Origin: Oscillospiraceae bacterium
GTDB lineage: Bacteria; Bacillota; Clostridia; Oscillospirales; Oscillospiraceae
Assembly: GCA_017397835.1 (NCBI GenBank)
Contig: JAFQHV010000029.1
Span: 1 to 57,812 of the forward strand
DNA: 57,812 bases
Reading direction: 5' to 3'
The translations under genes and the position numbers were made by a program. The notes under the pieces are model-generated. The model was not told where the DNA came from and ran no database searches. It saw only the letters and a program-made list of their open reading frames with translations. This document shows, in pieces, positions 1-57,812 of this stretch (its first letter is position 1; each line of letters begins with the position of its first letter).

Positions 1-3000
1 ACGCAGGCCGATGGGCATGGCCACGTCGGCGTACACGTTGCTGAAAGCGCTCTGCAGCTCCAACGTGAAGGAAGCGTTGGCGGGGGCGTACAGGTCCATG
101 GACACGGTGCCGTTCTGCAGGTAGGGGACGGAACGGGTGACCACGGAGTTCTTGGCGACCTGCATGGAGTACTTGTCCCGGGCGTTGGTGGTAGAGACCA
201 GGGCTCCGTCACCGGAGTTGGTGATCCAACCCTCATACTGAGCCGTGCCGTGCTCGAAGTTGTCGTAGCCGCCGCGGGTGCGGGTGAACCACTTGTCGAA
301 GTCCTGGATCAGCATGAACAGATAGGATCGGGCACCGCTGAGGTCCTGGAACGTGATGATCATATCGGTGTCGTTGATCTTGGCTGCAGTGGGGTTGGTA
401 ATGGTGTAGTTGCGGGCACCGTAGCTTTCCATCTCGGTTTCAAAGAACAGGTTCTGAATGTTACGGTAGGTCTCACTGCCGTTGATGGAAAGGGCTACGT
501 TCATGGGGTTTCGGATATAGCTGCGGCAGCCCAGTGCGGTGTTGCCGCCCCAGATGGACAGGTCGGCGGACTTGCCGTTGACGGGGAAGTCGGCAATGGT
601 GGCCTGGGTATTGGTGGTGTACATCTTGGACAGGGTGGCTTCCTCCATCCAGGTCACGCCCTGATCCAGGGAGTAGGATACACCGAAGTGGTCCAAAGAC
701 TCATCCTGGCAGCGGGTGTACAGAGTCAGCACACCCTCGCCGTTGTCCTGAATATACGCCTCGGAACAGCCGTTTTCGGAGTTGGTGGCGATGTCACCGT
801 AGGTGATCAGGCTCTTGCTCAGGTGCCAGCTCTTGCCGGCATCCTTGGTGTAGGCCACGCGGCAGCAGAAGCCGCCCATGTTGTTGTACTGGGCACCCAT
901 GGGGAAGACCATATCCACCTTGGGACCCTCGCCGTCGTAGGTGGTCAGAACGGTGCCGCCGGAGTAGGTCAGCATATAGGCGGACTGGGGATCATTGACT
1001 ACGTCACGGGGCAGGGTGTCGGCCAAATACCAGCTCTTGCCGCCGTTATCGGAGGCAATGACCATCTGCACGCAGTTGGACCTGGTGATATCCAGAGGAG
1101 TGAACTTGTTGTTGGGGTCGACCCAATAGGTTTGGAAGAAGATGCGGCCGGTGTGGTAGTCAAAGGTGAAAGCACCGCTGCCGCCCATGCGTTCCACGGG
1201 GGTCTTCAGGACGGGGGACACGGTGTTTATCACCTTGGAGTGTTCCTTCCAGGTGCGGCCGCCGTCGGTGGAAATGTTCAGCTTGCTGCCCATGGCGTAG
1301 ATGGTTTCCTGCTCCAACTTGGTGCCGTTGGGGAATTTGGTGCCGGCGGGCAGAGCCATGATCCAGCGCTGGGTCTTCTCTGCGCTCTCGTTGTTGTAGA
1401 TTTCACGGTTTCCGTAGGTGATCTCGTACACGTTTTCCTTGCTGGCAAGCTCGATGGCGCCGGCCGCGGCCTGCTGCACGTAGACCGTGGCGCTGGCGCC
1501 GGGGGCCAGCTCGGGGTAACGGACGATGACGGTGTCGCCGTCCACGCAGTGGTACAGGAGGTTTCCGTCCTTGTCAAACACGCGCAGGCGGTTCAGATCG
1601 CCGGTCAGACCGGCAATGGGCAGGGACGGGTCGTACTTGACGGCGGTGGTATTGGTCACGGTGTACTCGGTGGCGCCGCCTTTGACAAAGGAGTTGTTGT
1701 AGCCGGCAGAGATCATGGTGCCGTAGGCGCCGATGAAGTTGGCATCTTCACCGCGGTAGTGAGTGTAGTGGACCTTGACGTACTGGGCCGTGGTTTCAAA
1801 GCCGTACAGATACCAGTTCTTGCCGGACTGGGTCAGCATGAACTGCTTGATCTGCTTGTAGGTGACGTTGTCATTACTGACCCAAAGAGTCAGGGACTCG
1901 GCGTTCAGGCGGGCCCTGTCGTCGCCGTCGGTCAGGGTGACAAAGTTGACCTTTTCACTCTTGTCCTTAACGGCGATCAGGCTGTTGTTGCCGGTATCGA
2001 ACGTGAACAGCAGGTCGTCGTAAGCCACACCGGCGCCGGTGGCGGGGGAGATGTCATTTTTCAGATGCAGCACCTTGCTGTTATCCATGGTCTTGCCCAA
2101 CACCACCACGTCGAAGCTCTTGTGCTCGCCGCCGGCAGAGGCGGTCAGGGTGGCAAAGGCGACGCCCTTGCTGGGCTGGGTCACCACGCCGGTGCTGGTA
2201 ACAACGCTTTCGTCCGAGCTGGTCCAGGTGATGGGATAGGTGTTGTCCATCAGACCGTCGGTGATGGTGCCGGTCATGTTCAGATTGCTCGTCACCTGAT
2301 CGGCGCTGGGGTTGCTGCCGGCGATATCGGCAAAGGTGATTCGGCCCAGCAGACCGCCATCCTCGTTGTAGCTGTGTCCGAAGGAGAGGTTGCCGATGGT
2401 AACGTCGTAGCTGTCCTCGGGGCCGGTGGCACCGGACAGGTGGGGATTGCGAATCACGTTGAACACCACGGTGGAGTTGGAGGCACCCCTTTTCCACAGG
2501 GAGGCGGCGGGCATGGAGCCCTTTTTCACACCGTCCACGTAGATGTCCAGGGTGTCATCCAAATTCCACTCCACGGCGAGGTTAAAGGTGTCGCCCACCT
2601 TTTTGTCCAAATTGACCTTGTGGGCCGTATTATTGCGCATGGCGAAGACCAGGCCGTCTTCGGTGTTGACGATGCCGCAGACCACCGACCAGGCATCCTG
2701 ATTCTCGTCGTACTTGGTGCCGAAGGCAAAGGTGAAGCCGTAGTTGGAGTAAGCGCTGATGGCCACGGCGGGTTCGTCCCACTGGCCGATGGGCATGGAG
2801 TCGGCCCGGAAGTCGAACTCCAGACGGGTGCCCATGTTGCGATCGTCAAACCCGGGGTCGCTGTACAGCACATAGGTGCGGATACCGGCGGGGTTTTCTC
2901 CGCCGGGGTTATACAGGTCGTACAGACGCCAGCCGTTTTCCAGCTTGACAGCGCCCTGGAACCCGGCCACGGGATCGTTGTTGGTTACCTTGACCTGACT

Positions 3001-4962
3001 GGCAGAGCTGTATTTGGGGCTGTTGTTGCGGTTGACGGCGGAGAACCACACCACGTCGGTCAGGGTCAGGGTGTTGGTGGGGCCGTCAACGCCGTTGACG
3101 GTAATGGCCATGGGCATGGACTTGCCGTAGGTAGAGAGTTTGTCACCCAAACCGATGACGCGGAAGGGGAGGGACAGCTCCACGGTGTGAGCACCTACGG
3201 CCACCGCGGCCCCGGCGACTTCGGCACCGTTTGCCAACAGCTTGCCGTTTTCCACGGTGAAGGAATGGCCGTTGAAGGTCAGGGCCACGGGAGCGATGGC
3301 ATCCACAAAGTCAACGGCGGTGAACAGGTGGGTCTGGTTCCACTGGAAACCGTACTCGGCAATCAGCAGACCCTTTTGACCCAGAATACGGCCGCCCATA
3401 CGCCAGCCCTTTTCGGCGGAAACGCCGTCCAGGGTCACGGCAGGCTTGGCAAAAGATGCCTCCGCGCGGGCAGGGGAGGGGTACGCGGCCTCAGGACCCT
3501 TTACGACCACGGTAAAGGACTTGGTTTTGGCAGGGTCGTTGGTCAGCTTGGCGGTCAGGGTGACGGTTTCGTCTTTTTCAACCTTGGCGACCTTGCCGTC
3601 CGCGGTGATGATTTCAGGGTTGCTGCTGGTCCAGGTCAGGGGGATGGTCAGAGGGCCGGGGATGGACTTGACCAGGTTCAAATCGGAGTAGACAGCGGAG
3701 GTGGAGCCGTTGATACCTTTGATGGTGTCAAAGGTCAGGCTGTTCATCAACGCGGAGGGGTCCATCACCTTTTGGGCACCTACGGTCATGTGGGACAGGG
3801 TGATGTCGAAACCGTTTTCGCCGCTGGTGATATTGCTGGGGAAGGAATAGGCGCCGATCTGGAGGTGGGCAACGTAGGCGTCTTTGGCAAGACGGAAGGG
3901 GTTGTCGTACTCGGCGCCTTCGATGCGGCCTTTGAACACGTCGTCGACAAAGACGTCAATGGTATCGTTGGCGGCATCGTAGTTCAGGCGCAGGTGGAAC
4001 TGCTGGCCCAGCTTCTTGTCCAGTACGATCTTATGCGGCGCTTTGGCCGTATCAGCGTAGGCGGCCCCGTCGGCAAAGTCGGTGGCACGGACCACCAGGA
4101 CCAGACCCTCGTCCACATTGGTGATGCCGAAGCTCATACCGGAGGAGTTGGTGTTGGCGATGGCCCCGTCGTCGTTGGCGAGCTTACCGGTGACGAGGAA
4201 ATACAAACCGTAGCACAGCTCTTTCTGCGTTGTGGTGGTGTAGTAGCGGGCGTACACCGGCATTTGGTCGATGCGGCAGTCGAACTCCAGCGCCACGGGG
4301 GGCTTGGACGGATCGACGCACCGGAACGGCACGGCGATGGTGTTGCTGGTTTTTTCGGTGGCACCGCCGGTATGGCGCACCAGCACGGTGCTGTCGCCCT
4401 TGCCGGTCAGGCGCAGCGTGTCGGTGCTGCTGTTATAGTTGGCTTCGGAAGCGGTTTCGGTCTTGGTGGCGGGGAATTGGTTGACGGACGTACCCTCCAC
4501 GGAATCGAAGATCACAAACCCGTCCCACGTGGCGCTGCCCATGCTGACGCTGAGCTTGGCGGACTGGTCGTAGTCGGTCACAGTGAGCTTGGCATCGCTC
4601 AGGGGGATGCGGATCTCACGCTGCGTGGCACCGGCCTTGCCCTCCCGGGTCACGGACACGCCGTTGAGCGTGATGGACGTGGGGGCGGCGGGAGCGGAAC
4701 TGCCGGTGAAGCCGAGGTACAGGTTTTCACTGTCCCATACGGCACCGAACTTTAAGTCTTCGGTCAACGTGGCGTTGGTCTGCCACGCGGTCTCCTTCAA
4801 CGCGCCGTTTTCGCTGGTGGCGGCGGAGTACTTTGCGTGCAGGACCTTGTCACCTGCGGTCAGGGATGCCGCGGGCGCGTTTGCGGCAGCGGTACCCGGG
4901 AGCATGCCCAGAACCATGGTCAGGACAAGGATGGCGGAACAGAGTTTTTTTGTCGTCTTCAT
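1..4962 (-). CDS. Giant secreted multidomain sialidase-like protein A (C-terminus off the window)
   Basis: An open minus-strand frame runs from ATG at 4962 to the window edge: 1654 codons, no stop. The start has an AAGGAAGG ribosome binding site, and its ATG overlaps the TGA of the upstream AraC gene. Residues 1-27 are a signal peptide. Then come, in approximate order: a CBM9-like beta-sandwich (34-144), a concanavalin-like region, an Ig-like module with the phrase ITWTSSNPE (about 411-487), a second CBM9-like and concanavalin-like pair (500-860), a second Ig-like module (877-950), a discoidin-like region (953-1073), and a beta-propeller (about 1170-1470). The propeller has Asp-box repeats such as STDGGRTW, ASDNGGKSW and SLDQGVTW. 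The last visible part resembles the beta-sandwich that precedes the SLH anchor in the paralogues. An SLH anchor beyond the edge is inferred, not seen. Domain names are by eye; sialidase activity is not proven. Confidence 0.88.
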   Translation of the reverse strand, partial: MKTTKKLCSAILVLTMVLGMLPGTAAANAPAASLTAGDKVLHAKYSAATSENGALKETAWQTNATLTEDLKFGAVWDSENLYLGFTGSSAPAAPTSITLNGVSVTREGKAGATQREIRIPLSDAKLTVTDYDQSAKLSVSMGSATWDGFVIFDSVEGTSVNQFPATKTETASEANYNSSTDTLRLTGKGDSTVLVRHTGGATEKTSNTIAVPFRCVDPSKPPVALEFDCRIDQMPVYARYYTTTTQKELCYGLYFLVTGKLANDDGAIANTNSSGMSFGITNVDEGLVLVVRATDFADGAAYADTAKAPHKIVLDKKLGQQFHLRLNYDAANDTIDVFVDDVFKGRIEGAEYDNPFRLAKDAYVAHLQIGAYSFPSNITSGENGFDITLSHMTVGAQKVMDPSALMNSLTFDTIKGINGSTSAVYSDLNLVKSIPGPLTIPLTWTSSNPEIITADGKVAKVEKDETVTLTAKLTNDPAKTKSFTVVVKGPEAAYPSPARAEASFAKPAVTLDGVSAEKGWRMGGRILGQKGLLIAEYGFQWNQTHLFTAVDFVDAIAPVALTFNGHSFTVENGKLLANGAEVAGAAVAVGAHTVELSLPFRVIGLGDKLSTYGKSMPMAITVNGVDGPTNTLTLTDVVWFSAVNRNNSPKYSSASQVKVTNNDPVAGFQGAVKLENGWRLYDLYNPGGENPAGIRTYVLYSDPGFDDRNMGTRLEFDFRADSMPIGQWDEPAVAISAYSNYGFTFAFGTKYDENQDAWSVVCGIVNTEDGLVFAMRNNTAHKVNLDKKVGDTFNLAVEWNLDDTLDIYVDGVKKGSMPAASLWKRGASNSTVVFNVIRNPHLSGATGPEDSYDVTIGNLSFGHSYNEDGGLLGRITFADIAGSNPSADQVTSNLNMTGTITDGLMDNTYPITWTSSDESVVTSTGVVTQPSKGVAFATLTASAGGEHKSFDVVVLGKTMDNSKVLHLKNDISPATGAGVAYDDLLFTFDTGNNSLIAVKDKSEKVNFVTLTDGDDRARLNAESLTLWVSNDNVTYKQIKQFMLTQSGKNWYLYGFETTAQYVKVHYTHYRGEDANFIGAYGTMISAGYNNSFVKGGATEYTVTNTTAVKYDPSLPIAGLTGDLNRLRVFDKDGNLLYHCVDGDTVIVRYPELAPGASATVYVQQAAAGAIELASKENVYEITYGNREIYNNESAEKTQRWIMALPAGTKFPNGTKLEQETIYAMGSKLNISTDGGRTWKEHSKVINTVSPVLKTPVERMGGSGAFTFDYHTGRIFFQTYWVDPNNKFTPLDITRSNCVQMVIASDNGGKSWYLADTLPRDVVNDPQSAYMLTYSGGTVLTTYDGEGPKVDMVFPMGAQYNNMGGFCCRVAYTKDAGKSWHLSKSLITYGDIATNSENGCSEAYIQDNGEGVLTLYTRCQDESLDHFGVSYSLDQGVTWMEEATLSKMYTTNTQATIADFPVNGKSADLSIWGGNTALGCRSYIRNPMNVALSINGSETYRNIQNLFFETEMESYGARNYTITNPTAAKINDTDMIITFQDLSGARSYLFMLIQDFDKWFTRTRGGYDNFEHGTAQYEGWITNSGDGALVSTTNARDKYSMQVAKNSVVTRSVPYLQNGTVSMDLYAPANASFTLELQSAFSNVYADVAMPIGLR

Positions 4963-5861
4963 AGTTGATCCCTTCCTTTTGTTGCGGTTGATGTTTCGGT
5001 TTCGGTGATATTTACGGTTTGATATTTTCGGCGGTATTGCGCGGGGGAAATTCCATGATGCTGTTTGAAATTGGTGTAGAAAGTGGGTTCGGAGCTGTAG
5101 CCCACCTGCTTGCATATTTCGGACGTGGTTTGCTGTGTGGTGCGCAGCAGCCACGCGGCGTAGTCCATGCGCGTGTCCAGCAGCTTTTCCCGGAAGGTCA
5201 TGCCGTAGAGCTCGGGGATCAGGCGGCACAGTTGCCGTTTGGACATATGTAACCGGTCAGCGAGCTGCTGCATGACACCGTAGCTTGCCATGTTTTTTGT
5301 AAAAAAGGCTTCAATGGCGGTGACCATTTCGGTGGTATCTTTGGACCCGTTTCGGCCTGTGTTCGTTTCGTTTTTTTGCGCGTGCTTTTCCAAAGCCGAA
5401 AGCTGCCGCAGCAGGAACACCAGCAGTTGCCCAAGCTGAAAATGCAGCAGGGTTTCCGTATAAAGTGCCTCGCTGCCGTATTCCCGCATCATGGCATTGC
5501 ACAGGCTGCGGATCTCCGGTGGTGCAGTCATGCGTACGTATGGGGCGATCACCGTTTGCAGGCGGGGAGCCAGGGCTGATTTCGGTGTGGCGAAGGTGAT
5601 GGTAAACCGCTCGAAGGAACCGTTGTCTACCTTTGCCGCATGGTATACGCCGGGGGCTATGATCAGCGCATCCCCCGCAGAAAGGGAGATGGTGTCTTCC
5701 GCGACCTCCACCACACAGGAACCGTGCAGGATGATGTGCAGTTCGTAATTCACATTGCTGTGACGGGGCGGGTTCCAAACGTAGCGGTGATTGAGAAAAT
5801 TCGGGTTGAACTGGAACAAAACACGGGCATTGTCTACGGTTAATTCAAAATCGCGTTGCAC
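4959..5861 (-). CDS. AraC-family transcriptional regulator (cupin plus HTH), partner of A
   Basis: This 300-aa regulator has an N-terminal cupin-like sensing domain (HSNVNYELHIILHGS, then LSAGDALIIAPGVYH) and a C-terminal AraC/XylS double helix-turn-helix (LADRLHMSKRQLCRLIPELYG and VGYSSEPTFYTNFKQHHGISP). I place the start at GTG 5861 (TTG 5864 is also possible), because a run of G follows an A tract just upstream; the frame stays open further upstream but without a ribosome binding site. Its TGA overlaps the ATG of protein A (ATGA), so the two are almost certainly co-transcribed and translationally coupled. It is divergent from the GH116 gene. The likely role is to sense a glycan-derived ligand and activate A and possibly the GH116 gene; that role is inferred from position. 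Confidence 0.9.
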   Translation of the reverse strand: MQRDFELTVDNARVLFQFNPNFLNHRYVWNPPRHSNVNYELHIILHGSCVVEVAEDTISLSAGDALIIAPGVYHAAKVDNGSFERFTITFATPKSALAPRLQTVIAPYVRMTAPPEIRSLCNAMMREYGSEALYTETLLHFQLGQLLVFLLRQLSALEKHAQKNETNTGRNGSKDTTEMVTAIEAFFTKNMASYGVMQQLADRLHMSKRQLCRLIPELYGMTFREKLLDTRMDYAAWLLRTTQQTTSEICKQVGYSSEPTFYTNFKQHHGISPAQYRRKYQTVNITETETSTATKGRDQL

Positions 5862-5918
5862 CAAAGTGACCCCCCCTTTTTTGTTCTCTGCGCACAAAAA
5901 AGTCGCTATTATAAGCTT

Positions 5919-5947
5919 ATTATAAGATATTTTGACATTGGTGTCCA
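5919..5947 (-). promoter_or_regulatory. Promoter of the AraC-A operon
   Basis: On the minus strand the hexamers TGGACA (5947-5942) and TATAAT (5924-5919) are separated by exactly 17 bases, close to the sigma-A consensus. The same pair with the same spacing recurs at 44097-44125 in a longer conserved block, which supports it as functional. Confidence 0.65.
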
Positions 5948-5995
5948 TTCCATAAAATGACAGGTATTCGCAAGATATGGCGCAATCGAATAATG
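5943..5995. promoter_or_regulatory. Conserved intergenic block between AraC and GH116 (copy 1)
   Basis: This 53-base block aligns without gaps to 44121-44173, with 46 of 53 positions identical by my count; similarity continues more weakly over the adjoining promoter. It lies between the AraC promoter and the GH116 gene, where an AraC operator would be expected. Operator function is inferred. Confidence 0.5.
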
Positions 5996-6130
5996 CCGGG
6001 CGCAGGCGAATAAACTGAAGCAGACATATGTTTGGGGAAAACGTCTTGTTTGGATATTTTGCTGCGGGAGAATTGATGGTAAAATACCGGTGTGTATGCA
6101 GTTCTGATGTCTGTGCGAGGGGTGGGCAAA

Positions 6131-8641
6131 ATGCCAATTTATCAGAAAGACCAACTGAAGCAGATCGTATTCCCCTTGGGCGGGATCGGAGCGGGCAGCA
6201 TCGGACTGGCCGGAAACGGCAAGCTGGTGGACTGCGAGATCTTTAACCGCCCCAACCGGGAGTCTGTATTCAAATATTCCTGTTTTTCCGTCAAGGCGGA
6301 GGACGAGGCGGGCGTGGTGGACTGGCGTGTGCTGAACGGCGACAACAACCGTGACTTTGCGGGTACGCTGTATCAGGACTACGGCCGGGGCGTGCCCGAT
6401 CCCATGTCCGGTATGCAGCACTTCGAGGACGTGACCTTTCGGGGGGCGTTTCCGTTTGCCGAACTGGAATTTGCCGACCGCAGATTTCCCGGTGCGGTGA
6501 CACTGGAGGCGTACAACCCCTTCATCCCCTCCAACAGCGAAGACAGCAGCCTGCCCGGGGCTTTTTTTGCCGTGCGGGTGCGAAACGATTCCGGACGGCG
6601 GCTGAATTACTCCGTGTCCTTTAACGTGACCAACCCCTTTGAGAAGAAGGGCCTGCACACACTGCGCAAGGAGGATGGCATCACCGCCATCACCCTGCAC
6701 AGCGCGGAGGAAGACCGCGGCAAACCCCAATACGGCAACCTGACCGTCGCCACCGACCATACCGGGCCGGTTTCCTATCAGCAGAACTGGTTCCGGGGTC
6801 TGCACCGGGATATGCCAACCATGTTCATCAACGACTTTTCCGCCTTTGGCCCATTTCGGAACCGTGTTTATGAGTTGAGTGACAAGGGGTACGACGATAC
6901 GGCCTCTCTGTGCCCCGGCTGCGTATTGGAACCGGGGGAGGAGACCGTGTTCCGCTTTGTACTGAGCTGGTACGTGCCCAACATTTACGTGGATTGGTTC
7001 AGCGGTGTGGAACCTTACGTGCTGAAGAATTATTACAGCACCCGGTACAAGGACTCCGGGGAGGTGGCGGACTACGCACTGCAAAACTGGGCGCGGCTGT
7101 ATGACGAAACCGGGCGATTTGCCGATGCCCTGTCCGGGTCCACGTTGCCTGAGTGTGTTGCCGATGCGATCCAGGGCAATCTGGCCACCCTGAAATCCAC
7201 CACCTGCCTGCGGCTGGAGGATGGCAGTTTTTGGGCGTGGGAAGGCGTGTGGCAAACAGTCGGGTCGTGCCACGGCACCTGCCAGCACGTGTGGGCCTAC
7301 GCCTATACCCTGCCTTTTCTGTTTCCCGATCTGGAGCGGGGGGTGCGGTCCAACGAGTTTGACTACAGTCTGCGCCGCAGCGGCATGATGCTGTTCCGCC
7401 TGCATCCGAACTTGGACGGCGAGGGACTTGAGATCGCCTGCGTGGACGGGCAGATGGGCGCGGTGATGCAGGCGTACCGGGATTGGAAGATATGCGGTGA
7501 CACCGAGTGGCTGCGGGACTACTGGCCAAAGATCAAACGCGCGCTGGAATACGCCTGGAGCCCGGAGAACCCCCACCGCTGGGATCCCGAACGCAGCGGC
7601 CTGATCACCGGCCGCCAGCACCACACTTTGGACCGGGAACTGTTTGGCCCCTACGCGTGGTTGACCGGGTTTTACCACGCCGCCCTGCTGGCCGCAGCGG
7701 AAATGGCCGAGACGGTGGGTGAGGCGGATAAGGCGGAAGAGTACCGGGATATCTTCCGCCGCGGCCACGAAACGCTGGAGACGGAAACCTTTAACGGCAG
7801 CTACTACGTCCACAAGATAGATTTGACAGACCGGTCCGTGCTGGACGCATACCCCGATGCCGCCGAGACCTATTGGAGTGATGAGACCGGACAGGTAAAG
7901 TATCAAATTCACAATGGCTGCGAGATCGATCAGGTACTGGCCGACTGGCACACCGACCTGATGGGTCTGCCCCACGTGTTTGACCAAAACCACCGCAAAT
8001 CGGCGCTGGAGGCCATCTATGCCAACAACTTCCGCGCCATGCGCGACCACTCCAATCCCTGGCGCATTTTCGCCTGTAACGAGGAGCGGGGCGTGGTCAT
8101 GTGCGCCTGGCCGGAGGGGGAGGAAAAGCCCCTGATCCCCATCCTCTACACCGAGGAGTGCATGACCGGTTTTGAGTATGCCTTTGCCTGTAACCTGCTC
8201 CAGTGCGGCATGGAGGATAAGGCGCTGGAGGTGGTGCGGGCAGTCCGTGACCGGTACGACGGGGCCAAGCGCAACCCCTGGGCCGAGCTGGAGGCCGGGG
8301 CAAGCTATGCCCGTGCCATGGCCAGCTATGCATTTTTGCTTACTTACAGCGGCTTCCGGTATGACCTGTCCCGGGATATGATCGGCTTTGTCCCCCTGCG
8401 CGGCGGCCGGTATTTCTGGGCCGTGGCGGGGGCCTGGGGCAGTGTGGAGCTGGACGAGAATCATGTGACACTTGAGGTTCTGTACGGCACACGGAAGCTG
8501 GGCGAGTTTGTGACCAACCTGAGTACCATTTCCGCGGTTGCCCACAACGGACAGGCGGTCGCCTTCACCGCGGAAGGCGGCACGGTTGGCCTGACCGACG
8601 TGGTCCTGTCCGCCGGCGACACGCTGGAGGTAACGAAGTGA
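6131..8641 (+). CDS. GH116-type (DUF608/GBA2-like) glycoside hydrolase
   Basis: This 836-aa protein has no signal peptide, so it should act in the cytoplasm on imported glycosides. The N-terminal third is a GBA2-type beta-sandwich (FPLGGIGAGSIGLAGNG near residue 10, typical of the family). The rest is an (alpha/alpha)6 barrel. Conserved family motifs include FWAWEG with Glu371, TCQHVWAYA, LFPDLE, and HHTLDRELFGP with Asp501; these acids correspond to the likely nucleophile and acid/base. Known GH116 enzymes act on beta-glucosides, beta-xylosides or beta-GlcNAc; the substrate here cannot be told. I chose ATG 6131, 13 codons into the open frame, because GAGGGGTGGG lies just upstream and the family start motif follows. 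It is divergent from the AraC-A operon and ends at a bidirectional terminator. Confidence 0.88.
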   Translation: MPIYQKDQLKQIVFPLGGIGAGSIGLAGNGKLVDCEIFNRPNRESVFKYSCFSVKAEDEAGVVDWRVLNGDNNRDFAGTLYQDYGRGVPDPMSGMQHFEDVTFRGAFPFAELEFADRRFPGAVTLEAYNPFIPSNSEDSSLPGAFFAVRVRNDSGRRLNYSVSFNVTNPFEKKGLHTLRKEDGITAITLHSAEEDRGKPQYGNLTVATDHTGPVSYQQNWFRGLHRDMPTMFINDFSAFGPFRNRVYELSDKGYDDTASLCPGCVLEPGEETVFRFVLSWYVPNIYVDWFSGVEPYVLKNYYSTRYKDSGEVADYALQNWARLYDETGRFADALSGSTLPECVADAIQGNLATLKSTTCLRLEDGSFWAWEGVWQTVGSCHGTCQHVWAYAYTLPFLFPDLERGVRSNEFDYSLRRSGMMLFRLHPNLDGEGLEIACVDGQMGAVMQAYRDWKICGDTEWLRDYWPKIKRALEYAWSPENPHRWDPERSGLITGRQHHTLDRELFGPYAWLTGFYHAALLAAAEMAETVGEADKAEEYRDIFRRGHETLETETFNGSYYVHKIDLTDRSVLDAYPDAAETYWSDETGQVKYQIHNGCEIDQVLADWHTDLMGLPHVFDQNHRKSALEAIYANNFRAMRDHSNPWRIFACNEERGVVMCAWPEGEEKPLIPILYTEECMTGFEYAFACNLLQCGMEDKALEVVRAVRDRYDGAKRNPWAELEAGASYARAMASYAFLLTYSGFRYDLSRDMIGFVPLRGGRYFWAVAGAWGSVELDENHVTLEVLYGTRKLGEFVTNLSTISAVAHNGQAVAFTAEGGTVGLTDVVLSAGDTLEVTK

Positions 8642-8651
8642 CCGAAACATA

Positions 8652-8687
8652 AAAAATGCAGATGCACAGATGTGCATCTGCATTTTT
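8652..8687. terminator. Bidirectional intrinsic terminator
   Basis: A perfect 16-bp stem (8652-8667 with 8672-8687) around a 4-base loop begins with A5 and ends with T5, so it reads as a terminator on both strands. It separates the convergent GH116 and B genes. Confidence 0.85.
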
Positions 8688-8698
8688 GTTTTGCTTGG

Positions 8699-11600
8699 TT
8701 ACTTGCTCAGGTAGTTGGTCAACATCTGAGCCGTCTGTGCGCGGGTGGAGGGTGCGGTGATGTCGTTGTAGGGCAGGTTGTCCAGCAGACCCTTTTCCAC
8801 GCACCATTTCAGGGCGTTGGCAGCCCAATCGCTGTAACCCTTGATAGTGCTGATGTCACCCTTGCTGCTGGGTCTTCTGGCGTAGTTGTGCAGGATGACA
8901 GCCACCTGCTCCAGGGTAACGGGATCGTTGGGTTTGAACACGCCGCCGCCGTAGCCGCTGACCACACCTCTGCCGGCGCCCCAAGTAACCGCGTTGTTGA
9001 ACCACTCGGTAGCGGGCACATCCTTGAAGTTGTGCTTCTGACCGTTCAGGGAGGGCTGGCCCTCCTTGTTGTACAGCACCTGCACCACCATGGCGCGGGT
9101 TAGAGTGTCGTTGGGGCCGAAAGAGTGGGAGTTATAGCCGCTCATGATCTTGTTTTCCAGCACGTAGTTGACGGCATCGCAATACCACATACCGGGGATG
9201 ATGTCGCTCATGCCGTCGGTACCAGTGGTCTGCTGCTGGCTGATGATCAGGTTGTCGATGTCTACCTGGTTGCCGTAGCCGTTGCTCAGGGAGCCGCTGG
9301 AATAGAACTGGAAGCGGAAATGGTTGGGGGTGTCGGTGGACAGGCCGGGAACCTGGGCGATGGCGGTCCACTCGGTGGGTTCGGGCTGGGACTTGGGCCA
9401 CATCTTGGCGTACAGGGCGCCGTTGACGCAGGTCAGCTTGAAGGTGGCCCACTGTCGGTTGGGGACGACACCCTGCCAATCGCCGCCGGCAAGCTGGATG
9501 CCGGTGGTACCCTGTATGCGGTACATGGCGGTGTTGGGGTGGACGGCACCGTCGGAGTTTTTCTGGAACATGGTGGCGTAGATGCTGTTGGCACCCATCT
9601 CGTAGTTGCGGTAGTCGAACTGTACGGTGTAGTTGCCGGTGACGGTGGTGTTGGACATGATCCAGGGGGAGAGCATATTGCCGTCATCATAGAGCTGCAG
9701 GAACTTGTTGCCGTTCTCCTCCACAATGGAGTAACCCTTGCCGGGTTCGGTGCCGGGGGGTGTGGTGGCGAAAGCCTTGTCCTTGCCCAGATAGGCATAG
9801 AAGGCGTTGTCGCCCACAGGGTAGGAGGAGAAGTCCTCGGTCTGCATGACCTTCTTCTCGCCTGCGCCGGTCAGCTCGGCGGGGGCGGGACGGACGGCAA
9901 CCTCCACCGTGCGGGTAGCCTCGCCCAGGGTGACGGTGATGGTAGCCATGCCGGCGGAGAGGAAGGTGATCACGCCATCCTGATTCACAGGGGCGACATC
10001 GGGATTGCTGCTGGTCCAGACCATGGTACCGGCGGTGCCGTAACGGTCGTACGCGATGGCGCGGGTGCCGTCGCCGACGCTGCCGGTGATGCTGGACTCT
10101 ACATCCAGCATGGCGGGGACCTTAAGAGCCAAATTTTCCGCAGAGGCCTTACCGGCGGTGGCGGTCAACGTGGCGGCGGGGGTCATGCTCTTGTTCAGGT
10201 GATCGGTACACCACACGGACCAGGCGGGTTCGGCGGAACCGGCGACCCAAACCTTGCCCCACAGCATCTTGCCGATGGCGGCCACCTTGACGCTGTACTT
10301 GGTGCCGGCGGTCAGGGCGGTGTTCTGCAGGCAGGTGCCATCCAGACAGGCAACGCCCTTTGCGCTGAAGGTGACGCCCACATCGGTGCGCATCAGGGCC
10401 TGTACTGCGGAGCCGGCGCTGTCCAAAGTCAGGTCGAATTCCATGACGAAGCTGCCCATGGGCAGTTTGTCGGCGGGGGCGGCCCACTGGCCCAACTGGA
10501 CATTGTCAGCGGAGGCGATGGTGGCAAGATCTTTGGTAGTCAGGGTGTTGGGCAGGAACTCCTCGCTGTTGGGGTCATCCTTCACACCCACGATACTGAG
10601 ATACGCCTGGTCATACTGGACGGTCATCACAGTGCCGTCATCCGCATAGACACAGGAGGGGTCGGCGGCGTCCTGCTTTTGGCGCAGGGGGGAGGCGTAG
10701 ATCAGGCGGGTCTCGGTTTCGTCCCAGCCGGCATCGTAGTAGAACACCTTGCCCATGGTGCTGCGGGGGCTGTCCTCGTTCGCCCAGGTGACAAAGGCGC
10801 GGTTGGTGTCAATGAAGGCAAACTGGGGCTGCTGGGCAGAGCCGGGCTCGTTGGCGAACAGCTGCCAGGTGCGGCCGCGGTCATAGGTGACATAGACCAC
10901 GCCGCTGGAACGCACCATGCCGTACACCACCTTGTCGGTGCCGTCGGGAGAGACCATGGAGAACTCGTTGAAGGCATCGTTCTGGCTGGTCCAGTCACCG
11001 GCGGGAGCCAGGTTGGGCACATCGCGCACATTGTCCACGGGGTCCCACTCCCACTGCTGGGTCTTGGGGTTGAAGACCATGTCATAGATGATGACACGGC
11101 CGCCGGTGTAGGTGGGCAGCAGCATGGAACCGTCGTCGAACTGCACGGCGTCGCCGCGCTTGTTGGTGCTGGAAATGGTCTGGAAGGGCGACCAGTCCTT
11201 GCCGGGCTCGCCGGCCATCCAGCCGGCCAGATCGTCTACGGCGATCCAGGTCATCACAACGTCGCGGGTGTGGCTGGCGTTGCTATACACGCTGAAGAGG
11301 GAACCGGTGTACATCAGGGCATCCTCTGCCACGCCATCGTTATTCAAATCCATCTTGACGGGCAGCAGGTCGCTGTCGCCGGTGATGCCGCCCAGAGAGT
11401 AGGTGGCGCTGGGACTTTGCTTCAGGAAGTCGTAACGGCTGTAGAGGTTCTCCATGCCGGGGCCGTTCATCTGCAGCGCGGCCTTTTCCAGGTCGTACAG
11501 TTCCCGGGAGGTCCAGGTTTTGCCGTTGTCCTCGCTGATGGCGAAGCGGACGGAGTAGATTCCGACGATGGGTTTGGTTTTGTCAATAGAGTGGACGGGT

Positions 11601-13876
11601 GTGTCGGAATAGGCGGCCACCAGCCGTCCGTCGGGCAGCTTCTTGATGTCGGGGAAGCGCAGGACGGAGGGGGCGTCGGTCTGGTCCACGGTGATGGCAC
11701 CGGGGGTCGTGGTGTTCTCGGGGTGGCCGGGGACGTTCAGTTCGGTCAGCTTCTTGTCCGCCATGTCGGCAAAGGCGGCCTTGACCGCATCCACGATCTT
11801 GGGCAGATCGGAAGCCTTGTAATCCTTGTCGGGATACTGGGCCTCGCCGTCCACCAGGAAGTTGACCTTGTCCGCGGTCAGCAGGGACAGGTCGGGGGTG
11901 TAGTCCGCCTCAAGGCACAGGCTGTTGAACAGGGTCACACCGGCGGCCAGACGGCCGGTCTTGTTGGTCAGGTGGTCGCTGTCCCGGGTCAGATCACGGC
12001 CCAGGGCGGCGCGCAGATTCTGCACGGCCACGCCCACGGGAATCGCGTTGTCGAACCAATCGGTGCGGCCCAAAATGTAGCGGTTGGTGCAGCGGATGAT
12101 GGCGTTGTACATCCAGGCGCTGTTCTTCAAATAGTCGGAGTAACCCATGTTGACGGAGGTGCCTGTGTTGTAGGGGTCATAGCCGTCGGCGTAGGACCAG
12201 GCTACGGGCCACAACAGCTTGGCGCCGGACTCCACATCCCGCAGGTAGTCCAGCAGATACTTCATATCGGTGCGGTAGGCGGACTCGTGACCGGCCACGT
12301 AGTTGTGGCTGCCGACGGAAACCACGTCCCAGTCCTCGCTGGTCAGCATCTCGGAGATGCGGACATTTTCGCGGCTGGCGACCAGGCTGCCGTTGCTGTC
12401 CGGGGTGTACAGGGTGTAGGCAGCCGCATCGGCAATGGCGTTGCGGGCATGGCCCTGCACGGAGATATCGCCGCCGTGGAGCAGAGCCACCTCAAGATTT
12501 ACGTCGGGATAGATCCGATCCAGTTTCTTAAGGTAGAAGATGTTATCCAGGTCGTAAGTGCCGCCGATAGCCAAATACTTCAGGGTCTTGACGGTATCGC
12601 CCGCCTGGATGGTGACGGTATCGGAGGAGGGGGCGCCGTTGTGAAGCCAGCTGGCGGTGATTTTGGTGATACCGCGAGCCTTGCAGGTAACGGTACCGTT
12701 TGTATCCACCGTGGCTACGGACAGGTCGGAGGAGGTCCAGGTCACGTTGGTGACGGCCTGGGTCAGCTTCAGTTGAGCGGTGTCACCAACATTGTAGCGT
12801 TTTGCAACGCAGGCGGGGTCGATGCCGGTGACGTCCACGGTCACTACGCAGGAGGCGGAGGAGATCACAGCGCCTGCGGCGTCCGTCAGGTTGATGGTGA
12901 CGGTGGCCTTGCCGGCCTTCATGGCAATGAGTTTGCCTGTGTTATCTACTTTGACTACGGAGGGGTCGCTGCTGGTCCAGATGTAGACAGGGTCGATGGG
13001 TTTGGCACCGGCGGTTTCGACCGTCAGCTGTCCGCCGCGCAGACCGATGATGGTGTCAGACAGGCTGAGCTTTACCGCGGCGGCCAGGGTCAGGTTGTCC
13101 ATCCAGACGGTATAGGCTTCGCCGGGACGGTTACGGTTGCGGGTCATGATACGCACCTGAGACTGACCGGCCATAATGCTGTCGTCGATCTTTTCACTGT
13201 TGTAGACCGCCACACCGACGGTGTCGGTGTCGGCGGGTTCGGCGGCACCCTTGGCCCACATCTTCAGGACCATTTGGCCCTTGGTCACAGTGACCTTGAT
13301 GGTGTACCAGGTGTCAAATTCGGGGCGCAGAGGAGTTCCATCATTCCCGTTGACCAAAATCTGCTCCAAAGAACCGTTGAGGTCGCCGCGGAACTTGACA
13401 TCGCCCTTGCCTTCAATATAAGCCAGCACGCCGCCGTTGGCGAAGGCCTGACCCTCCAGCGGGTTGATCACCAGGCCGGGGACAGAGGGGCCGCTGGGTT
13501 TGCGGAAGTTGATATCCGCAGTAAAGCTGCGCTCACCGGTGAGGCTTGTCAAGGTGTGGAAATAGTTGGGAGTCTCGTTGACGGAGGTCAGTTCCATGAC
13601 ATGGTTGTTGCCATCCTTGGCAATGCCGTAGGTGGCGTAGCTGGGGCTGCCGGGGGCGTTGTGGTACGCCTCGTAAAACCCGGTGTAGTTGGCGTGCTGC
13701 CACAGGGTGTCGCTGCCCACGGGATAGGAACTGAAATCGTCGGTAGAAACGGTGGCCATACCGGTGACGGCCGCTTCCGCGGCGGCAGCCGGAATCGCCG
13801 TGGCGGGTACCATCCCGACACACAGCACAAGGGCCAGCAGAAGAGAAAGTGTCCTGTTTGATCGGGTCTTTTTCAT
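8699..13876 (-). CDS. Giant SLH-anchored protein B with SGNH-hydrolase-like and sialidase-like domains
   Basis: This is a 1725-aa secreted protein. Start ATG 13876 follows a perfect AGGAGG; the frame is open 31 codons further upstream. A lipid-like signal segment ends at AAAAEAA. A concanavalin-like domain and two Ig-like (Big_2) modules follow (VYIWTSSDPSVVKV, VTWTSSDLSVATV). Residues about 433-690 resemble DUF4886/SGNH esterases: the region ends with a DxxH motif (Asp632, His635), but the usual GNS nucleophile block reads IGGTYD, placing Thr440 where Ser is expected. A sialidase-like propeller comes next (SEDNGKTW Asp box near residue 785; FPDIKKLPDGRLVAAYSD), then concanavalin-like domains, another Ig-like module and three SLH repeats. 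It is divergent from the AraC gene at 14086. Unlike C-F it lacks the tandem CBM9-like modules. Confidence 0.9.
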   Translation of the reverse strand: MKKTRSNRTLSLLLALVLCVGMVPATAIPAAAAEAAVTGMATVSTDDFSSYPVGSDTLWQHANYTGFYEAYHNAPGSPSYATYGIAKDGNNHVMELTSVNETPNYFHTLTSLTGERSFTADINFRKPSGPSVPGLVINPLEGQAFANGGVLAYIEGKGDVKFRGDLNGSLEQILVNGNDGTPLRPEFDTWYTIKVTVTKGQMVLKMWAKGAAEPADTDTVGVAVYNSEKIDDSIMAGQSQVRIMTRNRNRPGEAYTVWMDNLTLAAAVKLSLSDTIIGLRGGQLTVETAGAKPIDPVYIWTSSDPSVVKVDNTGKLIAMKAGKATVTINLTDAAGAVISSASCVVTVDVTGIDPACVAKRYNVGDTAQLKLTQAVTNVTWTSSDLSVATVDTNGTVTCKARGITKITASWLHNGAPSSDTVTIQAGDTVKTLKYLAIGGTYDLDNIFYLKKLDRIYPDVNLEVALLHGGDISVQGHARNAIADAAAYTLYTPDSNGSLVASRENVRISEMLTSEDWDVVSVGSHNYVAGHESAYRTDMKYLLDYLRDVESGAKLLWPVAWSYADGYDPYNTGTSVNMGYSDYLKNSAWMYNAIIRCTNRYILGRTDWFDNAIPVGVAVQNLRAALGRDLTRDSDHLTNKTGRLAAGVTLFNSLCLEADYTPDLSLLTADKVNFLVDGEAQYPDKDYKASDLPKIVDAVKAAFADMADKKLTELNVPGHPENTTTPGAITVDQTDAPSVLRFPDIKKLPDGRLVAAYSDTPVHSIDKTKPIVGIYSVRFAISEDNGKTWTSRELYDLEKAALQMNGPGMENLYSRYDFLKQSPSATYSLGGITGDSDLLPVKMDLNNDGVAEDALMYTGSLFSVYSNASHTRDVVMTWIAVDDLAGWMAGEPGKDWSPFQTISSTNKRGDAVQFDDGSMLLPTYTGGRVIIYDMVFNPKTQQWEWDPVDNVRDVPNLAPAGDWTSQNDAFNEFSMVSPDGTDKVVYGMVRSSGVVYVTYDRGRTWQLFANEPGSAQQPQFAFIDTNRAFVTWANEDSPRSTMGKVFYYDAGWDETETRLIYASPLRQKQDAADPSCVYADDGTVMTVQYDQAYLSIVGVKDDPNSEEFLPNTLTTKDLATIASADNVQLGQWAAPADKLPMGSFVMEFDLTLDSAGSAVQALMRTDVGVTFSAKGVACLDGTCLQNTALTAGTKYSVKVAAIGKMLWGKVWVAGSAEPAWSVWCTDHLNKSMTPAATLTATAGKASAENLALKVPAMLDVESSITGSVGDGTRAIAYDRYGTAGTMVWTSSNPDVAPVNQDGVITFLSAGMATITVTLGEATRTVEVAVRPAPAELTGAGEKKVMQTEDFSSYPVGDNAFYAYLGKDKAFATTPPGTEPGKGYSIVEENGNKFLQLYDDGNMLSPWIMSNTTVTGNYTVQFDYRNYEMGANSIYATMFQKNSDGAVHPNTAMYRIQGTTGIQLAGGDWQGVVPNRQWATFKLTCVNGALYAKMWPKSQPEPTEWTAIAQVPGLSTDTPNHFRFQFYSSGSLSNGYGNQVDIDNLIISQQQTTGTDGMSDIIPGMWYCDAVNYVLENKIMSGYNSHSFGPNDTLTRAMVVQVLYNKEGQPSLNGQKHNFKDVPATEWFNNAVTWGAGRGVVSGYGGGVFKPNDPVTLEQVAVILHNYARRPSSKGDISTIKGYSDWAANALKWCVEKGLLDNLPYNDITAPSTRAQTAQMLTNYLSK

Positions 13877-13995
13877 GTCCTCATCCTCCTGTTGTTTGGG
13901 TTCGGTCGTATTGACAAAGCGGGGGATTTCCTGTACCATTTCCCCGTAAACGTATGCACGTTCGCGCAAAACCGGCTTATCGTATTGCTGCCATC

Positions 13996-14024
13996 ATTTT
14001 AGCATAGCGCAGGCCCTTTTGAAA
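13996..14024 (-). promoter_or_regulatory. Putative promoter of gene B
   Basis: The minus strand shows TTTCAA (14024-14019), a 17-base spacer and TAAAAT (14001-13996). Both boxes are imperfect, which would fit an activator-dependent promoter facing away from the AraC gene. Confidence 0.4.
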
Positions 14025-14027
14025 TGT

Positions 14028-14066
14028 TCAAACGGGGCATTTCACCCGCAAAGATGTCCCGTTTGA
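14028..14066. promoter_or_regulatory. Imperfect palindrome in the AraC leader (operator candidate)
   Basis: TCAAACGGG followed by GCAT at 14028-14040 is mirrored by ATGTCCCGTTTGA at 14054-14066. It lies 20 bases upstream of the AraC start codon, between it and the divergent B promoter. It could be an AraC operator or a leader hairpin. Confidence 0.4.
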
Positions 14067-14085
14067 TGTATAGGAGATTTTTACC

Positions 14086-14907
14086 ATGCCGAAAAAAGAA
14101 ATCATCAAAACCACGATTGGCGGCACCGCGTTTGAACTTCACATTTCTCCCCGGGCCCTTCTGTCCGCCCGGCACGAATGGGTCACCAACCGGCACAGCA
14201 ACGTGGATCACGAATTGCACGTTGTGGTGGACGGCACTTGCAGCGTGGAAGTGGAGGGGGTCGTGTATGACCTGCACGCCGGGCAGGCCATCCTCATTCT
14301 GCCGGGCAGCTTTCACAAACCCCTCTCTCATTCCCGGGATCTCGACAGGCTGACCCTTGGCTTTTTCCCCACCGCGGGCCGCCTTGTTCCCGATGAAGAC
14401 ACGCCCTGCATCATACTGGACCTCTCCACCACCACCGTTGCCCTTGCCCGGGAGCTGATGGACGAGTATGACTCCCCCGGCCCCTTCCATCAGAAGATGA
14501 CCCGCTCCCTGCTGGACCAGCTGACCATCCGTCTGCTGCGCAGGCTGGGAGTGATAGAGGCGCAAGTAACGCAGACGGTGAGTGTTGACCTGCGCATCGA
14601 CGTGATCGACGGTTTTTTTGCCGATTCCCTTGCGGATAACGTGACCAAAGAAGACCTTGCCGCCCGGCTGCATCTATCCTCCCGGCAGGTCAACCGCTTT
14701 TTGCACAAGCGCTACGGCATGAGCTTCCGGGAAAAGCTGTTCACCAGTCGGATGCAGCACGCCGGCTGGCTGCTGCGGCATACCCGGCTCCCTGTCCAGC
14801 AAATCGCACTCCAGGTGGGGTATACCTCCACTCCGGCATTTATCCGCAGTTTTACGCGGTTCCATGACCGGACACCACAGCAATTTCGTGAACAGACAGG
14901 CGAATAA
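14086..14907 (+). CDS. AraC-family transcriptional regulator (cupin plus HTH)
   Basis: This is a 273-aa homologue of the regulator at 4959-5861. It has a cupin-like ligand domain (RHSNVDHELHVVVDGTCSVE, then LHAGQAILILPGSFH) and a C-terminal AraC double HTH (LAARLHLSSRQVNRFLHKRYG; VGYTSTPAFIRSFTRFHDRTP). ATG 14086 follows AGGAGA at the right distance. It is divergent from B and lies just upstream of C on the same strand, separated from C by its own terminator, so it could control either or both. There is no direct evidence for the ligand. Confidence 0.92.
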   Translation: MPKKEIIKTTIGGTAFELHISPRALLSARHEWVTNRHSNVDHELHVVVDGTCSVEVEGVVYDLHAGQAILILPGSFHKPLSHSRDLDRLTLGFFPTAGRLVPDEDTPCIILDLSTTTVALARELMDEYDSPGPFHQKMTRSLLDQLTIRLLRRLGVIEAQVTQTVSVDLRIDVIDGFFADSLADNVTKEDLAARLHLSSRQVNRFLHKRYGMSFREKLFTSRMQHAGWLLRHTRLPVQQIALQVGYTSTPAFIRSFTRFHDRTPQQFREQTGE

Positions 14908-14914
14908 GCTGAAA

Positions 14915-14950
14915 AAACGCCTCGTGGACGGCAAGGTCCATGAGGCGTTT
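14915..14950 (+). terminator. Intrinsic terminator of the AraC gene
   Basis: A 15-bp stem with a single mismatch (14915-14929 with 14936-14950), preceded by an A run and ending in TTT, lies directly after the AraC stop codon. The stem sequence (ACGCCTC.TGG) is like that of the orphan hairpin at 43395-43438. Confidence 0.75.
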
Positions 14951-15067
14951 CGGTTTATGGGCCTGCACCTGCGGCGTGGTATGGCCAATGACACGGCCGC
15001 CGGGAGAAGACTGTTGGGATGGGACATTTTACCGCTGAAAAAAGTGAAAAAACCACATAGTTTTGTT

Positions 15068-15096
15068 TTGCTTCTATGGTAGAATTGAAATAGAAT
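15068..15096 (+). promoter_or_regulatory. Promoter of gene C
   Basis: TTGCTT (15068-15073) and TAGAAT (15091-15096) are 17 bases apart, followed by AAAGGAGG and the ATG of gene C 32 bases later. This gives C its own promoter downstream of the AraC terminator. Confidence 0.6.
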
Positions 15097-15128
15097 GGAT
15101 GTGTGTTCGTCTAAAGGAGGAGATTCCC

Positions 15129-18100
15129 ATGAAACGACTGATGTCTTTGGTGCTGGCTGCAATCATGCTGCTCGGCTTCCTGCCCGCCACAGCTGTCCCT
15201 GTGTCCGCCGCCGAACCTACTGCTCCCCTGCAGGCCTACTACACCGACAAAAATATGTCCATAGACGGCCTGCTGCGTGAGGAGCATTGGCTCCTGCGTG
15301 ACAAGGTTGGCAGCACGCCCATCAGCATGCTGTGCAATCAGGATTCACTGTACGTCGCTCTGCAGACCGGCGAAAACGAGGTGGAATTCACCATCAACGG
15401 CGTCACACTGATGGCCAACCTCGCCGTGGGCGCCGTGCTCATCGGTGCGGAAAAGGTCGGCGTAGCCGCTAAGGACGCCGCAAACGGCACCGCCGAGATG
15501 GAAATCCCCCTGTCCGAGATCAACGTGCTGTACAGCGTGGGCCAGGAAGTTCCCTTCTCCTGCAAGGTCGGCACCGACCGCTATGACGGCACGGCTGTTT
15601 TGGCCGCCAAGGCCGTGCGTTTGGCCCAGAGCTTTGATGATATTTCCCAGCAGCCCTACGCCTCCAAGCTGGGCAACCCTCAGACCGGCGAGGTATTCGG
15701 TGAGCAGGGCGAGAACGGCTCTCTCCACATCGGCACCGGCACCCTGACCGAAACCGGCAGCTCCCTGGGTCAGCCCGCCTGGACTCTCGAGGCAATGAAT
15801 TTGGACACCACCCAGGGCTACGAGATGTCCTTCATCGCCGACTTCAACGACCTGACTGTGTCCGCCCCCGGGCAGGAGGCTTACGTCGCTCTGGCCGGCA
15901 TCGCCTTTGACTTGCGTGGCGAGGTTTATCTGCGCCACGGCTTCTCCGCAGATAAGAACGGCAACTTGGTGGTCACCCAATATGAAAACACCGCCGACCT
16001 GACCAAGGTCATCGACACCGGCTACGACCTGCCGGTCAAGAACCTGTTCGTTCAGATCGTGGTGAATGACAACTTTGAAGTTGAGGTATTCCTGAACGGC
16101 AAGAGCACCGCCAAGTTCGGCACCACCACCCGCCGAACCACCGCCGGCCGGTTCAACATCGAAACCACCACCCTGCGCCGTGACACCTCTCTGCCCAACA
16201 AGAACGACATCAATCTCTACGATCTGCTGATTACCCAGGCTGCCCCCGACGAGCAGATTTCCGTGAACAAGGTGGCCAACACCGCCGACCTGAAGCTGGA
16301 CGGCACCCTGGCCGAAATGCTGTGGGCGCTGCCCTATTCTGTGGGCGGCACTCGGTACGGCCTGCTGTACGACGCCGAGAACCTCTATATCGCGCTGGAC
16401 ACCCAGCAGACTCAGGTAGAATTTTTGTTCGGTGACCAAAGTGCCACCGCCAAACTGGGCAAGAAGCCTACCTTCGCGTTGGGTTACACCATGGGTTCTA
16501 CCATCGCCGGCAATGGCAACGGCCAGTACGAAATCAAAGTCCCCCGCTCTCTGTTGAAAGTAGCGGAACCCATCCCCTTCACCGTCCTCTCCGACGGGCA
16601 GACCCGCAAGAGCGAGCTGACCCTGAGCAACACCGCCATAACCGTAACGGAGCGCCAGCCTGCCGCCGGTGACGGCAAGGTGGGCGCCATCGCCTACCTG
16701 AACACCGACAAGGTAAAGCTGGACGGCAAGCTGAAGGAAAACCACTGGTACACCCCCTATCAGACCGCCGGCGCTTCCGGCTCCATCTCCACCGACATCG
16801 GCTTCATGTGGGATGCCAACTACCTCTACGTGGGCGCCGAGATGTTCAGCCGCAGCCGTGCCCAGTCCCTGAACCTGACGGTGAACGGCAAGTCCTTCCA
16901 GGCCAATTTGGCCGCCGGCACCGCCTCCGCGGGTGACGTTGTGGTGGACGGCCAGACCCTAGAGTGGCGCGTCCCCCTGACCGCGATTGGCCTGCCCGTT
17001 GGCGGCAACGTGGACACCACCTTTAAGCTGGACGTGGTCGGCGAAACCGGCACCTCCACCACCCAGGGCAACTTGAAACTGGAAGCCACCGTGGTAGTCT
17101 TTGGCGACACCTGTAACGATGTAAATACCAAGGACTACGTCCTGGCCAGCGGCAAGATGAAGGGCACCTACTGGGAGCAGGGCAACGACGCCTACGCCCT
17201 CACCTGTGATCCCACCTTCACCGGCAACGAGTACATCACCAAGTACACCCCTCTGCTGAATTACGAGGGCGGCGCCTACGAGTTCGTCCTCGACATGACC
17301 ATCCACTCCCTGCCCAATAACCCCCGCACCCTGGGCTGGCGCGGCCTGAACTTTGAGATTCGTCAGCCCGCCCTGCAGACCCGATTCGCCCTGCGCGGCG
17401 ATGGCAACGGCAATGTTCTGTTTGACGTGCTGAACCGCCGCAACGCCGCCACGCTGGACACCGGCATCGACTTTGGTGAGCGGGCAATCATCAAGTTCAA
17501 GGTGGACGAGAATCTGAACCCCACCCTGTACGTCAATGACAAGCAGATCGGCGGCTTCCCCGCCCTGGATCGCACCAGCTTCACCATCAACGACAGCCTG
17601 CACATGCCCCGCATGATTATTGAACAGCTGAACTACGACCGCGACCCCGATGCTGACGGCACGCTCAGCGGCATCAACGTGGACATCCACGATATCCTGT
17701 GGACGCAGGTGTATTTCACCGATGCCAAAACCGCCGCGGCCAGCGCCATGGAAACCATCTCTCAGGACAACCTGCTCCTGGGCGCAAGTGCCGATGACGT
17801 GACCCGACTCTACCTGATGGACTCCATTTCCGACACCAACACCGGCGCCACCAGCACCGTCACCTGGAAGGCCATTGACAAGTCCACCGGCAAAATCGCC
17901 GCCAACGTGAACACCGAAACCGGCGTGATCACCCGTGCGGACAAGCCCCTGTACTTCGACCTGATCGCCACCGTGACCTACGAGGGCGTGGGCGTGTCCA
18001 AGACCTTCACCCTGCAAACCAAGGGTAAAACCCCTGCCGGCAGCGTGGCGCTGCTCGTCGAGGACACCAATCCCCTGACCGGCAAGGTTGAAACCTGGGG

Positions 18101-21044
18101 CGGTAACAGCTTTGAGTACTTCGACACTACCCACAACAGCCTCGTGTTCGACCAGGGCAGCAGCAAGGAATTCAACACCATCAAGCTGTATGACTTCGAC
18201 GACTTCTCCCGGATGAGCAAGCAGCATCTGGGCGTGTTTGTCAGCGAGGACGGCGCCAACTACACCAAAATCAACGGCTGGCACCTCCATCAGGACGGCA
18301 ACGAGTACACCATCTACAACCTGTCCGCCAAGGCTCGCTACGTAAAGGTGCACACCTACCACGACGACCTGGACAACACCGGCGTGCAGCCCAGCTTCTA
18401 CAACGCCGTGTCCGACATGATGGCGGTCAGCTATAACTCCAATCTGGCCGGTGCCAACGGTGCCTTTGCCAATAAGGCCGACTACGTGGTGAAAAACCCC
18501 ACCGACAAGGCCGTCAAGGACTACCCCGCCTTTATCTCCCTGACCGACTTGGGCGCCAAGGCCGGTCAGTACAAGAACGGCTGCGCCGACTTCCGCTTCA
18601 CCATGGGCGGTCAGCAGCTGGCCTACTGGTACAACGGCGTGGACGGCTTCCACGTCCGCATTCCCGACATGGCGGCGGGCGGCTCTGCCACCGTCACCGC
18701 CCATTGGGGCTGTTCCTCTGCCGCCGACTTCTCCGACGCCGAGTCCGTCTTTGAGGTGACCTACGGCAACGTGACCCTCATCGACCTGACCCGCACCACC
18801 GGCCTTGCCTCCCACGGCAGACCCTTCACCATGCCCAACGGCGACATCGTTGTGGCCGGTCGTACCTCTGACACCAACGGCAACCTGGGCTTCGTCCGTT
18901 CCACCGACGGCGGCCGCACCTTTAACCCCGTGCCCGAGATGGTCGCCCGTGACGCAGATTATCCCGGCCGTGCCTTTGGCTTTGGCGGCTTCCTCTATGA
19001 CGAGGCGCTGGGCCGTGTGTGGGTGATTGGTTACAGCGCCAGCGCGTCGAACAAGCAGGATATGCGCCTGGTGCTGTCCTATTCCGATGACAGCGGCAAA
19101 ACCTGGTCCGAACCCCGGTTCATGACCCTGCCCGATATGCCCACCATCCGGGACAACGATATCATCCTGCAAAACGCCATTCCCACCGCCACCTACGTCA
19201 TGACCTACTGTGACGGTATCACCCTGCGGGATGCCGACGGCAAGGGCCCCAACGTGGACTATATCATCGCCGCCGACGGCTCCGACTACACCATCCACCG
19301 CAACTTCACCCAGTGCTTCTACTCTGCCGACGGCGGCGAGACCTGGAGCTGCAGCGAGCTGATTTACGTGGACATCGACAACATTGGCAACAATGCCGAG
19401 CACGGCGTCACCGAGCCTACCATTACCCAGCTGGATGACGGCAGCCTCTATATGCTCATCCGTGCTCAGATTCCCGACAACCACTACCTGTACGAGGCGC
19501 GCTCCACCGACTCCGGCAAGACCTGGACCTCCGGCTACTCCAAGGTCATCTCCGCCAACACCTCCCCCGTGCTGACCACATACAACGACCAGCGTGTCCT
19601 GCTGTGGACCAGTATGAACGGTCTGGGCGGCACCAGCTACCGCCGCACCCCCATGCACGTGGGCTTCACCAGCGACAACTACGCGACCTTTGACCACATC
19701 ATCGACGTGGTGTTCGGCACCTCTTACGACAGCCTGGAAGAGATGTACACCCACATGACCCAACCCGGCCTCACCTTCACCAAGGACGGCAAGGATGCCC
19801 TGGCCGCCTTCTGGGACGCCAACCAGCTGCGCCGCTACGATGAGCGCGCTACCAACGCCGTGCTCATGGAGGACTTCAGCGACCTGGTCAACTACACCAA
19901 GGGCGGTTACGAGGACTTCGAGACGGTCAACCTGAAATATGAAGGCTGGCTGACCGTTGATGGCGTGATCGTCGAGCTGTCCCGCGAGGCCGCCACCTCC
20001 GGCATGCAGTCCATGAAGATTGCCGACGTCAACCCCGGCACCGCCATCCACGCCACCCGTCAGGTTCCTTCTATGAAGTTCGGCACCGTGGGCGCCAAGA
20101 TGATGGTGCCCGCCACCAACAGCGAATACTTCGCCCTGGAGCTGAAGGCCGGCTTCAACTTCACCCATATGCAGCATACCCTGGCTGCCGTGGCGGTCAA
20201 CGGTGACGGCACCGTGGCCCTGTGCTATGACAACGAAAAGATTCCCGTGGCCAAGGTTACTCCCGGCAGTTGGAATGACTACGCCATCAGCTTTGATATC
20301 GCCACCGGCATGGGCAAGCTGAGCGTCAATGGCAAGGTGGTCAGCGACATCAAGCTGGAAACCGGCGAGTATATGTTCGGCGAGATGCGCCAGGACGTGG
20401 TGCGTGAGATTTCCTGCGTGCAGTTCATGCAGACCTCTGCCACCGCCGGTGTGGGCGACTGTCTGTACGTAGATGACTTCTACGCCACCGAGCTGACCTC
20501 TGCCCTGAGCCGTACCGTTTACAACATCAACTTCGCCGACGTGAAGCAGGGCGATTGGTATTTTGACGCTGTCAACTTCGCCGTGGAGAACGGCATTATG
20601 TCCGGCTACAATGCCACCAAGTTCGGCCCCAATGACACGCTGAACCGCGCCATGGTGGTGCAGGTGCTGTACAACAAGGAGGGCCAGCCCGACCTCGGCG
20701 GCGCCAAGCACAGCTTCTCCGACGTGCCCGCCAGCCAGTGGTACAACAACGCGGTCACGTGGGGCAGCAGCCGCGGCGTGGTGTCCGGCTATGGCGGCGG
20801 CGTGTTCAAGCCGGAGGATGCCGTGACCATCGAGCAGGTGGCGGTCATCCTGTGGAACTACTCCAACACTCCGGCCGGTTACGGCGACCCCAACAAGGCC
20901 GGCAGCCACAGCGATTGGGCGGCCAACGCCCTGAAGTGGGCGGTGGAGAAAGGGATTTTGAACAACGTGCCCTTCACCAACGCGACGGAAAAAGCCACCC
21001 GCGCCCAAACGGCCCAAATGCTGACCAACTACCTGCGCGGCTGA
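15129..21044 (+). CDS. Giant SLH-anchored sialidase-like protein C
   Basis: This is a 1971-aa secreted wall-bound protein. ATG 15129 follows AAAGGAGG; 22 more upstream codons are open but lack a start signal. Approximate order: signal peptide (1-28), CBM9-like module (34-160), concanavalin-like domain (195-375), two more CBM9-like modules (384-504, 518-650), second concanavalin-like domain (664-861), Ig-like module (871-967), discoidin (F5/8C)-like module (973-1101), DUF2341-like linker (1116-1208), six-bladed sialidase-type propeller (1221-1574), third concanavalin-like domain (1593-1794), three SLH repeats (1799-1971). The propeller begins HGRPFTMPNGDIVVAGR, like the sialidase RIP region, and has four Asp boxes (STDGGRTF, SDDSGKTW, SADGGETW, STDSGKTW). 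Sialidase specificity is an inference. Closest relative in the window is F. A strong terminator follows. Confidence 0.93.
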   Translation: MKRLMSLVLAAIMLLGFLPATAVPVSAAEPTAPLQAYYTDKNMSIDGLLREEHWLLRDKVGSTPISMLCNQDSLYVALQTGENEVEFTINGVTLMANLAVGAVLIGAEKVGVAAKDAANGTAEMEIPLSEINVLYSVGQEVPFSCKVGTDRYDGTAVLAAKAVRLAQSFDDISQQPYASKLGNPQTGEVFGEQGENGSLHIGTGTLTETGSSLGQPAWTLEAMNLDTTQGYEMSFIADFNDLTVSAPGQEAYVALAGIAFDLRGEVYLRHGFSADKNGNLVVTQYENTADLTKVIDTGYDLPVKNLFVQIVVNDNFEVEVFLNGKSTAKFGTTTRRTTAGRFNIETTTLRRDTSLPNKNDINLYDLLITQAAPDEQISVNKVANTADLKLDGTLAEMLWALPYSVGGTRYGLLYDAENLYIALDTQQTQVEFLFGDQSATAKLGKKPTFALGYTMGSTIAGNGNGQYEIKVPRSLLKVAEPIPFTVLSDGQTRKSELTLSNTAITVTERQPAAGDGKVGAIAYLNTDKVKLDGKLKENHWYTPYQTAGASGSISTDIGFMWDANYLYVGAEMFSRSRAQSLNLTVNGKSFQANLAAGTASAGDVVVDGQTLEWRVPLTAIGLPVGGNVDTTFKLDVVGETGTSTTQGNLKLEATVVVFGDTCNDVNTKDYVLASGKMKGTYWEQGNDAYALTCDPTFTGNEYITKYTPLLNYEGGAYEFVLDMTIHSLPNNPRTLGWRGLNFEIRQPALQTRFALRGDGNGNVLFDVLNRRNAATLDTGIDFGERAIIKFKVDENLNPTLYVNDKQIGGFPALDRTSFTINDSLHMPRMIIEQLNYDRDPDADGTLSGINVDIHDILWTQVYFTDAKTAAASAMETISQDNLLLGASADDVTRLYLMDSISDTNTGATSTVTWKAIDKSTGKIAANVNTETGVITRADKPLYFDLIATVTYEGVGVSKTFTLQTKGKTPAGSVALLVEDTNPLTGKVETWGGNSFEYFDTTHNSLVFDQGSSKEFNTIKLYDFDDFSRMSKQHLGVFVSEDGANYTKINGWHLHQDGNEYTIYNLSAKARYVKVHTYHDDLDNTGVQPSFYNAVSDMMAVSYNSNLAGANGAFANKADYVVKNPTDKAVKDYPAFISLTDLGAKAGQYKNGCADFRFTMGGQQLAYWYNGVDGFHVRIPDMAAGGSATVTAHWGCSSAADFSDAESVFEVTYGNVTLIDLTRTTGLASHGRPFTMPNGDIVVAGRTSDTNGNLGFVRSTDGGRTFNPVPEMVARDADYPGRAFGFGGFLYDEALGRVWVIGYSASASNKQDMRLVLSYSDDSGKTWSEPRFMTLPDMPTIRDNDIILQNAIPTATYVMTYCDGITLRDADGKGPNVDYIIAADGSDYTIHRNFTQCFYSADGGETWSCSELIYVDIDNIGNNAEHGVTEPTITQLDDGSLYMLIRAQIPDNHYLYEARSTDSGKTWTSGYSKVISANTSPVLTTYNDQRVLLWTSMNGLGGTSYRRTPMHVGFTSDNYATFDHIIDVVFGTSYDSLEEMYTHMTQPGLTFTKDGKDALAAFWDANQLRRYDERATNAVLMEDFSDLVNYTKGGYEDFETVNLKYEGWLTVDGVIVELSREAATSGMQSMKIADVNPGTAIHATRQVPSMKFGTVGAKMMVPATNSEYFALELKAGFNFTHMQHTLAAVAVNGDGTVALCYDNEKIPVAKVTPGSWNDYAISFDIATGMGKLSVNGKVVSDIKLETGEYMFGEMRQDVVREISCVQFMQTSATAGVGDCLYVDDFYATELTSALSRTVYNINFADVKQGDWYFDAVNFAVENGIMSGYNATKFGPNDTLNRAMVVQVLYNKEGQPDLGGAKHSFSDVPASQWYNNAVTWGSSRGVVSGYGGGVFKPEDAVTIEQVAVILWNYSNTPAGYGDPNKAGSHSDWAANALKWAVEKGILNNVPFTNATEKATRAQTAQMLTNYLRG

Positions 21045-21083
21045 ACCGAATTTGCTTTCCTCTCCTTTTTTCCCATATCCCAT

Positions 21084-21123
21084 AGCAAAACCCCGCGGCT
21101 GTTTCCGGCCGCGGGGTTTTGCT
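21084..21123 (+). terminator. Intrinsic terminator of gene C
   Basis: A perfect 16-bp GC-rich stem (21084-21099 with 21108-21123) has an A-rich 5' arm and TTTT in the 3' arm. It also lies just beyond the stop codon of the opposing AraC gene. Nearly the same hairpin follows D and F. Confidence 0.85.
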
Positions 21124-21185
21124 GTGAGTGGGGAGGTCCGGGCGTGACCACCGCGATCGGGGATCTGCGCCGACGACCGTGGAGA

Positions 21186-22097
21186 TCATTCCTTCGCACG
21201 GGTCTGCCGGTATTCGGACGGCGTTTGCCCGGTGTGGGCGGTAAAGGCCTTGAAAAATGCGTGGTAGGAGCCGTAACCCACCCGCTCCGCAATGGCCTTC
21301 AGGGACAGGTCGGTGGTGTCCATAAGGAACTGGCTTCGCTGCAGTTTGGCCTGAATCAGCCGCTCCTGAAAGGAAACGCCGTAGTAGCGCTTGACCACCC
21401 GCCGGGTCTGAGCCGCACTGAGGCTCAAAGTTTTGGACAGTTCGGTCAGGTTGGCTTTGTGCAGGGGGAGACTGAGGAAGAAGCTGTCCAGAATGGCTGT
21501 ATAAAATACCTGCGGTACGTTATCCAAAAGCCGGTGCTCTTCGGTTGCGGTCGGGACGATGGGGAATTGCTGGGGCAGGGAAGGGGCGGGAAGCTCCAAA
21601 AGACTGCGCAGCAGCTGGGTATAAAACACCTGCAGCAGGGCGTCGATGGTGGTGTCGTACAAAGGCTGCTGCAGGGCGAATTCCTGGCGCAGCAGATTCA
21701 GCGTGGACAGCAGCGTTTCCTGCCCCTGCAGAAGCACCGGGGAAGAAAGCGTGGAAAACAGACGATCATAAAAAGAACGTGTTTGCTTGCGGTTGGGGGA
21801 AAAGGAGAACTGCAGCGAGTACAAAAGTGCATCCGGCGAGATTTGCAAGCGGTTATGCTGGGTACCGGCGTTGATTACAAGGATGTCGGAGGGGTTGCAG
21901 GTATAGTCCCGGTCACCGCAGCGGAAGGTGCATTGCCCCTGATTGACGAAAAACAGCTCGCAGTTGAGGTGAGAGTGGACGGGAGCCAACGTCGGCGGCG
22001 CGTGCTGCATAAAATCAGCGCTGAACACAGTTTGGAAGCATATATCGGCCACATCTGTGGAGGCACAGACAAAATTGATACGCCGAAACCAAAACAC
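21186..22097 (-). CDS. AraC-family transcriptional regulator, divergent partner of D
   Basis: This regulator is about 303 aa long. The N-terminal half is cupin-like (LAPVHSHLNCELFFVNQGQC; NPSDILVINAGTQH). The C-terminal half is an AraC HTH pair (LSLSAAQTRRVVKRYYGVSF; ERVGYGSYHAFFKAFTAHTG). The open frame extends to 22148, but I prefer GTG 22097: its VFWF start aligns with MFWF in the paralogue at 35981-36949, and GAGGGG precedes it. It is divergent from D, with a shared intergenic control region whose sequence is conserved at the E locus, so it very probably controls D. The paralogue at the E locus is clearly homologous throughout (shared PSD-INAG and SFQE-LIQAKL-RS blocks). Confidence 0.92.
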   Translation of the reverse strand: MFWFRRINFVCASTDVADICFQTVFSADFMQHAPPTLAPVHSHLNCELFFVNQGQCTFRCGDRDYTCNPSDILVINAGTQHNRLQISPDALLYSLQFSFSPNRKQTRSFYDRLFSTLSSPVLLQGQETLLSTLNLLRQEFALQQPLYDTTIDALLQVFYTQLLRSLLELPAPSLPQQFPIVPTATEEHRLLDNVPQVFYTAILDSFFLSLPLHKANLTELSKTLSLSAAQTRRVVKRYYGVSFQERLIQAKLQRSQFLMDTTDLSLKAIAERVGYGSYHAFFKAFTAHTGQTPSEYRQTRAKE

Positions 22098-22134
22098 AAA
22101 AACACCCCTCTTTACAAAAGCGATCATTGTGTGA

Positions 22135-22226
22135 TTCGATTTGAACACTTATCGTATCGAAAGCGCAACAAAAATATACTACACTAATAGCATAATAGCA
22201 ACTGTTTTTTTGGTAAAAACGCAATA
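22135..22226. promoter_or_regulatory. Conserved AraC/giant-gene control region at the D locus
   Basis: This block aligns with 36993-37073 upstream of E. Shared elements are TTGARCACT, ATCGAAA, a -10-like TACACT (22180-22185), ATAGCAT, a T6 tract and AAACGCAA. An inverted pair TTCGAT (22135-22140) and ATCGAA (22156-22161) lies where a -35 box would be, and no good -35 exists, as expected for an activator-dependent promoter. Confidence 0.55.
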
Positions 22227-22256
22227 AGTTCGGAAAAGCAAAGAGGAGGAACCCAA

Positions 22257-25200
22257 ATGAAGAAAGTAGCATCGTTTCTGCTGACGGTGGTCATGTTTTT
22301 GTCCATGCTGCCGGGCACGGCGCTTGCCGCGCCGCTGCTGATCGCGCCGGCACCGGGGGCACCCATTGAAGCGAATTATCTGGCCAATGTGCCGACTGTG
22401 GACGGCAAGCTGGACGAGGCGATGTGGCTGCTGCGTGATCGCATCGGCAGCGTCCCCGTAACCATCGTCACCAACGAGGACAAGCTGTTTATCGGTATGA
22501 AAACCAACGAGGCCAAGGCCTCTTTCACCGTCAATGACGTTGCGGTGGAAGCGGATCTGAATGGCAAAGTCGTGCTGGTAAACGGCGAGAAGGTCGGCGT
22601 GTGTGCCAAGGACGATACCGCCGGCACCGCCGAGGTGGAGATCCCCCTGTCTGCGGTGGGGATGATCTATGCCGTCAAGCAGGACGTGCCCTTTGCGGCC
22701 AAGGTGGGCGGCGACGGCTATAACGGCAAGCTGGCCTTTGCCTACAAGGAGATCAAAGTCGCCGATAATTTTGCCAATCTGGCCGGACAGGCATATGCCA
22801 AGGAACTGGCCCTGGGCAAAGAGACCCAGGAGGTTCACTCCGCTCAGGTGGAGGGCGGCGGCATCCATTTCAAGACCGGGACCCTGACCGACGCCGGCGC
22901 CATGCTGAACTCGCCCAAGTGGAACGCGGGCACGATCAACAACAGCATGGGGTGGGAGGCGTCCTTTAAGGCCGACTTCAACGACCTGCCTGTGGCCAAT
23001 CAGTTGGGCTATCTGGCTCTGTGCGGCGTCGCGCTGGATATCCGTGCCGAGGAGTACGTTCGCATCGGTTTTTACGCCGATGCGGCGGGTAATCTGCGCG
23101 TTTCCATGTATGACGAACCCGCCAACCTGACCAAAGACATTGATACCGGTCTGGACCTGCCCGCCAAGGGTGTGGACGTGCGCATGGTGGTCAACGATGA
23201 CTTTACCAGTGAGGTGTTCCTCAACGGCAAGAGCGTGGCAAACTTCCCCGTGCCGACTCGGACCACCGCCCCCGCCGGTATCTATTTCAGCGCCACTACC
23301 CTGCGCCGTGACACGGCCGTCGAGAACAAGGTGGACGTGCTTATCTACGACTTTATGCTGACCCAGGCCGCCCCTGCGGCGCAGCTGCCCGTCAGCATGG
23401 CCAATGGCCTGAAGCAGGACGGCGCGCTGGACGAGCCGTTCTGGACCTTGAATCCCGTGAACAAGACCCAGTTTGGTCTGCTGTGCGATCAGGAGAAGCT
23501 GTATATTGCCCTGAACACCACCGAAAAGCAGATCGAGTTCAACATCAACAACACCAAGGCCACGGCCAAGCTGGGCAGCAGTCCCACCTTTGCGCTCGGC
23601 TTTACCATGGGCAGCACCATCAAGGGCAACGGAAACGGACAGTACGAGATCGCCATTCCGCTGAAGCTGCTGAACGTGGACGAACCCACCGGGCAGAAGG
23701 TTCCCTTTGTCGTTACGGTGGGGGAGACCACCCGTGAATACGAGATGAGCGTGGGCGGCGGTGCCGTGCTGACCGTGCTGGAGCGCGAAGTTGCCTCCGG
23801 TGACGGGACGATGGAGGCGACGGCTTATCTGGACACCGCCGGCCTGGTTCTGGACGGCAAGATCAAGGAGAATCAGTGGTATACCCCCTATCAGACCCAA
23901 GGCAAGAAGGGCAGTCTGTCGGCCGACATCGGTTTCCTGTGGGATTCCTACAACCTGTACGTCGGCGGTCAGGTGTTCAGTGCCTCCCGTGCCCAAAAGC
24001 TTGCGCTGACGGTGGGAGGCAAGACGGTAACGGCCGACCTGGGTGCCCAGACCAGCACCGCCGGCGTTATCCTGCCCGTGGGACAGACCTTTGAGTGGCG
24101 CATTCCCCTGACCGGCCTGGGCATTGACGCCCCCCTGAACCACAAGACCACTTACAAGCTGGACGTGGTGGGTGCCGACGGTACCTCTACCATTCAGGGC
24201 AACCTGACCCTGGCAGGTCAGGTGGTGGTGTTCGGTGACACCTGCGGCGACTTCAGCGGCAAGGCGTACACCGTGACCAGCAACACCACCTACACCAAAC
24301 AGAGTCAGGGCAACGGTGCCTACGTCATCACCACTGACGAGGGACTGGGCAACAACAACGAGATGATCCAGTACTACACCCTGCTGGACTTCGACGGCGG
24401 CGCCTACGAGTTTACCATCGACATGAACATCAAGGATGTGGGTGCGTACAACGCCACCCTGGGCTGGCGCGGCCTGTGCTTTGAGATCCGCCAGCCTGAA
24501 CTGCAGACCCGCTACAACTTCCGTCAGGACGGTCAGGGCAACATCCTGCTGGACATCCTGTACAACCTGCCGGTGGAGACGCTGGATACCGGTGTGGATC
24601 TGGGCGAGCGGGCTACCTTTACCATCAAAGTCAGCGAGAGCCTGGCCCCCACGCTGTACGTCAACGGGGAGTTCATCGGCGGCTTCTCCACCCTGAACCG
24701 CACCCAGTTTGACATCAAGGATAATATTCCCATGCCCCGCCTGATCTTCCAGCCTCAGAACTACGGCCGCGTCCTGAATCAGGACGGCTCTCTGGGCGAG
24801 CTGGAGGCGGAGATTTACGACATGCTGTGGACACAGACACCCTATGTGGATGCCGCCACCATCGTGGAGACCGCCGCCCGCACCATTACCGAGGAGTACA
24901 TTTTGGCCGGCGCGAATGGTCAGGACGTGACCCAGCTGCGCCTGCCCAAGGAGGCGGTGGTGTCCGACCTGGGCATCAACTGCGCGGTCAAGTGGACCGC
25001 CATTGACGCCGCCACCGGCATGACTGCCAAGAACGTCAACGTGGACACCGGCGTCATTACCCGCGGCACCGAGCCTCTGCTGCTGGATCTGATGGCCACC
25101 ATCAGCTACAACGGCTCCGGCGTGACCAAGAGCTTCCGGTTCCAGACCAAGGGTCTGCCCAGCGCCGGCAAGGTGGCCATGATCTACGGCGATGAGAACC

Positions 25201-28200
25201 CCCTGACCGGCCAGGTCACCGACTGGACGGACAACAGCTATCAGTACTTTGACACCGAGCATAACAGCCTTGTGATGGATCAGGGTTCCAGCAAGGAATT
25301 CAACCGCATCGTGCTGCATGACAACGATGACTTCTCCCGCGTCAGCCAGCGTCATCTGGGCGTGTTTGTCAGCGAGGACGGCAAGAGCTGGACCAAGGTC
25401 ACCGGCTGGCTGCTGCATCAGGACGGCCCCGACTACACCCTGTACAACCTGAAAGCCAAGGCACGTTTCGTGAAGGTGCACACCTACCACGATAACCTGG
25501 CTGTGAGCGACTACCAACCCAGCTTCTACAACATCGTGCCCAACATGATCACCGTCAGCAACGAGTCCGGTCTGCCCGGCGCGAGCGGAGCCTTTGCCCA
25601 CAAGGCCGAGGTCAAGGTGACCACCGGTGAGCAGGACTCTCCCGTGTTCATCAGCCTTGCCCTGCTGGGTGCCAAGGCCGGCCAGTACAAGGCCGATTGC
25701 AGCGACTTCCGCTTCACCGTGGGCGACACCGCGCTGGCTTACTGGTACAACGGCAAGGACGGCTTCTATGTCCGTGTGCCCTCTGTGCCCGCCACCGTCA
25801 CCGCCCACTGGGGCAACGGCAATGCCAAGGACTTCTCCGATGCGGAGATGACCTTTGAGGTGACCTACGGCAACGTGTCCTGCATCGACATCAGCGGCAC
25901 CACCGGCATGGGTACCCACGGCCGCCCCATCACCCTGAGCAACGGCGACATCATCGTGGTGGGCCGTCAGGCCAGCACCAAGGGCGACCTGGCCTATGTC
26001 CGCTCCACCGACGGCGGCCGCACCTTCATCGAGACCCCTGAGGTTGCCATGCGCGACGCGGACAACAAGGGTCGCGCCCTGGGTTACGGCGGCTTCATTT
26101 ACAACAAGCACATCGACCGCCTGTTCCTGTTCGCTTACAGCGGAAGCGGCAAGGATGCCAACGATTACCGTATCGTCATCACCTATACCGATGACTGTGC
26201 CAAAACCTGGTCCACCCCCCTGTACCTGCGCGGCGCCGATGCCGAGCCCTTTATGAACGACACGGTCATCAACAACTACCCCGACTATCTGGGACGCACC
26301 GTGTTCTACGGTGACGGTCTGACCCTGTCCACCTACGATGGTGACGGCCCCAACATCGACTACGTGTTCTCCACCGGCGACAAGAACATGGAAAATCAGC
26401 ACAACGTTGCCATCGCCATCTTCTCCGCCGATGGCGGCAAGACCTGGACCGCCAGCGACACCATCCTGACCATGAATTTGGGCGGCGGGGAGTTCGGCCT
26501 GTCCGAGACCAGCCTGTCCGAGCTGGACAACGGCGACATCTATCTGGTGTCCCGCGCCCAGCAGAACGACAACTTCTACCTGTGGGAGGCTACCTCCAAG
26601 GACCAGGGTAAGACTTGGACCCAGGGTTACTCCAAGATCATCTCCTCCAACACCTCTCCCGTGCTGGCCCGCTACGGCGAGGATCGCCTGGTGCTGCACT
26701 CCAGCCGCAACAGTCTGGGTGCCCACGTGTACCGCCGTACCCCCATGCACATCGGTATCACCAGCGACAACTATCAGAGCTATGACCGCTACATCGACCT
26801 GACCCTGGGTACCTCCCTCGACACCCTGTACGAGCGGGAGTCCCGTATGACCCAGCCCGGCATCGCCATCTCCGCCGATGGCAACGAGGCCTTCGTCTGC
26901 TGGTTCGACCACTTCTGGCTGGCCCACGGGGAGTCCTTCACGCCCGGCAAAATGGGCGCGTATGCCGGTGCCACCGGCACCATCGGCTTCCGGGTGGAGG
27001 AGTTTGACGAGCTGGTGTACGACAGCAAGGGCGCCTACGACAACTTCGAGGTGTCCAGCCTGAAGTATCAGGGTTGGCTGGCCGACATCGGCAGTACCAT
27101 CAAGCTGGTGAAGAGTGAGTCCGCCTCCGGCCTGTACTCCATGATGCTGGTGGACGAGAATGCCGGCGCGGCCACCCATGCCGCCCGCGAGATCCCCGCC
27201 ATGAAGGCCGGCACTGTGGGCGCCAAGGTGAAGGTGTCCTCCACCAACACCAACGACTTCGCTCTGGAGCTGAAGGCGGCCTTTAACGAGACTTTCCTGC
27301 GCCACGCGCTGGCTGCCGTGTCCTTCAGTCCCGACGGCACCATCAGCCTGTGCTACAAGGACGAGAAGGACGTCATGAGCAAGAAGACGGTGGGCAAGGT
27401 TGCCACCGACACCTGGTTCGACGTGGCCGTCAGCTTTGACATCGCCGCCGACACCGGCGCGCTGTACATCAACGGCGAGAGGATCAGCGACATCGACCTG
27501 ATGCGTGACCAGCGCATGACCCCCGCCGTGGTGGGCAGCTACAACACCGAGCAGCAGGAAACCATTGAGTATTACCACACCAACGTGGTCAACGAGGTCA
27601 TCAGCATCATGTTCACCCAGACCGAGGCCAACGCCGAAAACGGCGGCGTGCTGTACGTGGACGACTTCTACGCCACCGAGCTGACCACCCCCATCGTGCG
27701 AACCTTGCAGAGTGTCAGCTTTGCCGACGTGAAGCAGACCGACTGGCACTATGACGCCGTCAGCTTTGCCGTGGACAACGGTATCATGAGCGGCTACAGC
27801 GCTGATAAGTTTGGCCCCAACGACACTCTGAACCGCGCCATGGTGGTGCAGGTCCTCTACAATAAGGAGGGTCAGCCCGACCTGAAGGGCGCCAAGCACA
27901 GCTTCTCCGATGTGCCTGCCGGCCAGTGGTTCAACAACGCCGTCACCTGGGGCAGCAACCGCGGCGTGGTCAGCGGATACGGCGGCGGCGTGTTCAAGCC
28001 GGAGGACGCCGTTACCATCGAGCAGGTGGCGGTCATCCTGTGGAACTACAGCCACACCCCGGATGGGTTTGGTGACCTGAGCAAGCTGGGCAGCTACAGC
28101 GATTGGGCCGCCAACGCCCTGCGCTGGGCGGTGGACAAGGGCATTTTGAGCAATGTGCCTTTCAAGAACGTGACCGAACAGGCCACCCGCGCCCAGACCG

Positions 28201-28232
28201 CCCAGATGCTGACCAACTACCTGCGCGGCTGA
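22257..28232 (+). CDS. Giant SLH-anchored sialidase-like protein D
   Basis: This 1991-aa protein starts at an ATG with GAGGAGG upstream and has a signal peptide ending near ALAAP. It has the same module order as C: three CBM9-like modules (first VPTVDGKLDEAMWLLRD; third LVLDGKIKENQWYTPY), concanavalin-like domains between them, an Ig-like module, a discoidin-like module (RFVKVHTYHDN), a linker, then a sialidase-type propeller (about 1214-1575). The propeller starts HGRPITLSNGDIIVVGR, with Asp boxes STDGGRTF, TDDCAKTW (Ala where Gly is usual) and SADGGKTW. A final beta-sandwich precedes three SLH repeats (about 1820-1991). It is divergent from its AraC partner and ends at a strong terminator. 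Binding and cleavage specificity are unknown. Confidence 0.93.
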   Translation: MKKVASFLLTVVMFLSMLPGTALAAPLLIAPAPGAPIEANYLANVPTVDGKLDEAMWLLRDRIGSVPVTIVTNEDKLFIGMKTNEAKASFTVNDVAVEADLNGKVVLVNGEKVGVCAKDDTAGTAEVEIPLSAVGMIYAVKQDVPFAAKVGGDGYNGKLAFAYKEIKVADNFANLAGQAYAKELALGKETQEVHSAQVEGGGIHFKTGTLTDAGAMLNSPKWNAGTINNSMGWEASFKADFNDLPVANQLGYLALCGVALDIRAEEYVRIGFYADAAGNLRVSMYDEPANLTKDIDTGLDLPAKGVDVRMVVNDDFTSEVFLNGKSVANFPVPTRTTAPAGIYFSATTLRRDTAVENKVDVLIYDFMLTQAAPAAQLPVSMANGLKQDGALDEPFWTLNPVNKTQFGLLCDQEKLYIALNTTEKQIEFNINNTKATAKLGSSPTFALGFTMGSTIKGNGNGQYEIAIPLKLLNVDEPTGQKVPFVVTVGETTREYEMSVGGGAVLTVLEREVASGDGTMEATAYLDTAGLVLDGKIKENQWYTPYQTQGKKGSLSADIGFLWDSYNLYVGGQVFSASRAQKLALTVGGKTVTADLGAQTSTAGVILPVGQTFEWRIPLTGLGIDAPLNHKTTYKLDVVGADGTSTIQGNLTLAGQVVVFGDTCGDFSGKAYTVTSNTTYTKQSQGNGAYVITTDEGLGNNNEMIQYYTLLDFDGGAYEFTIDMNIKDVGAYNATLGWRGLCFEIRQPELQTRYNFRQDGQGNILLDILYNLPVETLDTGVDLGERATFTIKVSESLAPTLYVNGEFIGGFSTLNRTQFDIKDNIPMPRLIFQPQNYGRVLNQDGSLGELEAEIYDMLWTQTPYVDAATIVETAARTITEEYILAGANGQDVTQLRLPKEAVVSDLGINCAVKWTAIDAATGMTAKNVNVDTGVITRGTEPLLLDLMATISYNGSGVTKSFRFQTKGLPSAGKVAMIYGDENPLTGQVTDWTDNSYQYFDTEHNSLVMDQGSSKEFNRIVLHDNDDFSRVSQRHLGVFVSEDGKSWTKVTGWLLHQDGPDYTLYNLKAKARFVKVHTYHDNLAVSDYQPSFYNIVPNMITVSNESGLPGASGAFAHKAEVKVTTGEQDSPVFISLALLGAKAGQYKADCSDFRFTVGDTALAYWYNGKDGFYVRVPSVPATVTAHWGNGNAKDFSDAEMTFEVTYGNVSCIDISGTTGMGTHGRPITLSNGDIIVVGRQASTKGDLAYVRSTDGGRTFIETPEVAMRDADNKGRALGYGGFIYNKHIDRLFLFAYSGSGKDANDYRIVITYTDDCAKTWSTPLYLRGADAEPFMNDTVINNYPDYLGRTVFYGDGLTLSTYDGDGPNIDYVFSTGDKNMENQHNVAIAIFSADGGKTWTASDTILTMNLGGGEFGLSETSLSELDNGDIYLVSRAQQNDNFYLWEATSKDQGKTWTQGYSKIISSNTSPVLARYGEDRLVLHSSRNSLGAHVYRRTPMHIGITSDNYQSYDRYIDLTLGTSLDTLYERESRMTQPGIAISADGNEAFVCWFDHFWLAHGESFTPGKMGAYAGATGTIGFRVEEFDELVYDSKGAYDNFEVSSLKYQGWLADIGSTIKLVKSESASGLYSMMLVDENAGAATHAAREIPAMKAGTVGAKVKVSSTNTNDFALELKAAFNETFLRHALAAVSFSPDGTISLCYKDEKDVMSKKTVGKVATDTWFDVAVSFDIAADTGALYINGERISDIDLMRDQRMTPAVVGSYNTEQQETIEYYHTNVVNEVISIMFTQTEANAENGGVLYVDDFYATELTTPIVRTLQSVSFADVKQTDWHYDAVSFAVDNGIMSGYSADKFGPNDTLNRAMVVQVLYNKEGQPDLKGAKHSFSDVPAGQWFNNAVTWGSNRGVVSGYGGGVFKPEDAVTIEQVAVILWNYSHTPDGFGDLSKLGSYSDWAANALRWAVDKGILSNVPFKNVTEQATRAQTAQMLTNYLRG

Positions 28233-28255
28233 ATTTAATTTGCTTTTTCCCATAA

Positions 28256-28291
28256 CAGAACCCCGCGGTCCGTTCGGACTGCGGGGTTCTG
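28256..28291 (+). terminator. Intrinsic terminator of gene D
   Basis: A 16-bp GC-rich stem (28256-28271 with 28276-28291) has one G-T pair and a 4-base loop. Sequence and spacing after the stop match the terminators of C and F. Confidence 0.82.
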
Positions 28292-28308
28292 CTATGCGGT
28301 AAGTCTGC

Positions 28309-28337
28309 TTGCAATTATCGGAAATAGACGATATAAT
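28309..28337 (+). promoter_or_regulatory. Promoter of the membrane protein-rsmE-methyltransferase operon
   Basis: TTGCAA (28309-28314) and a perfect TATAAT (28332-28337) are separated by 17 bases, 35 bases ahead of the start codon at 28372. Confidence 0.7.
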
Positions 28338-28371
28338 AGCTTAACAATTTGAGTGAAACGCAGGTGGTTCT

Positions 28372-29001
28372 ATGAGCAACGTTCCCGGCTATGTTCGTCC
28401 CGGCGGGAAGTCCTATGTCAGTGATGAGGGCATTATTTATTGTACGGACGGAAAGCTGCGCTGGGTGTATGAATTGGATCAGCGTAAGTGCCCCACGGTG
28501 CTGCTGGATCTGCTTTGGAAGTACGTGGCCATCGCGCTGGTCGTGGGTGCGCTGTTTCTGCGCCTGCCGCCGCAGGCGACCCTTGGCACTGCGGTCGTCG
28601 CCGAGCTGACTTTGGTCGGCGCTGCGGCTTTGGCGGCATTGGTTGTTTTTGGCGTGCGTCTGCTGGAACATGGGCGGTTTATCTGTTTGGTATATACGCT
28701 GGATGAACAGGTGATCTCCTGTCAGCAGATCAGGGGGAAGACCAACAAGGAGTACGTAACACACGCCTTTGCCGTATGGGTGGGGGGACAGAGCCAACCT
28801 GCCGTGCGTACCTGCAAACTCCGGCAGACCCCGCTTGCGTGTGTGCGCAGCGTTGTGGCCGCTCCGGCGCGGAACCGGCTCCGACTGCGAGGAGCCAAGG
28901 GGCTGCGAACCGTTTTTGTCGCGCCGCGGCAGCTGCCGGTGGTGCTGGATTGCCTGACCCGATACTGCCCCGAAATGAGCCGGAAACGGGCCGGAAAATA
29001 A
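28372..29001 (+). CDS. Small membrane protein of unknown function
   Basis: I do not recognise this 209-aa protein. It has a hydrophilic N-terminus (about 45 residues) and two neighbouring hydrophobic stretches: around residues 46-65 (YVAIALVVGALFL) and 75-95 (ELTLVGAAALAALVVFGV). These suggest a two-helix hairpin with both tails cytoplasmic. The C-terminal about 110 residues are soluble and rich in Arg and Cys. GCAGGTGG precedes the ATG. It is the first gene after a good promoter and only 18 bases upstream of rsmE, so it is probably co-transcribed with the rRNA methyltransferases. That linkage may be incidental. Confidence 0.75.
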   Translation: MSNVPGYVRPGGKSYVSDEGIIYCTDGKLRWVYELDQRKCPTVLLDLLWKYVAIALVVGALFLRLPPQATLGTAVVAELTLVGAAALAALVVFGVRLLEHGRFICLVYTLDEQVISCQQIRGKTNKEYVTHAFAVWVGGQSQPAVRTCKLRQTPLACVRSVVAAPARNRLRLRGAKGLRTVFVAPRQLPVVLDCLTRYCPEMSRKRAGK

Positions 29002-29019
29002 AACGCGAGGGTGTGCGGT

Positions 29020-29775
29020 ATGTATAATTTTTTTGTTGATGCGTCTGCCCGGATAGGGGAGCGGTTCCGAATCAGCGGAAAGGACCGCAACCATATCTGC
29101 AACGTGCTGCGGATGCAGGTGGGGGATACCTTCCTCGTCAGCTGCGGCGGGATGAGCAGCCTGTGCTGCCTGAAGTATATGGATGAAACGGTGGTCGAGG
29201 CGGAGATCGTGGAGGAAGATCACAGGAATACGGAGCTTCCGGTCCGGCTTTATCTCTTTCAGGGTCTGCCCAAGGGAGATAAGCTGGAGCTGATCATCCA
29301 AAAGACTGTGGAGCTGGGCGTGGCGGGCATCATTCCCGTGGAAATGAGCCGCTGCGTGGTGAAACTGGATGAGAAGAAGAAAAAAGCGCGGAGGGAACGT
29401 TGGCAGTCGATTGCGGAAAGCGCGGCCAAACAGAGCAAGCGAAACGTGATTCCCGACGTTTCGGATGTCTTGAGCTATAAGCAGGCCATGGAAAAAGCCG
29501 GTGAGATGGACCTGTTTCTTGTGCCTTACGAGAACGAGCGCGGCATGGCGGCTACCCGGGAGGCACTGGAGCGCATCAAACCCGGCATGTCTGTCGGCAT
29601 TTTGGTGGGCCCGGAGGGTGGATTTGAGGACAAAGAAATCGAATTGGCCCGCCAAGCGGGGGCGGCAGTCATTTCCCTTGGGCAGCGCATCCTGCGGGCG
29701 GAGACGGCCGCGGTGACTGCGGTGGCCATGGGAATGCTGCACGTGGAGATGAATTTGGACGGTGACGGGCAATGA
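29020..29775 (+). CDS. rsmE: 16S rRNA (uracil-1498-N3)-methyltransferase
   Basis: This 251-aa SPOUT-class enzyme methylates U1498 (E. coli numbering) of 16S rRNA using SAM. The N-terminal PUA-like domain starts YNFFVDASARIGERFRISG. The C-terminal trefoil knot carries the family signature GPEGGFEDKEIELA and LGQRILRAETAAVTA. ATG 29020 follows GAGGGTG; a GTG nine bases earlier is in frame but too close to that site. Its TGA overlaps the next start (ATGA), giving translational coupling to another rRNA methyltransferase. Confidence 0.95.
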   Translation: MYNFFVDASARIGERFRISGKDRNHICNVLRMQVGDTFLVSCGGMSSLCCLKYMDETVVEAEIVEEDHRNTELPVRLYLFQGLPKGDKLELIIQKTVELGVAGIIPVEMSRCVVKLDEKKKKARRERWQSIAESAAKQSKRNVIPDVSDVLSYKQAMEKAGEMDLFLVPYENERGMAATREALERIKPGMSVGILVGPEGGFEDKEIELARQAGAAVISLGQRILRAETAAVTAVAMGMLHVEMNLDGDGQ

Positions 29776-31130
29776 AAACGTTACCGGCGGAATTTGCGGC
29801 AAGGATGAAGAAACTGCTGGGGGAGGAAGAGTACGCCCTTTATGAGGCTTCTTTTGACCGGGATGCGGTGCGCGCCTTCCGCGTAAATACAGAAAAGATA
29901 TCCGTGGCGGAGTTTGCCAAAATCGACCCCTTTTCCTCGGAGCCGATCCCCTATGCGGAAACGGGGTTTTATCTGGACTGTGACAAGGTGGGAAACCACC
30001 CGTTCCACCACGCAGGTATGATTTACGTGCAGGACCCCGGTGCTATGGCCACGGCAGAATGTTTGGACATTCAGCCGGATTGGTGGATTCTGGACCTGTG
30101 TGCCGCACCGGGGGGAAAGAGCAGTCAGCTGCGCAACAAGTTGGGGGAGGATGGAATCCTCATTTCCAACGAAATTGTGCCGTCCCGTTGTAAAATCTTG
30201 ACGGGGAATATAGAACGGCTTGGGTTCCGCAACACGGCTACCACCTGCCTAGATCCTGTGCGTGTTGCGCAGCGGTTTCCGGAAACCTTTGACATGATTA
30301 TGGTGGATGCACCCTGTTCCGGTGAGGGAATGTTCCGCAAGGACGACACCGCCATCCGGGAGTGGAGCGTGGAGAACGTGCTGCACTGCGCCAAGCGGCA
30401 GAGGGACATTTTGGAGCAGGCTGTACTGGCTCTGCGCCCGGGCGGGTATATGGTCTATGCCACCTGTACGTTCTCGCTGGAAGAGAATGAGATGGTGGTG
30501 GATGACTTTTTGCGCAGCCATCCGGACTTTGAACTGGTTCCGGTGCGGGAAGCGGTGCGGTGCTGCACGGACGATGGTATCGCCTACGAAGGCTGCACCT
30601 GCCAAAACCTGCGCGATGCGCGCCGGTTTTATCCCCACAAGAGCCGGGGAGAGGGGCAATTTATGGCTGTGCTCCATGACAGACGACCCTGTGCGCCGCG
30701 CCCGGCTAGGACGAATCGGCCGGCGGGCAAGCCGGATCCCGTTGTTATCGACTTTTTGAATGAAACCCTTGCGGACTACGAGCCGGAGCGGGTTTCGACT
30801 TATAACGGCAATCCCGTCTACGCGGCACCTGCGCTGACGATGGACAGGGGCGCCGCGTTTTCCTGCGGCGTTACCATCGGGGAAGTGCGAAAGAATTACA
30901 TCCAGCCTCATCACCAGTTCTTTATGGCTATGGGAAGACAGTTCAAACGGAAAATCGAGCTTGCACCCGACAGCGCGGAGCTGGAGCGGTATCTGCACGG
31001 CGAGGAGATCGCGGTGGACTGCGAAAACGGCTGGGCGGTGATCACCACGCACGGGTGCACCGTGGGTGGCGTGAAGGTGTCGGCGGGCCGGGCTAAGAAC
31101 CATTATCCCAAGGGGCTGCGAAAAGTATAA
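29772..31130 (+). CDS. RsmB/RsmF-type 16S rRNA cytosine-C5 methyltransferase
   Basis: This 452-aa NOL1/NOP2/Sun-family SAM-dependent enzyme carries the motifs LDLCAAPGGKSSQL (SAM binding), DAPCSGEGMFRKD (Cys182) and ATCTFSLEENE (Cys232, the position of the catalytic nucleophile in this family). The N-terminal RsmF-like domain (LPAEFAARMKKLLGEEEY) and a C-terminal extension of about 150 residues fit the Gram-positive RsmF-like subgroup with a PUA-like RNA-binding end. The exact target cytosine is not determinable. The start overlaps the stop of rsmE by four bases. A bidirectional terminator follows. Confidence 0.93.
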   Translation: MKTLPAEFAARMKKLLGEEEYALYEASFDRDAVRAFRVNTEKISVAEFAKIDPFSSEPIPYAETGFYLDCDKVGNHPFHHAGMIYVQDPGAMATAECLDIQPDWWILDLCAAPGGKSSQLRNKLGEDGILISNEIVPSRCKILTGNIERLGFRNTATTCLDPVRVAQRFPETFDMIMVDAPCSGEGMFRKDDTAIREWSVENVLHCAKRQRDILEQAVLALRPGGYMVYATCTFSLEENEMVVDDFLRSHPDFELVPVREAVRCCTDDGIAYEGCTCQNLRDARRFYPHKSRGEGQFMAVLHDRRPCAPRPARTNRPAGKPDPVVIDFLNETLADYEPERVSTYNGNPVYAAPALTMDRGAAFSCGVTIGEVRKNYIQPHHQFFMAMGRQFKRKIELAPDSAELERYLHGEEIAVDCENGWAVITTHGCTVGGVKVSAGRAKNHYPKGLRKV

Positions 31131-31134
31131 CGAC

Positions 31135-31166
31135 AAAAAAGCGCCTGAACGTTCAGGCGCTTTTTT
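31135..31166. terminator. Bidirectional intrinsic terminator
   Basis: A perfect 14-bp stem (31135-31148 with 31153-31166) begins with A6 and ends with T6, between convergent genes. Confidence 0.9.
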
Positions 31167-31194
31167 CGTGGGCAAATATTTGGTTTGGGTTCGG

Positions 31195-32634
31195 TCAGGC
31201 CTTGCGCAGGGAGATGGGTCGGCCTTTCTGATACTCGACGGTGTAGCGTTCGCCGCGCAGCCACAGGTTGGACAGACGGAAATAGTCCCAATCGGCCGGG
31301 ATGTTGGGGGTGAGGTACAACGCCTCCTTGTCGGTGCGTACACCGGCCAGACCGGTGATGACGAGGTCGCAGAAAGTGGAGTGGTTGTAGTAGCGGCCCC
31401 GCTCGGCGGGCGGCTTTTGGCGGGATTCCAACCACGTTCTGGAGGGCCACTCCCCGGTAAAGGGGTGCTGCATTTCGTCCACCCAGGGGATAAAAGTTCC
31501 GTTTGCGGAGGGCATGACGTGGCTTTGAGCATACTGTCGCAGGAGGGACAGGAACATATCCTTGTACGTTTGGCTGTCGTTGTAGTGCCAAACATAGTTG
31601 CGCAGGGCGGTGAGGGCCTGTGCCGTGGCAAAGGGCCACACGTAGCCGTTCCACAGGCACATATGGTCGGCCTCGTACAGGAAACGGGGGTGGGAGCGGT
31701 CCGCTGTGGTCAGGCCGAAGGGGGCGTGGAACACGGCAGGGTCAGTCAGCAGGTCGAAGGCGGCGTCGTCTTTGCGCTCCGGGATGCAGAATGCCCAGGG
31801 GATGTACCCAAGCAGTTCTCGCACGATGGCGGAACCGCCCTGGTCAAAGACGTCGGTCAGGTCGTCCCGGGTGGAGTGGAAGGCACGGTAAAAACCGTCT
31901 GCATATAGATTTTCGTTTATCAAGCGACGCAGATCGGCGGCTTTTTGGCGGTACGTACGGGCGATTTCCTCCTCGCCGAGCCGTTCAGCCAGTTGGGCGA
32001 TGGCGGCGCGGTCGGCGTACATATAGCTGTTCAGGGTGGGGCGGATGCCCTTGGTTTCGATCAGGCCGTCCCGGCCGCTGATGGAGTACTCCATGCCGTC
32101 GGGCAGGTCCTTTGACCAGAACATTCCGTTGGGCAGCAGGTGCTTTTGCTCCCAAACTTCGTGGTAGCGGCAGGCTAGGGTCAAAATGCGCTTGGGGTCA
32201 GGGCCGAAGCCGGCCGTGCGGTAAAAGTCCAGCAGGGCGGAGATGAGCCAGCTACTGTATTGGTGGGCCTTCACGTCCTCCTGCCCGCTCAGCAGCAGGT
32301 CGATATAGCTGTCCAAATACTGGTGGGAGGTTCGGAGCCAGCGGCCCTCAGCGATGTGATGGCCGGTGGAGGCGTTGATGATGTTGTGACGGGCGGACCA
32401 GTGGACCTGGGGCAGGAATTCGGAGATCATAAAGCCGTCGGCGGTGTTTCGGATATGCTTGCGGAAGGTCCACCAGCGGAAGTAATAGGTTCGCTCGATG
32501 TCCTTGTCGGGGCACTCCAGAACGGGAATCTCCTCCCGCATCCAGGCGGCGGCATGGGCGTTGTCGATGTGGTTGATATACCGCTCGTTGTCGGTGGCGT
32601 TGAATTGGGCCACGTATCGTTCGATGATGTCCAT
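31195..32634 (-). CDS. MGH1/GH63-like (alpha/alpha)6-barrel glycoside hydrolase
   Basis: This 479-aa protein lacks a signal peptide and so is cytoplasmic. ATG 32634 has a perfect AGGAGGTG upstream. Motifs fit the trehalase/GH63/mannosylglycerate-hydrolase clan: GRDGLIETKGIRPTLNSYMY, HPRFLYEADHMCLWNGYVWP with following FATAQALTAL, and YNHSTFCDLVITGLAG near the end. The WNG-WP-T-Q motif is characteristic. The likely role is hydrolysis of an imported oligosaccharide or glycosyl conjugate; substrate is unknown. It is downstream of pflA on the same strand but separated by a terminator-like hairpin, so it may be an independent unit. Confidence 0.82.
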   Translation of the reverse strand: MDIIERYVAQFNATDNERYINHIDNAHAAAWMREEIPVLECPDKDIERTYYFRWWTFRKHIRNTADGFMISEFLPQVHWSARHNIINASTGHHIAEGRWLRTSHQYLDSYIDLLLSGQEDVKAHQYSSWLISALLDFYRTAGFGPDPKRILTLACRYHEVWEQKHLLPNGMFWSKDLPDGMEYSISGRDGLIETKGIRPTLNSYMYADRAAIAQLAERLGEEEIARTYRQKAADLRRLINENLYADGFYRAFHSTRDDLTDVFDQGGSAIVRELLGYIPWAFCIPERKDDAAFDLLTDPAVFHAPFGLTTADRSHPRFLYEADHMCLWNGYVWPFATAQALTALRNYVWHYNDSQTYKDMFLSLLRQYAQSHVMPSANGTFIPWVDEMQHPFTGEWPSRTWLESRQKPPAERGRYYNHSTFCDLVITGLAGVRTDKEALYLTPNIPADWDYFRLSNLWLRGERYTVEYQKGRPISLRKA

Positions 32635-32686
32635 GGGCGGCACCTCCTGTGGATGATTTTGGAAAATTATATCACAACGGCAAAGA

Positions 32687-32716
32687 AAAGCCAACCCTCG
32701 GATAAGGGCTGGCTTT
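32687..32716 (-). terminator. Intrinsic terminator of the pfl operon
   Basis: A 12-bp stem (32687-32698 with 32705-32716) is complete only on the minus-strand RNA, where the one odd pair is a G-U wobble. It directly follows the pflA stop codon and ends with TTT. Confidence 0.65.
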
Positions 32717-32718
32717 TT

Positions 32719-33411
32719 TTACAGAAGGGCATTTAATTTGACCATGGATTCCGCGGTGGGTTCGGGAACGTGGGCCAGGGGGAAGGGGATATTCATAGCT
32801 TCGTACTTGGTGGAGCACAGTTTGCGGAAGGGGAGCAGCTCCACTTTGTCCACGCAGGGGTGGGAGTCCCGGATTTGGGCCAGTGCGCGGATATTGTCCT
32901 CGCTGTCATTCAGGGTGGGGACGATGACCTGGCGCAGGGTGGTGGGGATACCGCGGCGGTTCAGTTCCGCCAAAAAGTCCAGCACCGGGGTCAGGGAGCA
33001 GCCCACGTGGGCGCGGTAGTCGGCATCGCTCGTGTACTTGATGTCCAGCAGGACCCGGTCGGTGACGGTGAGCAGGTTTTGCACATCCTGGTTCATCACG
33101 CAGCCGGAGGTATCCAAACAGGTGTGGATACCCTGTGCCTTGCAGAGGGTGAACAGGTCGGCAACCTCTGCTGCTTGCAGCAAAGGTTCGCCGCCGGACA
33201 CGGTGATGCCGCCGTCGGCACCGAAGTATTCCCTGTACCGGGCGGCGCGGCGGGCCAATTCTTCTGCGGAAAACTCCTGACCGCCGTCAAACGCCCAAGT
33301 ATCGGGGTTGTGGCAGCATTTGCACCGCAGGGGGCAGCCCTGTGTGAACACCACGAAGCGCACGCCGGGGCCGTCGAGGGTCCCGAGGGACTGGATGGAA
33401 TGGACCCGCAT
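32719..33411 (-). CDS. pflA: Pyruvate formate-lyase-activating enzyme
   Basis: This 230-aa radical-SAM protein installs the glycyl radical on PflB. The 4Fe-4S/SAM motif is CPLRCKCCHNPDTW (CxxxCxxC). SGGEPLLQ (the GGE SAM-binding motif), CLDTSG and LLDIKYTS are also typical. ATG 33411 overlaps the pflB stop by one base (TGATG), and a GTG one codon earlier is possible; there is no good ribosome binding site, so translation is probably coupled to pflB. Length matches the family. Confidence 0.96.
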   Translation of the reverse strand: MRVHSIQSLGTLDGPGVRFVVFTQGCPLRCKCCHNPDTWAFDGGQEFSAEELARRAARYREYFGADGGITVSGGEPLLQAAEVADLFTLCKAQGIHTCLDTSGCVMNQDVQNLLTVTDRVLLDIKYTSDADYRAHVGCSLTPVLDFLAELNRRGIPTTLRQVIVPTLNDSEDNIRALAQIRDSHPCVDKVELLPFRKLCSTKYEAMNIPFPLAHVPEPTAESMVKLNALL

Positions 33412-35642
33412 CACATGGCCTCGTGGAAGGTGCGGCTGATGACCTCCCGCTGCTGCTCCCGGGAGAGCTTATTGAAGTTGACCGCGTAGCCGGACACACG
33501 GATGGTCAGGTTGGGGTAGGCCTCGGGATTTTCGTAAGCCTTGAGCAGAGTTTCCCGGTTCATGACGTTGACGTTGATGTGGTGGGCCTTTTTGGTGAAG
33601 TAGCCGTCCAGAATGGAGACCAGGTTGCCCTTGCGCTCGTCGTCGGTCTTGCCCAGGGTGTCGGGGGTGATGGAGAAGGTGTTGGACACGCCGTCACGGC
33701 AGTCGTCGTAGCTGATTTTGGCCACGGAGTTCAAAGAGGCCAGCGCGCCGTTCTCCTCCCGGTTGTGCATGGGGTTGGCACCGGGGGCGAAGGGTTCTGC
33801 GGCACCGCGGCCGTCGGGGGTGGCGCCGGTGTTTTTGCCGTACATCACGTTGGAGGTGATGGTCAGGATGGACAGGGTGTGGACGGCGTTGCGGTAGGTG
33901 GGGGTCTTGCGCAGCTCGGTAATGACCTTGTGGGTCAACTCTTTGGCCAGCAGGTCCACCCGGTCATCGTCGTTGCCGAACTTGGGGAAGTCGCCCACAG
34001 TCTCGAAGTCCTCGATAAAGCCCTCGGCATTGCGGATGGGGCGTACCTTGGCGTGCTTGATGGCGGACAGGGAGTCGGTCACCACGGAAAGACCGGCCAC
34101 ACCGAACGCCATGAGCCGCTCCACCTCGGTGTCGTGCAGGGCCATCTGGGTCTTTTCGTAGGCGTATTTATCGTGCATATAGTGGATGACGTTCATGGTG
34201 TTGACGTACAGGCGCATGAGCCATGCGATGTATTCGTCATAACGCTTCATGACGGCGTCGAAGTCCAGCTCGTCGCCCTCCATCACACCCATCTGGGGGC
34301 CGAGATGCATGGCGCTGGGCACGTCGTAGCCGCCGTTCAGGGCGATGAGCAGAAGCTTGGCCAGGTTGCACCGGGCGCCGAAGAACTGCATCTGCTTGCC
34401 CACCCGCATGGCGGAAACGCAGCAGGCGATGGCGTAGTCGTCACCGTAGTGGGGACGCATGAGGTCGTCGTTCTCGTACTGGATGGAGTCGGTGTCGATG
34501 GACACCTTGGCGCAGAAGCGCTTGAACGCCTCGGGCAGCTGGGTGGACCACAAAATGGTGATGTTGGGTTCGGGGGCGGAACCGAGGGTATAGAGCGTGT
34601 TCAGGAAGCGGAAGCTGCTGCGGGTGACCAGACTGCGGCCATCCTCGCCCATACCGCCAACGGCTTCGGTGATCCACATGGGATCGCCGCCGAACAGCTC
34701 GTTATACTCGGCGGTGCGCAGGTGGCGGGCGATGCGCAGCTTGATGACGAAGTCATCCATCAGTTCCTGGGCCTGAGCCTCGGTCAGGGTGCCGCGCTTC
34801 AGGTCGCGCTGGATATAGATGTCGAAGAAGGTGCTGACACGGCCCAGGGACATGGCGGCACCGTTCTGCTCCTTGATGGAGGCCAGATAGGCGAAGTAGG
34901 TCCACTGGATGGCCTGACGGGCATCCTTGGCGGGTTGGGAGATGTCGCAGCCGTACATGGCGGCCATTTCTTTCATGTAGCCCAGGAAGGTGATCTGCTG
35001 GTACAGCTCCTCACAGGCGCGGGCCACGTCGGCATTGAAATCCTGCCGGCCCATTTTGGCCTTGTCCGCCTGCTTCATTTCGATGAGCCGGTCCACGCCG
35101 TACAGGGCCACGCGGCGGTAATCGCCAATGATGCGGCCACGGCCGTATGCATCGGGCAGGCCGGTGATCACGTGGCTGCTGCGGGCGGCGCGCATCTCGT
35201 CGGTATAGACGCGGAACACGCCGGTGTTGTGGGTGGTGCGGAAGGTAAATTCCTGCTCCACCTTGTCGCTGAGCTGGTAGCCGTAGGCTTTGCAGGCCTG
35301 GCGGGCCATGCGGATGCCGCCGAAGGGATTGACACCGCGCTTGAGGGGACTGTCGGTCTGCATACCCACGATGAGCTCGTTGTCCTTGTCGATGTAGCCG
35401 GGGGCATAGCTGGTCAAAGAGGACACGGTTTCGGTGTCGATATCCAGCACACCGCCCTTTTCCCGCTCCTGCCGGAACAGGTCCTGCACCTTGGCCATCA
35501 GGGCCTGGGTGCGGGGGGTGGGCCCGGACAGGAACCGTTCGTCGCCCAAATATTCCTCATAGTTGGTCTGGATAAAGTCGCGGACGTTGATCTCGTCCTG
35601 CCAGACGCCGCTGCGGAAGCCGTTCCAATGTTCGTGTGTCAT
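33411..35642 (-). CDS. pflB: Formate C-acetyltransferase (pyruvate formate-lyase)
   Basis: This 743-aa enzyme converts pyruvate and CoA into acetyl-CoA and formate under anaerobic conditions. The active-site Cys pair lies in [14 protein letters not shown] (about residues 406-407). The glycyl-radical site is RVSGYAVNF near residue 717, close to the C-terminus as usual. ATG 35642 follows TTGGAGG. It is co-transcribed and coupled with pflA. A sigma-A promoter, a ZTP riboswitch and an overlapping terminator lie in its leader, so expression should rise when the folate/purine intermediate ZMP/ZTP accumulates. Confidence 0.97.
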
Positions 35643-35663
35643 ATCAATTTCCTCCAAGCAAAC

Positions 35664-35699
35664 AAAAAAGGGCAAATCAGTTGTAAAACTGACTTGCCC
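35664..35699 (-). terminator. Riboswitch-controlled intrinsic terminator in the pflB leader
   Basis: On the minus strand a 13-bp stem (35699-35687 with 35682-35670, one G-U pair) is followed by T6. Its 5' arm begins GGGCAAG, the same bases that close the ZTP aptamer, so the two structures exclude each other, which predicts an ON switch. Confidence 0.85.
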
Positions 35700-35767
35700 A
35701 GACGGTCGGCCGATTTGCCTTTTGCATTCCCCCGCGGTTACCCGCTGATCCGTCAGTCATGCAAAGG
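35694..35767 (-). promoter_or_regulatory. ZTP (pfl-motif) riboswitch aptamer
   Basis: The minus-strand RNA shows the two-part pfl-motif. The 5' domain has a P1 helix (CCTTTGCAT at 35767-35759 with ATGCAAAAGG at 35727-35718) enclosing GACTGACGGA and GGGTAACCGCGGGGGA. The 3' domain is CCGTCTGGGCA, which forms the pseudoknot and ligand site. ZTP riboswitches bind ZMP/ZTP, markers of 10-formyl-tetrahydrofolate shortage; PFL supplies formate for that cofactor. Placement before pflB is the classic context. Confidence 0.88.
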
Positions 35768-35785
35768 TTTTCTTTTTGTGCCCTT

Positions 35786-35814
35786 ATTCTATCGTATTCC
35801 CATTCGTTTGTCAA
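35786..35814 (-). promoter_or_regulatory. Promoter of the pflBA operon
   Basis: A perfect TTGACA (35814-35809), a 17-base spacer and TAGAAT (35791-35786) lie on the minus strand just upstream of the riboswitch. Confidence 0.82.
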
Positions 35815-35843
35815 GCGGGAAACTGAGGAAAAAACGGGCGGGC

Positions 35844-36040
35844 ACGGCAGGGGAGTAGTGAGGTTAAAAGCTGCGTTACAGTGAAAAAATGTTGCGTGTA
35901 TGGATGGTCGCGGTACTGCGCCACCTTCCATTTACGCAACATTTTTGGTTATCCGTTTTGCCGTCCGGCGGCTTGGCGTTTTAGGCTTTGGAGTTTGTTT
36001 TTGACCCGGTTTTCGCACCGTTGGTGGAGAGGGATAGTTC
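35844..36040. repeat. Duplicated segment, copy 1 (hairpin plus AraC 3' end)
   Basis: This segment is similar to 43626-43825. Its best part (35851-35915) differs from the other copy at only a few positions. It contains an inverted repeat (35885-35897 with 35934-35946, 13 bp perfect at the ends of a longer imperfect hairpin) and then the last codons of the AraC gene at 35981. The hairpin may serve as that gene's terminator or be a small mobile repeat. Confidence 0.65.
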
Positions 36041-36949
36041 CTTCGTACAGACCTCGCGGTATTGGGACGGGGTTTGGCCCATGCGGGCGGTAAAGGCCTC
36101 GAAAAAAGCGTTGTAGGAGCCGTAGCCGGCCCGTTCCGCTACTGCTTTCAGGGACAGGGCGGGGTTTTTCATCAGAAATTTGCTCCGCTCCAGTTTGGCC
36201 TGAATCAGCTTTTCCTGGAAGGAAACGCCGTAATGCTTTTGCACCAGCCGCCGGGTCTGGCTGACGCTGACACGCAGGCGCAAGGAAAGCTCGTCCAAAG
36301 AGGCCTTCTGCAGGGGGAAGTTATTGAAAAAGCTGTCCAAAACCGCCATGTAAAATACCGGTGGAAGGTTGTCACCGGGGTGGTGGGGGTATGTGTCAGG
36401 CGGAGTGATTGGGAACCGCTGGGGCAGGTCGGCGGCGGGAACCTCCAAAATGCTGCGCAACAATTGCGCGTAGAACTGCTGAAGCAACGCGTCCACCGTG
36501 ATGTCATACAGCGGCTGCTGCAGGGCACATTCCTGACGAAGCTGATTGAGTAACGTCAGCAGCTTGTCCTGCCCACGCAGAAGGATGGGGGAGGACAACT
36601 TGTCACGCAGTTGGGCATAGAGGGGGGAGTCCTGCTTGCCGGTTGGGAAAATAGAGAACTGCAGGGAGTGCAACACGGTGTCCTCCGACATTTGGGACAC
36701 ATGGTGCCGGGTGCCGGCGCTGATGAAAAGCAGGTCGGAGGGATGACAGACAAAGTCCCGGCCGTCACAGCGGGCGGTGCATTGACCGGCACTGACAAAG
36801 TAAAGCTCGCAGGTCAGGTGACGGTGCGGGGGACTGGCGGTCCAGGGGAATTGAGGGTGCATAAAGCCGGTGGCTAATATGGTTTGGAATTGTATGCCGG
36901 CAAGTTCCGTGGTTATATAGGCCATTTGGGATTCCAGAAACCAAAACAT
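35981..36949 (-). CDS. AraC-family transcriptional regulator, divergent partner of E
   Basis: This 322-aa paralogue of the D-locus regulator has an N-terminal cupin-like sensing domain (SPPHRHLTCELYFVSAGQCT; HPSDLLFISAGTRHH), a helical linker and a C-terminal double HTH (LRLRVSVSQTRRLVQKHYG; ERAGYGSYNAFFEAFTARMG). ATG 36949 follows GGAGGTGTGGGG, and 25 more upstream codons are open but have no start signal. It is divergent from E across a control region conserved at the D locus. A Lys/Thr-rich tail (STNGAKTGSKTNSKA) extends beyond the usual end of the family; a decayed copy of it is found near 43800. Confidence 0.93.
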   Translation of the reverse strand: MFWFLESQMAYITTELAGIQFQTILATGFMHPQFPWTASPPHRHLTCELYFVSAGQCTARCDGRDFVCHPSDLLFISAGTRHHVSQMSEDTVLHSLQFSIFPTGKQDSPLYAQLRDKLSSPILLRGQDKLLTLLNQLRQECALQQPLYDITVDALLQQFYAQLLRSILEVPAADLPQRFPITPPDTYPHHPGDNLPPVFYMAVLDSFFNNFPLQKASLDELSLRLRVSVSQTRRLVQKHYGVSFQEKLIQAKLERSKFLMKNPALSLKAVAERAGYGSYNAFFEAFTARMGQTPSQYREVCTKELSLSTNGAKTGSKTNSKA

Positions 36950-36992
36950 CCCCACACCTCCAATCACAAAAACGTTCAAAAATATAGTGCGG

Positions 36993-37073
36993 TTGAGCAC
37001 TGAACGCATCGAAAATTGCGGCACAGATATGCTATACTGATAGCATCGTAACAGATTTTTTGTCCAAACGCAA
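36993..37073. promoter_or_regulatory. Conserved AraC/giant-gene control region at the E locus
   Basis: The counterpart of 22141-22226. It has TTGAGCACT, ATCGAAAA, a -10 box TATACT (37033-37038), ATAGCAT, a T6 run and AAACGCAA. There is no recognisable -35 box at the proper distance, consistent with AraC activation. The -10 box lies about 67 bases before the E start codon, against 72 at the D locus. Confidence 0.55.
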
Positions 37074-37104
37074 GAGTGTGGAGACGGAAATAGGAGGGCC
37101 CTTT

Positions 37105-40100
37105 ATGAAAAAAGCGACATCGTTCCTGCTGGCCTTGGTGATGCTGGTCGGCATGCTGCCCGGTACGGCTGTGTCCGTGGCGGCGGCGGAGACCGCCGGT
37201 ACGCTGGAGGCCTATTATACCTACACCGAGGTCAAGGCGGACGGCAAGCTGGACGAGGACAAGTGGCTGCTGAAGGACAGTATCGGCAGCACCCCCGCTA
37301 TGGTGCTGTGCGACGTGGACAGCCTGTATGTGGGGCTGCAGACCGAGGAAAAAGCCGCCCGATTTACCGTTGAGGGTGTGACCGTGGAGGTTGATTTCAC
37401 CGCCGGCAGTGTCATGGCCAACGGTGTCAACGCCGGTGTTGCCGCTATGGATGGGGTCAGGGGGACTGCCGAGGTGCAGATCAGCCTTGCCGCTCTGGGA
37501 CTGGAATACAACCCCGCCCAGTCTATGGAATTTGCCGCCCAGATCGGCGGTGACAAGTTCAGCGGCAGGCTGAACTTTGCCCATAAGGCCATGCTGATGG
37601 CGGACGATTTTACCAACACCAGGGACAAGAGCTATGCCTCCAGCCTGAATAAGGTTAACGACGAGGGTTACGTGGTGGAGGAGAACGGTTCCCTGCACTA
37701 CAAGACCAACACCATGACCGACAAGGGCAGCGATTCCGCCCGTGTTGGTTGGATGACCGGCCGTGTGGCGCCGGGTGCCGACATCAACAAGGGTTATGAA
37801 ATGGTGCTGAACGTGGACTTCAACGACCTGATCGTGCCGGACCCGGCCATGGCGGCCTATTGGGGCACCACCGGTTTTTCCGTGTATAATGTTTCCGGTT
37901 ATACTTGGGGCCACGGCTTCTTTGCCGACGAGGCAGGAAATATCTATGTGTCCCAGTACGAGTCCTCCCACCCTTGGGCCACCAAGCTTGATACCGGCCT
38001 GGACCTGCCTGCCAAGAATGTGAATATCCGCATTGCGGTCAATAATGACTGTGAGGCGGAGATCTTCGTCAACGGCAAGAGCGTGGGCAAGTTTCGGGTT
38101 CCCAGCCGCGCCGGTGTGACCGACCTCGGCAGTGCCAGCCTGTATCTTTGGGCGGCTACCACCCGCCGCGACCTGACCGCCACCCGAAAGAATGACGTGC
38201 TGGTGCACGACTTCTGCTTCACCCAGGAGGCGCCGCCTGCCCAACTGACCGCCCCCGCTGTGGCCGCGGGTATGGTCAGCGTGGACGGCAATCCCAACGA
38301 GTCCTTCTGGACCATGAGCAGCAAGGTGGGGGATACCCGGTTTGGCGCGCTGGTGGACGAGGAGAAGCTGTACATCGCTTTGGACAGCCAAGAAAGCAGT
38401 GTGAATTTCACCTTTGGCGAGGCAAGCGCCGTTGCCAAGTTGGGCAAGGCGCCCAAGTTTGAGCTGGGCTTTACCATGGGCAGCGAGATGAAGACCAACG
38501 GCAAGGGCCGGTACGAGATCGCCATTCCCCTGAATTTGCTGCAGCAGGAGGGGGCGAATGGACAGAAGTTGCCCATGCGTATCACTGCCGGGGGCAAGAC
38601 CCGCGCCTTTAACCTGATTTTGGGCGGCGGCGTGGTGCTGCAGCAGACGGTCTACGACCCCGTCGTCGGCGACGGCAGAAACGACGCCGTGGCTTACCTG
38701 GATGTGGCCGGCCTGAAGCTGGACGGCGACATCAGGGATCTGCAGTGGTACACCCCCTACAAGGCGGCGGGTACCGCCGGCCCCGGCGGGGAGTTCGGCT
38801 TCCAGTGGGATGCCGCCAATCTGTATCTTGGCGGTAAGATTTTCACCACCTCCCGGGCGGACAATGTGGAGCTGACCGTGGGCGGCAAGAGCCTGACGGC
38901 TGACCTGATTGGCAGCACGGCCACCGCCGGAAAGGTGTATGTGTCCGGCCAGTGTGTGGAGTGGGCCATCCCCCTGAGTGAGTTGGGCCTGTCCGGTTTG
39001 GGAGCCAAGACCGACTACGAACTTAAGGTGACCAACGCCGACGGCACCACCAAGCTGTACGGTGGGCTGGAACTCAACGGCACCAGCGTGGTCATTGGCG
39101 ATACCACCACCGACCTGACCACCAAGGACTACGTGTTCCGCTACACCCCGGAGGAGGCCACATGGAAACAGGCCGACGGCTATCAGCAGATTCGCACCGT
39201 CCCCGGTCTGGACGCCAAGGTTGTGAACTATGAGCATTACGCCATTCCCTTTATGAACGGCGATGCCTATGACTTCACCGTGGATTTGAAGGTGGATGCC
39301 CTGCCCACCGTTGTTTCCTCCTTCGCGTGGCGTGGTTTAGCTTGGGAGATTCGGCAGGAGCACCTGCAGGCCCGCTATGCCCTGCGCGATGACGGCAAGG
39401 GCAACATCATGCTGGACTGTCTGTATCAGAACATCGTGGAAAGCGCGGACACCGGCAAGGATATGGGCGATCGGTTTACCATGACCATTTCCGTGAGCAA
39501 GGATTGGGTGCCCAGTTTGTATATCGATGGCGTGAAGGTCCACACCTTCCAAAAGCTGGACCGCACCGAAATTACCGTGGTGGACGATTTCCCCTTCCCC
39601 CAGCTGCGCTGTGACATCTCCAACAACAACGTTGGCCCCAACCAACAGGGCGTGTACACGGGCTTCAGCGTGGACATCTATGATATGCTGTGGACACAGG
39701 CCGCCTACGCCGACGCCGCCTCCGTGGTGAATACCGCGCTGGACCAGCTGACCGAGGAGAGCGTACTGGCCGGCAGCGACCCCCGGGACGTGGCCAAGCT
39801 GAGCCTGCTCAAGCAGGTGTACTTCAGCGAGAACGGCATCACCGTGCCCATCACGTGGAAGGCGGTGGACAAGGCCACCGGGCAGGTTGCCGCCAACGTG
39901 AACACCGAAACCGGCACCATTACCCGCAGCGCCAAGCCCCTATCCTTTGAGTTGATCGCCACCGCCGGCTACGGCGGCATCAGCGCCACCCGGACCTTTG
40001 TGTTCGAAACCAAGGGTCAGACCGCCGCCGGTAAGGTGGCCCTGATCGTGAAGGACGAAAGCCCCGCCACCGGCGCGGCCACTGACTTCACCGTGGACAG

Positions 40101-43100
40101 CTACGAGTACTTTGACACCACCCACAACAGCCTTGTGTATGACCAGGGCGCCAAAAAGGCCTTCAACCGCATCGTCCTGCACGATATGGACGAGTTCTCC
40201 CGGGTGGGTCAGCGCCACTTGGGCGTGTACATCAGCGATGACGGCAAGAACTACACCAAGGTCACCGGCTGGATGCTGTATCAGGACGGCAAGGACTATA
40301 CCCTCTACAACCTCAGCCAAACGGCCCGCTATGTGAAGGTGCACACCTATCACGATGACATGGATATTACCGGCGAGGTGGCCAGCTTCTACAACTCCAT
40401 CCAGTCCATGATGACTGTGTCCAACGAGCAGTATCTGCCCGGTGCCAACGGCACTTTCGCCCACAAGGCAGAGGTTAAGGTGACCGACAGTGGCAAGGAC
40501 GTCCCTGTGTTCGTGTCCATCGCATCCTTGGGCGCCAAGGCCGGCCAATACAAGGCCGATGGCAGTGACTTCCGCTTCACCGTGGGCGATACCGTGCTGG
40601 CTCACTGGTACAACGGCAAGGACGGCTTCTACGTCCGCGTGCCCTCCGCTCCCGCCACCGTTACCGCCCAGTGGGGCTGCAGCAGTGCAAAGGACTTCTC
40701 CGACCCCGAGGCGGTGTTCGAGGTGACCTACGGCAACGTGTCCCTGATCAATATGTCCAAGGCGACCTACGAGGTTTTTGGCACCAATGACGCCTTTGAC
40801 TCCCACGGCCGCCCCTTCATCTTCCCCAACGGCGACATCATCGTGGTGGGTCGCCGCCGCGGTACCGACGCCGACTTCGCCGTGTACCGCTCCACCGACG
40901 GCGGTCACACCTTCACCACCCGCCCGGTGCTGGCACTGAATGAGGTGGTGGACAGCCATCCCACCGAAGATCAGTACCGCGGTTCCGGCTTCGGCGGTTT
41001 CCTGTGGGATGAGGAGTTGCAGCGCCTGTACCTGGTCGGCCACAGCGGCAACGTGTTTGACAAGGACAACGATTACCGCATCGTGCTGACCTACTCCGAC
41101 GACTACGGCTACACCTGGTCTGAGGTGCGCTACGTCACCAATCCCAAGATGCCCAACGTCAAGGACAACGACTATATCCTGCAGAATGCACCGGCTACCG
41201 CCACCCGTGCTATGAGCTATCAGGACGGCATCAAGCTGAAGGATGCCGACGGCAAGGGTCCCAACGTGGACTATGCCTTCATTCACTCCGTCGGTGACCT
41301 GCCCAATGACCAGTGGTACACCATGGTCATCCGTTCCGCGGACGGCGGCGAAACCTGGATCGGCAGCGAGCTGATGAAGATGGATATGCCCATGACCGGC
41401 CCTGTTACCCTGAATGGCGTGGAGTACAACAACCGGGAAAACGGCCTGACCGAGGGCAGCATTGCCCAGCTGGATGACGGCAGCCTGTACGTGGTTATCC
41501 GTGCCCAGCAGAAGGGCAACTTCTATCTGTGGGAGGCGCGCTCCACCGACTTCGGCGCCACCTGGACGGGCGACTATTCCAAGATTATTTCCTCCAACAC
41601 CTCTCCCGTGTTGATGAAGTACGGTGAGGATCACCTGATCCTGCACTCCAGCCGAAATTCGATCGGTGCCAACGCCTTCCGCCGCACCCCCATGCATCTG
41701 GGTCTGACCAGTGATAACTTCCAGAGCTTTGACCGTTACCTCGACCTGACCTTCGGCACCTCCTTTGACGGAATTCAGGATACCTATATGCGTATGACCC
41801 AGCCCGGTATCGGTATCTCCGCCGACGGCAAGCGTGCCTTCGTGAGCTGGCATGAACACCTCTATCGCGACCCGGACTACAGCTTCGACTGCAGCCTAGG
41901 CTTCCTGGTGGAGGAGTTCGATGAAATGATCTACAACACCAAGGGTGGCTATGAGGACTTTGAGGATGCCTCCCTGAAGTATCAGGGCTGGCTGGTGGAT
42001 CTGGCCGGTAAGATCGAGCTGACCCGGGAGGCCTCCGTGTCCGGTATGCAGGCCATGAAGGTGATGGACGCCAACACCAGCGGCCCCACCCACGCCGTGC
42101 GTCAGGTGCCCGCCATGAAGGCCGGCACCGTGGGTGCCAAGGTCATGGCTCCTGAGAGCAACAAGAGCGAGTTCGTGCTGGAGCTGAAGGCGGCGTTCAA
42201 CTTCGTCCACCTGCAGCACACCCTGATCGCTGTGGCCATCGCCCCCGACGGCACCATCAGCTTGTGCTATAAAGAGGGCGGCAAGGTGCCCGTTGCCAAG
42301 GTGGAGCCCGGCACCTGGAACGACATTGCCGTCAGCTTTGACATCGCCAAGGGTATGGGCAAGCTGACCGTCAACGGCAAGGTGGTCAGCGACGACGTGA
42401 AGCTGATGACCAGCCAAACCATGCACCTGTGGCAGCCCGGCGACAAGTACGTGGAACGTACCGACGAGGACGTGGTGCGTGAGATCTGTGCCATCCAGTT
42501 CAACCAGATCGAGGCCACCAAGGATACCGGCGACTGCCTGTACGTGGATGACTTCTACGCCATGGAGCTGACCGAGCCTTTGAACCGCGCCAGCGACAAC
42601 ATCACCTTTGCCGACGTCAAGAAGGCTGACTGGTACTACGATGCGGTCAGTTTCGCTGTGGAAAACGGCATTATGTCCGGCTACAATGCCACCACCTTTG
42701 GTCCCGACGATACCCTGAACCGCGCCATGGTGGTGCAGGTGCTGTACAACAAGGAAGGCCAACCCGCCTTGAACGGCCTGAAGCACAGCTTCTCCGACGT
42801 GCCGGCAAGCCAGTGGTTCAACAACGCCGTCACTTGGGGCTCCAACCGCGGTGTAGTCAGCGGCTTCGGCGGCGGCGTGTTCAAGCCCGAGGACGCCGTG
42901 ACCGTCGAGCAGGTTGCGGTTATCCTGTGGAACTACTCCAACACCCCCACCGGCAGCGGTGATTTGAGTCAGGTCGGTAACCACAGCGATTGGGCGGCCA
43001 ACGCCCTGCGCTGGGCGGTTGGCGAAGGGATTCTGGATAACGTGCCCTTCCAAAATGCGACTGAGAAGGCCACCCGCGCCCAGACGGCTCAGATGCTGAC

Positions 43101-43122
43101 CAACTACCTGCGCAATAGTTAA
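37105..43122 (+). CDS. Giant SLH-anchored sialidase-like protein E
   Basis: This 2005-aa protein starts at ATG 37105 after AGGAGGG; 15 upstream codons are open without a start signal. A signal peptide (MKKATSFLLALVMLVG..) precedes the C/D/F module order: CBM9-like modules (first VKADGKLDEDKWLLKD), concanavalin-like domains, Ig-like and discoidin-like modules (RYVKVHTYHDDMD). The sialidase-type propeller (about 1222-1599) starts HGRPFIFPNGDIIVVGRR and has Asp boxes STDGGHTF, SDDYGYTW, SADGGETW and STDFGATW. A final beta-sandwich and three SLH repeats (1832-2005) follow. It is the longest member; the propeller has an insertion after its first strand (EVFGTNDAFD). Two blocks of its SLH DNA are identical to F. 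Its 3' flank differs from those of C, D and F. Confidence 0.93.
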   Translation: MKKATSFLLALVMLVGMLPGTAVSVAAAETAGTLEAYYTYTEVKADGKLDEDKWLLKDSIGSTPAMVLCDVDSLYVGLQTEEKAARFTVEGVTVEVDFTAGSVMANGVNAGVAAMDGVRGTAEVQISLAALGLEYNPAQSMEFAAQIGGDKFSGRLNFAHKAMLMADDFTNTRDKSYASSLNKVNDEGYVVEENGSLHYKTNTMTDKGSDSARVGWMTGRVAPGADINKGYEMVLNVDFNDLIVPDPAMAAYWGTTGFSVYNVSGYTWGHGFFADEAGNIYVSQYESSHPWATKLDTGLDLPAKNVNIRIAVNNDCEAEIFVNGKSVGKFRVPSRAGVTDLGSASLYLWAATTRRDLTATRKNDVLVHDFCFTQEAPPAQLTAPAVAAGMVSVDGNPNESFWTMSSKVGDTRFGALVDEEKLYIALDSQESSVNFTFGEASAVAKLGKAPKFELGFTMGSEMKTNGKGRYEIAIPLNLLQQEGANGQKLPMRITAGGKTRAFNLILGGGVVLQQTVYDPVVGDGRNDAVAYLDVAGLKLDGDIRDLQWYTPYKAAGTAGPGGEFGFQWDAANLYLGGKIFTTSRADNVELTVGGKSLTADLIGSTATAGKVYVSGQCVEWAIPLSELGLSGLGAKTDYELKVTNADGTTKLYGGLELNGTSVVIGDTTTDLTTKDYVFRYTPEEATWKQADGYQQIRTVPGLDAKVVNYEHYAIPFMNGDAYDFTVDLKVDALPTVVSSFAWRGLAWEIRQEHLQARYALRDDGKGNIMLDCLYQNIVESADTGKDMGDRFTMTISVSKDWVPSLYIDGVKVHTFQKLDRTEITVVDDFPFPQLRCDISNNNVGPNQQGVYTGFSVDIYDMLWTQAAYADAASVVNTALDQLTEESVLAGSDPRDVAKLSLLKQVYFSENGITVPITWKAVDKATGQVAANVNTETGTITRSAKPLSFELIATAGYGGISATRTFVFETKGQTAAGKVALIVKDESPATGAATDFTVDSYEYFDTTHNSLVYDQGAKKAFNRIVLHDMDEFSRVGQRHLGVYISDDGKNYTKVTGWMLYQDGKDYTLYNLSQTARYVKVHTYHDDMDITGEVASFYNSIQSMMTVSNEQYLPGANGTFAHKAEVKVTDSGKDVPVFVSIASLGAKAGQYKADGSDFRFTVGDTVLAHWYNGKDGFYVRVPSAPATVTAQWGCSSAKDFSDPEAVFEVTYGNVSLINMSKATYEVFGTNDAFDSHGRPFIFPNGDIIVVGRRRGTDADFAVYRSTDGGHTFTTRPVLALNEVVDSHPTEDQYRGSGFGGFLWDEELQRLYLVGHSGNVFDKDNDYRIVLTYSDDYGYTWSEVRYVTNPKMPNVKDNDYILQNAPATATRAMSYQDGIKLKDADGKGPNVDYAFIHSVGDLPNDQWYTMVIRSADGGETWIGSELMKMDMPMTGPVTLNGVEYNNRENGLTEGSIAQLDDGSLYVVIRAQQKGNFYLWEARSTDFGATWTGDYSKIISSNTSPVLMKYGEDHLILHSSRNSIGANAFRRTPMHLGLTSDNFQSFDRYLDLTFGTSFDGIQDTYMRMTQPGIGISADGKRAFVSWHEHLYRDPDYSFDCSLGFLVEEFDEMIYNTKGGYEDFEDASLKYQGWLVDLAGKIELTREASVSGMQAMKVMDANTSGPTHAVRQVPAMKAGTVGAKVMAPESNKSEFVLELKAAFNFVHLQHTLIAVAIAPDGTISLCYKEGGKVPVAKVEPGTWNDIAVSFDIAKGMGKLTVNGKVVSDDVKLMTSQTMHLWQPGDKYVERTDEDVVREICAIQFNQIEATKDTGDCLYVDDFYAMELTEPLNRASDNITFADVKKADWYYDAVSFAVENGIMSGYNATTFGPDDTLNRAMVVQVLYNKEGQPALNGLKHSFSDVPASQWFNNAVTWGSNRGVVSGFGGGVFKPEDAVTVEQVAVILWNYSNTPTGSGDLSQVGNHSDWAANALRWAVGEGILDNVPFQNATEKATRAQTAQMLTNYLRNS

Positions 43123-43143
43123 TCAAACAGCTCCTTCGTAAGC

Positions 43144-43179
43144 ACAAAACCTCCCTGCCTTGTTGCGGGGAGGTTTTGT
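43144..43179 (+). terminator. Intrinsic terminator of gene E
   Basis: A 15-bp stem (43144-43158 with 43165-43179, one G-T pair) ends in TTTTGTTT shortly after the E stop codon. It is unrelated in sequence to the terminators of C, D and F. Confidence 0.78.
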
Positions 43180-43394
43180 TTACGATTGACTGGGGAAAGC
43201 TTGGTTGGCTTTAATATGGCGTGGAAAGACTGGCCAAAATACTCGTTGGCGCCGACTAACCTCTGTTTTATGCCGAATGTCGGGAAAAGGTTGTTGGGCC
43301 TGACATAGCCAGTTGATATTGGGCAGGGCGGACTTTTTGAGATTACGGGAATTTGGAAAGCTTGCTTTTTATGGCGATACTGGGTATCACAAAC

Positions 43395-43438
43395 AAATAC
43401 GCCTCATGGCCAGCAAAGGTTGACCATGAGGCGTATTT
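43395..43438. terminator. Orphan terminator-like hairpin
   Basis: A perfect 15-bp stem (43395-43409 with 43424-43438), starting AAATACGCC and ending GCGTATTT, has no gene immediately upstream on either strand. Its stem resembles the AraC terminator at 14915-14950, so it may be left from a lost regulator gene. Confidence 0.5.
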
Positions 43439-43456
43439 TGTTATTTCCCACGTGAA

Positions 43457-43500
43457 GTGAGAATGAATGGTGGAGGCGGCGCGTGACCCTCCATTCTCAC
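43457..43500. repeat. Diverged hairpin, possible third copy of the repeat family
   Basis: Outer arms GTGAGAAT and ATTCTCAC (43457-43464, 43493-43500) and inner arms GGAGG and CCTCC form a bulged hairpin. Its core resembles the hairpins at 35885-35946 and 43667-43728; on the minus strand it reads as similar proline-rich peptides (MEGH.PPPP against MKGR.PPPS). Confidence 0.4.
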
Positions 43501-43625
43501 GCCCAAACCTATATGGATGTGGAGGCTATCCCGGGCACGGGAGGGGTGGATAGTAAGGAAATCCATTCTTGATTTTAAGGGGTGAAATAAGTTTTTTGGT
43601 GGGTCGATTGAGGGACGGAGAGGGA

Positions 43626-43825
43626 ACGGCGGGGGAGTGGTGAGGTTAAAAGCTGTGTTGCAGCGAAAAAATGTTGCGTGAATGGATGGTGGCGGTACCC
43701 CACGACCTTTCATTCACGCAACATTTTTAGTTCTTGTTTTACCCCCCATCGGCTTGATGTTTCGGGGTTGCGGAAACGACGAAAACAAGGTTTCCGTACC
43801 GTTGGTGGAGGGGGGACGGATTATG
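43626..43825. repeat. Duplicated segment, copy 2, with decayed AraC tail
   Basis: This segment is homologous to 35844-36040. It contains a perfect 18-bp inverted repeat (43667-43684 with 43711-43728), followed at 43741-43825 by minus-strand sequence matching the 3' end of the AraC gene (codons for STNG retained at about 43800). The rest of that AraC gene is absent, so this is a relic. Confidence 0.6.
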
Positions 43826-44096
43826 CACAGGGGAAGTGCTCTTTAACGATGGGGTTCAGCGAAGCGGTGATTTCTCTGAACGGACGATTTAGAGCCAACG
43901 TTCTTGCGCTGATTATATTGCCGCTCATTGATTACACGCTGTCGCAGTTGAGCCGTTTAGATGTGATGCGGACCGCTGTTCAACCAAGCAATGACCTCGG
44001 ATAGGAACGCGGTGCAGGCTTGACCTTCCGCGTCGCTGGAGCGATAAGAAACACGACAATCGGCTCCCTGTGCGGAGATAATCACGTTGTAAGTGT
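43826..44096. other. Gene-free filler between AraC relics
   Basis: No intact gene is visible. A minus-strand frame of about 35 codons (roughly 43929 to 43842) ends in a plausible protein-like peptide but has no ribosome binding site or recognisable family. It occupies the position where the body of the lost AraC gene would have been. Confidence 0.4.
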
Positions 44097-44173
44097 ATTA
44101 TAATGTATTGCGGCAGTGCTGTCCATTCCATAAAATGACAGATATCCGAAAAAACTGGCGAAATCGAATAATG
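44097..44173 (-). promoter_or_regulatory. Orphan copy of the AraC promoter/operator block
   Basis: TGGACA (44125-44120), 17 bases and TATAAT (44102-44097) on the minus strand repeat the AraC promoter at 5919-5947. The adjoining 44121-44173 matches 5943-5995 at 46 of 53 positions. The promoter now points into gene-free sequence (43826-44096), so it appears orphaned. Confidence 0.6.
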
Positions 44174-44174
44174 T

Positions 44175-44213
44175 GAAGAACAGGCCACCCGTATAACGGG
44201 TGGCCTGTTCTTC
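44175..44213. terminator. Terminator hairpin downstream of the island AraC gene
   Basis: A perfect 18-bp stem (44175-44192 with 44196-44213) has a 3-base loop, and GAAGAA and TTCTTC form its base. It lies 44 bases beyond the minus-strand AraC stop. There is no long U tract, so termination strength is uncertain. Confidence 0.65.
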
Positions 44214-44256
44214 AATTCGAATGATCCGATCATAAGGCTGAGAAACCGTGATCCGG

Positions 44257-45033
44257 TTATTCTTTTTTTGTCGGGCTTGTTCCGAAATGTTTTAGGTATA
44301 CACGGTAAAAATTGCTGTAATTTTCATAGCCAACATGCGCGGCGGCAACAGTTGCCGGAATGCCATCACCTATCAGTTTGCCTGCAAGGGCAAGCTTTTT
44401 TTGTAAGATATATTGTTTAGGGGAAATGTTCATTTTTGACTCAAACAAATGACAAAACGAGGACTTGGATCTCGATGTATGTCGGGCAAGATCATCAAGC
44501 AGGATCCTTTCGTGCAAATGCAGGTCGATATACTCGAATGTTCGTTGCAAAAACTCGTCGGCTTCAATTCTTTTGGGAGGCTGCGGCGTTAGAAATGTAT
44601 CATAGAATATTTCGATCATTATGGCTTGAAGCAGAGGAGCAAAAAAAGACGCATCTTCCTTCCGACAGATTTCTTTGATTTTTTCCATACGAGAAGTACT
44701 GACGGTTGTAGTTCTTTCCTGATTTGCAAATTTACTTTGCAAAACACACGGAATTGCATCAATGCTAAACAGCGCCGTAATTCTGCGATAGCATCCTTCT
44801 CCGTTTACCGTAACGGAATGGTAGAAAAGTGGTGGGATCATGATGATTTCGTTTTTCGTCAGGCGATAATTCTGCCCCTCCAGCATGATGGTAATATCGC
44901 CGTCTGCCACTGCGATCATTTCGTATTTTGAATGGCAGTGACGTTCCCACAGAACCGAATGTGCTATCTCGCTTTCGATATATTCAATTTCAAAATCATT
45001 CGTACTCGGCTCCAAGATCAAAAAAATCACCAC
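44257..45033 (-). CDS. AraC-family regulator of the redox island
   Basis: This 258-aa protein has a cupin-like domain (HCHSKYEMIAVADGDITIML; LTKNEIIMIPPLFYH) and a C-terminal AraC HTH pair (LARHTSRSKSSFCHLFESKM; HVGYENYSNFYRVYLKHFGT). Start is GTG 45033, or GTG 45030, after GAAAGGG. It is not close to the other four AraC proteins, is markedly AT-richer than they are, and is divergent from the reductase operon, which it most likely controls. It carries its own promoter at 45045-45072. Confidence 0.9.
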   Translation of the reverse strand: MVIFLILEPSTNDFEIEYIESEIAHSVLWERHCHSKYEMIAVADGDITIMLEGQNYRLTKNEIIMIPPLFYHSVTVNGEGCYRRITALFSIDAIPCVLQSKFANQERTTTVSTSRMEKIKEICRKEDASFFAPLLQAIMIEIFYDTFLTPQPPKRIEADEFLQRTFEYIDLHLHERILLDDLARHTSRSKSSFCHLFESKMNISPKQYILQKKLALAGKLIGDGIPATVAAAHVGYENYSNFYRVYLKHFGTSPTKKE

Positions 45034-45044
45034 CCTTTCGAGAC

Positions 45045-45072
45045 ATTATATCATATTTTGCAAGAAATACAA
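45045..45072 (-). promoter_or_regulatory. Promoter of the island AraC gene
   Basis: TTGTAT (45072-45067), 16 bases and a perfect TATAAT (45050-45045) on the minus strand lie just upstream of the start codon. Confidence 0.6.
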
Positions 45073-45115
45073 TGAAATATACAAAATTAACTATATAAAT
45101 ATCCTTTATCGATGG

Positions 45116-45121
45116 TATAAT
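45116..45121 (+). promoter_or_regulatory. Putative -10 box of the redox operon
   Basis: A perfect TATAAT sits 34 bases before the first start codon, but there is no -35-like hexamer 16-18 bases upstream (the region reads ATATAA). This is compatible with activation by the divergent AraC protein. Confidence 0.4.
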
Positions 45122-45154
45122 CAAAATATATAATGAGGAAAGGTATGTTGTCGG

Positions 45155-46351
45155 ATGCTTGGAAAATCGATTGAAATAGGGAAAAAGCACGCAGATAATC
45201 GGGTAGTATTGCAGCCCATGGAGGGGTGTGACTGCACTGCGGACGGCAGCCCCAGCCGGTTGACCGTTGAAAAGTATCTGAAAGCGGCAAGAAGCGCAGC
45301 CGGGATCGTTTGGTTTGAAGCCAATGCAGTTTGCCCGGAGGGAAGAACAAATCCCCGGCAAATGATGCTGACACGGGACAATCTTCAAAAGTTCAAGGAG
45401 CTTTTAAGTCAAATGCGTGAGATCGCCCAGAACGAGTGCGGAATATCACCGATTTTTATTTTGCAGTTGACGCATTCGGGACGACAGAGCATAACTCCCA
45501 TGATAGCCTATCGCAATCCCGTGTATGAGGAAAAGCGCCCCGTAACAGATGAGAATATCGTGACGGACGAATATCTGGACACACTTCCCGAAAAATATGC
45601 TGCCTCCGCATGCCTTGCGGTGGAGGCGGGCTTTGACGGAGTTGACGTAAAATCCTGTCACGGCTATCTGTTCCAAGAGTTTTTGTCGGCATTTGACCGT
45701 GAGGGACGGTATGGTGGGAGCTTTGCAAATCGGACAAGACTGTATCTTGATTGCGTGCGTGCAGTAAAAAAAGCAATTCCCGACAATATTCTTTTGACTA
45801 CACGCCTCGGCGTTTCGGATATGGTTGCGAAGCCTTACGGCTTTGGAACGACCGAGCAAAACGAACTTGATTTCACCGAGCCTGATATGCTGATTGAAAA
45901 GCTGGTGGCGGAGGGGGTGCAGATATTGAACGTGACCATCGGAAATCCGTATTACAATCCTCACGTCAATCGTCCCTACAGAAAAGGGGGCTACATTGCT
46001 CCCGAGCCTGCAAAGGCAGGGCTTGAACGCTTTGAATACGTAGAAAAACACGTCAAAGAAACCTTTCCCGGCCTTTTGGTTGTTGGCTCCGGGCTGTCAT
46101 ATTACCGGGAGGATTTGATGGAGCGATCGGAGAAACAGCTCAGAGCGGGCATTTGCGATATGGTGGGATATGGCAGAATGTGGCTTGCCTATCCAATGTT
46201 TTACAGGGATCATCGAAAGGGAACGTTTGACCCAAAAAAATGCTGCCTTGCCTGCTCGAAATGTACCGAGCTGATGCGGGCGAAGCAGGTTTCGGGCTGC
46301 GCTGTGTTTAACGAATATTACAGAAATCTTTATAAGGAACTACAAAAATGA
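45155..46351 (+). CDS. NADH:flavin oxidoreductase, Old Yellow Enzyme family, with Fe-S cysteines
   Basis: This 398-aa protein is an FMN-binding TIM barrel that would reduce an activated C=C bond or a related group. Typical motifs are VLQPMEG near the start, LTHSGRQ, and DVKSCHGYLFQEFLSAFDREGRYGG in two adjoining pieces with FANRTR. The C-terminal cluster CLACSKC plus a Cys 11 residues later matches the 4Fe-4S site of 2,4-dienoyl-CoA reductase/BaiCD-type enzymes, but the C-terminal NAD(P)H/FAD half of those roughly 650-aa enzymes is missing. Electrons may therefore come from a partner, perhaps the flavoprotein two genes downstream. AGGAAAGG precedes the ATG. It is first in the operon; its stop overlaps the next start (ATGA). 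Confidence 0.88.
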   Translation: MLGKSIEIGKKHADNRVVLQPMEGCDCTADGSPSRLTVEKYLKAARSAAGIVWFEANAVCPEGRTNPRQMMLTRDNLQKFKELLSQMREIAQNECGISPIFILQLTHSGRQSITPMIAYRNPVYEEKRPVTDENIVTDEYLDTLPEKYAASACLAVEAGFDGVDVKSCHGYLFQEFLSAFDREGRYGGSFANRTRLYLDCVRAVKKAIPDNILLTTRLGVSDMVAKPYGFGTTEQNELDFTEPDMLIEKLVAEGVQILNVTIGNPYYNPHVNRPYRKGGYIAPEPAKAGLERFEYVEKHVKETFPGLLVVGSGLSYYREDLMERSEKQLRAGICDMVGYGRMWLAYPMFYRDHRKGTFDPKKCCLACSKCTELMRAKQVSGCAVFNEYYRNLYKELQK

Positions 46352-47079
46352 GAATTGCGATTGTAACAGGAGTTCTTGGCGGCATAGGGAAGGAAAGCGC
46401 CTTGCAGCTTTGCCGTGCCGGTTATGCTGTTGTGGGTGGCGGCCGCAGTGCATGCACGCAGCTATCCGATTTCGACGGATATGACTTTACATATATCCAG
46501 GGGGACATTTCAGACGCGAAAATGAGGGAGGCGCTTGTTGCTGCGGCCGTACGGAAGGGAGAACTTTCTGCCCTGGTCAATGTCGCGGGCGTTGCACCTA
46601 AGGTGCGCAGTGACGTGCTGGAAATGACCGAGGAAAGCTACGATTTCGTTATGGGAATCAACACCAAGGGGACGCTTTTTCTGACACAGGCGGTGGCCAA
46701 TGAAATGATAAAGCACGGAAAAGGCGGAACGATTGTCAACATCTCCTCTTGCTCGGCATACACAAGCTCAACAAGCCGAGGCGAATACTGCATATCGAAG
46801 GCGGGCGTCTCCATGATCACCAAACTTTTCGCGGACCGCTTGGCAAGAGAAGGGATTACGGTCAATGAGATCTGTCCGGGAATCATCGCCACGGGAATGA
46901 CGAGTGCAGTCAAGGAAAAATACGATAAACTCATTGCGGACGGTCTGGTCCCTCTCGGCAGATGGGGACAGCCGGATGATATCGCAAAGGCCGTAGTCGC
47001 TCTTTGCAGCGGTACATTTGGGTATACCACGGGACAGTCCTTCATTATTGACGGAGGTATGCACATCAGAAGGCTATGA
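46348..47079 (+). CDS. Short-chain dehydrogenase/reductase (SDR)
   Basis: This 243-aa classical SDR oxidises or reduces an alcohol/ketone with NAD(P). It shows the nucleotide motif TGVLGGIGKE, NVAG, the catalytic Ser (ISSCSAY) and Tyr-x3-Lys (YCISK), and the C-terminal IDGGMH. Loss of the third Gly of the usual TGxxxGIG pattern is not seen. Its substrate is presumably shared with the other redox enzymes of the operon. It overlaps both neighbours by four bases (ATGA), a sign of tightly coupled, stoichiometric translation. Confidence 0.93.
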   Translation: MRIAIVTGVLGGIGKESALQLCRAGYAVVGGGRSACTQLSDFDGYDFTYIQGDISDAKMREALVAAAVRKGELSALVNVAGVAPKVRSDVLEMTEESYDFVMGINTKGTLFLTQAVANEMIKHGKGGTIVNISSCSAYTSSTSRGEYCISKAGVSMITKLFADRLAREGITVNEICPGIIATGMTSAVKEKYDKLIADGLVPLGRWGQPDDIAKAVVALCSGTFGYTTGQSFIIDGGMHIRRL

Positions 47080-48875
47080 AAAAAAGATATCATACTTTGA
47101 TAGTCGGAACCGGCTGTGCGGGCTTTAACGCAGCGGATAAGCTGTACGATCTTGGTGTTCGGGACATTGCCATCGTCACCGAGGGGCGACTGATGGGAAC
47201 ATCCAGAAATACAGGAAGCGACAAGCAGACATACTATAAGCTCTCGCTTTGCGGCGCGGAGGCAGACAGCGTGCGCGAGATGGCGGATACACTCTATTCC
47301 GGCAGTGGAGTTATGGGGGAGCATGCGCTTTGCGAGGCGGCGTATTCTACGCGTTGTTTCATGCGCCTTGTGGAGCTTGGAGTTCCGTTTCCAACGAATG
47401 AGTTCGGTGAATACGCAGGATATAAGACCGATCACGATCCCCGCACGCGGGCCACTTCCTGCGGGCCGTTGACCTCAAAATATATGACCGAAGCGCTTGA
47501 ACGATCGGTGATTTCCAAGGGCATTGAGATACTGGATTTTCAAAGAGTAGTCAAGATACTAACGGAGGATAACACGGTAACGGGTGTGGCCTGCGTAAAC
47601 GTGGTAACGGGAGAAGTGTCTGTGATCACCTGTCAAAACGTCGTTCTCTGCACGGGAGGTCCTGCGTGTGTCTACAAAAATACGGTCTATCCGGAAAGCC
47701 AGCACGGCGCCACAGGGCTTGCCATTGAGGCGGGAGCGACCCTGGCGAATATGGAACAGTGGCAGTACGGCATAGCAAGCACAAAATTCCGCTGGAATCT
47801 TTCGGGCACGTATCAGCAGGTGATACCCCGATATATTTCCGTTGACAAAGACGGAAATGAATGTGAGTTTTTGTATGAGAAGTTGGGTGAGGAGTCCCTT
47901 GCATTGATCTTTCTTAAGGGCTACCAATGGCCGTTTGACACGAGAAAGACAGAGGGCTCGTCAAAGGTGGATATTCTCGTTGCGGAGCAGATAAAGCAAG
48001 GCAAGCGGGTGTTTCTCGATTTCAGTAAAAATCCCAGGGGTTTGGAACATGGTTTCTCGGTACTCCCTGAGGAAGCATATGAGTATCTTGACCGCTCGGG
48101 CGCCCTGTTCGGTACACCCATTGAGCGCCTCGCAAAAATGAATATTGGGGCCATTGAGTTATATGCCGACCACGGTATCGACCTGTATAGCGAATATCTG
48201 GAGATCGCGGTCTGCGCTCAGCACTGTAACGGTGGTGTTGCGGTGGACGAGCATTGGCAGAGCGACGTTTGCGGCCTGTATGCTGCGGGAGAGGCCGCGG
48301 GAACCTTTGGCGTTTACCGCCCGGGCGGCAGTGCGCTCAATTCCACGCAGGTGGGAAGCCTCAGAGCGGCGGAGCATATAGCCCAAAAAGGCGACACAGT
48401 TCAACTTACGCCGAAGTACACGCCGCCCAAAATCCAATTCGGCGTATCAAACGTTTTACAGATACGGGAAGAGTATCAGACAGAAATGAGCCGGATTGCC
48501 GATTTTGATCGAAGTACAGACGGTATGAAGGCCCTGTTTAAGAAGACAGACAAATTGTGTGAAACATTTTTCGATACAGCCGTGATTGACCGCGTGTCGC
48601 AGATGGCAGAACTTTTCAGGTTGTACGATATGGTATTGACACAACGCTCTGTACTGTCGGCGATGCTTTGTTCCGCAGAAGCGGTAGGTACACACGGGGC
48701 GGCCTTTGTTGACCGCAAGCCAATGGGGTGCGCGGGGGCGGAAAGAAACGAGCGCACCCTGACCAAAGGTGCGCACTCTGAGCGGGTGCCGGTTTCGCCC
48801 ATGCCTACTCCTGAATTGTGGTTCGAAACATTGCTGGCGAGAAAGAAGTGGGAGATGAATGATGGGAAACGGTAA
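47076..48875 (+). CDS. FAD-dependent oxidoreductase, fumarate reductase/succinate dehydrogenase flavoprotein-like
   Basis: This 599-aa protein starts with an FAD Rossmann motif (LIVGTGCAGFNAADKL). Further family marks are GTSRNTGSDKQTYY, VVLCTGGP, and the C-terminal FAD motif GLYAAGEAAGTFG with GGSALNSTQVGSLRA. There is no signal peptide or transmembrane segment, so it is a soluble cytoplasmic flavoprotein. Such proteins reduce enoates or dehydrogenate C-C or C-O bonds; the substrate here is unknown. Its start overlaps the SDR stop (ATGA), and its 3' end overlaps the next gene by 17 bases. Confidence 0.88.
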   Translation: MKKRYHTLIVGTGCAGFNAADKLYDLGVRDIAIVTEGRLMGTSRNTGSDKQTYYKLSLCGAEADSVREMADTLYSGSGVMGEHALCEAAYSTRCFMRLVELGVPFPTNEFGEYAGYKTDHDPRTRATSCGPLTSKYMTEALERSVISKGIEILDFQRVVKILTEDNTVTGVACVNVVTGEVSVITCQNVVLCTGGPACVYKNTVYPESQHGATGLAIEAGATLANMEQWQYGIASTKFRWNLSGTYQQVIPRYISVDKDGNECEFLYEKLGEESLALIFLKGYQWPFDTRKTEGSSKVDILVAEQIKQGKRVFLDFSKNPRGLEHGFSVLPEEAYEYLDRSGALFGTPIERLAKMNIGAIELYADHGIDLYSEYLEIAVCAQHCNGGVAVDEHWQSDVCGLYAAGEAAGTFGVYRPGGSALNSTQVGSLRAAEHIAQKGDTVQLTPKYTPPKIQFGVSNVLQIREEYQTEMSRIADFDRSTDGMKALFKKTDKLCETFFDTAVIDRVSQMAELFRLYDMVLTQRSVLSAMLCSAEAVGTHGAAFVDRKPMGCAGAERNERTLTKGAHSERVPVSPMPTPELWFETLLARKKWEMNDGKR

Positions 48876-49623
48876 ATACGCATTAGGTCTGGTGTCGGTT
48901 TCGTTTCGACAACATACGCCCGAAGATATCTTGCAGGCGGTCAAAGCCGCAGGTCTTTCTTGTGTTGAGTGGGGGAGTGACGTTCATGCCCCTTGCCGCG
49001 ACATGGAGCGGCTGCGTGAAATCGCTGTGCTGCAAAAAGAATATGGCATTTCCTGTTCATCTTACGGCACCTATTTCCGATTGGGCGAAACGCCCATAGA
49101 GGAATTGGAAAACTATATTCAAGCGGCAAAAATTCTTGGAACAAACATTCTGCGTCTTTGGTGCGGAGTAAAAAGCGGCAAAGACATGACGAACGAGGAG
49201 CGAAATGCTCTTTTGGAGGCCTGCAAGAAAGCGGCGGAGATTGCCAAAAGCAGCGAAATGACGCTGTGTATGGAATGTCATAGGGAGACATTTACCGAAA
49301 ATCCCGATGATGCCGTTTGGCTGATGCGAGCGGTCAATTCTCCGCATTTCCGTATGTATTGGCAACCGTTTCAATGGCAAAATCCCGAAGAAAACATGAA
49401 GAATGCGGCCAAAGTCGCAAATTATGCGGAGCATATTCACGTGTTCAACTGGAGAGGGAAAGAAAAGTTTCCGTTGGCGGAAGCGGTTGAAGAATGGCGG
49501 GATTATTTGGAGCAGTTTTCAACCCCTCGTACTCTTTTGCTCGAATTTATGCCAAAGGGAACGTTAGAGGAACTTGCTTGTGAAGCTGCTGCGCTCAGAA
49601 TGGTTATAGGAGAAAGCGTATGA
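48859..49623 (+). CDS. Sugar phosphate isomerase/epimerase-like TIM barrel
   Basis: This 254-aa protein belongs to the xylose-isomerase-like/AP endonuclease 2 superfamily. Metal-site candidates are Glu in LCMECHRE, Asp/His in the HIHVFNW strand and Glu in LLLEFMPKG. ILQAVKAAGLSCVEWG is the usual first alpha/beta unit. Two in-frame ATGs are adjacent; the second, 48862, has better spacing to GGAG. It overlaps the flavoprotein gene. Members act as isomerases, epimerases, dehydratases or keto-glycoside lyases; family membership does not fix the reaction. Its stop overlaps the next start by four bases. Confidence 0.87.
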   Translation: MMGNGKYALGLVSVSFRQHTPEDILQAVKAAGLSCVEWGSDVHAPCRDMERLREIAVLQKEYGISCSSYGTYFRLGETPIEELENYIQAAKILGTNILRLWCGVKSGKDMTNEERNALLEACKKAAEIAKSSEMTLCMECHRETFTENPDDAVWLMRAVNSPHFRMYWQPFQWQNPEENMKNAAKVANYAEHIHVFNWRGKEKFPLAEAVEEWRDYLEQFSTPRTLLLEFMPKGTLEELACEAAALRMVIGESV

Positions 49624-50621
49624 GAGGAATATTCCTTTGCGAAGGGTACGATAAAGCCTTCCATGTTTATGATGCTGAAACGGTCTGTGAACTGCAAGCA
49701 TTAGTCAATATTGAAGCGAAGCTGTACGCAAAGGCGGACATTGTCCGCGCACCTGCCGCATTTTCTGATGTGGAGTTCATTTTTTCAACTTGGGGGATGC
49801 CTGAATTTACACAAGAAGAAATCAGAGCTTGTTTGCCCAATCTGAAATGCGTATTTTACGCGGCGGGGTCGGTGCAGAGCTTTGCCCGACCGTTTCTGCA
49901 TTGCGGGGTCAAGGTCTTCTCTGCGTGGGCGGCAAATGCTGTGCCGGTATCTGAGTACACCGTGGCACAAATGATTCTTGCGAACAAGGGATATTTTCTG
50001 ACCAACCGACTGTACCACGCAAGCGGAAATAAGGCCGCAAAGGCTACGCTTAAGAAATGCAGCGGCAACTACGGGGAAACTGTGGGCATCATAGGTGCAG
50101 GCATGATCGGCAAGCTTGTCATTCAAATGCTTAAGCAGTACAAATTGAATGTGATCGTGTTCGATCCGTTTTTGTCGGATGAAAAAGCGCAGGAGCTAGG
50201 AGCAGAAAAATGCGCGCTTCACGATTTGTTTGAACGTGCCTTTGTGGTGTCGAACCATTTGGCCAATAATGAGCAAACCAAGGGAATGTTGGGCTATGAC
50301 CTATTCCGCCGCATGAGAGAAAATGCCGTATTCATTAACACCGGGCGCGGTGCGCAGGTGGTGGAGGAGGATCTGGTTCGCGTTTTGCAGGAGCGCCCCG
50401 ACCTGACGGCTCTTTTGGATGTAACTTACCCTGAACCCCCTGTGGAGGGGCATCCGTTCTATACCTTGCCCAACTGCCTGCTGACGCCCCACATCGCGGG
50501 AAGCATGGGGAGCGAGGTGGCCCGGATGGGCGAGTATATGCTTGCAGAATGTCGGGCATATCTTAACGGTGAGCCGTGCCGCTATGAAATAACGGAAAAA
50601 ATGCTTGAAACCATGGCGTAA
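49620..50621 (+). CDS. D-isomer-specific 2-hydroxyacid dehydrogenase
   Basis: This 333-aa NAD-dependent enzyme interconverts a 2-hydroxyacid and a 2-ketoacid. The NAD motif is VGIIGAGMIGK. The catalytic Arg lies in NTGRGAQVVEEDL, the Glu in VTYPEPP, and the His in TPHIAGS, all in family positions. The N-terminal substrate domain is divergent, consistent with an unusual substrate. Its start overlaps the upstream stop (ATGA). It is probably a step after the isomerase/lyase-like enzyme, although the order of reactions is speculative. Confidence 0.92.
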   Translation: MRGIFLCEGYDKAFHVYDAETVCELQALVNIEAKLYAKADIVRAPAAFSDVEFIFSTWGMPEFTQEEIRACLPNLKCVFYAAGSVQSFARPFLHCGVKVFSAWAANAVPVSEYTVAQMILANKGYFLTNRLYHASGNKAAKATLKKCSGNYGETVGIIGAGMIGKLVIQMLKQYKLNVIVFDPFLSDEKAQELGAEKCALHDLFERAFVVSNHLANNEQTKGMLGYDLFRRMRENAVFINTGRGAQVVEEDLVRVLQERPDLTALLDVTYPEPPVEGHPFYTLPNCLLTPHIAGSMGSEVARMGEYMLAECRAYLNGEPCRYEITEKMLETMA

Positions 50622-50644
50622 GACGCTTGGAAGGAGAAATAAAT

Positions 50645-51643
50645 ATGTACGATCTTCAGCCGATCATCGATAATGTGTTGAAACGCATTGAGACGCACAA
50701 GGTGGGACAGGGACAGTATGCCCGCTGGATTTGGCAGAATGCAAACGGGACCAGAGAACTGGGAGTCAACCCCTACGGGTGTGCAGACGCGGCAAATATG
50801 CTTTACATGACGGGACATTTCCCCAGAGACACAAAGGAGCGGGCGGCATGGGTCTCTGCCATGCAGGAGATGCAGGATCCCGAGACCGGACTGTTCCATG
50901 AAAAAACGCATCATACGCTGCATACCACTGCCCATGTGACGGCAGCGTTGGAACTGTTTGACGCGGCGCCCAAACACCGTCCTCTGGCTGTGCTGCCCTG
51001 TTTAGAGAAAGGCGGCTTTGAGAGACTGATGGAGAATTTGGATTGGAAAGCCCCTTGGGCCCAATCCCACCGGGGAGCAGCGGTTTACGTCATTGCCAAC
51101 CTTTGTGGGGAAGCAACTCCTGCCTGGAACGATGCCTATTTCAAATGGTTTTGGGACAATGCCGATCCCGAAACCGGCTTTTGGCGCAAAGGTGATTATC
51201 AGGAGGAAACGCACGCGCCGCTCTATGAGTTTATGGCAGGAGGTTTCCACTACCTGTTCAACCATGAAAACGCACACAGACCGGTACGCTATCCCGAGCG
51301 CATCATCGATTCCTGCATCAAAATGTACCGGGAAAAGAGCCTGCACAAGGTGTTTGCAAGAACGGCGGGTTTTTTGGAAATTGACTGGATTTATTGTCTC
51401 ACGCGTGCCTGTGAGCAGACCCACCACCGCTATGATGAGGTCAAGGCGATCCTGCGCGAGTTTACCGAGGAATACATGGTGTTCTGGAACAATGTGGATT
51501 GGGAAACCAATGAATCGGTTAATGACCTGCATGCGCTCTTTGGCAGTGTGTGCGCCTTCGCCGAGCTGCAGCGAGTTCTTCGCGGAGAATTCCGCAGCGA
51601 CAAGCCTTTGAAGCTGGTGCTGGACAGACGCCCCTTTATCTAA
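50645..51643 (+). CDS. Probable alpha/alpha-toroid protein of unknown function
   Basis: This 332-aa protein starts at ATG 50645 after AAGGAGAAAT; six upstream in-frame codons were discarded. I do not recognise a named family. It is rich in alternating helices with repeated aromatic-Gly-Asp/Glu loops (MQDPETGLFHE, ADPETGFWRKGDY) and His-rich motifs (HHTLHTTAHVTAALELF). This pattern occurs in (alpha/alpha) barrels such as glycosidases, polysaccharide lyases and terpene cyclases. It has no signal peptide. It is last in the redox operon, 23 bases after the dehydrogenase, and its base composition is closer to the flanking GC-rich genes than the rest of the island. A glycosidase or lyase feeding the redox steps is one guess. 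Confidence 0.8.
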   Translation: MYDLQPIIDNVLKRIETHKVGQGQYARWIWQNANGTRELGVNPYGCADAANMLYMTGHFPRDTKERAAWVSAMQEMQDPETGLFHEKTHHTLHTTAHVTAALELFDAAPKHRPLAVLPCLEKGGFERLMENLDWKAPWAQSHRGAAVYVIANLCGEATPAWNDAYFKWFWDNADPETGFWRKGDYQEETHAPLYEFMAGGFHYLFNHENAHRPVRYPERIIDSCIKMYREKSLHKVFARTAGFLEIDWIYCLTRACEQTHHRYDEVKAILREFTEEYMVFWNNVDWETNESVNDLHALFGSVCAFAELQRVLRGEFRSDKPLKLVLDRRPFI

Positions 51644-51823
51644 AGGGCAGGAAAAATATGACGGTGAGATAACGAGGATGTACTGGACAAAAGTAAGGCT
51701 GCGCCCATATAGCAAGGAAAGACTGTCTATCACAGTCGTTATCTTCTAAAAACGTCAGTAGACTTGGGAAATAAGATGTTGTAAAACGAAAGCAGAAATC
51801 TTGCAAAAACGGAGGAAAAGCGA

Positions 51824-54800
51824 ATGAAACGAGTGTTGTCGTGTTTGCTGACGTTGGTCATGGTGATTTCCATGGCCAACGGGTTTGCAGTGCCCGCGGC
51901 AGCGGTGCAGGCAGAACCGCTGCAGGCCTACCACACCACGGCCAATATGGCGGTGGACGGAAGGCTCATCGACGGCCACTGGCTGACCCGGGACCGGTTG
52001 GGCAGCACCCCTGTGGGCCTGCTGTGCAATCAGGACAGCCTGTTCATCGGCATGAAAACCGCCGCCAAAACCGCGGAATTCACCATCCATGGCGTGGCCA
52101 TGACCGCCGACTTCGAGGCCGGCTCTGTGGTAGCAAACGGCGTGAAGGTAGGCGTGGCTGCCATGAGTGTGGCCGCCGGAACCGTGGAGCTGGAAATTCC
52201 CCTTGTGGAGTTGGGTCTGGTGTACAGCGCCGGTCAGGTGGTGGATTTCGCCTGCAAGGTGGACGGTAATAGCTACTCCGGCAAGGCTGTACTGGCCGCA
52301 AAGACGGCTCTGATCGCCAACGACATGGATGACATCAGCAGCCTGCCCAACTACAAGAAAATGGGCACCCCCGGTAAGAGTGAGGTCTATGGCGAGCAGG
52401 GAGATGGCAGCTTGCATATCGGCACCGGTTCCATGACCGATGCCGGAGCCTCGCTGCATCTGCCGGAGTGGAGTTTTGCCGAAATCGGGTTTGACAAGAC
52501 CCGTGGCTACGAGCTGTCCTACACCATCGACTTTAATGACCTGACTGTGTCCGCTCCGGGACAGGAGGCCTATGTGGCAGTCACCGGCTTTGGCATCGAG
52601 ACCCGCAGCGGGGTGTATAACCGCCAGGGCTTCTCTGCCGACAAGAACGGCAATATTTTGGTTTCCCAGTACGAGCGTACGGCGGACACCACCAAGACCG
52701 TGGATACCGGCTATGACCTGGGTGCCAAGAACGTGCTTGTCCAGTTGATTGTGGATGACGAATATAACACCGCCGTTTATATGGACGGAAAGCTGATTAT
52801 CCAGTACAAGACCAGTGCCCGCACCGCCGACGGCGACTTCGTGCGTACCTCCACCAGCACCGCCCGCCGTGACCTGACCGTGGACAACGGTAACGACATC
52901 AACATTCACGATTTGCTGCTGACCCAAACCGCCCCTGACGAGCGGATGATCGTGTCCGGCTTCAATCCCGCCGACCTGAAGCTGGACGGCAGCACCGGCG
53001 AGATGGTGTGGGTCATGACCAACAAGGTGGGCGGCACCAAGTTCGGCCTGCTGGCAGACGAAAAGAACCTGTACATCGCCCTGAACACCGCTGAGGGCGA
53101 AGCGGAGCTGCTGCTCAACGGCAGCAAGGCCACCGCCAAGCTGGGTAAGAAGCCCACCATCGCCCTGGGCTACACCATGGGCAGCACCATTGCCGCCAAT
53201 GGCGATGGTCAATACGAGATTACCATTCCCCTGAGTCTGCTGGGCGAATTTGGCGATGTTCTGCCCTTTGCCATCACCGCCGGGGGGCAGACCCGAAAAT
53301 TCGGCCTGTCCCTGACCGGCACGGTGGTTGATCTGGTGACCAAGACTCCGGCTGACGGGGACGGCAAGCAGGTTGCCATCGCCTACCTGAACACCGATAA
53401 GGTGAAGATGGACGGTCTGCTGAAAGAGAACCACTGGTACGCCCCCTACCTGACCGCAGGCGGCGACATTGCCACCGGTGTGGGCTTTCTGTGGGACGCC
53501 ACCTATCTGTACGTGGGCGGACAGATGTTCAGTACCACCCGGGCCAAGTCCTTGAACCTGACCTTGGGGGGCAAGACCGTTACCGCCGACCTGGCCGACG
53601 GCACCGCCTCCGCAGGCGAAATCGCCAACGGCGGGCAGACCTTCGAATGGAAAATCGCTTTGGCCGACCTCGGCATTGAGGGCGGCATCAACGTGGCTAA
53701 GGACTACAAGCTGGATGTGGTGGGGCAGGAGGGTACCTCCACCCTCCACGGCAACCTGACCATGGCCGCCACCACCGTAGTGCTGGGTGACAGCTGCGAT
53801 GACTTCAACGCCAAGGGATATGTGAACAATACGGGTCCTGCGGTGAAGGGTACCCGCCTGGAGCAGGGTGCCGGCTTCTATAACATTACCACCGACTCCG
53901 CCATGACCGGCAACGAGATTTATCGCTGGTACACGCCGCTGCTGAACTACAACGGCGGCGCTTACGAGTTTACCTTTGACGTGACCATCCACTCCCTGCC
54001 CCACAACACCCGCAGCCTTGGCTGGCGCGGCCTGCTGTGGGAGATCCGTCAGCCGGAGCTGCAGGCACTGTATGCCTTCCGCAGTGACGGCAAAGGCAAC
54101 GTGTTTATGGATAATCTGGCTGCCCGCGGCTGCAACAGTGTGGATACCGGAATTGACTTCGGTCAGCGGGCGACCATCCAGATTGCCGTAAATGACAGTA
54201 ACGTGCCCAGCCTGTACGTCAATGGCAAGTTCATCGGCAGCTTCCCCATTCTGAACCGCACAACCTTTACCATTAATGATACCCTGCATATGCCCCGCAT
54301 GAACATTCAGATGGTCAACCATGACCGGGACCCCGATGCCGATGGCAAGCTGAACGGAACCAACATTGAAATTCATGACATTCTGTTCACCCAGACCCTG
54401 TATCGGGACGAGCAGGGGGCGGCAGAGAATGCCCTGCAGACCATCACCGAGGAAAGCATCCTGGCCGGGCAGAATCCCCGGGATGTGACCAAGCTGAACC
54501 TGGTGAAGAAGGTCACCGACCCCAACAGCGGCATCACCTGCGATGTGGTGTGGTCGGCCGTCGATACCGCCACCGGCCGCCCCGCCGAGAACGTCAATCT
54601 GGAGACCGGCGTGGTCAGCCGTCTGAGCCGACCTGTGGTGTTCGAACTGACCGCCACCGTGGTGTGCGGAAGCTCCGGTGTCAGCAAAAGCTTTACCTAT
54701 CAGGCGGCCGGTCAGGCCAAGGCGGGCAACGTGGCTCTCATCACCAAGGACGATGACCCCCGTGTGGGACAGGTCACAAGCTGGGCCAGCGGCACCTACG

Positions 54801-57739
54801 AGTATCTGGACACCACCCACAACAGCGTGGTGTTCGACCAGGGTTCCGGCAAGCAATTCAACACCATCAAGCTGTATGACTCCGACGAGTTCTCCCGCAT
54901 CAGCTACCAGCACCTCGGGGTGTTTGTCAGCGATGACGGCAAGAACTATACCAAGGTGAACGGTTGGCTGCTGCATCAGGACGGTAAGGAATACACCCTC
55001 TATAACCTGTCCGAAACCGCCCGGTATGTGAAGGTGCATTGCTACCATGATGCGCTGGACAACACAGGCAAGGAGGCTCCCAGCTTCTACAATGCCGTGG
55101 CCGACATGATGACGGTCAGCAACAACGCCAACCTGGCCGGGGCGGGCGGTGCCTTTGCCCACAAGGCCGACTATGTGGTGAAGAACACCACCGATAAAGC
55201 TCTGAAGGATTACCCCGCTTTTGTTGCTTTGGCTGATTTGGGTGCCAAAGCCGGCCAATACAAGAGCAATGGAACGGACTTCCGCTTTACCATGGGTAAG
55301 CAGCAGCTGGCCTACTGGTTCAATGGCAGCGACGGCTTCTATGTCCGCGTGCCGGAACTTGCAGCCAAGGGCAGCACCACCATCACCGCCCACTGGGGCT
55401 GCAGCAGTGCGGAGGACTTCTCCGATGCCGAGGCGGTGTTTGAGGTTGTCTACGGAAACGTATCCCTCTACGACCTGACCAATGAGACCGGGCTGGGTTC
55501 TCACGGCCGACCTTTCACCTTCTCCAACGGCGACATCATCGTTACCGGTCGCGACGGCGGCGAGGGCGGCACGGATGGCTTGGTCTTCGTCCGCTCCACC
55601 GATGGCGGCCGCACTTTCCACGAGGATACCGAGGGCGTGCTGAGCAACCTGGAACACGGTGGCCGTGCGGTTGGTTTTGGCGGCTATCTGTATGATGAGG
55701 AGTTGGATCGCGTGTTCCTCATCGCTTACAGCGGCGCCGTGGGCAATGACAACGACTACCGTCTGGTGCTGATTTACACCGACGACTGCGGCAAGACCTG
55801 GTCCGAGCCGGTATACCTGACCAACCCTGCCGTGGAGAAGTACCGGGACAACGACAGCATCCTGCAGAATGCCGACCCCAACTTCACCCGCGTCATCCTC
55901 TACTGCGACGGCATCAAAGTCCGTGAGGCGGACGGTGTCGGCCCCAACGTGGACTATGTCATCGTGAACAATGGCATCGACCATGTGACCAACGAAAACA
56001 AGGCGGAGACCATCTACTCCTGTGACGCCGGCAAGACCTGGATTTGCGGCGGCATGGTTGCAATGGATATTGACCGCAGCGTCAACCACGAGGCCGGCAT
56101 TTCCGAGCACAGCCTGTCCCAACTGGACGACGGCAGCCTGTACATGCTGTGCCGTGCCCAGCAGGCGGGTAACTACTACTTCTACGAGGCCCGCTCTTAC
56201 GATTTGGGCAAGACCTGGGAGAGCGGCTACTCCAAGGTCATAGCCTCCAACACCTCGCCCGTGGCGGTGGAGTACAGCGGCGAGCGGCTGCTGATGTGGT
56301 CCAGTATGAACGGTCTGGACGGTATGTCTTACCGCCGCACCCCTATGCATCTGGGCATCTCCACCGACAACTACCAGAGCTTTGACCACATTGTGGATCT
56401 GACCTTCGCCACCTCTTACGATGGTTTGGAGGAAACGTTCAGCCATATGATCCAGCCCGGTATCACCTTTACCAAGGACGGCAAGGACGCCTTTGTGGCC
56501 TTCTTCGACAACAACCTATCCCGCCGGAATGTGGAAAAGGCCAGCGCCGGTTTCCTGGTGGAGGAGTTCAGCGACATGATCCACCACACCAAGGGCGGTT
56601 ATGAGGACTTTGAGACCGCGTCTTTGAAGTTTGAAGGCTGGATGACCGTCGAGGGCAACCAAATCGAACTGACCCGAGAGGTCTCCGCCTCCGGTCTGCA
56701 GTCTATGAAGGTGCTGGACATTGGCCCCGGACAGGCGGCCCACGCCACCCGGCAGATCCCAACCATGAAGTCCGGTACCGTGGGTGCCAAGATGATGGTG
56801 CCCGCCGGCAATACCGAGTATTTCGCCATGGAGCTGAAGGCCGGTTACAACTTCACCCACATGCAGCATGCTCTGGCGGCGGTGGCGGTCAACGGCGACG
56901 GTACCGTGGCTCTGTGCTATGACAATGAGATTGTTCCTGTGACCAAGGTGTCCCCCGGCAGTTGGAATGACTACGCCATCCACTTTGATATCGCAACCAA
57001 GACCGGCAAGCTGTATGTCAACGGCAAGGCGGTCAGCGACATCAAGCTGGAGACCGGCGAGTATTCCTTCGGCAAGAAGGTGGAGGACGTAGTGCGTGAG
57101 ATCTCCTGCGTGCAGTTCATGCAGATTTCTGCTACCCCCTCTGTGGGCGATTGCCTGTATGTCGACGACTTCTACCTGACTGAGTTGGACACCCCCATCA
57201 AGCGTTCCGCCTACAGCATCGCCTTTGACGATGTGAAACAGGGCGCGTGGTACTATGAGGCGGTCGACTTCGCGGTGGAGAATGGCATCATGAGCGGCTA
57301 CAATGCCACCAAGTTCGGCCCCAACGACACCCTGAACCGAGCCATGGTGGTGCAGGTGCTGTACAACAAGGAAGGCCAACCCGCCTTGAACGGCCTGAAG
57401 CACAGCTTCTCCGACGTGCCGGCAAGCCAGTGGTTCAACAATGCCGTCACCTGGGGCAGCAACCGGGGCGTGGTGTCCGGGTTTGGCGGCGGTGTGTTCA
57501 AACCCGAGGATGCGGTCACTATCGAGCAGGTGGCGGTCATCCTGTGCAACTACTCTGGTGCGCCTGCCGGCTACGGTGACATCAGCAAGGTGGGCAGCCA
57601 CAGCGATTGGGCGGCCAACGCCCTGCGCTGGGCGGTTGGCGAAGGGATTCTGGATAACGTGCCCTTCCAAAATGCGACTGAGAAGGCTACCCGTGCCCAG
57701 ACGGCTCAGATGCTGACCAACTACCTGCGCAATATCTAA
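51824..57739 (+). CDS. Giant SLH-anchored sialidase-like protein F
   Basis: This 1971-aa protein has the same length and module order as C. The ATG follows CGGAGGAAAA, and a signal peptide ends near AAAVQAE. Then come CBM9-like modules (first MAVDGRLIDGHWLTRD; third VKMDGLLKENHWYAPY), concanavalin-like domains, Ig-like and discoidin-like modules (RYVKVHCYHDALD), and a linker. The sialidase-type propeller (about 1223-1579) starts HGRPFTFSNGDIIVTGR and has Asp boxes STDGGRTF, TDDCGKTW and SCDAGKTW. A beta-sandwich and three SLH repeats (1798-1971) follow. It is the only complete member without an AraC gene next to it: 51644-51823 upstream holds no clear promoter, and the nearest regulator is that of the redox island. 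Its SLH DNA shares long identical runs with E. Confidence 0.93.
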   Translation: MKRVLSCLLTLVMVISMANGFAVPAAAVQAEPLQAYHTTANMAVDGRLIDGHWLTRDRLGSTPVGLLCNQDSLFIGMKTAAKTAEFTIHGVAMTADFEAGSVVANGVKVGVAAMSVAAGTVELEIPLVELGLVYSAGQVVDFACKVDGNSYSGKAVLAAKTALIANDMDDISSLPNYKKMGTPGKSEVYGEQGDGSLHIGTGSMTDAGASLHLPEWSFAEIGFDKTRGYELSYTIDFNDLTVSAPGQEAYVAVTGFGIETRSGVYNRQGFSADKNGNILVSQYERTADTTKTVDTGYDLGAKNVLVQLIVDDEYNTAVYMDGKLIIQYKTSARTADGDFVRTSTSTARRDLTVDNGNDINIHDLLLTQTAPDERMIVSGFNPADLKLDGSTGEMVWVMTNKVGGTKFGLLADEKNLYIALNTAEGEAELLLNGSKATAKLGKKPTIALGYTMGSTIAANGDGQYEITIPLSLLGEFGDVLPFAITAGGQTRKFGLSLTGTVVDLVTKTPADGDGKQVAIAYLNTDKVKMDGLLKENHWYAPYLTAGGDIATGVGFLWDATYLYVGGQMFSTTRAKSLNLTLGGKTVTADLADGTASAGEIANGGQTFEWKIALADLGIEGGINVAKDYKLDVVGQEGTSTLHGNLTMAATTVVLGDSCDDFNAKGYVNNTGPAVKGTRLEQGAGFYNITTDSAMTGNEIYRWYTPLLNYNGGAYEFTFDVTIHSLPHNTRSLGWRGLLWEIRQPELQALYAFRSDGKGNVFMDNLAARGCNSVDTGIDFGQRATIQIAVNDSNVPSLYVNGKFIGSFPILNRTTFTINDTLHMPRMNIQMVNHDRDPDADGKLNGTNIEIHDILFTQTLYRDEQGAAENALQTITEESILAGQNPRDVTKLNLVKKVTDPNSGITCDVVWSAVDTATGRPAENVNLETGVVSRLSRPVVFELTATVVCGSSGVSKSFTYQAAGQAKAGNVALITKDDDPRVGQVTSWASGTYEYLDTTHNSVVFDQGSGKQFNTIKLYDSDEFSRISYQHLGVFVSDDGKNYTKVNGWLLHQDGKEYTLYNLSETARYVKVHCYHDALDNTGKEAPSFYNAVADMMTVSNNANLAGAGGAFAHKADYVVKNTTDKALKDYPAFVALADLGAKAGQYKSNGTDFRFTMGKQQLAYWFNGSDGFYVRVPELAAKGSTTITAHWGCSSAEDFSDAEAVFEVVYGNVSLYDLTNETGLGSHGRPFTFSNGDIIVTGRDGGEGGTDGLVFVRSTDGGRTFHEDTEGVLSNLEHGGRAVGFGGYLYDEELDRVFLIAYSGAVGNDNDYRLVLIYTDDCGKTWSEPVYLTNPAVEKYRDNDSILQNADPNFTRVILYCDGIKVREADGVGPNVDYVIVNNGIDHVTNENKAETIYSCDAGKTWICGGMVAMDIDRSVNHEAGISEHSLSQLDDGSLYMLCRAQQAGNYYFYEARSYDLGKTWESGYSKVIASNTSPVAVEYSGERLLMWSSMNGLDGMSYRRTPMHLGISTDNYQSFDHIVDLTFATSYDGLEETFSHMIQPGITFTKDGKDAFVAFFDNNLSRRNVEKASAGFLVEEFSDMIHHTKGGYEDFETASLKFEGWMTVEGNQIELTREVSASGLQSMKVLDIGPGQAAHATRQIPTMKSGTVGAKMMVPAGNTEYFAMELKAGYNFTHMQHALAAVAVNGDGTVALCYDNEIVPVTKVSPGSWNDYAIHFDIATKTGKLYVNGKAVSDIKLETGEYSFGKKVEDVVREISCVQFMQISATPSVGDCLYVDDFYLTELDTPIKRSAYSIAFDDVKQGAWYYEAVDFAVENGIMSGYNATKFGPNDTLNRAMVVQVLYNKEGQPALNGLKHSFSDVPASQWFNNAVTWGSNRGVVSGFGGGVFKPEDAVTIEQVAVILCNYSGAPAGYGDISKVGSHSDWAANALRWAVGEGILDNVPFQNATEKATRAQTAQMLTNYLRNI

Positions 57740-57770
57740 TTTGCTTTCTTCATTCTCCTATTTCCACACA

Positions 57771-57812
57771 AGCAAAACCCCCGCGGTCCGTTTGGACCGC
57801 GGGGGTTTTGCT
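57771..57812 (+). terminator. Intrinsic terminator of gene F
   Basis: A perfect 19-bp GC-rich stem (57771-57789 with 57794-57812) has a GTTT loop and ends at the last base of the window. It closely matches the terminators after C and D. Confidence 0.85.

Follow-up and report, generated by a model that had tools for sequence, protein, structure and literature searches.

The window, i.e. the whole stretch of DNA analysed here, comprises 57,812 bases of an Oscillospiraceae genome designated G000 (1.84 Mb in 43 contigs, 96% complete). Six giant ORFs, A to F (Table 1), take up 33,966 of these 57,812 bases, and at 58.8% this agrees with the value of about 60% given in a preliminary description of the locus. 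Five AraC genes are also present, as are GH116 and MGH1-like glycosidase genes. Further genes were named by eye from their translations: a pyruvate formate-lyase and its activase, two rRNA methyltransferase-like genes and a low-GC metabolic operon. Gene calls came from a simple codon-bias script, by which some genes were missed (e.g. AraC5) and some starts were mis-set.

Table 1. Coordinates of features in the window
Feature	Position	Strand	Remarks
Giant A	1..4962	-	Divergent relative: aBig_2 x2, weak discoidin, BNR_3 propeller; partial match to C-F profiles
AraC1, class c168	4959..5861	-	Upstream of A, same strand; HTH_18 match 5025-5264
GH116 glycosidase	6131..8641	+	PF12215 and PF04685
Giant B	8699..13876	-	Big_2, DUF4886, weak BNR, SLH; architecture unlike C-F
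AraC2, class c170	14086..14907	+	Divergent from B; tandem upstream of C
Giant C, orthogroup og11	15129..21044	+	
C, residues 30-866	15216..17726	+	CBM9, ConA, CBM9, CBM9, ConA (AlphaFold2 model, fold search, hhalign)
C, propeller	18774..19904	+	GH33 sialidase fold
C, SLH anchor (residues 1796-1971)	20514..21041	+	Segment type with orthology partly lost in the family
AraC3, class c172	21186..22148	-	Divergent from D
Giant D, og7	22257..28232	+	
AraC4, class c172	35981..37024	-	Divergent from E
Giant E, og4	37105..43122	+	
AraC5	44257..45033	-	Divergent from low-GC metabolic operon preceding F
Giant F, og10	51824..57739	+	Proximal promoter and 3' end like og8
Contig end	57727..57812	+	86 bases identical to start of contig C26

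The six giants had been described as one family. This applies to C to F, which are full-length members, and in a looser sense to A as a divergent relative, but the claim is ruled out by B, which carries a different architecture. The 3' end of A, together with any SLH repeats encoded there, is lost at the contig end; a full-length relative with SLH repeats is present in a second genome, G347 (locus L103). At exactly their truncated ends, A and an A-like gene on contig C31 (L081, 1-100) have at least 100 identical bases in common. Contig C26 of G000 (6,551 bases) contains one giant of orthogroup og8; its own two ends share 141 bases, and it could represent one or several tandem copies. Judged by end overlap alone, og8 probably follows F in tandem. 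The low-GC operon ahead of F (44257-51643, GC 45-52%) includes AraC, OYE-like, SDR, FAD reductase-like, TIM-barrel and 2-hydroxyacid dehydrogenase genes and an unknown gene of 338 aa. Compared with contig C12 of a third genome, G346, four genes of the operon show 97.9-99.6% identity, the median of 54 non-giant reciprocal-best pairs being 91.5%; since this identity exceeds the median, the operon was possibly transferred recently.

When a profile lacking the SLH part was used (E 1e-20), the family was found in three of the 64 genomes of the genus, namely G000, G346 and G347, and its presence throughout the genus is thereby ruled out. Another search of the genus matched 61 of 61 genomes, with only the SLH part among the matches listed for the 58 others, and in a further one at most two candidates per genome were scored among those listed. 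Each of these genomes is an assembled draft, and two or more of them are MAGs. G000 contains ten full-length members and one without SLH, which make up 3.6% of the genome bases. Contrary to what had been assumed, the window is not the whole system: it holds four of the ten full-length members (C to F), the other six and the SLH-less one being located elsewhere in G000.

Over full-length alignments, D, E and F are 54, 51 and 62% identical to C. A protein tree of 29 rows had strong support on 24 of its 26 inner branches, and 12 orthogroups were read from it by hand. Module and tree statistics are based on 25 of the 31 family rows, four contig-end fragments of G347 and two og1 members without SLH being left out. 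Across species, the giants are less conserved than other genes (medians about 80% vs 90-92% in two comparisons with G000). The cross-species pairs of C and F reach 97.9 and 93.6% protein identity, respectively; some other genes reach 99-100%, and the body identity of C and F between species is not unusual in itself. The SLH-less member ends in a Laminin_G_3 domain (L077 9626-15673, equivalent to C6 189625-195672 of G000; orthologue on G347 C16), and it is possibly released rather than anchored. In addition, a 2,049-residue SLH protein (L082 5198-11347) has four InlB B-repeat-like stretches and a body unlike that of the family in Pfam. An NCBIfam scan of A to D returned only SLH-region matches for B, C and D and none for A. 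A literature search combining S-layer homology, sialidase and Oscillospiraceae gave no match, and among the matches listed in searches on the giant family and on gene conversion, there was no title about the family and none about SLH proteins, respectively.

C to F follow one plan: a signal-peptide-like start, CBM9-like, concanavalin-like, Ig-like, discoidin-like and DUF2341-like modules, a GH33-fold propeller and C-terminal SLH repeats (PF00395, E 7e-22 to 1e-24, two strong repeats each). The common module order reported previously was retained when C to F were compared. Three CBM9-like modules are present, and as for the three concanavalin-like modules of that description, two are homologous while the third is likely one. 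The AlphaFold2 model of C residues 30-866 (mean pLDDT 84.3) contains the CBM9 fold, and CBM9 and ConA folds were recovered by fold search for its last two modules, even though the matches to this N-terminal model covered mostly one ConA domain and barely the other modules. The model of residues 866-1796 had a mean pLDDT of 68, with discoidin, DUF2341 and ConA-3 barely covered by the fold search. A PDB sequence search with the N-terminal half returned nothing useful. Altogether, paralogy, modules and anchor support the earlier proposal that these are probably an expanded set of surface glycan-capture proteins.

Mean identity between G000 paralogues (45 pairs) was 43-51% in the CBM9, ConA-1, ConA-2, Ig and propeller modules, 55% in ConA-3, 63-69% in discoidin and DUF2341 and 81% in SLH. 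Median dN/dS between orthologues (11 pairs) was 0.16 in discoidin, 0.21 in the propeller and up to 0.40 in CBM9-1, and no single value exceeded 0.64. The calculation of dN/dS per module, which had been proposed, thus gave values below 1 in every module: positive selection is rejected, and no diversifying selection is seen at that resolution.

The propeller of C has the six-bladed fold of GH33 sialidases. Within it, R1231 is invariant in 29 of 29 rows and E1429, R1445 and R1506 in all 28 rows covered (C numbering); E1429 and R1445 are aligned to NanA chains of known structure, and R1231 and R1506 were assigned by motif, not by superposition. These residues are candidates for the arginine triad and the catalytic glutamate of GH33. 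No invariant Tyr was found at the expected catalytic site among the 29 family rows in a sequence alignment of unsettled register, in which the candidate nucleophile columns contain Tyr in 12 of 29 rows, Met/Phe/Val/Lys, or an invariant Gln. Likewise, Asp is not invariant in the presumed acid/base loop that follows R1, and it is missing there altogether from og1 and og2. Compared to GH33 sialidases such as 1w8o of Micromonospora, NanA and NanI, whose fold they share, the giants are longer (about 2,000 residues), carry an SLH anchor and have no conserved catalytic Tyr/Asp that could be identified, the best match being about 20% identical.

NanE is encoded in all three genomes. In G000, it occurs together with NagA, NanA-like and ROK kinase-like genes (the latter two below curated cut-offs) and a divergent AraC gene (L111 335-3916), a gene set that we interpret as a putative nan-type sialic acid catabolic operon. 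The giants might therefore be ordinary active sialidases, their propellers acting as retaining GH33 enzymes that free sialic acid for this operon, as suggested also by the fold and by the invariance of the three arginines and the glutamate. Against this stand the missing conserved Tyr at the expected catalytic place (in an alignment of unsettled register) and a presumed acid/base loop in which Asp is not invariant, and we regard active sialidases as a rather doubtful explanation. PF04230 scored above cut-off in all three genomes as well, which fits wall pyruvylation, its identity as CsaB being putative.

SLH-anchored multimodular glycosidases with CBM9 modules are known. The giants have the CBM9 fold (structure 1i82) and SLH anchor in common with them, but they possess a propeller head, showed no xylanase domain in Pfam scans and are present in three species. 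According to PMC5320581, a gpPUL unites a degrading enzyme, a regulator and a transport system. The proximity of AraC genes to genes of glycan-active proteins is shared with gpPULs, and the window also encodes the GH116 and MGH1-like enzymes, but reading the window genes by eye, and scanning part of them with Pfam or NCBIfam, revealed no transporter, so the gpPUL definition does not apply. Ahead of the og12 giant (L076 979-6396), there are two genes of one GH20-like cluster (one of them checked), an AraC gene and an amidohydrolase gene, in an order that is the same in all three species.

The linkage of AraC genes to giants noted in the preliminary description is real. In G000, AraC genes account for 9 of the 20 distinct non-giant neighbours of giants (counted by hand) vs 41 genome-wide (p 4e-11 to 5e-10). 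Every one of the six c170 genes lies divergent from a giant; for five of them this is an SLH giant of 1,729-1,747 residues, and for the sixth a 1,168-residue ORF preceding an SLH giant of 1,733 residues. The c172 genes are divergent from og7 (D) in three of three species, one represented by a contig-end fragment, and from og4 (E) in three of four cases. Order of c168 and A is also found on G347 C2, i.e. in two genomes. Furthermore, 16 of 22 pairs of orthologues from different species share their first gene upstream, compared with 2 of 14 for the first gene downstream (Fisher p 0.0016; counts made by hand, pairs without context left out, pairs not independent), a pattern that fits breakpoints at the 3' end.

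The excess of AraC neighbours far above chance, the fidelity of classes c170, c172 and c168 and the shared upstream genes would all be expected if the giants were ligand-switched alternatives, with a private AraC turning on each of them in response to its own ligand. D and E each have a divergent AraC gene (AraC3 and AraC4, respectively), but no divergent regulator of their own accompanies C and F, and the idea that each giant has a private one is rejected. Among the nine full-length G000 members with known context (og8 was left out, its context being absent), five have no divergent AraC immediately upstream, i.e. C, F, og5, og9 and og12. Moreover, a single class, c172, serves both og4 and og7, which belong to different clades of the protein tree, and promoters and bodies look re-paired. 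Ligand-specific switching is weakened by C and F lacking a private regulator, by c172 occurring on two distant orthogroups and by three mismatched promoters (see below); we consider it unlikely as a general scheme, local AraC control being likely for some members only.

N-terminal modules and propellers largely keep their orthology, whereas SLH anchors often do not. All 23 propellers examined have their nearest relative within their own orthogroup, as against 11 of 23 SLH segments. DNA identity of propellers is 85.2% within and 62.4-62.6% between orthogroups; for SLH segments, the corresponding values are 84.6% and 81.4-81.7%. Nine of nine orthogroups were kept in the N-terminal tree and eight of nine in the propeller tree. 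In the SLH tree, four of nine fell apart and five remained intact, and a complete loss of SLH orthology is thereby ruled out. AU tests rejected og4 (p 1e-8), og12 (3e-5) and og3 (9e-4) as SLH clades, but not og11, the C pair (p 0.23), whose bodies are 98.3% and SLH segments 85.2% identical. The highest identity among the 25 SLH segments compared was 92%, none being a copy of another.

At three loci, one per genome, the promoter is most like that of another orthogroup. i) The G347 copy of C is preceded by 110 bases that match the upstream sequence of og6 in G346 at 97% identity, and it turns C-like between bases 25 and 70, in the signal peptide region. In the clearest re-paired case, on G347 C43, the contig begins only 110 bases upstream of the gene. 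ii) F resembles og8 over the 77 bases directly upstream and again at its 3' end; the operon ahead of it precedes og8 in G346. iii) The upstream region of og4 in G346 is 75-78% identical to that of og3 and adjoins an og3-type AraC gene. In blocks of 60 codons, F and its G347 orthologue show 77-86% DNA identity as far as about codon 508 and 92% in the block after it; identity then rises to 96-100% between about codons 570 and 1830 (C numbering) and afterwards drops to 94, 80 and 78%. A sigma-70 scan upstream of C and F found none.

The main caveat on re-pairing is assembly error, as draft contigs break inside giant genes. If short reads had been mis-joined where SLH or 5' stretches are alike, re-pairing would be mimicked, and there are places where such mis-joins could arise: contigs break inside giants in G347 and at the shared 141-base ends in G000, and E and F have identical SLH tracts of 101 and 90 bases. 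Against mis-joins, no copied SLH segment occurs among the 25 compared. They also fit poorly with one re-paired promoter in each genome, with F and the G346 og4 lying well inside contigs on the upstream side, or with the F breakpoint near codons 510-570, which is away from the three longest shared tracts listed per within-genome F pair. An assembly artefact appears unlikely to us.

In Campylobacter fetus, the bodies of sap surface proteins are thought to be swapped by homologous recombination, and exchange of S-layer cassettes in C. difficile was reportedly described by Dingle in 2013. PMC6254364 also presents the variable bodies of the C. difficile S-layer cassette as thought to be exchanged by homologous recombination. 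The giants resemble both systems in this respect, but they exist as about ten dispersed copies per genome, their conserved anchor is C-terminal SLH, and in the one genome per species compared no within-strain switching was observed. By analogy with these cassettes (PMC6254364), the apparent exchange of bodies between conserved ends could reflect a variable coat under phage or immune pressure, with glycan binding being secondary, and the C and F bodies, which recur almost unchanged in a second species, would agree with this. On the other hand, such pressure is not what dN/dS suggests, the values being below 1 in all modules and lowest in discoidin and the propeller, and the propeller retains invariant residues of ligand type. 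We therefore find a variable coat improbable.

The explanation that we moderately favour is a lineage-specific, SLH-anchored repertoire for glycan capture, whose bodies have probably been re-paired with promoters and anchors by recombination. The SLH repeats would hold the giants on a pyruvylated wall polymer and the lectin-like modules would hold glycans, while the propeller might bind or cleave an acidic sugar, e.g. sialic acid, a possible substrate of the nan-type operon found in that genome. The two conserved ends (signal peptide and SLH) would be the sites of homologous recombination, by which bodies would be re-paired with promoters, regulators and anchors, both within and between species. 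A more specific version is put forward only tentatively. It proposes three exchangeable parts, i.e. a regulator/promoter/signal-peptide start, a glycan-capture body of about 1,750 residues and an end made of SLH and terminator, swapped by homologous recombination between loci and species; the propeller would have kept its carboxylate-binding arginines with a changed nucleophile site, and might serve as a lectin or perform other chemistry.

If the favoured explanation is true, the exchange of bodies between conserved ends, thought to vary the S-layer of a pathogen, would also operate in glycan-binding surface proteins of a gut bacterium, where bodies would be combined anew with regulators and anchors. 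It would become testable whether commensals diversify their glycan capture by recombination rather than by acquiring further loci, and whether a regulator has to evolve together with the specificity of the protein. In such genomes, the genes around a locus might then say little about its substrate. Finally, the propellers would provide a natural set for asking what the sialidase fold does as its catalytic site drifts.
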